From an uncultured Duodenibacillus sp. (GTDB lineage: Bacteria > Pseudomonadota > Gammaproteobacteria > Burkholderiales > Burkholderiaceae_F), in the NCBI GenBank assembly GCA_944390145.1, contig CALXOY010000006.1, positions 1-34,357 of the forward strand: 34,357 nucleotides of DNA. Reading direction: 5' to 3'. The notes beneath the pieces are model-generated. The model saw only the letters and a program-made list of their open reading frames with translations, made no database searches and was not told the DNA's origin. The translations under genes and the position numbers were made by a program. How positions within the stretch are numbered: the stretch's first letter is position 1; each line of letters opens with the position of its first letter. This document shows positions 1 to 34,357 of this stretch, in pieces.

Positions 1-101
1 CGCTTGACGACGCCAAGAAGTCCCTTGTCCGCCCAGCGTCGAACCGTGCTGGGACTCACCCCGTATCGCTTGGCAATAACGCCGATGGAGCACAGTGTCA
101 T
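1..101 (-). CDS. Truncated helix-turn-helix DNA-binding protein, N-terminal end only
   Basis: Reading the minus strand from ATG at 101, preceded by a good ribosome binding site (GGAGG, about 6 bases upstream), gives about 33 codons that run off the left edge. They include IAKRYGVSPSTVRRW followed by ADKGLL. This is the MerR/excisionase-like winged helix-turn-helix pattern, with GVS at the turn and TVRRW as the recognition helix. Such N-termini occur in MerR-type regulators, phage or plasmid excisionases and the small serine recombinase of IS607-family elements. The visible part cannot separate these. The gene is divergent from the heme-carrier gene at 235, and about 100 bases lie between them, enough for promoters of both. 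It is too short to be shown in ordinary ORF listings. Confidence 0.55.
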   Translation of the reverse strand, partial: MTLCSIGVIAKRYGVSPSTVRRWADKGLLGVVK

Positions 102-234
102 GGCATCCTCCGGTTGAAAAGATGCTCGTACTCCTCGTCATCAGCTTAGCGGTTACGGGTTTGGTCACAGCACGTTATGAGAGATTTGGGAGGTTTTTAT
201 CCAACTAGTTAAAACCCTTGCCGCAAAGCTCGAA

Positions 235-666
235 GTGACGCCGCTTGAGGCCGCGCAGCTGCTTGACCCCGACATGTGCGCCTTCGTGACGGGCGAAGCC
301 TCCGAAATCTTTGACGACGTCTGGGCAAGCCTTGCGGCTTGGGAGCGCGCCACGCTTTTCATCGTGAGCGGCGCCCACGTCTTTGAAATCGACGCCAAAC
401 TCACGGCCGGCAAACGCGCGTTCGGCTACTACAACATCCTGAACAAAAACGCCGTTGTGGGCGGACACATCAAGTACGAAGCCCTCGGCGCCATCGCCTT
501 TGTCTCGATTCCCTTCATGCAGCTTGAGTCGCACTGCGTGATTTTCTTTGACAAGGAGGGCAATATTGCGTTTTCGGTGTATGTCGGACGTGAAAACCAC
601 CAGCTCATCGATTCGGTGAAGGAGGCGTTTTTCGCCGGCAGAAAAGCGTTTTGCGAGAGTGTTTGA
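235..666 (+). CDS. hutX: HutX/HugX-like cytosolic heme carrier protein
   Basis: The protein has the pattern of HutX-type heme utilisation proteins: DVWASLAAWERATLFIV near the start, then GYYNIL, VGGHIKYEALGAIAFVS, a SIPFMQLES segment and FFDKEGNIAFSVYVGR near the end. Members of this family bind heme in the cytosol and pass it to heme-degrading or storage proteins. From GTG at 235 it has 143 residues. The frame is open back to a stop at 178-180, and the extra codons upstream of 235 resemble the normal HutX N-terminus. A strong GGGAGG lies at 188-193 with no ATG, GTG or TTG in this frame behind it, so the real start may be a rare codon (ATC at 199). The flavodoxin gene follows 13 bases after the stop, which suggests an operon for heme use. 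Confidence 0.72.
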   Translation: MTPLEAAQLLDPDMCAFVTGEASEIFDDVWASLAAWERATLFIVSGAHVFEIDAKLTAGKRAFGYYNILNKNAVVGGHIKYEALGAIAFVSIPFMQLESHCVIFFDKEGNIAFSVYVGRENHQLIDSVKEAFFAGRKAFCESV

Positions 667-679
667 AAAAGAGGCAGCC

Positions 680-1183
680 ATGAAGCCCTTGATTGTTGTG
701 AGTTCCAAAACGGGCAATACGCGCATCATTGCGCGCGCCCTGCAGGACGGAATTGAAAATTGCGACTATGTGGAGGCGGCCGCCCTGCCGCAGGATCTTT
801 CGGCCTACAATCCGGTCGTGCTCTGCTTTTGGTGCGACCGCGGCATGGCCCCGGAGGACATGCAGGCCGCCGCGCGCCGCATAAAGGGCAAGGACATCGC
901 CTGCTATGCCACCATGGGCGGCGACCCGGACAACCCCAAGGCCAAGGACTGGATGCACCGCACGAGCTCGGCGCTAGCTGAGGCGGGCGAAGGCAACACG
1001 CTCAAACTCGAGTTTCTCTGCCGCGGGCGCATCGATCCGGAGCTTTTCGACCGCATGACCGAGATGATGGGCGGCAAGGTGACGCCGGAGCGCGAGGCGC
1101 GCCGCCGGGAAAGCGAGACGCATCCCGACAGGCTTGATACGCTTGCTGTCGTGCAGGTGTACCATTTGATCTTCGGCGAGTAG
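680..1183 (+). CDS. Flavodoxin family protein
   Basis: The N-terminus MKPLIVVSSKTGNTR carries the flavodoxin phosphate-binding loop (S-x-T-G-N-T) for FMN. A later CFWCDRGMAPEDM segment and CYATMGGDP fit the second and third FMN-binding loops of short flavodoxins. The protein has 167 residues, normal for the family. I chose ATG at 680 because GAGG at 671-674 lies five bases upstream. An earlier in-frame start at 659 would overlap the stop of hutX. Its position directly behind a heme carrier suggests that it supplies electrons for heme breakdown or a related reduction, but this is inference from context. The C-terminal third is rich in charged residues (EREARRRESE) and is less typical of the family. 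Confidence 0.75.
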   Translation: MKPLIVVSSKTGNTRIIARALQDGIENCDYVEAAALPQDLSAYNPVVLCFWCDRGMAPEDMQAAARRIKGKDIACYATMGGDPDNPKAKDWMHRTSSALAEAGEGNTLKLEFLCRGRIDPELFDRMTEMMGGKVTPEREARRRESETHPDRLDTLAVVQVYHLIFGE

Positions 1184-1203
1184 GGCAAAGGTCGCTAGCA
1201 CGA

Positions 1204-1217
1204 ACAAATGCATTTGT
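1204..1217. promoter_or_regulatory. 14-bp perfect palindrome upstream of the NMO-like gene
   Basis: ACAAATGCATTTGT is its own reverse complement. It lies 121 bases before the NMO-like start codon and 20 bases after the flavodoxin stop, in a non-coding gap. It could be an operator for a dimeric regulator. There is no T-run after it, so it is not an intrinsic terminator. No regulator can be named. Confidence 0.3.
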
Positions 1218-1338
1218 CAAGGGGGTCGAAATCCGGAATTCTTCTGAATTTTGGGGTTGCTACAAAACGCCTGAAACGCGAAAAAATATCGTCCTCACTG
1301 TTTCGAACGATTTTTACGCTTGCGAGGGCGACAACAAA

Positions 1339-2565
1339 ATGAGCGACAAACTTTCCGACTTCCCCATCACCTTTCACGGCCGGCAGTACGCGCCGCTGAT
1401 GGTGGGCGGCATGGGCGTCAACATTTCCACGGCCGAAATGGCGCTTGCCGTGGAAAAGGTGGGCGGCATTGCGCATCTTTCCGATGCCCTTTTGATGGAA
1501 GTCGCCGACAAGCGCTTTGGCACGGATCTGTGCAAGGAAAAGATCCGCCGCTACAAGGACCTCGCAGACACCTACGACAAGTCGCCGATTCATTTCGACC
1601 TGGATCGTCTGGCAGAGGCCACGCGCCACTACGTGAGCGACGTGATGAGCCGCAAGACCGGCAAGGGCCTCATTTTCATCAACTGCATGGAAAAGCTCAC
1701 GATGAACGCCGGCTCGGAAACGCTCAAGACGCGCTTGAACGCCGCGTTGGACGGCGGCATCGACGGCATCACGCTCTCGGCGGGCCTGCACATGTCCTCC
1801 ATGAAGCTCATGCAGGACAATCCGCGCTTTCGCGAGGCCCTGATCGGCATCATCGTCTCGAGCACGCGCGCGCTGCAGATCTTCATGAAGCGTGCGGTCG
1901 CCGTCGGCAGGCTTCCCGACTACATCGTGGTCGAAGGGCCGCTTGCGGGCGGACACCTCGGCTTTGGCGACGACTGGGCCGAGTACAACCTGGAGGACAT
2001 CGTGCGCGACGTCCTCAAGTGGCTCGAAGACAACGGCTTCAAGATCCCGGTCTTTGCCGCGGGCGGCATCTTCACCGCTCAGGAGGCCGTGCACTTTGTG
2101 CGCGACGTGGGCGCTGCGGGCGTGCAGGTGGCAACGCGCTTTGCCGTGACCGTGGAAAGCGGTCTGCCGGAAGCCGTCAAAAAGCACTACATCGACGCCA
2201 AGGATGAGGACGTGGAGGTCAACCACTTCTCCACCACGGGCTACCCGATGCGCATGCTCAAGGATTCGCCTGCGATTGCAAGCGACATCCGCCCCAACTG
2301 CGAGGCCTACGGCTATCTGCTGCAAAAGGGCCAGTGCTCATACTTGAAGGAATGGTTCGCCCGCCACGGCAAGCTCGACATCACGCCGATTCCCGAGCAC
2401 TCCAAGTGCTGCCTGTGTACGCACATGCGCAACTACAAGGTCTGGACGTGCGGCGCAAGCGTTTCGCGGTTGAAGACCGTCACCAAGCGCCTGCCCGACG
2501 GCTCCTGGCAGCTGCCCACCTCCGAGGAGGTCTGGCGCGACTACGTTCTGACCGAGTGCGCTTAA
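1339..2565 (+). CDS. Nitronate monooxygenase / 2-nitropropane dioxygenase-like FMN protein
   Basis: A TIM-barrel flavoprotein of the NMO family with 408 residues. Visible family features in order are [12 protein letters not shown] at the N-terminus, [12 protein letters not shown] in the middle, [12 protein letters not shown] (a glycine-rich FMN loop), [13 protein letters not shown] (phosphate binding) and [11 protein letters not shown]. Typical NMO enzymes oxidise alkyl nitronates, but members near this type also include enoyl-reductase-like proteins, so the substrate is open. The C-terminal region is unusual, with [15 protein letters not shown] (three clustered cysteines and a fourth 11 residues after the third), which could bind metal or form disulfides. 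ATG at 1339 follows a leader of about 150 bases that contains a palindrome at 1204-1217. It stands alone between the flavodoxin and gpmI. Confidence 0.8.
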
Positions 2566-2666
2566 AAAGGGCGCGCCCGGCGCCGGTCGCGCGGCGGGAG
2601 ACCGGCCGTTGATCGGCTATCATCTGCGCACACAACCGGCGCTTGAAAAAAATCAGACGACAAAAG

Positions 2667-2694
2667 GCCGGGGGCGATTCTCCGGCTTTTTTTT
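2667..2694 (+). terminator. Intrinsic terminator between the NMO-like gene and gpmI
   Basis: A GCCGG / CCGGC stem (2667-2671 with 2682-2686) is followed at once by eight T residues (2687-2694). It lies 102 bases after the NMO stop and 38 bases before gpmI. It may end the upstream transcript, or act as an attenuator if the gpmI promoter lies before it (for example within 2566-2660). Confidence 0.7.
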
Positions 2695-2731
2695 CGCGCC
2701 GCGCGAAGACAAACAATCCAAGGAAACGACT

Positions 2732-4279
2732 ATGACGCGCAACTGCTTGCTGATGATTCTTGACGGATGGGGCATTGGAGGCGGCACGAAGGCCGACGCC
2801 ATCAGCGCCGCACATCCGGCCTACATCGAGGAGCTCACCCGCACCTGGCCGCATGCGCAGCTGCGCACCGACGGCGAAAACGTCGGGCTGCCCGCGGGAC
2901 AAATGGGCAACTCCGAGGTCGGGCACCTCAACATCGGCGCCGGCCGCGTGGTCTATCAGGATCTGGTGAAAATCAACCGCGCCTGCCGGGCCTCCCTTGA
3001 CGATCCGGAGTCCCTTGGCCGCAACCCGCAGATGCAGGCGCTGATCCGGCACGTGAAGACCACGGGCGCGGCGCTGCACGTGATGGGGCTTTTTTCCGAC
3101 GGCGGCGTGCACTCCTCGCTCGAACACCTCGAAGCAATTCTGGGCATTGCCCGGCGCGAGGGCATTGAAAACACCTTTGTGCACGCTTTCATGGACGGGC
3201 GCGACACGGATCCGCGCAGCGGCCTGGGGTTTGTGAAGCGCCTGGAGGAGGGCTTTGCGCAAGGGACGCTTGCGGGCTCGATTGCAAGCATGATCGGGCG
3301 CTACTACGCGATGGACCGCGACAAGCGCTGGGAGCGCGTGCGAGAAGCCTATGAATTGCTGGTCAACGGCGCCGGCGCCCCCTTTGCGAGCCCGGAGGAG
3401 GCGGTTTCCGCCTCCTACGCCGCGGGCGTCACCGATGAATTCATGAAGCCGCATGTGCGCGTGGACGCCGCAGGCAGTCCCGTCGGGCGCATCCGCGAGG
3501 GCGATGCGGTGATCTTCATCAACTTCCGCAACGACCGCGCCAAGGAGCTCACAACGGTGCTCACGCAGGCCGAGGTCGAGGGCATGAAGCCCTTGAAGCT
3601 CTTTTTTGCCACGATGACGCCCTATGACCCGACCTACAAGGGCGTGCATGTCCTCTTTCCCAAGGAAAACGTGCCGGATACGATCGGCGAGTGGGTGGCC
3701 AAGAAGGGCTTAAAGCAGCTGCGCATCGCCGAAACGGAAAAGTACGCGCATGTGACCTTCTTCTTAAACGGAGGCCGCGAAGCGGTCTTTGAAGGCGAAG
3801 ACCGCATCCTGGTGCCGAGCCCCAAGGTTGCCACCTACGACTTGAAGCCCGAGATGAGCGCCTTTGAGGTGGCAGACAAGCTTGCCGCGGCCCTGGCCGA
3901 GCGCAAGTACAACTTCGTGTGCCTGAATTTTGCCAACGGCGACATGGTGGGCCACACGGGGGTTTATGAGGCCATCCTCAAGGCTGTGAAGGCTGTTGAC
4001 GCGTGCGTCAAAACCGTGGTGGAGGCCGCAAGAAATGCCGGCTACGACGTGGTGATCATCGCCGATCACGGCAACGCCGACAATGCGGTCAACCCCGACG
4101 GAACGCCCAACACGGCGCATTCGCTCAACCCCGTGCCGGTGGTGGTCGTGAGCGACCGCGTGCGCAGCGTGGAAAACGGGGTGCTCGCCGACGTCGCGCC
4201 CACCGTGCTTGCGCTCATGGCCATCGAGCCGCCCGCGGCCATGACTGGGCATTCGCTCGTGCGCTTTCAAGCAGCTTGA
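2732..4279 (+). CDS. gpmI: 2,3-bisphosphoglycerate-independent phosphoglycerate mutase
   Basis: This enzyme interconverts 3- and 2-phosphoglycerate in glycolysis and gluconeogenesis and depends on manganese. From ATG at 2732 it has 515 residues, the usual family length. Motifs seen are MILDGWG (metal ligand Asp) at the N-terminus, [17 protein letters not shown] with the phosphorylated serine at about residue 61, [69 protein letters not shown] and IADHGNAD near the end. All catalytic and metal-binding segments are intact. An in-frame upstream start at 2609 would add residues that read through the terminator hairpin and is rejected. The leader contains that hairpin, and a plus-strand terminator follows the gene. 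Confidence 0.97.
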
Positions 4280-4302
4280 CAAAAAGGCCGCGGCAGAGCC
4301 GC

Positions 4303-4352
4303 AAAAAAATCCTTCCGGAGCCCTCGCATGTTGAGTGGGGCGCTCCGGAAGG
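4303..4352 (-). terminator. Intrinsic terminator of the autotransporter gene (minus strand)
   Basis: CCTTCCGGAGC (4311-4321) and GCTCCGGAAGG (4342-4352) form a perfect 11-bp stem. Read on the minus strand, the stem is followed by T7 (A run at 4303-4309). It lies about 40 bases beyond the autotransporter stop codon. Confidence 0.75.
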
Positions 4353-4360
4353 GGCATAGA

Positions 4361-4388
4361 GGCTGGCATGCGTTTGCCGGCCTTTTTT
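4361..4388 (+). terminator. Intrinsic terminator of gpmI (plus strand)
   Basis: GGCTGGC (4361-4367) pairs with GCCGGCC (4376-4382) with one G-T pair and is followed by T6 (4383-4388). With the opposite-facing terminator at 4303-4352 it separates two convergent genes. Confidence 0.65.
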
Positions 4389-4393
4389 AGCAA

Positions 4394-6787
4394 TTACCAG
4401 ATGTGGCGCAAGCCGATGCTGTACCGGTAGTCCTCCTGGTAATCGTTGCCGTTGGCGCGGTCAAGCGAGCCATACAAGCTGGTGCTGTCGCCCAACTGCA
4501 GCTGCAGACCGATGCCGTAGCTGTACCACGTGCCGCCGAGGTCGGCTTCAATGTTGCGGCTGGGGCCGCCTGCTGCAGGTGTGGCCGTGGCATCGGCGTC
4601 GCCCAGGAAGTCATGATTGACGGATGCTTCCAGGTAGATGCGGCCGGCGTTTTCAGGCAGCGATGCGCCGATTTGAGCACCGAGGCGTCCGACGAGGGAC
4701 TGGAAGTCGTCCTGGTCGACCGAAACGCCGTTGGAGCCGCTTTTGAAGTCGTCTCCGAGCACATAGCTGTAGGAGAGTTCAACCTGCGGTTCGATGTAGA
4801 GGATCGAGACCGGCGTCCAGTGGTAGCCCGTTTCAACAGACAGTCCGAAGGCCGTGTTGTCATAAGAGCCGTCGAGAATGCCGCCCGCGGCTGACAGCGT
4901 GGAGGCGGTGATGTCTGTGCTGATGCGGCCAATGCGGCCGATCACGTCAATGAAGCCGCCGCAGTCGAAGAAGCCGCTGGCATAGGCAGCCAACGAGTAG
5001 CTGTCGGCCTCGCCGGAGCCGTTGTCCATTTCACCGTCCATGTTGGTGTAGGTGAAAGCGCCGCCCACGACCCAGTTCTGGCCGACGGACACGTCACCGC
5101 CCACTTGGATGCTGGTGGCCTTGACGTCAACATTGATGTTGTCCTTGACGGTGCTGTCGTAGCCGTAGACACGGGCCCATGCGCCGATTTCCCCGCGGTT
5201 GTTGCGCACGTCGCCCAGGCGCTTGGAAACGTGGTTGGTTTCATTGCGCCATTGGGCAAGCGTCATGGCGTTGAACTGGCGGAGCGCTTCGAGCGAGGCG
5301 TTTTCCGTGGTCTTTACCACCTTGTTGCCATTGACGTCGAGAACCTCCTGCCAGCTGTCGGCAACCGTGCCGGCTTCGCCGCCAAGCAGGTAGCCGCCGT
5401 CGGGGCCTTCATCGGGGCCTTCATCGAGGCCTTTAGTTTGCTTGGCAAGCGCCTCGCGGGCCTGCGCGGCACTTGCAAACTGATCGGCGTAGGTGCCGGA
5501 GGCCAGAACGTGCAGATTCGTGCTGTTGTTGGTCTCTGCAGTGACCGTGGTGTCGGCGCTGTTGATGACGATCTCGGAATTGCTTCCGCTAAGCGTTTTC
5601 GTGGTGAAGGTCGAGTTTTCGCCCAACTCCATACGCGTGTCGGTGAGAGCGATGGTACCGGAAGAATCGACGTCGCCAGAAGCAATCGTGATGTTGCTTT
5701 TGGTGGAGGTAAAGGTTCCAGTGCCTTCCATGATATAGATGGCATCGCCTTTGGTCGAAGAAATATGGATGTTGCTTGCCTGTTCGCTGCCGCTGCCCAA
5801 ATTCACAGAAGCGTTTCGAATGATGCGGACAGCGGAACTGTTCGTTGACGACAAGTTGACTTCAGGGGAGAGAATGTCAAGGGAAATAGCGCCTGATTTT
5901 TCATTGCCTTGAACGTAAAGCGCACTGCTTTCAGCTGAAATATTGATGCTTCGACCCGCTGAGGTTTCAATGGAGGCTGCGGAGTCTTGCCCTAATCTCT
6001 GAACGAGTAGACCGAAGCCAGAACTTTCAATCGTTAGATTTTCATCGGCTTTCAAACTGAGCGCGGTGGTACCGGTTCCCGGCGTTTTAGGGTTCCAATT
6101 CATGTCTCGATCGTAGGCCTGCACTGCACTAACGGAAGAGTTGCCTTTTGCAGTGATTGTGATGTTTTTACCGAGGAGGGAAACGGAGGCGGTCTGTGAT
6201 TTAGTCTGGGTATTAAAAACTCCGGAAAGAACCGCGGAGGTGTTGGTGGAGTGGATCTTGATGTCGCCTTCTGCGGCGATGGAGACGTTTCCGTCGTGCT
6301 CGTCAACGGGTTGAGCCATGATGGAGTTGCCCTTATCGACGCTAATGTCAACATTGCCCGTCGTGGTGACATCTACTGAGCCTCCAAATCCATGGATTGC
6401 GAGATTATCCAAAGATGTAATGTTGAGCGAGGCTGCTTTGATGGTGAGTGTATGTTCGTTTGTGGCGTAGATGAGGCCGTCAGAGTCGGCTGCGTTCGAG
6501 TCTATGATCTGGAGTGCACCAATGTCGCTGACGTTCATATCCTTGCTAGATGCGACAAAAATGCGGTCCCAATAGGGGCCTTCTTCAGAGGTGGTAAAAG
6601 TTAGGTTAAAGCCGTGGCCTTCAACATCTTGATCTTGGTACGGGGGGGGGGTAACGGGCTGCCCGGCTCCTTCCTCGGGAGTAACCACGGTGTCTCCATT
6701 CAACTCTGCAGCCTGAGCAAGACTTGCTCCGGACACAAACAGCCCGAAAACAATCCCGGCGATCACGGTTTTGCGTGGGATAAGCAT
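4394..6787 (-). CDS. Autotransporter (type Va) with C-terminal beta-barrel, probably phase variable
   Basis: A 797-residue outer membrane autotransporter. The signal peptide is clear: positive N-region MLIPRK, a hydrophobic core and cleavage near AQAAE at residue 27. The passenger (about residues 30-480) is rich in Ser, Thr, Asn and Asp with short beta-helix-like repeats such as GNVSIAAEGDIKI and SVSLLGKNITITAKG. The barrel domain covers about 535-797, beginning near RGEIGAWARVYGYD and ending in SIGLRHIW, with the final aromatic residue needed for BAM recognition. GGAG at 6793-6796 lies five bases before the ATG. A run of ten C (minus strand) covers codons 46-49. A gain or loss of one base brings a stop within about a dozen codons, so this copy is in the ON frame. 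The passenger codons are richer in A and T than the barrel part. The ligand or target is unknown. Confidence 0.9.
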   Translation of the reverse strand: MLIPRKTVIAGIVFGLFVSGASLAQAAELNGDTVVTPEEGAGQPVTPPPYQDQDVEGHGFNLTFTTSEEGPYWDRIFVASSKDMNVSDIGALQIIDSNAADSDGLIYATNEHTLTIKAASLNITSLDNLAIHGFGGSVDVTTTGNVDISVDKGNSIMAQPVDEHDGNVSIAAEGDIKIHSTNTSAVLSGVFNTQTKSQTASVSLLGKNITITAKGNSSVSAVQAYDRDMNWNPKTPGTGTTALSLKADENLTIESSGFGLLVQRLGQDSAASIETSAGRSINISAESSALYVQGNEKSGAISLDILSPEVNLSSTNSSAVRIIRNASVNLGSGSEQASNIHISSTKGDAIYIMEGTGTFTSTKSNITIASGDVDSSGTIALTDTRMELGENSTFTTKTLSGSNSEIVINSADTTVTAETNNSTNLHVLASGTYADQFASAAQAREALAKQTKGLDEGPDEGPDGGYLLGGEAGTVADSWQEVLDVNGNKVVKTTENASLEALRQFNAMTLAQWRNETNHVSKRLGDVRNNRGEIGAWARVYGYDSTVKDNINVDVKATSIQVGGDVSVGQNWVVGGAFTYTNMDGEMDNGSGEADSYSLAAYASGFFDCGGFIDVIGRIGRISTDITASTLSAAGGILDGSYDNTAFGLSVETGYHWTPVSILYIEPQVELSYSYVLGDDFKSGSNGVSVDQDDFQSLVGRLGAQIGASLPENAGRIYLEASVNHDFLGDADATATPAAGGPSRNIEADLGGTWYSYGIGLQLQLGDSTSLYGSLDRANGNDYQEDYRYSIGLRHIW
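6642..6651. repeat. Homopolymeric G10/C10 tract inside the autotransporter coding sequence
   Basis: Ten consecutive G on the plus strand (C10 in the coding sense) encode part of T46-P47-P48-P49 just after the signal peptide. Such tracts slip in replication and switch surface proteins on and off in many host-associated bacteria. Reading the neighbouring frames, C11 leads to TGA and C9 leads to TAA shortly after the tract. Confidence 0.85.
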
Positions 6788-6929
6788 ACTTTCTCCAATA
6801 AAAAGAGTTCCTTGCGTATGTTGAGTTCAACCATTGCTGTGCCGTGCGGCAAGCACTTCAAGTCACACATGGAGGGTGGGTTGAACGGCAAAAAGATTAC
6901 TCTTTCAATGTGGAACGGGTGTGACGGAA

Positions 6930-6948
6930 GCGGGAAATTTGTTCCCGC
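6930..6948. other. Small hairpin downstream of cardiolipin synthase
   Basis: GCGGGAA (6930-6936) and TTCCCGC (6942-6948) form a perfect 7-bp stem in the gap between cls and the autotransporter. No T-run follows in either direction, so termination is uncertain. The remaining part of the gap (6788-7026) presumably carries the autotransporter promoter, but I cannot point to convincing -35 and -10 boxes. Confidence 0.35.
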
Positions 6949-7026
6949 AAAGCAACGGGGCGAATCAGTTTCCTGACCGCTTCTGAAGGCAGCGCGTCTT
7001 GATGCAGCGTGGCAAGTCAGGCGGCA

Positions 7027-8508
7027 TCAAAGCAGCGGGCTGATAAGGTAGCAAACGCCTTCAAGAAAGCGCTGTCCGATGCTGCGGTTATGCCAGCGCA
7101 CGGGGTCGATCGCCGTGGAGCGGCTCTCGTAGTGCTTGTGAAGCGCAGTCATGTCGGCCACAAACTTCGGATCAAAGATGAGCAGCATCATTTCGAAGTT
7201 CAGGTGCAGGCTTCGCTTGTCGAGGTTTACGGTGCCAAAGAGGCTGAAGGTGTCGTCGACAGTGATTGCCTTAGTGTGCAGCAGGCCGTCGGTGAAAAAG
7301 GAAAGCTTGACCTGCGCATTCATCAGGTCGCTGAAGTAACGGCGGCTTGCCCAGCGCACAAAGTGCGAGTCGGGCTTTTGCGGCACGCAAATGTGCACGT
7401 CCACCCCGCGCATGGCGGCGTTTTGCAGCGCCAGGATGAGCGTTTCGCCCGGCACGAAGTAGGGCGTGGTGATGTAGATGCTTTTGCGCGCGCAGCTGAT
7501 CGCTTCCAGAATGAGGCGCTGAATGGCGTCGTCGACCGTTGTGGGGCCGGAGGGCACCACCGTGACGCAGGCCTCCCCCTTGGCGGGCACCGTCGGCAGC
7601 TTTTCGAGCGACAGCTGCTCGCCCTCGATGTCGGGCTGCAGCGCCCAGTCAAAGAGAAAGACCTGATTGAGGTCGCGCACGGCCGTGCCTTCGACGCGCA
7701 CCATGGCGTCGATCCATTCGCCCACGCCCTCGGTGGCGTGAAAGATCTCGGGGTCGATCAGATTGAGGCTGCCGGTGTAGCCGATCGCAGAATCGATGAC
7801 GACCGTCTTGCGGTGCAGTCGCAGATCGGCGCGCCCCTTGGCTAGCGGCATGAGGCTCACCGGCAGCGCGCGAGAGACATGCACGCCCGCGGCGATCATT
7901 TTGGCCGGCCACTGGGTTTTGAGCCAGGCCCGAGAGCCGATGTCGTCGACCAGAATCCGGCACTCGCAGCCGCGCTGCGCGGCGTCAATCACCGCCTGAG
8001 CAATCTTGTCGCACCAGCCGCCCACGGCCCAGATGTAAAACTCCATGGAAACCGATTGACGGGCGTTCACAACATCCTGATAAATGCGCTCGAGCGCGGC
8101 AAAGGAGTCATGCAGCAGCTCAAGCTTCGAGCCGCAGGTCATCGGCATGTCGCCCAGGCGTTCGGCGAGCAGCGCCAGCCCCTTGTGGCGCATGCCGTGC
8201 GCGGGCCGCGGCACCGTGCAGGGCTCGCCGTAGTCGTCGCCCGTGACCTCCTCCCAGTGCCGCAGCAGTTTTCTGAGCCTCAGCGTGCGCCATTTTCCGA
8301 TCGGGCGCTCGCCCAGCCAGACGTAGAGAATGAATCCGATGTAGGGCAGGATCACCGTGAGAAGAATCCAGGCAAAGGAGCTTCCCGGCGGGTGTCGCGT
8401 GAAGATGACGCGCAGGATGACGCCCGCGGTAAGGGCAAACTGCAGCAGCACGGCTGCTGCGCCGGCCATAGCCGCCCAAAATTCCTGGTCGGTGAGATTC
8501 TCAAACAT
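7027..8508 (-). CDS. cls: Cardiolipin synthase (phospholipase D superfamily)
   Basis: This inner membrane enzyme makes cardiolipin from phosphatidylglycerol. The protein has 493 residues. Two N-terminal membrane segments (about residues 12-36 and 46-66) end in LYVWLGERPIG, the PLD-N domain common to bacterial Cls. Two HKD motifs follow: H232, K234, D239 in HRKTVVID with GSLN behind it, and H411, K413, D418 in HTKAITVD with GTVNLDKRS behind it. Both catalytic sites look complete. ATG at 8508 is used. The gene follows uup by 33 bases on the same strand and may share its transcript. The next downstream gene, the autotransporter, is 240 bases away and probably separate. Confidence 0.93.
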   Translation of the reverse strand: MFENLTDQEFWAAMAGAAAVLLQFALTAGVILRVIFTRHPPGSSFAWILLTVILPYIGFILYVWLGERPIGKWRTLRLRKLLRHWEEVTGDDYGEPCTVPRPAHGMRHKGLALLAERLGDMPMTCGSKLELLHDSFAALERIYQDVVNARQSVSMEFYIWAVGGWCDKIAQAVIDAAQRGCECRILVDDIGSRAWLKTQWPAKMIAAGVHVSRALPVSLMPLAKGRADLRLHRKTVVIDSAIGYTGSLNLIDPEIFHATEGVGEWIDAMVRVEGTAVRDLNQVFLFDWALQPDIEGEQLSLEKLPTVPAKGEACVTVVPSGPTTVDDAIQRLILEAISCARKSIYITTPYFVPGETLILALQNAAMRGVDVHICVPQKPDSHFVRWASRRYFSDLMNAQVKLSFFTDGLLHTKAITVDDTFSLFGTVNLDKRSLHLNFEMMLLIFDPKFVADMTALHKHYESRSTAIDPVRWHNRSIGQRFLEGVCYLISPLL

Positions 8509-8541
8509 GACGGGTTCCTTGCAGCACGAAAGGCTATCAGG

Positions 8542-10374
8542 CTACTTTGCACAGGCTTCGGCCTTTTGCGTGAGCTCCTCCCAGCGCGCATAGGCGGTTT
8601 CTATTTCCGTCACCAGAGCCTGCGAGCGGCCGGTGACGGCCTGCTGCTCGGCCACCGGCAGCTTGAAAAAGTCCGCCGTACTCATTTTCTGCATCAACTC
8701 CTGCTGCTCGGCTTCAAGCGCTTCGATGGCAGCAGGCAGCGACTCCAGTTCCTTTGTTTCCTTCCAGCTCATACGCTCGGCGCGCTGACGGACGGGCTTT
8801 TTGGCTGCGGCCTTGGCTTCAGGCTCTTTGACGGGCGCCTCGGGCAGTACCGGCCTCTGGCACACCCAGTCCTCGTAGCCGCCCGCAAATTCCATCCAGC
8901 GGCCGTCAGGATGGCGATAGTCGACGGGGGCGAGCACCTGCGTGACGACGCTGTCCAGGAAGCGGCGGTCGTGGCTCACCAGAATCACGGTGCCGGGATA
9001 GTTTTCAAGCGTCTCTTCAAGAAGTTCGAGCGAGTCGATGTCCAAATCGTTTGTGGGTTCGTCGAGCACCAGCAGATTGGCCGGAAGCGCAAACAGGCGC
9101 GCCAGAAGCAGGCGGTTGCGTTCGCCTCCCGACAAATTGGCCACGGGAACCTCGGCGCGGTGCGGGGCAAAAAGAAAATCGCCGAGGTAGCTCATCACAT
9201 GTTTTTTCGTGCCTGCGACTTCAATCCATTCGCTGCCGGGGCTCACGGTCTCAGCCACGGTCTTTGTGTCGTCGAGCTGCTCGCGCAGTTGATCAAAATA
9301 GGCGATCTGCAGATTGGTGCCAAGGCGCACCGTGCCTGCGTCGGGCGCAAGCTTTCCAAGCAGCAGCTTGATCAACGTCGATTTACCGGCACCATTGGGA
9401 CCCACAAGCCCAAGCTTGTCGCCGCGCATCAGCCGGAAGTCGAGGTCTTTGACCACCGTTTTGTCGCCAAAGCGCTTGGTCAGGCCCGTGACTTCGGCCA
9501 CAAGCTTGCCGCTTTTCTGTCCGGAGTCAATTGCTATGCGCACGCTGCCGATTCTCTCGCGTCGGGCGGCGCGCTCGCGCCGCAGGGCTTCCAAACGCCT
9601 GACGCGTCCCTCGTTTCTGGTGCGGCGTGCTTCAATGCCCTTGCGGATCCACACCTCTTCCTGCGCCCAGAACTTGTCAAAGCGACGGTTTGCGATCGTT
9701 TCGGCGGCAAGTTCCTCGTTTTTGCGCACTTCATACGCCGCAAAGTTGCCCGGGTAGCTGCGCAGAATGCCGCGGTCAAGCTCGAGAATGCGAGTGCAGA
9801 CGGCGTCCAAAAACGCGCGGTCGTGCGTAATCACCATCAGCGACCGATTGCTGCGGTACTCCTGCGTAAGAATCGCTTCGAGCGTTTCGATGGTCTCGAC
9901 GTCCAAGTGGTTGGTGGGTTCGTCAAGCAGAAGCAACTCAGGCTGAAAGCTCAAGGCAAGCGCCAGCGCCGCCTTTTTCTTTTCGCCGCCCGAGGCCGAA
10001 AGTGGATTCTGACTGCTTGCGCAATTGAGCCGCTGCAGATATTCGTCCAAACGAGCCATTGCAGTCCACTTTTCCCGCTCATCGGCAATGGCATCGAAAT
10101 GTCCGCGGACAATGAGGCTCTCGCGCAGCGTGGGCGCTTCCGGCAGCGCCGGCTCCTGCTCGAGATAAACCGAACGCAGGCCGTCGGCGCGGGTGATGAG
10201 GCCGTCGTCCAAATTGTCGCGTCCAGCGATGACCGTTAAAAGAGAACTCTTTCCTGTGCCGTTGCGTCCGATCAAACCAACCCGCTCTCCGGCGTCAAGC
10301 TGCATCTGGGCGCGATCCAAAAGAGGCAGGTCGCCCCAGGCAAGCTCTGCGTTAACAATCGTGATAAAGGGCAT
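8542..10374 (-). CDS. uup: ABC-F family ATPase, Uup type
   Basis: A soluble protein with two fused ABC domains and no membrane part, as in ABC-F proteins that act on ribosomes. Domain 1: Walker A GRNGTGKSS (36-44), signature SASGGEKKK (126-134), Walker B LLLLDEPTNHLD (147-158). The linker (about 210-285) is charged and helical. Domain 2: Walker A GPNGAGKST (325-333), signature LSGGERNR (414-421), Walker B LVLDEPTNDLD (435-445). A proline- and lysine-rich spacer leads to a C-terminal coiled coil (about 535-605), which marks the Uup subgroup rather than EttA or YheS. The length of 610 residues is typical. It starts six bases after the stop of the LppC-like gene, suggesting coupled transcription. 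Confidence 0.92.
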   Translation of the reverse strand: MPFITIVNAELAWGDLPLLDRAQMQLDAGERVGLIGRNGTGKSSLLTVIAGRDNLDDGLITRADGLRSVYLEQEPALPEAPTLRESLIVRGHFDAIADEREKWTAMARLDEYLQRLNCASSQNPLSASGGEKKKAALALALSFQPELLLLDEPTNHLDVETIETLEAILTQEYRSNRSLMVITHDRAFLDAVCTRILELDRGILRSYPGNFAAYEVRKNEELAAETIANRRFDKFWAQEEVWIRKGIEARRTRNEGRVRRLEALRRERAARRERIGSVRIAIDSGQKSGKLVAEVTGLTKRFGDKTVVKDLDFRLMRGDKLGLVGPNGAGKSTLIKLLLGKLAPDAGTVRLGTNLQIAYFDQLREQLDDTKTVAETVSPGSEWIEVAGTKKHVMSYLGDFLFAPHRAEVPVANLSGGERNRLLLARLFALPANLLVLDEPTNDLDIDSLELLEETLENYPGTVILVSHDRRFLDSVVTQVLAPVDYRHPDGRWMEFAGGYEDWVCQRPVLPEAPVKEPEAKAAAKKPVRQRAERMSWKETKELESLPAAIEALEAEQQELMQKMSTADFFKLPVAEQQAVTGRSQALVTEIETAYARWEELTQKAEACAK

Positions 10375-10380
10375 GGCGGA

Positions 10381-12342
10381 CTACGGAGCGGCTGCGGGTT
10401 GGGCTGCGGGTTCAACAGCTGGGGAGGCTGCGGGAGCAGCTGGTTCGGGCTGAGCCTGCGGTTCCGAGACGGCGGACTCGGTCTGCAGGTCGTCTTCGGG
10501 GTTGTGCGGCGCCAGGGTGCCTGCCTCTTCAGCAGCTTTTTCGGCTTCACGCGTTAAGCGCTCAAGCGAGCGGCTTTGCGCACGCAGACGTTTGCTCTGA
10601 TGCAGAACTTCAAAGTCAACGAGATCCTCGGCTGACACGGGCTTCACCGAGCCGCCCAGAATCATGGCGGTCTGTCCGCGGCGATCCACCACCGGCGTGT
10701 AGTCAAGGTTGTAGGTGAGCGTTCCGAGCAGGCCGTTGATCTGCGCCGATCCCACGCCGTGGGCAACGCGCTCGGCTAATGCATAAGCGTCGGCTCCAAG
10801 CGCAAACATGCGCTTATCAAGGCTTGTTTCAGGAACTGGCACGTTGTAGGTTGCTTCAAATTGCTCGGCGTTGAAGTTCAGAATCATCGGCGCATCGACA
10901 AAGCCAACCTGCAGCAGGTCATAGGTCATGGCACGCGCTTCGGAGTCGGTCGCAGCGTCGCCCGGGTTGGTGAGAGACGTCGCCCAGACGCGGGTGCGGA
11001 TCGGCAGGCGCGAGCGCACCAGCGAGGCGTTTTTGGCGTCCATCGCAAGGAACGCCGCATAGTACGGGGGCTCGGACAATGCCACGCGGGCGCGCTTGGC
11101 GGCCTGCAGGCGGCGGATGCGGATTTGCTGCTGACGCCAGCCCACCGGATCCTTTTCCTGATCGATCAGCACTTCGTCGAATTCATCGGCGTTGAGCTTT
11201 TCCACGACAAGCTCAAAGAACTTGCGCAGGCGCGTGAAGTCCTTCAGATCCACCGTGAGGCGGTCCGGCGTAAAGCCCAGCCGGATGAGCTCCTGCTCAA
11301 AGGCTTCCGAAATGCGCTTTTCAAGCGGCGACTCATGGTCGATCAACAGCACCTTGGGCTTTTCGCCCGCCTCGGTTGCCGCAGGCAGCGCCGCCACGCC
11401 CAGTCGCGCCACATACTCGGCGTCGTGCTCCATGCTCATGCCCAGCAGAAGCATGCCGCGCGGAAAGAGCTTGGGCTCCTTGTTTACAAAGGGCAGCTCG
11501 ATTTCGTCGGCAAGCACCAGCCCCGGCACCTTGGTCTTGGAGGAGATGCGGCCGCCTGCGTTCTCGTCGCGCTTTTTCTGGCTTTCGATTTCCGCCTCCA
11601 CCGGACGCTCCTCAAGCGCCTCGAGTTCGGCGGCGTTCTTGCGGGCTGCGCGCAGCCGCCGCTCTTCCTCGACCTCCTCAGCGGTCATCGGCGTGAGGTT
11701 GTTTAATTCCACCTCGTTTAAGGTGACAAGCGGCAGCGGCAGATAGTTGAGCCGCGCAATTTCCTCGATCGCCTGACGGTCCAGCGGCCCCACGGCAACC
11801 TGTGCGCCGGCTGCGGCCGCAGCCTTGAGCTGCTCAACGGCCGAGCCGCTGCTGCCCGGGCGCACGACGAGGACTTGCGCCGGATGCTCTGATGCATAAT
11901 TGGCGGCAAGCATCCCCAGGAGCGCCGTCTGCGAGGGGGCTTCCAGGGGCGAGTCCGCCTTGGGCAGCAAAAACGCCATGCGCATGCTGTATTCGGCGGG
12001 CTCTCCGAGCGGCTTTTCCTGTGCTGCGGCGGGCGTCTGGCCGCCTTCAGAGGGCGTTTCTTCCGTGCCTTGCGGCTCGGCGGCGGCAGCTGCGGGGCCT
12101 GTCGCTTGCTCAGCCTTTTTTGCGTCGGCGGCCTCCGCTTCGGAGACGGTGCCGAGCGCCGCCTCAAGCTCCGCGTTGACCGCAGCGAGCGCCGCAGGGG
12201 CGGCGGCAGGGGCGGGGACGGCTGTGCCGCTGACAACAGCAGCGGGCGCGGCGGCCTCCTGCGCCGCGGCGCAATGGGCGGCAAGCAGGGAAAAAGCGCA
12301 AAAAAGACCGGCAACAGCAGGATTTTTCACGATGCAGTTCAC
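10381..12342 (-). CDS. Penicillin-binding protein activator, LpoA/LppC (YraM) family
   Basis: The protein has 653 residues, with a signal peptide (KNPAVAGLFCAFSLLAAHC), a long Ala/Pro/Glu-rich stretch (to about residue 115), a periplasmic-binding-protein-like body beginning near RMAFLLPKADSPL, and a second Ala/Pro/Glu-rich tail. Segments such as VAVGPLDRQAIEEIARL and LPLVTLNEVE fit the LppC fold, whose E. coli member LpoA activates PBP1A. The divergent rsmI next door is the same arrangement as yraM-yraL in E. coli, which supports the call. Unlike LpoA, no clear lipobox is visible (LAAHC has His at -1), so lipid anchoring is doubtful. GTG at 12342 overlaps the proposed rsmI start. An internal GTG at 12330 gives an equally good signal peptide and is a realistic alternative. 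Confidence 0.8.
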   Translation of the reverse strand: MNCIVKNPAVAGLFCAFSLLAAHCAAAQEAAAPAAVVSGTAVPAPAAAPAALAAVNAELEAALGTVSEAEAADAKKAEQATGPAAAAAEPQGTEETPSEGGQTPAAAQEKPLGEPAEYSMRMAFLLPKADSPLEAPSQTALLGMLAANYASEHPAQVLVVRPGSSGSAVEQLKAAAAAGAQVAVGPLDRQAIEEIARLNYLPLPLVTLNEVELNNLTPMTAEEVEEERRLRAARKNAAELEALEERPVEAEIESQKKRDENAGGRISSKTKVPGLVLADEIELPFVNKEPKLFPRGMLLLGMSMEHDAEYVARLGVAALPAATEAGEKPKVLLIDHESPLEKRISEAFEQELIRLGFTPDRLTVDLKDFTRLRKFFELVVEKLNADEFDEVLIDQEKDPVGWRQQQIRIRRLQAAKRARVALSEPPYYAAFLAMDAKNASLVRSRLPIRTRVWATSLTNPGDAATDSEARAMTYDLLQVGFVDAPMILNFNAEQFEATYNVPVPETSLDKRMFALGADAYALAERVAHGVGSAQINGLLGTLTYNLDYTPVVDRRGQTAMILGGSVKPVSAEDLVDFEVLHQSKRLRAQSRSLERLTREAEKAAEEAGTLAPHNPEDDLQTESAVSEPQAQPEPAAPAASPAVEPAAQPAAAP

Positions 12343-13270
12343 TTCAAAAACAGATGAAACGGGTCAGAGCGGGCGAAAGCCGTGGTTTGCGGCCGATCCG
12401 CTGATGCAGAGCGCGCAGATGGCGCAGCAGGCCTTTGAGAAGGCAACACTCTATATTGTAGGGCTTCCAATTGGCAATACGGCCGACATCACGCTGCGCG
12501 CGCTTTGGACTCTGGGCTTCTGCGACCGGGTGGCCTGCGAGGATACGCGGCAGACGCGAAAGCTTCTGAACCGCTACGGCATCGAAGTGCCCACCATCAG
12601 CGTGCATGAGCACAACGAACGGTCGGCTGCGGAAAAGTTGATCGAATACCTTCGTCAGGGCGAGCGCATTGCGCTCGTGACCGACGCCGGAACGCCCGCG
12701 GTGAGCGACCCGGGCGCGCGCGCCGTGCAAAGCGTGCGCGAGGCGGGCTTTCGCGTGGTGCCGGTGCCGGGGGCAAGCGCCGTGGTGACGGCGTTGTCGG
12801 CTTCGGGCCTGGACTCCTACCGCTTCACCTTTGTGGGCTTTGTGCCGCCCAACGCCAAGGCGCGCCGCACGGAACTCGAAAAGCTGGCCGAAAAAGAGGA
12901 GGCCTTTGTGCTCTACGAGGCGCCGCACCGCATCCGGGAGCTGCTCACGGACCTTTCCGAAGTGCTGGCGGCGGACCGCCGCGTGGTGGTCGCCCGCGAG
13001 CTCACCAAGCGCTTTGAGACGTTTGACGCGATGACGGCGGGCAGCCTGAAGGCCTGGGCGCAGCAGCACGAGCCGCAGGGTGAATACGTGGTGATGGTGG
13101 ACATGCAGCCCGCCAGGGACGTGGGCCTCACTGCTGCCGACTTCAAGTGGCTGCATGCGGTGGCTAGGGAGCTGCCCAAGAGCCGGGCGGCCGCGCTTGC
13201 CGCGCGCGTGACCGGCATGAAGCGCGACGCGGTCTACCAGTTGATCAGCAGCTGGGACGAAGACGACTAG
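12332..13270 (+). CDS. rsmI: 16S rRNA (cytidine(1402)-2'-O)-methyltransferase
   Basis: RsmI uses S-adenosylmethionine to methylate the ribose of C1402 in 16S rRNA. The tetrapyrrole methylase fold is clear: TLYIVGLPIGNTADITLRAL, ACEDTRQTRKLL, LVTDAGTPAVSDPGARAV, VPVPGASAVVTALSAS and FVGFVPPNAKARR, followed by a C-terminal helical part. The start is uncertain. ATG at 12332 has AGGA about nine bases upstream but overlaps the 5' end of the divergent lppC and gives a 40-residue extension. In-frame ATG at 12404 or 12419 would give a more usual N-terminus. A much longer upstream frame is only a shadow of lppC. Confidence 0.93.
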   Translation: MQFTSKTDETGQSGRKPWFAADPLMQSAQMAQQAFEKATLYIVGLPIGNTADITLRALWTLGFCDRVACEDTRQTRKLLNRYGIEVPTISVHEHNERSAAEKLIEYLRQGERIALVTDAGTPAVSDPGARAVQSVREAGFRVVPVPGASAVVTALSASGLDSYRFTFVGFVPPNAKARRTELEKLAEKEEAFVLYEAPHRIRELLTDLSEVLAADRRVVVARELTKRFETFDAMTAGSLKAWAQQHEPQGEYVVMVDMQPARDVGLTAADFKWLHAVARELPKSRAAALAARVTGMKRDAVYQLISSWDEDD

Positions 13271-13277
13271 CCGCAGG

Positions 13278-13310
13278 TAAAAAGAAAGCCGGGCGCAGCG
13301 GGCGTCCGGC
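13278..13310 (-). terminator. Intrinsic terminator of the argS-SPOR-dsbA-SDR group
   Basis: GCCGGGCGC (13288-13296) and GCGTCCGGC (13302-13310) form a 9-bp stem with one G-T pair and a 5-base loop. On the minus strand a T-rich run (complement of 13278-13287) follows. It lies between the convergent ends of rsmI and the SDR gene and could also slow plus-strand transcription. Confidence 0.65.
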
Positions 13311-13318
13311 GGAAAGCA

Positions 13319-14089
13319 TCAGAGGCCGAGCTCCTTGGCGCGGGGCTTTTCGCCGCGGCCGCTTAACGCCCAGTCGAAGACGGCGTCGGGCAGGATCTTC
13401 AAAAGCCTTGCCACCCAGGCCATCTGCCAGGGGATGACGCGGTAGGAGTCTTTGGCGAGAATCGCCTTGACGGCGCGTTCGGCAAACGCTTCGGGCTCGA
13501 GGATGAAGGGCATCTTGTAGGGGTTTTGGGCGGTAAGCGGCGTGCGCACGAAGCCCGGGCAGATGGTGGTGACGCGGATGCCGTACTTTCGCACGTCGTT
13601 GCGCAGGCTCTCGAGATAGTTGATCGCAGCGGCCTTGCTCGAGCAGTAGGCTTCGCTGCCCGGAAGACCGCGGATGCCGCCCACCGACGCAATGCCTGCA
13701 AACTGTCCGCCGCCGCGTTTGCTCATCGGTTCGATGAAGGGGTGGAAGGTGGCAGCCATCGCAAAGACGTTCGTGCGGTAGACCTTTTCCATCACGTCGA
13801 GGTCTTCCTCGTACTCGGTCTTTACGCCCACCGAGATGCCGGCGTTGGCCAGCACAATGTCCACGGGAGCCCTGCCGTCGAAGTCGCGCGCGGCGGCAAA
13901 AAGCGCGGCGCGGTCGGTGACGTCAAGCGCATAGGTCGTGTGATTTTCCGGATGCAGCATGAGGCGCATGACGCCGTCGAGCTTTTCCTGGCTGCGCCCG
14001 ACAAGCGCCACCTGCGCGCCGAGCGTGTCGAACTTTCTGGCCATGGCGGCGCCGATGCCGCTTGAGGCTCCCGTGATGAAGACGCGCAT
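13319..14089 (-). CDS. Short-chain dehydrogenase/reductase (SDR)
   Basis: A 256-residue classical SDR. Visible features are TGASSGIG (NAD(P)-binding loop, residues 6-13), DVTD at 56-59, NAGIS near 82-86, Ser135 and the Y148-x3-K152 catalytic pair in YCSSK, then ICPGFVRTPLT. The substrate cannot be read from the sequence. The ATG at 14089 lies directly after the dsbA stop codon, so the two are almost certainly translated from one mRNA. In betaproteobacteria a similar SDR often sits downstream of argS, a SPOR protein and dsbA, which supports this as a conserved unit and not a chance neighbour. Confidence 0.9.
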   Translation of the reverse strand: MRVFITGASSGIGAAMARKFDTLGAQVALVGRSQEKLDGVMRLMLHPENHTTYALDVTDRAALFAAARDFDGRAPVDIVLANAGISVGVKTEYEEDLDVMEKVYRTNVFAMAATFHPFIEPMSKRGGGQFAGIASVGGIRGLPGSEAYCSSKAAAINYLESLRNDVRKYGIRVTTICPGFVRTPLTAQNPYKMPFILEPEAFAERAVKAILAKDSYRVIPWQMAWVARLLKILPDAVFDWALSGRGEKPRAKELGL

Positions 14090-14749
14090 TTACTTTCCTT
14101 CGCGGATCTTGTCGGCAAGCCACAGCGCCGTGTCAATCGTGCCCTGGCGGGTGCCCACAAGGTGCGGAGCGGTGAGGTAGCGGCCGCCCACGCCCACGCT
14201 CGGGGTGGAGTCGACGCCGTAGTTCTTCCACATGCGGTTGCTCTGGCGCGTCTTGCTCACCACCGAGAAGCTGTGCAGCAGCTGCGTGAACTTGTCCTTG
14301 TCAAGGCCCCGGTCGACGCCCCAGGCGACGATGTCCTTTTCGATGTCCGCAACGGTGCTCCAGTTGTGCTCGGTGCGGATCACCCAGTTCCAGAAGTCCA
14401 TGTGCAGGTCGCCCAAGCGGTCCAGCGCGACAAAGGCGAAGTAGACGTTCGAGAAGATGTTGAGGTCGTCGTTCCAGGAGACGGGGTTGTGCACGAGCTT
14501 GATGTGCTTGTTGTCCTTGATCGACTCCTCAAACTTGTGCATCACGGGCGCAAAGGTGAGGCAGTGCGGGCAGGTGTAGGCAAAGAAGTCGTGAATGACC
14601 ACGGGCTCCTTCGGAAACTCCAGCGGAGGACGCACTTCAATGTAGTCCTTGCCGAGAACGGGCGTGGGCGCTGCGGCAAGAAGCGAACCCGAAAAGCCCG
14701 TGGCACTGACGGCAGCGGCGGAAGCAATCAGAAATCGGCGGGAAATCAT
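14090..14749 (-). CDS. dsbA: Thiol:disulfide interchange protein DsbA
   Basis: A periplasmic oxidase that introduces disulfide bonds. The signal region MISRRFLIASAAAVSATGF is hydrophobic with a pair of arginines. The active site is FAYTCPHC, with C60 and C63 in the classic CPHC form, and a cis-proline loop is seen in DSTPSVGVGG. The length of 219 residues fits the DsbA family. I chose ATG at 14749, with AGAGAGGA upstream, over a TTG at 14773. The gene lies between the SPOR protein and the SDR in a tight operon. It may assist folding of cysteine-rich exported proteins, including hemoproteins encoded further right, but it has no direct link to that cluster. Confidence 0.92.
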   Translation of the reverse strand: MISRRFLIASAAAVSATGFSGSLLAAAPTPVLGKDYIEVRPPLEFPKEPVVIHDFFAYTCPHCLTFAPVMHKFEESIKDNKHIKLVHNPVSWNDDLNIFSNVYFAFVALDRLGDLHMDFWNWVIRTEHNWSTVADIEKDIVAWGVDRGLDKDKFTQLLHSFSVVSKTRQSNRMWKNYGVDSTPSVGVGGRYLTAPHLVGTRQGTIDTALWLADKIREGK

Positions 14750-14785
14750 GGTTGTTGGTCCTCTCTTTTTCAAGCTTGTTGTCGG

Positions 14786-15301
14786 TTAGTTGGGTTGATG
14801 CAGCACGGTGCCCTGAATGCCGTTGTCGGCGAGCGTCTGACGGATCTCCTCGGCTGCCGTTTCGCTGTCAAAGGGTCCGAGGCGCACGCGGTACTGGCGC
14901 TTGCCGTTGGCGTTGCGGTACTCGATCTGCGCGTCGTTGCCGGTGAAGGCGATGCGCCCGCGCATCTTTTCGGCTTCGTCGAGCTCCGGATAGGTGCCCG
15001 CGGCCACCCAGTAGCGGTCGGTGGCGACGACTTCGGCGTTGTCGCCCGAAGCGGTGACGGCCGCCACCTTGCCTTCGGTCTGCTCGCTGCCCTGTCCGGT
15101 GGCGTAGAGCTTGCTGTTGGGATCAATCGTCTTGCCGTCCAGGAGGCTTTCATCGACCGAGGAGGCCACATCCTGCACCTTGCTCACAAAGGGAATCGGT
15201 GCATTGGTGATGAAAATGAACGCAGCGGCCGTGATGATGAGCGCCACGACGACGCCCATCGTAAACGACCAGAAAAGCGCGGCACCGGAATATTTGCGCA
15301 T
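14786..15301 (-). CDS. SPOR-domain membrane protein (FtsN-like)
   Basis: A 171-residue inner membrane protein with a short cytosolic N-terminus (MRKYSG), one membrane segment at about residues 9-34, a periplasmic linker and a C-terminal SPOR domain. The SPOR domain starts near RYWVAAGTYPELDEAEKMRGRI and continues with YRVRLGPFDSETAAEEI. SPOR domains bind denuded septal peptidoglycan, so a role in cell division or cell wall upkeep is likely. ATG at 15301 was preferred to a TTG three codons upstream. The gene starts 23 bases after the argS stop and ends 36 bases before dsbA, the standard betaproteobacterial order. Confidence 0.88.
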   Translation of the reverse strand: MRKYSGAALFWSFTMGVVVALIITAAAFIFITNAPIPFVSKVQDVASSVDESLLDGKTIDPNSKLYATGQGSEQTEGKVAAVTASGDNAEVVATDRYWVAAGTYPELDEAEKMRGRIAFTGNDAQIEYRNANGKRQYRVRLGPFDSETAAEEIRQTLADNGIQGTVLHQPN

Positions 15302-15324
15302 GACAGTCAAGTCCGTTTTCAGTG

Positions 15325-17055
15325 TTACATGTGTTCGGGAGCGCTCACGCCGAGCACTTCAAGGCCATTGGCAAGCACGCGCCGTGCGGCCAGACACAGC
15401 GCCAGACGCGCGTTGCGTTCGGCCTCATCCTCCACGAGCACGCGCTCGGCGTTGTAGAAGGCGTGAAAGTCCGCGGCAAGCTCCTTGAGGTACACGCAGA
15501 TCAGGTGCGGGGCGAGGTCGCGGGCGGCGACGGCAAGCGTTTCGCCGTAGCCCGCAAACTTGGCGGCAAGTGCGGTCGCCGCGGGGCAGGTGAGGCTTGA
15601 AAGGTCAAGCGCGGCGGCCTCCTTTCCCTCTGGCACGGCAAAGCCCTTTTCACGGGCCTGGCGCAGCACCGAGCAGATGCGGGCGTGCGCGTACTGCAGG
15701 TAGTAGACCGGGTTTTCGTCGGACTTCGAGCAGGCCAGATCCACGTCAAAGACGAATTCGGCGTCGGACTTGCGCGAGACAAGGAAAAAGCGCGCGGCGT
15801 CGCGTCCGACCCAGTCGACCAGGTCGCGCAGGGTGACATAGGTGCCCGCGCGCTTGCTCATCTTCACCTCTTCGCCGTTTTTGACCACCATCAGCATCTT
15901 GTGCAGGAGGTATTCCGGGAAGGTCTTGGGGATCGTGAGGCCGAGCGTCTTTGCCGCCGCCTGCAGGCCGATGCGCACGCGCGCCACCGTGCCGTGATGG
16001 TCCGACCCCTGGATGTTGATCGCGCGGTCAAAGCCGCGTTCAAACTTGGCGAGGTGATAGGCCACGTCCGGCACGAAGTAGGTGTAGTAGCCGTCCTTCT
16101 TGCGCATCACGCGGTCCTTGTCGTCCTTGAATTCCTTGAAGTCCGGATCGGTGGTGCGCAGCCACAGCGCGCCGTCGGCTTCATAGGTGTAGCCGGCTTC
16201 CCGGATCGCGTCGACTGCCTTTTGCACGCGGCCGTCGGTGTAAAGCGAGCTTTCCAGATAGAAGTTGTCAAAGGCCACGCCCAGCTGCTTGAGGTCGGCG
16301 TCCTGCTCGTTTCTGAGGTACGCCACCGCATAGCGGCGGATCGCGTCAAGGTCCTCGATGTCGCCCGTGCTTTCAATCACTTCGCCCGTGGTGGTCGTGA
16401 CGGGAACCTTCTCGCAGTAGTCGTGGGCAATCTCAAGGATGTAGTCGCCGCGGTAGCCGTTTTCCGGGAAGTCGTCGGCCGTCTGCAGGCCGAGCCGCTC
16501 CCTGGCGCGGGCCTGCACGGAAATGGCGAGGTTGTGAATCTGAACGCCCGCGTCGTTGTAGTAGAACTCGCGCATCACGCGATAGCCCTGCGTGGCCATA
16601 ATGCGTGAGAGCACGTCGCCCAGGGCGCCCTGACGGGCGTGTCCGAGATGCAGGGGCCCGGTGGGGTTGGCGGAGACATATTCCAGAAGCACGCTTTTGC
16701 CTTCAAAGGCCTTGCTCTTGCCGTAATCCGGGCCCGCCAGCAGCACGTCGCGCACCGGACGCACCTTGGCTTCCTGCGAGAAGCGGAAATTGATGAAGCC
16801 CGGGCCCGCAATCTCCACGTCCGAGAGGATGTCGCCGAAGGCGGGATCCTTTTTCATGGCCTCAACCAGAAGCGCTGCAAGCTCGCGCGGATTGCGGCGG
16901 GCCTGCTTGGCGCACTGCAGCGCAATCGTGGTGGCGAGGTCGCCGTGACCGGCTTGCTTGGGACGCTCGAGCCGGATGGCGGTCTCTTCGAGGCCGCAGG
17001 CGGCAAGCGCACGGGAAAGCAGTTCAGTGAGAGCCTGTTTCTGATCTTGGATCAT
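15325..17055 (-). CDS. argS: Arginyl-tRNA synthetase
   Basis: A class I aminoacyl-tRNA synthetase that charges tRNA-Arg. From ATG at 17055 it has 576 residues. The N-terminal Add-1 domain recognises the tRNA D-loop. The HIGH motif appears as [13 protein letters not shown] (HLGH at 136-139) and the KMSKS motif as [15 protein letters not shown] (KMSKR at 398-402). The C-terminal DALR anticodon domain starts near [16 protein letters not shown] and ends at VSAPEHM. An in-frame upstream start at 17121 would add about 22 atypical residues and is rejected. The gene is first in the group argS-SPOR-dsbA-SDR and lies 112 bases after the folE2 stop. Confidence 0.97.
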
Positions 17056-17166
17056 TGCTTTTTTTCTTGTTGGAAGGAGGCGGCGCAAAGGCTCTAAAAA
17101 AGCACTTTGCAGACACGACAACAGGCGGCCGCAGGACCGCCCGTTTGTCTCGGAGGTTTTCAGATT

Positions 17167-17964
17167 TTACGCGTTTCGCTTGTCGCGAGAAATTTGGGCG
17201 TAGGCCGAATGGTTATGAATTGATTCAAAATTTTCCGCCTGCGCCTGGTACCAGACGACGCGCTCGTCGGCGTTGAGCTGCTTGCAGACGTCGCGGATGA
17301 TGTCTTCGACAAACTTCGGATGGTCGTAGGCAAATTCCGTCACGTATTTTTCGTCGTTGCGCTTCAAGCGGCTCCAGAGTTCGCAGGAGGCCGACGTTTC
17401 GGCAAAGCGGATCTGCTCTTCGAGCGTCATGGCGCCGTTCAATTCCACCGCCACGGTGATGTGCGAGCGCTGGTTGTGGGCGCCGTAGTCGCTGATTTCG
17501 CGGCTGCACGGGCAAAGGCTCGTCACGGGGACGGTGACTTCCTGGATGATGCGCATGGCGCCCTTGCGGCGTTCGGCAATAAAGCGCACGTCGTAGTTCA
17601 TCAAGCTCTTTAATTTGGAAACCGGACTTGCCTTGGTGACGAAGAAGGGGCAGGTGACTTCAATGCGGCCTTCGCTTGCTTCGAGCAGCTCGAGCATCTT
17701 TTCGAGCATCGAGCGCATCATGTCGGCCGAAAGCGGCTCGCGGCTGTCTGCGATGAGCGAAACAAAGCGCGACATGTGCGTTCCGCGCTTGTCGGCGGGC
17801 AGCCCCACGCACATGCAGACCTTGGCGACGGTCGGCTGCGGCCCCTTGACGCTTTGAACCAGCAGGGGAACGGTGAGTCCGCGGATGCCGACAAGGTCGA
17901 TCGGAATGTTGCGCCCGTCAATGAGATTTTGTACGTCGGGCAGGGCAGAGCTTGCTTGATCCAT
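17167..17964 (-). CDS. folE2: GTP cyclohydrolase IB (FolE2)
   Basis: FolE2 converts GTP to 7,8-dihydroneopterin triphosphate, the first step of folate (and queuosine) synthesis. It differs from the zinc enzyme FolE and can use other metals. The 265-residue protein shows ADKRGTHMSRFV near residues 57-68, the metal and active-site cysteine segment VTSLCPCSREIS (C151), GAHNQRSHITV with H163 and H168, and FESIHNHSAYAQ near the end. The length is typical. Often folE2 is a zinc-starvation backup under Zur control, but I saw no convincing Zur box upstream. It may instead be the only GTP cyclohydrolase here, which the window cannot decide. Confidence 0.93.
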   Translation of the reverse strand: MDQASSALPDVQNLIDGRNIPIDLVGIRGLTVPLLVQSVKGPQPTVAKVCMCVGLPADKRGTHMSRFVSLIADSREPLSADMMRSMLEKMLELLEASEGRIEVTCPFFVTKASPVSKLKSLMNYDVRFIAERRKGAMRIIQEVTVPVTSLCPCSREISDYGAHNQRSHITVAVELNGAMTLEEQIRFAETSASCELWSRLKRNDEKYVTEFAYDHPKFVEDIIRDVCKQLNADERVVWYQAQAENFESIHNHSAYAQISRDKRNA

Positions 17965-18382
17965 GTTCTATCTAATTTGATCTCTCAAAGGGCGGTCAGC
18001 GATGCGCTCGGGTGTTTGTTCTTCTTAAGTGGGGCGGGTTCCACAGAAAGAGCTGGAATCCGCCGGTTGCAGCATGGGCGCAGGGGAGGCTGAGCGCAGG
18101 GCGGCGGCGCGAAAAAGACGGCCGGCCGGACCGCACCGAATTATTGAAGAGCGAATGATAAAGGATTTCAATGGTTTGTAAGCCAATCTAAGCGGCGTTT
18201 ACACGGGCGGCATGCACGTTTGCAATGAGCCTGATATAGAAAAGGGGGCGCGCCGACCCCATATGAAAGAGAAGGGCGCCGATACAAACGGTTGCCAAGT
18301 TGCAGGAAAAAAGCGCAAAGGCGCCCTGCCTGCGGCAGTAGACTGCACTCATCACCCATCCCGACAGAACTTTTTTGCAAGC
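17965..18382. other. 418-base non-coding gap between folE2 and a small membrane protein gene
   Basis: The gap must hold the folE2 promoter (minus strand) and that of the plus-strand gene at 18383. I found no tRNA, no clear terminator and no strong operator. Open frames crossing it on both strands have no recognisable protein features. A G/C-rich stretch around 18080-18140 and an A/T-rich stretch around 18141-18180 are visible, and the second could hold a promoter. Confidence 0.4.
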
Positions 18383-18766
18383 ATGGCTCTTTACATCAAC
18401 GGACGTCCCGTCAACCCCATCGTGACCTTTCTGGCCGGCGCGGCGGTCATCGCCTGCATGATCGGCCTGGGGATTCTGCTCCTGCCGATCATCGGCGGTC
18501 TCTTTGTGATTGCGCTCATTGCCGTGGTCTGCATTGCGCTTTACGGCGCCTGGTGCCGCTGGCGCTACGGCGACCCGTTTGCGCAGATGCAGAAAAAAGC
18601 CGAGGCGATGATGCGCCGCGAGGAGCAGGCCGAAGCCGCGGACGAACCGCGCGAGGAGCGCCGCGGCGGGGATCTCAAGCCCGGCACCGCCCGCACCGGC
18701 ATCCGCCGCACAACGACGGTCGAAGACGCGGTTGTCGTCGAGGAAATCCGCCGCAAGGACATCTGA
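18383..18766 (+). CDS. Small membrane protein of unknown function
   Basis: I do not recognise the family. From ATG at 18383 the protein has 127 residues. After a short N-terminus (MALYINGRPVNP) come two closely spaced membrane segments, about residues 13-33 and 36-55, rich in Gly, Ile and Leu. A Cys/Trp/Arg patch (AWCRWRYGDPFAQ) follows, then a long charged cytosolic tail with many Glu and Arg residues (MRREEQAEAADEPREE) and a C-terminal acidic/basic end. A start at 18212 would add about 57 residues of low plausibility. It stands alone between folE2 and the mccA promoter region. The ribosome binding site is weak. Confidence 0.6.
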   Translation: MALYINGRPVNPIVTFLAGAAVIACMIGLGILLLPIIGGLFVIALIAVVCIALYGAWCRWRYGDPFAQMQKKAEAMMRREEQAEAADEPREERRGGDLKPGTARTGIRRTTTVEDAVVVEEIRRKDI

Positions 18767-18900
18767 GCAGTTTGACTTAGGTCGAACAACTTGGAAATAG
18801 ATGAAGGGCTTTCCTTTGCCGGGGAGGCCTTTATTTATGTGTGATAACCCTGAATGTCGGGAGCCGGTTGTGCACTAAAATGCGGAATTCGCAAAATATG

Positions 18901-18916
18901 TACCTCTTTTGAGGTA
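18901..18916. promoter_or_regulatory. Inverted repeat TACCTC-TTTT-GAGGTA upstream of mccA
   Basis: Two perfect 6-base arms are separated by TTTT. It lies 37 centre-to-centre bases... more exactly 44 bases upstream of the FNR-type site centre. It could be an operator for a second regulator or a weak hairpin. No T-run follows in either direction. Confidence 0.4.
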
Positions 18917-18945
18917 TAAAAGGACGGCTGTTGGCCGCCATAAGT

Positions 18946-18959
18946 TTGATTTATATCAA
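18946..18959. promoter_or_regulatory. FNR/CRP-type (ANR) binding site upstream of mccA
   Basis: TTGAT-TTAT-ATCAA matches the FNR consensus TTGAT-N4-ATCAA at all ten defined positions. FNR-type regulators activate anaerobic respiration genes when oxygen is absent. The site is centred about 190 bases before the mccA start codon, so a transcript with a leader of roughly 150 bases is implied if it activates from about -41.5. Confidence 0.75.
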
Positions 18960-18983
18960 TCTCTTTTCTACGCCGAATGGCGG

Positions 18984-18997
18984 TTGAGTTTAGTCAA
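18984..18997. promoter_or_regulatory. Second, weaker FNR-like dyad upstream of mccA
   Basis: TTGAG-TTTA-GTCAA differs from the FNR consensus at two symmetric positions. Its centre is 38 bases downstream of the perfect site. It could be a second site or part of the core promoter. Confidence 0.3.
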
Positions 18998-19141
18998 TTC
19001 TGTCTAAGAATGGGATAAAACTCTAGGGTATCTGAAGACAGTCTTAAGCTAGTCTTTAGGTGCTCGCAAAGACGCTCTGCCTTTGCGGGACTTCTGTCGT
19101 CTCCCCCGACGGCGGAGGTAAGAAAAATTTAGGAGATTGAG

Positions 19142-21193
19142 ATGACAACAAAAATGATCAAAACGGCGGCTGCAACGCTGTTTTGTTCCGCTGCTTTGGT
19201 TGCGTCCGGTGTTCAGGCTGCTGCCACTCCCGGTCTCGGCAACAAGACCGTTAATGCGATCACTCAGAAGATTTGGGACAACCCGTCCACGACCGAAAAG
19301 GAAATGGGCGTGAAGACCCTGCAGGACTACATCGTCCAGGAAAAGGAGATGTGGGACTACCTCTTCAAGAACCACCCCGTCTTCAAGTATGCTGAAGAAG
19401 GCCGCATTAAGGGCGTCTACAAGATTTCGACCCGTGGTTCGGAATTCTTGACCGAAGGCAATGCCCAGACCTACTCGAAGCTTGCCGGCGGCCGTCCGAG
19501 CGCTTCCCAGTACCGTCTGGCTGCGAAGTCCGTGCTTGACTTCCCGAACCGCTTCGTCGGTCCGGAACGCTGCGGCGAATGCCACGCGATCCAGTATCAG
19601 AAGTGGAAGAGATCCCGTCATGCCCAGACGCTGCGCTTCCCGGGCGAACACCCTGAAGTCGGCAACGATCTGAAGAAGAAGCTTTATGGCTCCCAGGCTT
19701 CGATCCTTCCTGACGGCATCATGCCCGACGACATCTACGGCACGCTGGGCACGCCGCGTACGAAGTACGGCTTCATCGACAAGTGGCTGGTTCGTGGTTC
19801 CTACCACGTCCGTGACGGTCTGCTGAGCGACCTCTCCGGCACGATCGTTGCCGGCGGCAATCAGTTCTCCCGCGGCTGGGCCCAGTGGCTCACCCCCGAA
19901 AAGGCCAAGGAAATCCAGAAGGTGGTCCCCGACTTCCCGACTGAACTGAGCCAGTTCGGTCCGTCGGCTTCCCACCAGTGGGGCATGACCTCCTACGGTT
20001 CCACGTACGAACAGACGCTGCTCTTCCAGTCGGCCACGTCCTACTGCGAAGTCTGCCACGCCTTCAAGTTCGACTTTAAGACCAAGGATGAGTTCTTCAA
20101 GGCCCTCGGCAATCCGCAGGAACTGCGCAAGCACACCATCTCCCGCGGCATTTCCTGTGAAGAATGCCACGGTGCAGGCGGCCACCTCGTTGGCGCTGAA
20201 TCCAACGGCTTCCAGACGAACTGCGAACGCTGCCACCAGCGCTCCAACTTCGTTGAAAGCGACTACAAGCTTCCGTCCGCTCAGGGCAAGCTTGAAAAGG
20301 GCTTCAACATCAAGACGAAGTCTTCCTGCCCGTCCTGCGGCACCGAAGGCTCTCAGCTCATGATGACGAAGCACTATGAGAAGGGCATGCGCTGCGTGAC
20401 CTGCCACGATCCGCATGAAGTGACCAGCAACGATTGGAAGGACTACTACACCAAGCCCGCCATCCGTCAGACCTGCCAGGACTGCCACAAGACCCAGGCC
20501 GACGTCGTTGCCAACACCAACACCCACAAGAAGATGGACTGCGTGGACTGCCATATGCCGTTCACGATGAGCTGCGAAAACTTCACGGCCATCCAGCGTC
20601 CTGACATGGCCGGCTTCGACGCCGTCCGTCGTTCTCACCTCTTCAAGATCGAAGTCGATCCGGTCAAGAAGATGATGAACCCGGCCGAAGGCCAGTCTCG
20701 CGCCTCCAACTCCAAGGGCTGGCACGTTGCCCGTGACGAAGAAGGCCATGGCTACGTCGACCTGATGTGGTCCTGCGCCCGTACGGCCAACGCTGAAAAG
20801 GGTGTGATGGACAACAAGGGCTGCCACAGCCTCTTCCTCTCCACGCTCGAAAAGGGCCTGCAGTACGGTGATCAGAAGGTCATCTACGGTGAAGTCATGA
20901 AGTGGCAGAACCCGGTCAAGGACGGCTTCAAGGCTGCCAAGGCTGCTCAGGAACGCATCAACAAGCTTCTCGAAGTCACGAAGCTTCCTGTTGAAGCCAA
21001 GACCGAAATCATGCTGCTCGTCGACAAGGCTGCCGACATCACCAAGCAGGTTGAAGAAGACGGTTCCTGGGGTGTTCACGCTCCCGATTACCTCAAGCAG
21101 CGCGTTGATACGGCCAATGCCTATCTGACGCAGGCTCAGAAGATCCTTGATAACGGCAACTTCCCGCTCATCAAGACTGAAGCCAAGAAGTAA
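19142..21193 (+). CDS. mccA: Octaheme cytochrome c sulfite reductase MccA (SirA-like)
   Basis: MccA reduces sulfite to sulfide with six electrons in the periplasm. The 683-residue protein has a signal peptide cleaved near VQAAA. Seven CXXCH motifs lie at C144, C302, C339, C361, C418, C445 and C467 (first cysteines). The eighth is the rare CX15CH form, C545 with C561-H562, which is diagnostic of MccA. Non-heme cysteines include C396 and C399 in CPSCG and C478 in MSCENF. In the Wolinella enzyme two cysteines hold a copper ion at the active-site heme, and one of the CPSCG pair plus C478 are likely equivalents (inference). Codon choice (GAA, AAG, many CGT) is more biased than in neighbours, as for an abundant protein. 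A strong AGGAG precedes ATG. A stable hairpin follows the stop. Confidence 0.95.
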
Positions 21194-21227
21194 TCCAAGC
21201 GACTCTTAAACCTTGATCTCCTATTCT

Positions 21228-21259
21228 CCGGCCGGGAGGGCGATCCCCCTCCCGGTCGG
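21228..21259 (+). other. Strong GC-rich hairpin between mccA and the rhodanese gene
   Basis: A 13-bp stem (21228-21240 with 21247-21259, one G-T pair) has a 6-base loop and no T-run after it. It lies 35 bases beyond the mccA stop. Such structures commonly protect the 3' end of an upstream message and lower expression of downstream genes in the same operon. Confidence 0.6.
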
Positions 21260-21292
21260 GAATCAGCGAAGAAGGTTTCATCGGAACACGAA

Positions 21293-21718
21293 ATGAAAAA
21301 GCAACTGCAGAAACTTGCGTTCTGTGCGCTTCTGGCGCTTCCGGCCGTCACGTTGGCCGGCGGAAACGCCCCTCTGGAAGCGGCCGAGGAGTACGTCTAC
21401 AAAGTCAGACAGGTCTCCATTCAGGAAGCCGAACAGCTCTTCATGGAGCCCGGCGTGCGCATCTTTGATGTGAATACGCTTGAGCTCTGGGCCGAAGGCT
21501 ATATTCCGGGCGCCGTGTTTTTCAACGTCGGCAACTGGAAAAAGCTCCTTCCGAAGGACAAGAACACACTGATCGTGTTTTACTGCGCCAACCGTCTCTG
21601 CAGCTCCAGCCAGATCGCAGCTTATGAAACCATGAAGCTCGGCTACACGAATGTGTGGCAGATGCCCGACGGCATCTACGGTTGGAAGCTCTCCGGACGA
21701 CCGGTTGAACTTCCCTAG
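21293..21718 (+). CDS. Periplasmic rhodanese-like sulfurtransferase
   Basis: A single-domain rhodanese of 141 residues with a signal peptide (MKKQLQKLAFCALLALPAV, cleavage near LAGG). The fold shows VRIFDVNTLELWAEGYIPGAVF (substrate loop after the CH2A motif) and the active-site loop FYCANRLCSSSQIAA. C98 is the expected persulfide-forming cysteine. A second cysteine, C103, lies in the same loop, as in some rhodaneses of sulfur-metabolising bacteria. Located between mccA and mccB, it may bind or relay sulfane sulfur, scavenge persulfide or polysulfide formed near MccA, or protect the enzyme. None of these is proven. The 99-base gap before it contains the hairpin at 21228-21259. Confidence 0.85.
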   Translation: MKKQLQKLAFCALLALPAVTLAGGNAPLEAAEEYVYKVRQVSIQEAEQLFMEPGVRIFDVNTLELWAEGYIPGAVFFNVGNWKKLLPKDKNTLIVFYCANRLCSSSQIAAYETMKLGYTNVWQMPDGIYGWKLSGRPVELP

Positions 21719-21812
21719 CCGGGAAGGCGGTGAACCCGCAGGCTTTTGCAGGGCGTCTCCCTCACAGGAAACGCAGCAGAGAAACTGTATTTAACTGAAG
21801 AAAGAAACCACA

Positions 21813-22580
21813 ATGCAATCCCTCAAGAAAATCGTGCTCGCGGCCTCCGTTCTGATGTGTGCCGGGACTGTTGCCTTCGCAGGCGAACTCGACACCCAGC
21901 AGGCCAAGGAAGCCTACAGCATGGGTGCATCTGTCGGAAACTACATCTCTGATCAGATCTACAAGCAGACCAAGCTCGGCCTGTCGGCCGACATGGCGCT
22001 CATCGAGAAGGGCTTTCAGGATGCCATCCGCGGCAAGAGCAAGATCTCTGAAGAAGATATGCTCAAGTACCTCAACAGCCGTGCCGAAAAGCTGAACAAG
22101 CTTGATGTGGCGGCCAAGGAGAAGCTTGCCAAGGAAAACAAGGCCAAGGCTGAAAAGTTCCTTGCTGAAAATGCCAAGAAGAAGGGCGTGACGGTCACCA
22201 AGAGCGGCCTGCAGTATGAAGTGCTCAGAAAGGGTTCCGGCGCGACGCCCCGCATTGAGGACGTGGTGACGGTCGGTTATACGGGAAAACTCATGGACGG
22301 GACGGTGTTTGAAAGCACCTATGCGGCCAAGCAGCCCGCCCGCTTCGTGGTGATGAGCATTATTCCGGGTCTTGAAGAAGGCCTCAAGCTGATGAAGGAA
22401 GGTGCGCAGTTCCGTTTCACGATTCCTGCGAACCTTGCCTACGGCGAATTCGGCGCCGGACAGATCCCCCCGGAATCTCCGCTGATCTTTGAACTGGAAC
22501 TGATCAAGGTCGAAAAAGTCGGAGCCCACCAAGGCATGGGCAAAACCGTGATCAACGGCATGCCCAACCCGCACAAGTGA
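21813..22580 (+). CDS. mccB: FKBP-type peptidyl-prolyl cis-trans isomerase (MccB-like)
   Basis: A periplasmic FkpA/Mip-like isomerase of 255 residues. The signal peptide ends near AFAGE (residue 23). An all-helical dimerisation domain (about 25-120) ends in a Lys/Glu/Ala-rich helix (KEKLAKENKAKAEKFLAEN). The FKBP domain (about 125-237) shows VTVGYTGKLMDGTVFEST, MSIIPGLEEGLKLMKEGA, FTIPANLAYGEFGAG and SPLIFELELIKVE. In Wolinella the second gene of the mccABCD operon also encodes a peptidyl-prolyl isomerase, which supports the name. It likely helps fold MccA before or during heme attachment. It lies between the rhodanese and the TPR gene, all on the same strand. Confidence 0.88.
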   Translation: MQSLKKIVLAASVLMCAGTVAFAGELDTQQAKEAYSMGASVGNYISDQIYKQTKLGLSADMALIEKGFQDAIRGKSKISEEDMLKYLNSRAEKLNKLDVAAKEKLAKENKAKAEKFLAENAKKKGVTVTKSGLQYEVLRKGSGATPRIEDVVTVGYTGKLMDGTVFESTYAAKQPARFVVMSIIPGLEEGLKLMKEGAQFRFTIPANLAYGEFGAGQIPPESPLIFELELIKVEKVGAHQGMGKTVINGMPNPHK

Positions 22581-22651
22581 TTGTGAGGGCGATGACGATT
22601 TGACTTTCTGAGCAAAGAAAAACAGCTCTTTAACAAAGTGAAGGCATTTTC

Positions 22652-23296
22652 GTGAACGGTCTGGACGTTTTGATTGCATCGGCCGCTGCGCTCTTTGTCG
22701 TTGTACTCGGAGTGTATGCATGGCGCAATGCGAAACGCTCAATGCCGCTCATGGCAGGTTTTGCAGCACTTGTACTCGCTTCAAGCGTTGCCGTTTACGC
22801 CGGCTTCGGCAGGTACGCCGACTGGCAGAACGTGCAAACGGGGGTTGAAACGAACTACATGCTTGCCGCCAAGATTGCCGAAGCGCGCCGCATGGTCAAA
22901 AACATGCCCAGGAGCGCGCAGGCGCAGTCGAACCTTGCCGAGGCTCTTTATGAAGCCGGCCAGTACGGGGAGGCCGTTGAGGTTTTCAACGAACTTCTCA
23001 AGGTGGGCGGCGAAAGGGCCGAGACGCTCGGCAGACTCGCGCGCGCGATGTACTATCGCGACGCCCGCGTCATGACTGCTGAAACCCGCCGCGTGATCGA
23101 GCGCGCTTTGTCGATCAATGCGCTGGACGTGCAGACGCGCATGCTCCTTGGAGAGGACGCGTTCATGCACAAGCGCTATGACGAAGCCGTCAGCCACTGG
23201 AAGATGCTGCTTGATGCGGGGGTAGCACCCGCGCAGCAAAGAGCGCTCAGAAATGCCATCGCCAATGCCGAGTCCAGGGCTCGGTTGCAAGACTAA
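22652..23296 (+). CDS. CcmI/NrfG-like TPR protein of a heme lyase complex
   Basis: A 214-residue protein beginning at GTG. Two N-terminal membrane segments (about residues 4-24 and 32-52) are joined by a short basic loop (RNAKRS), then comes a periplasmic domain with TPR helices such as AQSNLAEALYEAGQYGEAVEVF and VQTRMLLGEDAFMHKRYDEAVSHW. This is the build of CcmI/CycH and NrfG proteins, which hold apocytochromes for heme lyase. Its partners CcmF and CcmH are encoded 6 kb downstream in the same direction (29219-31584). It therefore probably belongs to a lyase dedicated to MccA. It lies between mccB and mccC, so the lyase genes are split within the cluster. Confidence 0.8.
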   Translation: MNGLDVLIASAAALFVVVLGVYAWRNAKRSMPLMAGFAALVLASSVAVYAGFGRYADWQNVQTGVETNYMLAAKIAEARRMVKNMPRSAQAQSNLAEALYEAGQYGEAVEVFNELLKVGGERAETLGRLARAMYYRDARVMTAETRRVIERALSINALDVQTRMLLGEDAFMHKRYDEAVSHWKMLLDAGVAPAQQRALRNAIANAESRARLQD

Positions 23297-23349
23297 TCGG
23301 CAGGAGCGGTTTGCCTCGTGCACAACCGGTTCTGTCTGTGGAGAATATT

Positions 23350-24036
23350 GTGAGCGAAAAGATTGACAGGAGAAAGTTCCTCGCAGGTGCCGGTGCCGGC
23401 TCGCTGCTCCTGTCGCCTCTGGCCGGGGCGGCAGCTGCCAGCAACGCCGATGGCGGCAAGCGGCCGCAATATGTGATGGTCTTTGACCAGAACAAGTGCG
23501 TCGGCTGCACGGACTGCAGAATCGCCTGCAACGAGACCAACAAGTTGCCGAAAGGCCGCTCGCGTCTGTTAATGGAACTGCAGGGCAGCAAGCTCAAAAC
23601 CGATCGCGGCTATGAGCCCAACCGCCGCTACATCCGCGTTTCTTGCCAGCAGTGCAAGAACGCTCCCTGCGTGAGAGTGTGCCCGACCGGCGCCGCCCAT
23701 CGCGATCCCAAGACGGGCATCGTGACGATGGACACCACCAAGTGCGTCGGCTGCAAATACTGCATCGTGGCATGTCCCTACAACGTGCGCTTCATCAATG
23801 AAGAGACCAAGGTTGCTGACAATTGCGACTTCTGCCTGCATACGCGTCTCGAGAAGAACGAGATGCCGGCTTGCGTGGAAAGCTGCAAGTACGATGCGCT
23901 GATTTTCGGCGACATCAGCGACCCGAAGTCGTATGTAAACAAGCTGCTCGCCGTGAAGGATTCCGTGCGCATCCGTCCGGAACTCGGCACTGAGCCGCAG
24001 CTTCGCTACATCCCCATTGTGAAGAAAGGAGTGTAA
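23350..24036 (+). CDS. mccC: MccC: Tat-exported iron-sulfur electron transfer protein
   Basis: A 228-residue NrfC/PsrB-type protein that carries electrons from MccD to MccA. The N-terminus has a Tat signal (DRRKFLAGAGAG, twin arginines at residues 7-8). Sixteen cysteines form four [4Fe-4S] sites: CVGCTDCRIAC (50-60), CQQCKNAPCVRVC (99-111), CVGCKYCIVAC (132-142) and CDFC with CVESC (159-179). I chose GTG at 23350, which has GGAG six bases upstream and gives a standard Tat N-region. A TTG at 23311 with AGGAG is a possible alternative. The stop is two bases before the mccD start, so the two are translated together. Confidence 0.93.
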   Translation: MSEKIDRRKFLAGAGAGSLLLSPLAGAAAASNADGGKRPQYVMVFDQNKCVGCTDCRIACNETNKLPKGRSRLLMELQGSKLKTDRGYEPNRRYIRVSCQQCKNAPCVRVCPTGAAHRDPKTGIVTMDTTKCVGCKYCIVACPYNVRFINEETKVADNCDFCLHTRLEKNEMPACVESCKYDALIFGDISDPKSYVNKLLAVKDSVRIRPELGTEPQLRYIPIVKKGV

Positions 24037-24038
24037 AG

Positions 24039-24959
24039 ATGGACATCACCATGAACTTTACACTTGGTCTGACGCAGGGCATCAGCTGGCCGTGGCCGAT
24101 CGCCGTGTACCTGTTCCTTGCAGGTATTTCGGGCGGCGCAGTGGCTGTTGCCATCATGCTCAACCTGTATAAGAAGCAGACTGCGCAGAACACGCCGATT
24201 CTGAAGGCCGCGTCGCTGATCGGCGCCGTGACCATCATTCTCGGCATGGTCTGCCTGGTTGCTGATCTGACCAATCCGCTGTGGTTCTGGCGGATCCTGG
24301 TGTACTACAACCTCAGCTCGGTGATGAGCCTCGGCGTGATTGCGCTGCTGTTCTACATCCCCCTGGTGTGCATCCTGACGCTGGTTGCCATGCGCGACAG
24401 CTTCAAGATCGGGTTCCTTGACGGCCTTATCGGCTGGTTTGACAGCCACCGCTGCGGCCTTCAGTGGATCACCCTCGTGTTCGCGCTGACGATCTGCGCC
24501 TACACGGGCTTCCTGATCAGTGCACTGATCCGCTTCCCGCTGATCAACCAGGCCGTGCTGCCGGCCCTCTTTGTGGCTTCCGGTCTTTCGGCCGGCACTG
24601 CCGCCGCCAAGATGGTTGCCGCCGGCATGTTCGGTGAAGACATGCACAGCGCCGACCAGAAGGTGCTGCACGGCGCCGAGTGGCCGATCATGGCCGCTGA
24701 AGCGCTCTGCATCTTCATGATCGCCGTGGCGCTCTTTACCGGCAACGCCGCCGCTCAGGTCGCCGCCCAGGCATTCTGCACGGGCACCTGGGCCACCCTC
24801 TTCTGGGTCGGCGTGGTCGGCATCGGCTTCATCGTTCCGATCCTGCTGTGCAAGGCCAAGGGCTCTGGTGCCTTCTACCTGGCCGGCCTTTGCAGCGTCG
24901 TCGGCATGATGTGCCTGCGCCTGTTCATCCTCTACGCCGGTCAGACCTACGGTCTCTGA
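24039..24959 (+). CDS. mccD: MccD: NrfD/PsrC-like quinol dehydrogenase membrane subunit
   Basis: An integral membrane protein of 306 residues with about eight hydrophobic segments. The N-terminus ISWPWPIAVYLFLAGISGGAVAVAI is the typical start of the NrfD family, followed by ADLTNPLWFWRIL, ending with LRLFILYAGQTYGL. NrfD-type subunits oxidise menaquinol (or ubiquinol) and hand electrons to the partner iron-sulfur protein, here MccC. An AAGGAG inside the end of mccC serves as ribosome binding site. Downstream, a 225-base gap with two hairpins separates this gene from the nosL pair. Confidence 0.92.
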   Translation: MDITMNFTLGLTQGISWPWPIAVYLFLAGISGGAVAVAIMLNLYKKQTAQNTPILKAASLIGAVTIILGMVCLVADLTNPLWFWRILVYYNLSSVMSLGVIALLFYIPLVCILTLVAMRDSFKIGFLDGLIGWFDSHRCGLQWITLVFALTICAYTGFLISALIRFPLINQAVLPALFVASGLSAGTAAAKMVAAGMFGEDMHSADQKVLHGAEWPIMAAEALCIFMIAVALFTGNAAAQVAAQAFCTGTWATLFWVGVVGIGFIVPILLCKAKGSGAFYLAGLCSVVGMMCLRLFILYAGQTYGL

Positions 24960-24996
24960 TCGGATGAGGATCCGGTAAGACATTGAGTCTTTCGTG

Positions 24997-25024
24997 ACTG
25001 CGGCAGGGATTTCCCTGCCGCAGT
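24997..25024 (+). terminator. Strong hairpin after mccD (possible terminator)
   Basis: ACTGCGGCAGGG (24997-25008) and CCCTGCCGCAGT (25013-25024) form a perfect 12-bp stem with a 4-base loop. The following bases TCGATTCGTCTTTA are only moderately T-rich, so partial termination is more likely than full. Confidence 0.55.
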
Positions 25025-25047
25025 TCGATTCGTCTTTACCAAAATTG

Positions 25048-25062
25048 ACGTGCCCGGCACGT
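25048..25062. promoter_or_regulatory. Palindrome ACGTGCC-C-GGCACGT upstream of nosL
   Basis: Two perfect 7-base arms around a central C. It lies about 120 bases before the first nosL gene and directly beside TTGACG (25045-25050), a possible -35 box. It could be an operator. The regulator is unknown. Confidence 0.35.
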
Positions 25063-25104
25063 AAGATTTCAAGAAAAAGAGGACGCTGGTACAAGGTCCC
25101 GGTC

Positions 25105-25132
25105 AAAAAAAAAGCCGCCGGCTGTTGGCGGC
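25105..25132 (-). terminator. Minus-strand intrinsic terminator in the mccD-nosL gap
   Basis: GCCGCC (25114-25119) and GGCGGC (25127-25132) form a stem. On the minus strand it is followed by nine T (A9 at 25105-25113). No minus-strand gene ends here, so it could stop antisense or sRNA transcription, or it may simply act as a hairpin in the plus-strand leader of nosL. Confidence 0.45.
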
Positions 25133-25184
25133 TGATTTGTCAAAAAAGGGGTGATTCCCCCGCCTGAAACACAAGGAGTCTCAT

Positions 25185-25661
25185 ATGATCGTCAAGACCT
25201 TTGTCTGCGCCGCCTCGGCTGCCGTTCTTGCCTTTGCGGGCGCTGCCGCCGCCTCCGTTATCTCCGACACCGACCAGTGCGCCTCCTGCGCGATGGTGAT
25301 CAAGAAGTATCCTGGCCCCAAGGGGCTGATTGTTCTTAAGGACAAAACCGTTCAAAAGTTCTGCTCGGCCCGCGGCACGGCCTGCGGCTACGCTGAAGCC
25401 ATGAAGAAGACGGGCGTGGTGCATGTCTTCATGCATGACGCGGGTGCGGTGGACTGGAAGAATCCCGACGACTCCAAATTGATTGACGCCACCAAGGCCT
25501 GGTTTGTCTACGGCTCCAAGGTGAAGGCCGTGATGGGCCCGTCGCTTGCTCCCTTTGCCACGCGCGAAGCCGCGGAGGCCTTTCAAAAGAAAAACGGCGG
25601 CAAACTGATGCGCTTTGAAGAGCTCACGCCCGAAGCGCTTGGCTGCGGGGCGAAGTACTGA
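25185..25661 (+). CDS. NosL-type copper chaperone 1 (soluble, periplasmic)
   Basis: A 158-residue periplasmic NosL-family protein. The signal peptide (MIVKTFVCAASAAVLAFAG) ends near AAAS without a lipobox, so it is probably not a lipoprotein, unlike classical NosL. The copper-binding motif is CASCAMVIKKYPGPKG (C32, C35, M37). Conserved later parts are KFCSARGT and DATKAWFVYGS, with a C-terminal segment near AAEAFQKKNGGKLMRFEEL. NosL proteins bind Cu(I) for insertion into periplasmic enzymes. Here the likely client is the copper of MccA, not nitrous oxide reductase, because no nosZ is seen. AAGGAG lies before ATG. The stop overlaps the ATG of the second nosL by one base. Confidence 0.88.
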   Translation: MIVKTFVCAASAAVLAFAGAAAASVISDTDQCASCAMVIKKYPGPKGLIVLKDKTVQKFCSARGTACGYAEAMKKTGVVHVFMHDAGAVDWKNPDDSKLIDATKAWFVYGSKVKAVMGPSLAPFATREAAEAFQKKNGGKLMRFEELTPEALGCGAKY

Positions 25662-26149
25662 TGAAAATCCGTGCGTTTGTTTTGGCGGCGGCGCTCGCTG
25701 CCGCTCTTTGCGGCTGCTCTGAGGAAACCGCCAAGACCGTTTCCGCCGTCCCCTTTGAGGCGCACGACCGCTGCAAGATGTGCGGCATGGTGATTGCGCA
25801 CTACCCCGGCCCCAAGGCGGAGGTTTTCATCAAGGGCGTTGAAGATGAAGCCGTGAAGTTCTGCTCGGGGCGCGATGCGTTCACCTTTGCGCTGCAGCCG
25901 GAAAATGCACGGCGCCTGGTGGGCTTTTTCATTCACGACATGGGAAAGACATCGTGGGAAAAGCCCGATGACGCTGCTTTGATCGACGCCACGAAGGCTA
26001 TTTACGTCTATGGGCACAACATCGACGGCGTCATGGGCAATGAACCCGCCGCCTTTTCCGACAAAGAGAAGGCCGAGGCCTTCGTCAAGGACCACGGCGG
26101 CAGGATTTACGCCTACAAGGACGTGACGCTGGAGCTCCTTGACAAGTAA
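25661..26149 (+). CDS. NosL-type copper chaperone 2 (lipoprotein)
   Basis: A 162-residue paralogue of the preceding gene. The N-terminus MKIRAFVLAAALAAALCGCSEE is a lipoprotein signal with LCGC as the lipobox (lipidated C19). The Cu(I) motif is CKMCGMVIAHYPGPKAE (C38, C41, M43). Later features are KFCSGRDAFTFA, DATKAIYVYGHNIDGVMGNEPAAF and AEAFVKDHGGRIYAY. It is thus the classical membrane-anchored NosL form. In Wolinella a NosL-like lipoprotein is encoded in the mcc cluster, as far as I recall. The one-base overlap with nosL-1 (TGATG) shows translational coupling. nosD begins about ten bases after its stop. Confidence 0.9.
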   Translation: MKIRAFVLAAALAAALCGCSEETAKTVSAVPFEAHDRCKMCGMVIAHYPGPKAEVFIKGVEDEAVKFCSGRDAFTFALQPENARRLVGFFIHDMGKTSWEKPDDAALIDATKAIYVYGHNIDGVMGNEPAAFSDKEKAEAFVKDHGGRIYAYKDVTLELLDK

Positions 26150-26158
26150 GCGGCGCGC

Positions 26159-27451
26159 GTGATGTTCAGAAAGCTCTTTTCCATTTCGCTTGCCGCAGGT
26201 CTTGCGTTTGCCGCGGCCGCCGCCCACGCGGCCGTCTGGCGCGTGACGCCTGCTGACGACGTTGCCGAGATCGTGGGCAACGCCGAGGAGGGCGACACGA
26301 TCATCTTTGCCGCCGGCGTTTACAAGATGAACCTGCTTCTCACCGAGCCGCTCACCATCAAGGGCGAAGACGGCGCGGTGATTGATGCGCAGGGAAAAGG
26401 CACCGGCATCACGATCCGCCGCTCGCGCACCTCCATTGACAATCTGACGGTGCAAAACTACGGCCGCGATCTCTACAAGCGCGACAGCGGCGTGCGCGTG
26501 ATGGACGGCTGCACGGGGGTGCGGCTCACCAACCTCAAGCTCTCGGGCCCGGGCTTTGGCATCCGCGCAGATCGTCTGGACGATCTGGAAATCCGCAACT
26601 GCGAGATCACGGGCGTGGCGCGCCGTCACATACTCGACCGCGGCGACGGCGTGTTTTTGAACTATGTGAAGCGCTCGAAGCTCATCAACAACCGCGTGCG
26701 CGACGTGCGCGACGGCTTTTACTTTGAAAACACCGACGCCACCGTCTCCTCGGGCAACTTCTTTGACAACACCCAGTACGGCATCCACTGGATGTACACG
26801 CGCAACGACGTCGGCCACGACAATGTGACCGTCAACTCCGTGGGCGGCTTTGCGCTCATGAGCAGCAAGCACATCGACTGCCATGACAACACGGCGCGCG
26901 ACAACGTGGAGTTCGGCATTCTTTTGAACGTCTGCGAAGGCTGCACCGTGCAGGGCAATTTGGTCGAAGGCGTGCACAACCCCAAGGGGCGTGCGGCGCT
27001 GGACACCGAGGGCAAGGGGCTTTTCATTTACGGGCCGGGTGCTAGCCGCGTGCTCAACAACGCCTTTACGGGGGCTGACATCGGCATCGGCGTGGCCCTC
27101 GGGGGCGAAAAGACCGTTGTGGCGGGCAACGTGTTTGACAAGAACGCGATCCAGGTGCGCTACGTGGGCAAGGCGCCGCTTGAGTGGAGCGAAAACGGGC
27201 GCGGCAACTACTGGAGCACCTTCATGAGCTGGGACGCCGACAACGACGGCATCGCCGATACGCCCTACCAGCCCAACGACAGTCTGGACCGTATTTTTTG
27301 GATTTATCCGGAAGCGAGGTTTTTGATGCAAAGTCCGGTCACGGCGCTGTTGCGCTGGTTTGCGGCGCGTCTTGAAATCGACCGCGGCAAGGGCGTTACC
27401 GACAGCCATCCGCTCATGAGCGCCCCTCAGATCAAGGGGGCAGCGCAATGA
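26159..27451 (+). CDS. nosD: NosD-like periplasmic right-handed beta-helix protein
   Basis: A 430-residue periplasmic protein with a signal peptide (MFRKLFSISLAAGLAFAAAAAHA). The body is made of repeating parallel beta-helix rungs with Asn/Asp ladders, for example GVRVMDGCTGVRLTNLKLSG, YFENTDATVSSGNFFDN and LLNVCEGCTVQGNLVEG. The C-terminal part holds GRGNYWSTFMSWDADNDGIAD and PYQPNDSLDRIFW, typical of NosD (CASH domain family). NosD works with the NosFY ABC transporter to supply or prepare copper-site maturation. GTG (26159) or the adjacent ATG (26162) may be the start. The stop overlaps the ATG of nosF by four bases. Confidence 0.93.
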   Translation: MMFRKLFSISLAAGLAFAAAAAHAAVWRVTPADDVAEIVGNAEEGDTIIFAAGVYKMNLLLTEPLTIKGEDGAVIDAQGKGTGITIRRSRTSIDNLTVQNYGRDLYKRDSGVRVMDGCTGVRLTNLKLSGPGFGIRADRLDDLEIRNCEITGVARRHILDRGDGVFLNYVKRSKLINNRVRDVRDGFYFENTDATVSSGNFFDNTQYGIHWMYTRNDVGHDNVTVNSVGGFALMSSKHIDCHDNTARDNVEFGILLNVCEGCTVQGNLVEGVHNPKGRAALDTEGKGLFIYGPGASRVLNNAFTGADIGIGVALGGEKTVVAGNVFDKNAIQVRYVGKAPLEWSENGRGNYWSTFMSWDADNDGIADTPYQPNDSLDRIFWIYPEARFLMQSPVTALLRWFAARLEIDRGKGVTDSHPLMSAPQIKGAAQ

Positions 27452-28338
27452 GCGAACAAACCATTTGTGTGGAGGGCGTGAGCTTTTTGCGCGGAAAGCG
27501 CAAGGTTCTCGACGCGGTGAGCTGCACACTGAAAGCGGGCACCCTCACGGCGCTGATCGGCCACAACGGCGCGGGAAAGTCCACGCTCATCAAAACCATT
27601 CTGGGGCTCATCAAGCCTGTGGAGGGGCGCGTCACGGTGCTCGGAAAAGCGCCCGGCAGCGACCCCCTGAGCATCGGGTATCTGCCGGAAAACATCAGCT
27701 TTTACGAGCAGATGACCATGCAGGCGCATCTCGCGTACTTCGCCGCGCTCAAGGGCGTGCCGCAGACGCGCGTCGACGAGCTTTTGGAAGCCTTGGGTCT
27801 CGCGCACGTGCGCGGCAACCGCATGAACCAGTGCTCCAAGGGGCAGCGCCAGCGGTTGGGCCTGGCGCAGGCGCTTTTAGCCGAACCGCGCATCATGATT
27901 CTGGACGAACCCACGGTGGGGCTTGATCCGCAGGCATCCTCCTGGATGTACGCGCAGCTTGCCAAACTCAAGAGCCAGGGCTGCACCGTGATCGTCTGCA
28001 CGCATGAGCTGAGCCTGATCGAGCCCTTTGCCGACTTTGTGCTGATGCTCTCGGGCGGGCGCCTGCGGGCCAGCGGCTCGGTGGCCGAGCTGCGGCACAA
28101 GGCCAACCTTCCGGCCGTCATCACGGGCTTTGACGTCGAGGCCCTCCGCCGCACCGACGCCGCAAAGCATCTTGAGGGCGACGCGCTGCGCGTGCCCGAC
28201 AAGGACGTTCCCGCGGTGGTGCGCATTCTCACTGAACAAATGAAGGACTTTGACTTTGACGTCCGCCGCGCGGGCTTGACCGACATCTTCCGGGCCTACT
28301 GCGTGCTGCAGGGGCAAAAAGAGGAGGGCGCGGCATGA
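27448..28338 (+). CDS. nosF: NosF: ABC transporter ATP-binding protein
   Basis: A 296-residue ATPase. Walker A GHNGAGKST (38-46), Q-loop region GYLPENISFYEQMT (77-90), signature CSKGQRQRLGLAQAL (129-143), Walker B IMILDEPTVGLDP (149-161) and the H-loop in VCTHELSLIEPF are all intact. In the signature the usual LSGGQ is SKGQR, as is common in NosF and Ccm-type exporters. A C-terminal domain of about 80 residues follows. It powers NosY, and with NosD it forms the copper-site maturation unit NosDFY. ATG overlaps the nosD stop, and its own stop overlaps the nosY start, so nosD-F-Y are translationally coupled. Confidence 0.95.
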   Translation: MSEQTICVEGVSFLRGKRKVLDAVSCTLKAGTLTALIGHNGAGKSTLIKTILGLIKPVEGRVTVLGKAPGSDPLSIGYLPENISFYEQMTMQAHLAYFAALKGVPQTRVDELLEALGLAHVRGNRMNQCSKGQRQRLGLAQALLAEPRIMILDEPTVGLDPQASSWMYAQLAKLKSQGCTVIVCTHELSLIEPFADFVLMLSGGRLRASGSVAELRHKANLPAVITGFDVEALRRTDAAKHLEGDALRVPDKDVPAVVRILTEQMKDFDFDVRRAGLTDIFRAYCVLQGQKEEGAA

Positions 28339-29132
28339 GAAACGTCTGGTTGGTGGCCCGCAAGGAACTGGCCGACTGCCTGCAAAGCCGCTGGCTGTTG
28401 TCCGGGGGGCTTCTCTTTGCCATTTTGTCGCTTGCCGTTTTCTACGGCACGGCCGCAATCGGCGGCAGCTTTGCCTTCCCGCCGCTGTCGGTGGTGATGA
28501 ATTCGCTTGTGAGCCTCACGGTCTTTTTGCTGCCGCTTCTGGCGATCCTGCTGTGCTACGACGCATTTGTGGGCGAACTCGAAGGCGGAATGCTCATCTT
28601 GATGCTCACCTATCCCGTGACCCGCACCGCATTTCTGCTGGGCAAGGCCGTGGGGCAGGGGGTGGCGATTTTGATCGTGCTTGCCGCGGGCTTTGCGGTG
28701 ATGCCGGTTGCCGCGGCCTTTTCGGCGGTGCCCTATCCGGTTGCAGACCTTATCAAAGCGCTTGCCGTGACGGGCGTCTCGGCCTGGCTGCTGGGGATGG
28801 TCTTCATGTTTGCCTCCTACTGCGTGAGCCTTTTGGTGCGCACCAAGGCGCAGGCGCTTGCGATCCTCGTGCTGGTGTGGCTTGCGGCGGTGCTTCTCTA
28901 CGACCTGGGGCTTTTGGTGGCGGCGGTCTCCTTTACCGGGGGACTGCCGAGAGGCGTCTTGAACGCCCTGATGCTCGCCAATCCCGCCAGCGCCTTCAGG
29001 CTTTTAAACCAGGCGCTTTTCGGCTCCGTGCAAAGCACCGTGCCGCTGTCGGCCCTGGCGGGCGTGCTGGTGCTCTGGGCGGCGGCGCTTTTTGCCGCGG
29101 CGCGGGTGATTTTCGGGGCCAAGCGCTTCTAG
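28335..29132 (+). CDS. nosY: NosY: ABC transporter membrane subunit
   Basis: A 265-residue integral membrane protein with six predicted hydrophobic segments, from VARKELADCLQSRWLLSGG (cytosolic amphipathic start) through FAVMPVAAAFSAVPYP and LLGMVFMFASYCVSLLV to a last segment near LAGVLVLWAAALFAAARVIF. This is the ABC-2-type permease build of NosY. It pairs with NosF and NosD. An 86-base gap follows before ccmF, with no clear terminator, so the lyase genes are probably on the same transcript. Confidence 0.92.
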   Translation: MRNVWLVARKELADCLQSRWLLSGGLLFAILSLAVFYGTAAIGGSFAFPPLSVVMNSLVSLTVFLLPLLAILLCYDAFVGELEGGMLILMLTYPVTRTAFLLGKAVGQGVAILIVLAAGFAVMPVAAAFSAVPYPVADLIKALAVTGVSAWLLGMVFMFASYCVSLLVRTKAQALAILVLVWLAAVLLYDLGLLVAAVSFTGGLPRGVLNALMLANPASAFRLLNQALFGSVQSTVPLSALAGVLVLWAAALFAAARVIFGAKRF

Positions 29133-29218
29133 CTTCAGCAAGGATGAAGGTTGGCCGGCTAAAGTTGGCGGTTTGAGCGGGCTTTAGACCCGCGCGGGAA
29201 ATAAGGAAGCTCTCAAGC

Positions 29219-31114
29219 GTGATTGCAGAATTCGGACATTATTTGCTCTGTCTGGCGGCGGCCTGTGCGCTTTTCGGGTCGGCTGCGGTCCTGGCCGGAC
29301 TGCTGCGCGACAACAAGGCGCTTGCGGGCTTGTGGCGCGTCTGCACGCCCGTGTCGGCGCTGTGCCTTGCGGCGGCAAGCGCGGTGCTGCTCAACGCATT
29401 TCTGACCGACGACTTTTCGATTGCCTACGTCGCCGATCACTCCAACACCCGGCTTGAGACGATCTACAAGGTGGCCGCCTTCTGGGGCAGCCACGAGGGC
29501 TCGATGCTCCTGTGGATTCTTTTCATGGCGCTTGCGGCCTGCGCTGCGGCTCTCGCGCAGCGCAGAAACGAAGACTTCAATGCGCGCATCCAGTGCGTGA
29601 TGCTTGCGATCACGGGCGTCTTCACGAGCTTTGTGCTTGCCGTCTCCAACCCCTTTTTGCGCAACCTTCCGGCCGTGCCCTCCGAGGGGCGTGACCTGAA
29701 CCCCATCCTGCAGGACATCGGCATGATCCTGCACCCGCCGGTGATCTTTGCTGCGTACGCGGGGCTTGCGGTCATCTTTGCGATGGTGATTACGGTGCTG
29801 TGGGTTAAGCGCATGACCCCGCAGGCCTCCTCCTCCATTCAGCGCACCGCGGTCATCACGTGGACTTTTCTCACCGCCGGCAACGCGCTCGGCTCCTGGT
29901 GGGCCTACACGGAGCTCGGCTGGGGCGGCTGGTGGTTCTGGGATCCGGTCGAAAACGCCTCCTTCATCCCCTGGCTTGCAGTCGGGGCGATGCTGCATGC
30001 GCTCATTCTCTACGAGCGGCGCGGCCGCATGCTCAAGACCGTGGTGATGCTCGGCATCATCTCCTTTGCACTGTGTCTTCTCGGCACCTTCATTGTGCGC
30101 AGCGGCCTGATGCAGTCCGTGCACGCCTTTGCAACCGACCCCGAGCGCGGCGCCGTGCTGCTGGTGGCCTGCATGCTGGTGCTCATTCCCGGACTCGTTC
30201 TCTATACGCTGCGAATGGGCGCGGTGCAGGAGGCTGAAAGCCGCACGATTGCCGATCCGGACGCCTTTGACATGGCCCTGACGCTTGCGGTCTGCGTGCT
30301 CTGCACGGCCTTTGGCGCGGTGCTCGTGGGAACGCTCTATCCGGTCTTCTACGACATGGCGGGCCTGGGCACGCTCACGGTGGGCGCACCCTACTTCAAC
30401 AGCTTCTTTGCGCCGATGACGCTTTTTGCCGCCGTGGCGGCGGGCGCGGTGCAGATTCTTGCCGTGCGCTCCTTCAAAGTCGCTGCGGCCGTGAGCTTGG
30501 TCGTGGCGCTTGCCTGCGGCTCGATTGCGCTTTTCACCGACCCCAAGGAGCCGGTGATGACCTTTGCCGCGTTTGCCGCCTGCGGGTGGCTTGCCGTCAC
30601 GAGCATTGCACCCTATGTGATGGGCGCACCGCACCGCCCGGCCTTCGGCGCGGTGCTTGCGCACGCCGCCATTGCCGTGGCGGTGATCGGCGCGACCGGC
30701 ATTGCTCAGTATGAAGAGGAGGCGCTGGTGCGCATGGGGCCTGCTGCGGGCAAGCCCGTGGGAGACGTGATCTTCGTCTACCGCGACACCTACCGCGTCA
30801 ACACGCACGCCTACTTTGGCGACGCCGCGCACATCGAGGTGCTCAAGGCCTCCGACGAAAGCCACCTCACCGATCTTTTCCCGATGCGCCAGACCTTTGT
30901 GTCAAGCGGCATGCAGATGACCGCAGCGGGCATCGACCACGGTTTTTTGCGCGACCTCTACGTGTCGATGGGCAACAAGCTCTCGAACACCGAGTGGCTG
31001 GTGCGCCTCTCTGTGAAGCCCATGGCAAGCTGGCTGTGGCTTTCGGCCGCGCTGATGATGATCGCAGGCGTCATTCTGTGCCTGCGCCGCCGCCCCCGGG
31101 GAGGCCAATCATGA
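29219..31114 (+). CDS. ccmF: CcmF/NrfE-type cytochrome c heme lyase subunit
   Basis: A large membrane protein of 631 residues with about 14 hydrophobic segments. The heme-handling WWD domain is seen as ELGWGGWWFWDPVENASF (232-249). Histidines match the known CcmF ligands: H172 (LHPPV) and H302 (SVHAF) flank the WWD domain, H260 (MLHAL) matches one heme b ligand, and a further His lies in VLAHAAIAVAV. GSHEGSMLLW (90-99) is also conserved. CcmF attaches heme to apocytochromes. Here it is probably the dedicated lyase for the CX15CH site of MccA, as NrfE is for the CXXCK heme of NrfA. GTG at 29219 has AAGGAA upstream. The stop overlaps the next ATG (ATGA). Confidence 0.92.
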   Translation: MIAEFGHYLLCLAAACALFGSAAVLAGLLRDNKALAGLWRVCTPVSALCLAAASAVLLNAFLTDDFSIAYVADHSNTRLETIYKVAAFWGSHEGSMLLWILFMALAACAAALAQRRNEDFNARIQCVMLAITGVFTSFVLAVSNPFLRNLPAVPSEGRDLNPILQDIGMILHPPVIFAAYAGLAVIFAMVITVLWVKRMTPQASSSIQRTAVITWTFLTAGNALGSWWAYTELGWGGWWFWDPVENASFIPWLAVGAMLHALILYERRGRMLKTVVMLGIISFALCLLGTFIVRSGLMQSVHAFATDPERGAVLLVACMLVLIPGLVLYTLRMGAVQEAESRTIADPDAFDMALTLAVCVLCTAFGAVLVGTLYPVFYDMAGLGTLTVGAPYFNSFFAPMTLFAAVAAGAVQILAVRSFKVAAAVSLVVALACGSIALFTDPKEPVMTFAAFAACGWLAVTSIAPYVMGAPHRPAFGAVLAHAAIAVAVIGATGIAQYEEEALVRMGPAAGKPVGDVIFVYRDTYRVNTHAYFGDAAHIEVLKASDESHLTDLFPMRQTFVSSGMQMTAAGIDHGFLRDLYVSMGNKLSNTEWLVRLSVKPMASWLWLSAALMMIAGVILCLRRRPRGGQS

Positions 31115-31584
31115 CGAGTCTCAAGAAGCTTCTTTGCGTGCTTGCCTGTGCGGCGATCCTGCCGCTTGCGGGCTTCACCCCTTTTGCTGTCGGCAGCGCA
31201 AACGCGCAAAGCACAACGGCCGCACAGCCCTCGGTGCAGCCGGCGGGCAAGCCCCTGACCGGGCGCGAGCTCTACGATGAAGCGATCGCCGTTTCCAAGC
31301 TGCTGCGCGACCCGGGTGCGGCCAACAACACGCTCTTTGAGTCCGAGTCGGCCTTGTCGGGCGAACTCAAGGCGCTCATTTATCAACAGCTGCGGCAGGG
31401 CTACACGCGCGCGCAGATTCTCGACTTCATGGCCGAGCGCTATGGCGAAGCCGTGCGCTATCAGCCCGACTTCAACGCCTCCACGTTCCTTTTGTGGGCG
31501 GCGCCCTGGATTGCCGTGGTGATCGGTGCGGCGGTTTTCTGGCGCAGCACGCGGCGGCGCAAAAAGACGGCGTCCGGCGCATAA
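31111..31584 (+). CDS. CcmH/NrfF-like protein lacking the CXXC motif
   Basis: A 157-residue protein with a signal peptide (MTSLKKLLCVLACAAILPLAGF), a helical periplasmic domain and a C-terminal membrane anchor (about 126-146, FLLWAAPWIAVVIGAAVFW) ending in basic residues. The domain follows CcmH closely: GRELYDEAIAVSKLLR, then LFESESALSGELKALIYQQLRQGYTRAQILDFMAERYGEAVRY. Where CcmH has LRCxxCQN it reads LRDPGAANN, so both redox cysteines are gone and the mature protein has none at all. It may keep a structural role in the lyase while another protein (the thioredoxin behind it) handles thiols. Start at ATG 31111, four bases overlapping ccmF. A longer frame from 30994 is rejected. Confidence 0.82.
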   Translation: MTSLKKLLCVLACAAILPLAGFTPFAVGSANAQSTTAAQPSVQPAGKPLTGRELYDEAIAVSKLLRDPGAANNTLFESESALSGELKALIYQQLRQGYTRAQILDFMAERYGEAVRYQPDFNASTFLLWAAPWIAVVIGAAVFWRSTRRRKKTASGA

Positions 31585-31619
31585 CCCATTTTTGACAGTG
31601 TTTTTGTGAGGATTCTCAA

Positions 31620-32246
31620 GTGAAACGCCTTCTGCTTACCCTGGCTCTTGCCTTCAGCCTTTCCCTTTCGACTGTTGCAGCCGAGGCCCCTGTGACGGAT
31701 CACATTCCGGCCTTTCAGACGAAGATCGTTGAAAACGGCGACCCGGTTGCCGGCAAGCCCGGCCAGCTGCGCGACTTTTTGGAAATGCGCCACACCCGCG
31801 GCTTTTCCAAGGCGGTGCTGCCGGATCTGAACGGCAAGGAGGTGGCGCTTGACTCCTTTAAGGGCAAGCTGCTGTTGATCGACGTCTGGGCGAGCTGGTG
31901 CGAGCCCTGCATCCGCACGATGCCCGCCATGCACGAGTTGCAGCAGAAGTTCAACAAGGATCCCAAGAGCCGCGTGCACGTGCTCTCGGTGTCGGTCGAC
32001 GACAACGTGAAGAACGTGCAGAAGTTCATCAAGAAGTACGGTCTGGGCGATGACTTTGAAACGTTGGTCGACACCAAGCAGGTGATCGGCGACGATGTGC
32101 CGCTTGACGTGGTGCCGAGCTTTTTCATGCTCGACGGCCAGGGCAATCTGATTGGCTTTGTGCGCGGCTATGTGGATTGGACGGGCCCGGAAGTGGCCGC
32201 CTACCTCAATAAGCTCGCCGACAAGTACGCCGCCCGCGACTACTAA
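31620..32246 (+). CDS. Periplasmic TlpA/CcmG-like thioredoxin
   Basis: A 208-residue exported thioredoxin. The signal peptide is MKRLLLTLALAFSLSLSTVAA. The redox site is WASWCEPC (C94, C97), followed by IRTMPAMHELQQKF and a cis-proline in VVPSFFMLDGQG. An N-terminal extension of about 50 residues precedes the fold (IPAFQTKIVENGDP). CcmG/DsbE proteins reduce the heme-site cysteines of apocytochromes before heme attachment. The neighbour CcmH-like protein lacks cysteines, so this protein may act directly on MccA. GTG start with GAGGA seven bases upstream. It is the last gene before an intrinsic terminator. Confidence 0.88.
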   Translation: MKRLLLTLALAFSLSLSTVAAEAPVTDHIPAFQTKIVENGDPVAGKPGQLRDFLEMRHTRGFSKAVLPDLNGKEVALDSFKGKLLLIDVWASWCEPCIRTMPAMHELQQKFNKDPKSRVHVLSVSVDDNVKNVQKFIKKYGLGDDFETLVDTKQVIGDDVPLDVVPSFFMLDGQGNLIGFVRGYVDWTGPEVAAYLNKLADKYAARDY

Positions 32247-32270
32247 TCCGCTTTAAAGCGTTTGCTTGAA

Positions 32271-32310
32271 GCCGCAGCATCGTCCTCTGACCGGACGGCT
32301 GCGGCTTTTT
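32271..32310 (+). terminator. Intrinsic terminator ending the mcc-nos-ccm cluster
   Basis: GCCGCAGC (32271-32278) and GCTGCGGC (32298-32305) form a perfect 8-bp stem followed by T5 (32306-32310). It lies 24 bases after the stop of the thioredoxin gene and marks the end of the plus-strand cluster against the convergent AsmA-family gene. Confidence 0.8.
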
Positions 32311-32346
32311 GCTGGTGCGGACTGCTGTCCTTTTAAGAAGCGCGCC

Positions 32347-34357
32347 TTAGAAGCTGAAGAAGTCCTTGACGCTCTGCCAGATGCTCTTTTCCTTGGGCTT
32401 GGCGGGCTCCACGGTGTTGCCCTGCGCGCGGCGCAGCGCATTGGAGGCGGTCTGCCAGTCAAAGGCCCAGGACGGGGCGGCGCTCTTGCCCGAGAGCTGC
32501 GCGTTCAGGTGAATCGAGGGCACGCCCTGCTGCGGCGAGAAGGTGAGCGCGGCGTCGCCCGTGAGCGTGCCGGCGGCCAGATCAAGCGACGCCTCGCCTT
32601 TGGCGCGCAGCATCGCACTGCGCACCCGGATGTCCTTGATCAGAAGCGTGTTGCCGTTGATGGTGACGGCAAGCGCCCCTTCATCGAGACCCGTGCGGGC
32701 GCCCTGCTTGGTGATGAGCGCCGTGTCGGTGTTTCTGACGAGATGACTGCGCACGGCCGCGGCGTCAAGCCCGATGTAGGAGGGGCGCAGCACGCGCAGC
32801 GTTGAGGCGCCAGAGAGGTTTTCCGGCGCAAAGCCCTTGCCAGAGACGGTGAGTTCGCCGTTGGCAACGCCCGCAACGGGCGAGGCGCCCGCCACCGGGG
32901 CGATGAGCTTGTCAAGCGCGACGCCGTCGACGCGCCCGGTAAAGAGCCACGAGGTGTCGTCGGAGAATTCAAAGGTGCCGAAGAGCCTGCCGTCGGCGGT
33001 GTTGATCACCAGCGAGTCAATGAGGGCCTTGCCGCGCGTGACGGTGAGCGTGCCGCTCAACTGCGTGCCCGAGAGGCCGCCTGCGGCAATGCGTCCGATG
33101 CGCACTGAACCGGTGAAGTCGAGGTGGCGCATCCAGGCGAGAAGGTCGTCTGCGGGCAGCGTGTCGCGGTTGATTTCGCCGATCATCAGCTCGCCCTCAA
33201 ACTGGGGCGCTGCGTAGGTGCCGCTCACCACGCCGTTAAAGGAGATGGGGGCGCCCGCGAAGTTGCCCGAAAGGCCCGCCTGCGCCGTGTTCTGCTTCAT
33301 GTTGGCCTTGATGAAGCCCGACACCGAGGCGCTGAAGTCGCCCGGCAGCGCCGGATCGCCCTTGATGAGAACGCTTGCGGTGAGGTTGTCAAACTCCGCG
33401 GCCTTCTTCTTGAAGTTGATGCGCACCGAGCTTGCCGCCTCGACGGTGCTCACGCGCGCGCCGCGCTCCTCGGTGCGCGAGATGCGCATCTCGGGACTTT
33501 CGAGCGTGCCCGGACGCAGCCGGAAGTCCACGGCGCCAAGGTGGATGTCGCCCGTGGTGTCGTCGGGGCGCGAAAGCGAGGCGGTGAGGTTGCTGCCGGT
33601 GAGTTCGCTGCCCTTGAAGCGGATGCGGTCGGCCTTGGCCACCGTCGTCCAGGCGTCGCCCTTGTTGCTCACTTCGCCCGAGAAGTTCACGTCCTCGACC
33701 ATCAGGTAGCGATCGGTTACCGAAAGCGTGAGCGTGCCCTTGGCGGAGATGTCGCCCGCAAGCGCCGACGGATCAAAGGTTAAAAACGGTGCGGCAGCGT
33801 CCGTCACCGTGTCCTGCGCGTGGGCGCTGCGGATGAATTCAATATTCCAGGCGCTTGTTTCGCCGGCTTCCAGAGGCATGGCCGGGGAGGCGGGCTCGCT
33901 TGGAGCCGGCATTGTCTGCGGGGCTTCTGCGGCCGGGGTTTCGGATTCCGGAGCTGGGCCGGCAGCGGGAGCGGGTGCCTCGTCAGCCGCCTCGGCAGCG
34001 GGCGCGGCGGGAGTGCCGGCCGCAGGCTCGGCGGGCAGATAGTTGGGGTTGGAAGCGGGCGTCCCGGCGGGAGTCTGAGCGGGCTCGGCAGCAGGTTCTT
34101 CAGCCGGCTGCGCCGGGCTCTCAGGCGCCTTCTGGGCGTCCTGGCTGTTTTCCGGGGCGGGGGCTCCGGCGGCGGCAGCATCCTGCGCCGGTTCGCTCTG
34201 TGGTTCAGGCGCCGCTTCCGGTGCTGTTGGAGCAGCCGGTTCTGCGGCAGCGGGTTCTTCAACCGGCGCGGGTTCGGGTGCTGGGTTGCTCGCGGCGCCC
34301 TGTGCGGCGCCAGCCGGTTCGGAAGGCGTCGCGGCAGGCAGGGGGGACGCGGCCTCC
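32347..34357 (-). CDS. AsmA-family protein, C-terminal part, with a long Pro/Ala/Glu-rich segment (5' end outside the window)
   Basis: The reading frame is open from the stop at 32347 to the right edge, so the gene is incomplete at its 5' end (about 669 residues visible). An ATG at 33912 is internal and should not be taken as the start. The first 145-150 visible residues are almost only Pro, Ala, Glu, Gln and Ser (low complexity). The rest is an AsmA-like beta-rich domain: TLSVTDRYLMVEDVNFSG, GTLTVTRGKALIDSLVINT, RPSYIGLDAAAVRSHL and LDLAAGTLTGDAALTF, ending in SIWQSVKDFFSF. AsmA-type proteins bridge inner and outer membranes and move phospholipids. The low-complexity stretch could be a linker inserted between the N- and C-terminal AsmA parts. 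Confidence 0.8.
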   Translation of the reverse strand, partial: EAASPLPAATPSEPAGAAQGAASNPAPEPAPVEEPAAAEPAAPTAPEAAPEPQSEPAQDAAAAGAPAPENSQDAQKAPESPAQPAEEPAAEPAQTPAGTPASNPNYLPAEPAAGTPAAPAAEAADEAPAPAAGPAPESETPAAEAPQTMPAPSEPASPAMPLEAGETSAWNIEFIRSAHAQDTVTDAAAPFLTFDPSALAGDISAKGTLTLSVTDRYLMVEDVNFSGEVSNKGDAWTTVAKADRIRFKGSELTGSNLTASLSRPDDTTGDIHLGAVDFRLRPGTLESPEMRISRTEERGARVSTVEAASSVRINFKKKAAEFDNLTASVLIKGDPALPGDFSASVSGFIKANMKQNTAQAGLSGNFAGAPISFNGVVSGTYAAPQFEGELMIGEINRDTLPADDLLAWMRHLDFTGSVRIGRIAAGGLSGTQLSGTLTVTRGKALIDSLVINTADGRLFGTFEFSDDTSWLFTGRVDGVALDKLIAPVAGASPVAGVANGELTVSGKGFAPENLSGASTLRVLRPSYIGLDAAAVRSHLVRNTDTALITKQGARTGLDEGALAVTINGNTLLIKDIRVRSAMLRAKGEASLDLAAGTLTGDAALTFSPQQGVPSIHLNAQLSGKSAAPSWAFDWQTASNALRRAQGNTVEPAKPKEKSIWQSVKDFFSF

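Follow-up and report, generated by a model that had tools for sequence, protein, structure and literature searches.

The window analyzed here is a 34,357-nucleotide stretch of DNA from an uncultured Duodenibacillus sp., and it carries a sir (mcc) locus of 14 genes, all in frame and all on the + strand (19142-32246; Table 1). This run is bracketed by an exact FNR box and a strong terminator, the latter missed by pattern scans because its loop is long and revealed by folding. A sequence-only reading of the same DNA had described fourteen genes running in one direction from an FNR-type promoter to a terminator; every gene was recovered, the box matched exactly and the terminator folded, and the roles it gave to the genes were borne out by family matches. 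Solved homologues were on hand for MccA, NosL, NosD, NosY and CcmF. A lipobox was looked for by eye in NosL1 and none was seen.

Table 1. Genes and signals of the Duodenibacillus sir (mcc) locus (window coordinates).
Feature	Position	Strand	Basis
FNR-type box TTGATTTATATCAA, palindromic	18946..18959	.	exact match; 182 bp upstream of mccA
mccA/sirA, predicted octaheme heme c-copper sulfite reductase, 683 aa	19142..21193	+	4rkm MccA E=6.9e-212
intercistronic hairpin directly 3' of mccA, 14-pair stem, no U tract	21227..21260	+	z=-4.1
rhodanese (SirB position)	21293..21718	+	PF00581 48.7 bits
FKBP-type peptidyl-prolyl isomerase (SirI position)	21813..22580	+	PF00254+PF01346; FkpA 1q6u E=1.2e-42
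TPR protein, SirG/NrfG-like apocytochrome chaperone	22652..23296	+	PRK10370 NrfG 70.1 bits, below cut-off of 306
mccC, Tat-exported 4x[4Fe-4S] subunit	23350..24036	+	PF13247; RRKFLAG signal, four Cys groups by eye
mccD, NrfD-type quinol oxidase subunit	24039..24959	+	PF03916 210 bits
hairpin in 225-bp mccD-nosL1 gap, 13-pair stem	24996..25025	+	z=-4.0
nosL1, copper chaperone	25185..25661	+	PF05573 135.9 bits; NosL 7osf E=2.6e-26
nosL2, copper chaperone, lipobox-like LCGC (by eye)	25661..26149	+	PF05573 151 bits; NosL 7osf E=1.7e-34
nosD, periplasmic beta-helix copper-transfer protein	26159..27451	+	TIGR04247 350.8 bits (above cut-off); 7o0y NosD E=1.9e-83
nosF, ABC ATPase	27448..28338	+	PF00005 108 bits
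nosY, ABC permease	28335..29132	+	7o0y NosY E=1.3e-37
ccmF, SirE orthologue, putative dedicated heme lyase for CX15CH	29219..31114	+	PF16327+PF01578
ccmH (SirF)	31111..31584	+	PF03918 93 bits
TlpA-like thioredoxin (SirH)	31620..32246	+	PF00578 56.7 bits
intrinsic terminator, 16 pairs in two stacked helices, then T run	32268..32311	+	z=-3.8

The mccA product is predicted to be an MccA/SirA-type sulfite reductase, as judged from its heme sites (seven CXXCH motifs plus C545-X15-CH) and its copper cysteines. Cys399 and Cys478 align with Cys411 and Cys507 of the 4rkm chain, so that both copper cysteines are present. The two 4rkm residues lie 96 positions apart, the same spacing as in the copper-holding pair of W. 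succinogenes MccA, Cys399/Cys495. Among 87 different full MccA proteins (identical proteins counted once), both copper cysteines were found in all 87 after eight pattern failures were re-read, exactly seven CXXCH motifs occurred in 86, and the eighth site was CX15CH in 73 and CX17CH in 14. The window protein is 60% identical to that of Shewanella sp. ANA-3, and in a class-wide sample of 369 genomes MccA (E <= 1e-20) was found solely in the window's own genome.

We compared the locus with 75 named loci, leaving out one cut by a contig end (L032) and one with a broken open frame (L042). All 12 partner families were present in 24 of the 41 sir-type loci; neither this nor the other counts over the compared loci are of independent members, since many are close relatives. 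The Shewanella sir locus holds the same 13 gene families as the window, and the gene-order comparison that the sequence-only reading had called for, run across the family and Shewanella, showed a shared order from sirA to nosY (mccA-rhod-ppi-tpr-C-D-nosL-D-F-Y in the window, Shewanella and Ferrimonas alike). The ten gene names printed for S. oneidensis in PMC5955497 (SO0476-0481, 0483-0485 and 0488 as sirH, F, E, A, B, I, C, D, nosL and nosY) agree with the gene content of the window, and other Shewanella loci carry nosD and nosF at the place matching SO0486-0487. With both the full gene set and a SirE-lineage CcmF found at the window locus, the Duodenibacillus locus is the sir (mcc) system already known from Shewanella, differing in detail. 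The earlier claim that the parts were known only singly, from nos, nrf, mcc and sir clusters, is thus refuted by the Shewanella locus and the 24 complete loci, and we rejected the idea that the combination is new, as the Shewanella sir locus already holds these genes together.

The differences in detail are three. First, the ccmF-ccmH-tlpA genes are placed differently from those of Shewanella, lying downstream on the same strand in the window; across the 40 loci scored, ccmF was opposite mccA in 32 and on the same strand in eight, all eight in the window's family, one member of which (L098) has ccmF opposite mccA. Second, nosL is doubled, unlike in the Shewanella locus. Third, the FNR box of the window contrasts with the use of CRP and a ToxR-type SirR in S. 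oneidensis (PMC6976685). The mcc loci of Wolinella and Campylobacter encode a catalytic enzyme of the same family, likewise with both copper cysteines, and differ further. Unlike the window, a Campylobacter locus (L034) encodes fusions of ResB with CcsA and of a rhodanese with a cytochrome, and at the thresholds used it lacks the FKBP, TPR, NosD and CcmF proteins that are all present in the window. The Wolinella mcc lyase is CcsA1 (PMC6976685). No CcsA-type (System II) lyase was found in the window, where the sole Cytochrom_C_asm match is a CcmF; the statement that a System I (CcmF/CcmH) lyase takes this place therefore stands, as seen against the ResB-CcsA fusion of the Campylobacter locus.

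The lineage of this CcmF bears on what it attaches. In our trees, the window CcmF and 13 other sir CcmFs of the family joined five SirE proteins of Shewanella/Ferrimonas in one clade, split from housekeeping CcmF at 100/100, although among the SirE sequences some branches are long and some rows are unusual in composition. Three genomes (G006, G007, G009) were left out of these trees; the first included the second CcmF of Edwardsiella (562 aa, on a very long branch), and the larger tree was built without it. The housekeeping CcmF of the window's genome lies with a CcmC-like gene on contig 53. It is 37% identical to the window CcmF and falls in a separate clade; on these grounds we rejected a recent duplication of the housekeeping gene as the source of the window ccmF. 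We also considered that the local CcmF-CcmH-TPR set is a spare general lyase or one for an NrfA-type CXXCK site, not for CX15CH. The window CcmF scores under the cut-offs of both the NrfE and CcmF NCBIfam models, NrfE being the closest (588.7 bits), and the TPR protein is nearest to NrfG, which would suit this alternative. Nevertheless, we hold it to be highly improbable given the separate housekeeping genes, the grouping with SirE, and the S. oneidensis sirEF deletion, which abolished sulfite reduction and kept nitrite reduction (PMC6976685). Deletions of sirEF, sirG (SO_0482), sirH and ccmI were tested in that organism, which needs SirEF, SirG or CcmI, and in part SirH (PMC6976685). The TPR gene adjoins ccmF in three genomes in which the cluster is rearranged (G034, G452, G029).

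The sequence-only reading had further proposed that the nos genes were recruited for MccA in the absence of nosZ. A search for nosZ (PF18764) was negative in the window's genome, a draft that is 88% complete, so the claim of no nosZ rests on this draft and on its relatives. NosL was present in 15 of 17 family genomes with a sir-type MccA vs none of the 50 others (67 genomes; Fisher p = 4e-13, shared ancestry ignored). The nosZ and NosD tests covered 37 of the 67 family genomes. Of the 14 sir-type genomes, 13 had NosD; the 23 non-sir genomes gave only two weak matches, one above the cut-off (G026, 36.6 bits) and one under it (G035, 19.5 bits). Two of the 37 genomes have nosZ (G002, G022), each with a second NosD nearby, and these nosZ-linked NosD proteins split from sir NosD at 100/100. 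Compared with nosDFYL-nosZ clusters, the window has NosL, NosD and NosY proteins with solved counterparts in 7osf and 7o0y, but no nosZ match, and its NosD belongs to a lineage apart from the two nosZ-linked ones. A derivation of these nos genes from a former nosZ cluster was therefore rejected, as nosZ is rare and the NosD lineage separate. One Shewanella report (PMC9415397) prints 'nosDFYL without nosZ' as a curiosity.

The nos genes might instead serve another copper enzyme or general copper uptake, in which case their place next to mccA would reflect chance or shared regulation. NosZ assembly is the setting in which NosL and NosDFY are known (PMC7558416); the 34 named mcc-type loci are without the sir NosL/NosD/NosFY set at the thresholds used; and one genome (G029, 99% complete) has a sir-type MccA with both copper cysteines and neither NosL nor NosD. 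From this natural counter-case it follows that the nos genes are not strictly needed everywhere, and to that extent the proposal of recruitment is qualified. We nonetheless regard the other-role explanation as quite unlikely in view of the distributions of NosL and NosD, the rarity of nosZ and its separate NosD, and the retention of the nos genes where they are unlinked: Duodenibacillus massiliensis keeps nosL1-nosL2-nosF-nosY together about 0.37 Mb from its mcc genes, with no nosZ match. The well-supported reading, on these comparative grounds, is that nos genes of sir loci serve MccA, to which NosL-NosDFY would deliver copper; the co-occurrence and the separate nosZ-linked NosD uphold this part of the earlier proposal.

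Whether the 14 genes form one even operon is less clear. The alternative is that the mccA, rhodanese-mccD and nosL1-tlpA segments are transcribed separately or differ in message stability, and we consider the two prospects to be evenly balanced. The hairpin after mccA sits in the 99-bp gap before the rhodanese gene, and a stem of at least 9 pairs, 9-63 nt past the mccA stop, was found in 38 of 48 sir-type genes vs a mean of 1.95 in shuffles. A comparable stem 3' of mccD occurred in 15 of 41 loci vs a mean of 2.05 (stretches with identical first 60 bases counted once in both cases), and the gap ahead of nosL1 is wide. Because stable hairpins occupy these two gaps, a single equimolar transcript is putative only. 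Neither hairpin, however, has a good U tract, and from their look they are thus likelier to be message stabilizers than terminators. The interior of the cluster also speaks against separate messages: a scan of the window found no second FNR box inside it, and from 16000 onward the + strand of the window showed no sigma-70-like site. For the FNR box with at most one mismatch, the window gave 2 matches vs 0.42 expected. Across the window and the sir-type family loci L004-L016, 14 in all, the box upstream of mccA was exact in four, had one mismatch in three and at least two mismatches in seven; the seven exact or one-mismatch boxes precede the open frame by 187-234 bp.

Some relatives carry part of this system in another setting. 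We found a four-heme "half-MccA" in 10 of the 67 family genomes (13 copies, one partial), and none in the window's own draft genome. One further protein (G461:C32), cut off at a contig end and scoring as full MccA (482 bits), was not counted. The half-MccA corresponds to the C-terminal half of sir-type MccA; lost are the copper cysteines and the first half, which carries the catalytic heme. It is encoded alongside an MccC and an MccD of its own, in operons that also include a YdhV-like tungsten/molybdenum oxidoreductase together with YdhW-like and YdhY-like proteins, the latter an iron-sulfur protein. Sutterella has a second, independently duplicated CcmF. We tentatively suggest, with somewhat less than even confidence, that a CX15CH heme domain, a private lyase and a quinol branch make up a portable module. 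In it, half-MccA, cut from sulfite reduction, would shuttle electrons between quinol and the YdhV-like enzyme, its heme being loaded by the SirE lyase or, in Sutterella, by the second CcmF. As half-MccA would need one of these for heme loading, the "dedicated" lyase would serve two respiratory systems. Half-MccA points to possible reuse of an exotic heme site, along with its lyase, by another respiratory enzyme.

Taken together, gene content, motifs, orthology and co-occurrence make it very probable that this is an FNR-controlled respiratory sir locus with a local lyase for the eighth heme and a NosL-NosDFY copper supply. Under oxygen limitation, FNR would turn on the locus, although seven of the 14 family loci are without a good FNR box. 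Electrons would pass from menaquinol through MccD and the iron-sulfur MccC to octaheme MccA, which would reduce sulfite to sulfide at its periplasmic heme-copper site and so may support respiration in vivo. The housekeeping Ccm system would load the seven CXXCH hemes, and CcmF-CcmH-TPR (SirE-SirF-SirG) would attach the eighth at CX15CH, the TlpA thioredoxin keeping thiols reduced. NosL1 and NosL2 would supply Cu(I), which NosDFY may pass to MccA; the FKBP isomerase would aid folding, and the rhodanese may act on sulfane sulfur.

An alternative physiological role is that MccA serves mainly sulfite detoxification or biosynthetic sulfide, not respiration. In its favor, none of the 11 family genomes examined yielded a siroheme sulfite/nitrite reductase (PF01077), with 11 of 14 controls positive; MccA may therefore be the sole sulfite reductase in these genomes. 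On the other hand, the menaquinol branch of its own (MccC-MccD) and the FNR box fit respiration, and 41 of the 67 family genomes have no MccA match of any kind, and we judge this alternative unlikely.

Judged by titles and abstract openings, the literature on sulfite or MccA in Duodenibacillus or Sutterella contained nothing apparent on this cluster, and one Duodenibacillus paper, in its available portion, scores DsrAB and AsrABC, not MccA. By our genome comparisons, gut Duodenibacillus, Parasutterella and Turicimonas would possess a complete MccA system, copper supply included. They also offer a candidate comparative case in which NosL-NosDFY, known from N2O reductase, would work for a second copper enzyme. 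In these gut bacteria, with PF01077 found in none of the 11 family genomes examined, MccA may be the route from sulfite to sulfide.

We found all 14 genes that the sequence-only reading had assigned to a self-contained sulfite respiration cluster, on the + strand at 19142-32246 of the window, with strong family matches for most of them and overlaps between the pairs nosL1/nosL2, nosD/nosF, nosF/nosY and ccmF/ccmH (Table). The nearest named loci came from the window's genus group, g1, and belong to Duodenibacillus massiliensis (G008) and an uncultured Duodenibacillus (G009). The same reading held that the parts were known singly. This does not survive the literature, because the cluster anatomy is already in print for Shewanella as a gene table, a set of sir deletions and a remark on nosDFYL without nosZ (PMC5955497, PMC6976685, PMC9415397).

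Table. Features of the window cluster, with the half-MccA loci read in relatives
Feature	Position or locus	Evidence
FNR box	18946-18959	exact match
Hairpin after mccA	21227-21260	
Hairpin after mccD	24996-25025	
Terminator, stable	32268-32311	z = -3.8
NrfD gene (mccD)		family match 210 bits
nosL1, nosL2		NosL matches 136 and 151 bits
nosD		350.8 bits, above curated cut-off
ccmF		CcmF C-terminal domain 180 bits
Half-MccA loci read	L101-L108, L185, L186	genomes G005, G013, G014, G022, G034, G455, G458

The S. oneidensis table lists SO0476 (sirH), SO0477 (sirF), SO0478 (sirE), SO0479 (sirA), SO0480 (sirB, sulfurtransferase), SO0481 (sirI, isomerase), SO0483 (sirC), SO0484 (sirD), SO0485 (nosL) and SO0488 (nosY) (PMC5955497), and sirG is SO_0482 in an operon named sirAIGCDJKLM (PMC6976685), of which sirJ-M would, read from gene order, be nosL, nosD, nosF and nosY. 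It has been reported that sulfite reduction in S. oneidensis is abolished by deletion of sirEF or by the loss of both sirG and ccmI and is delayed by deletion of sirH, while nitrite reduction is independent of the sir genes (PMC6976685). That paper mentions neither nos nor copper. A Shewanella genome paper remarked on the presence of nosDFYL without nosZ (PMC9415397). Our literature search, with subscription papers mostly outside its reach, found no published copper-delivery test for MccA. Compared with the Shewanella sir locus, the window holds a rearranged version with nosL doubled. The sequence-only observation stands, as does most of its functional reading, and the system, found here in gut Sutterellaceae, is a known one.

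We compared gene order across named genomes, in which 161 stretches were confirmed; the best 80 of these gave 77 distinct loci, 75 with a full MccA (L042, from Holophagaceae, was excluded from this count). Presence of the FKBP gene defined 41 of these as sir-type (Shewanella-like) and its absence 34 as mcc-type (Wolinella/Campylobacter-like). At set thresholds, and within these best 80 of 161 stretches, the sir-type loci carried rhodanese (41), TPR (40), MccC and MccD (34 each), NosL and NosD (37 each), NosF (36), NosY (35), CcmF (35), CcmH (34) and TlpA (35), with all 12 partner families together in 24 of the 41; three of the six loci lacking CcmF had no upstream DNA and one was cut at the locus end. 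No partner other than rhodanese (25/34) passed threshold in the mcc-type loci of the same sample, where a below-threshold NosL (63 bits) was seen at L041; L042, outside the count, had a Pfam NosL match of 93 bits. The order from sirA to nosY in the compared sir loci was that of the window. Of the 40 loci scored from the best 80 of 161 stretches, 32 had ccmF and mccA on opposite strands and eight had both on one strand. These eight are all from the window's family; L098, from that family too, has the two genes on opposite strands. The lyase genes of G034 and G452 have been relocated. We also observed the mccA-rhodanese-FKBP-TPR-mccC-mccD block in two tandem copies in Ferrimonas (L077, L081), and six Shewanella sir loci (L060, L061, L062, L080, L082, L091) with no mccC or mccD over threshold between TPR and nosL.

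Contig 53 of the window genome encodes another CcmF as well as a CcmC-like protein. In a tree of 51 CcmFs, in which the tree tool flagged long branches or odd composition in several SirE rows, the window CcmF, 13 other family sir CcmFs and five Shewanella/Ferrimonas SirE were split (100/100) from the remainder, which included every housekeeping CcmF sampled; a Ferrimonas marina CcmF adjoining an mcc-like MccA also fell outside the SirE group. The TPR gene accompanied ccmF and ccmH on relocation in G034 and G452 and adjoined ccmF in G029, a linkage that fits a SirEFG complex. The second CcmF of mcc-type Sutterella genomes and of G455, which has half-MccA only, was in 9 of 9 cases in the tree a duplicate from within the housekeeping part and not a SirE, the nine genomes being one genus group; it may be an independently recruited lyase for the unusual heme site. 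These second CcmF genes lie in L150, L168-L175 and L181-L184; in the five regions read, CcmH and a weakly matching TPR come next. In G461 the second CcmF adjoins a flavin oxidoreductase and a small cytochrome.

The window MccA aligned over residues 12-670 with the solved W. succinogenes enzyme 4rkm (E = 6.9e-212). Its heme motifs are exactly seven CXXCH plus a single CX15CH, the latter terminating in NKGCH. Its Cys399 and Cys478 aligned to two 4rkm cysteines spaced 96 residues; the published copper ligands of that enzyme, which we take to be Cys399 and Cys495, are likewise 96 apart. Both copper cysteines were present in 87/87 different full-length MccA, including eight rows that failed simple patterns and in which reading by row found the cysteines with changed neighbours. 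The special heme site was CX15CH in 73 of the 87 and CX17CH in 14, and 86 had exactly seven CXXCH (L021 has six). Among the matches listed, CX17CH replaces CX15CH in Campylobacterota and Mucispirillum (L034, L040, L048, L053, L054 and others). The Holophagaceae MccA has an in-frame TGA (L042:10865-10867) where eight relatives have TGC, the second cysteine of the third CXXCH; it may be selenocysteine, decay or a sequencing error.

The proposal that the nos genes were recruited for MccA was examined across the family, where full sir-type MccA (at least 65% identity to the window MccA) occurred in 17 of 67 genomes, mcc-type in eight, half-MccA only in one and no match in 41. NosL was found in 15 genomes, all among the 17 (Fisher p = 4e-13, a value that ignores shared ancestry). 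When 37 family genomes were tested, NosD was present in 13/14 sir-type genomes, with two weak matches among the 23 others (G026, 36.6 bits, over the cut-off; G035, 19.5 bits, below it), and nosZ in two (G002 and G022, the sole positive control for a model that matched 0/14 control genomes). In each of the two, a second NosD is encoded on the contig with nosZ and splits 100/100 from the 12 sir NosD compared. In D. massiliensis, which gave no nosZ match, nosL1-nosL2-nosF-nosY lie ~0.37 Mb from the mcc genes (L100:7481-10204, L086) and nosD stayed. Strict need is counted against by G029 (99% complete), since it keeps a sir-type MccA with both copper cysteines and neither NosL nor NosD; G013, also lacking NosL, is 80% complete. 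A copper role of the nos genes for MccA is a good prediction. The doubled nosL is not always in-cluster, because in G002, G019, G456 and G458 the second NosL gene is separated from the sir copy, either on a different contig or distant on the same one. An FtsX-type ABC transporter occurs close to mcc-type mccA in Sutterella wadsworthensis (L025:12692-15605, with DUF4418 and thioredoxin) and in Holophagaceae (L042:12648-15352, with NosL), perhaps another copper route. The siroheme sulfite/nitrite reductase domain PF01077 was found in 0/11 genomes searched (G000, G004, G006, G008, G009, G014, G019, G022, G029, G033, G034).

We scored stems with nine or more pairs, G-T included, against 20 dinucleotide shuffles, in sir-type loci that are related and hence not independent. 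A stem starting 9-63 nt past the mccA stop was present in 38/48 loci (shuffles mean 1.95, maximum 5) and one after mccD in 15/41 (mean 2.05, maximum 4), compared with 4/45 after rhodanese (mean 1.55, maximum 4), 6/46 after the FKBP gene (mean 3.5) and 7/41 after nosY (mean 1.8, maximum 5). The post-mccA hairpin thus keeps its position in most sir-type loci and not its sequence; the stems looked at differed and had no good U tracts. Such hairpins would act as message stabilisers, raising mccA above its maturation genes.

Ten of the 67 family genomes carry 13 copies (that of G460 partial) of a half-MccA, a homologue of the C-terminal half of the enzyme with four heme sites, which matches only ~residues 402-675 of MccA. 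The ten loci read have three CXXCH sites, with CX15CH in nine and CX16CH in one (L185). Its operon encodes a YdhY-like iron-sulfur protein, an aldehyde ferredoxin oxidoreductase, a YdhW-like protein, half-MccA, MccC and MccD (L108 stops short of the last two); the oxidoreductase family was confirmed in two loci and taken from length and order in the remainder. The oxidoreductase scored 861 bits against the YdhV model (cut-off 868), and the YdhY and YdhW matches were likewise below their cut-offs. In a tree of the C-terminal region, eight half-MccA (100/100) grouped with ten family sir-type MccA, split 100/100 from 22 others; the fork linking the half-MccA to Parasutterella-type MccA was weak (80/51), and the tree is unrooted. 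Neither a 369-genome sample of the class nor 24 same-order genomes outside the family yielded a half-MccA, the latter giving one weak match (G055, E = 4.6e-4). According to the accessible part of a 2026 survey, which does not name MccA, oxidoreductases of this kind have 'cytochrome-containing subunits' in a group including Parasutterella and Sutterella (PMC13328260). The half-MccA of these relatives is a more surprising lead than the sir locus of the window.
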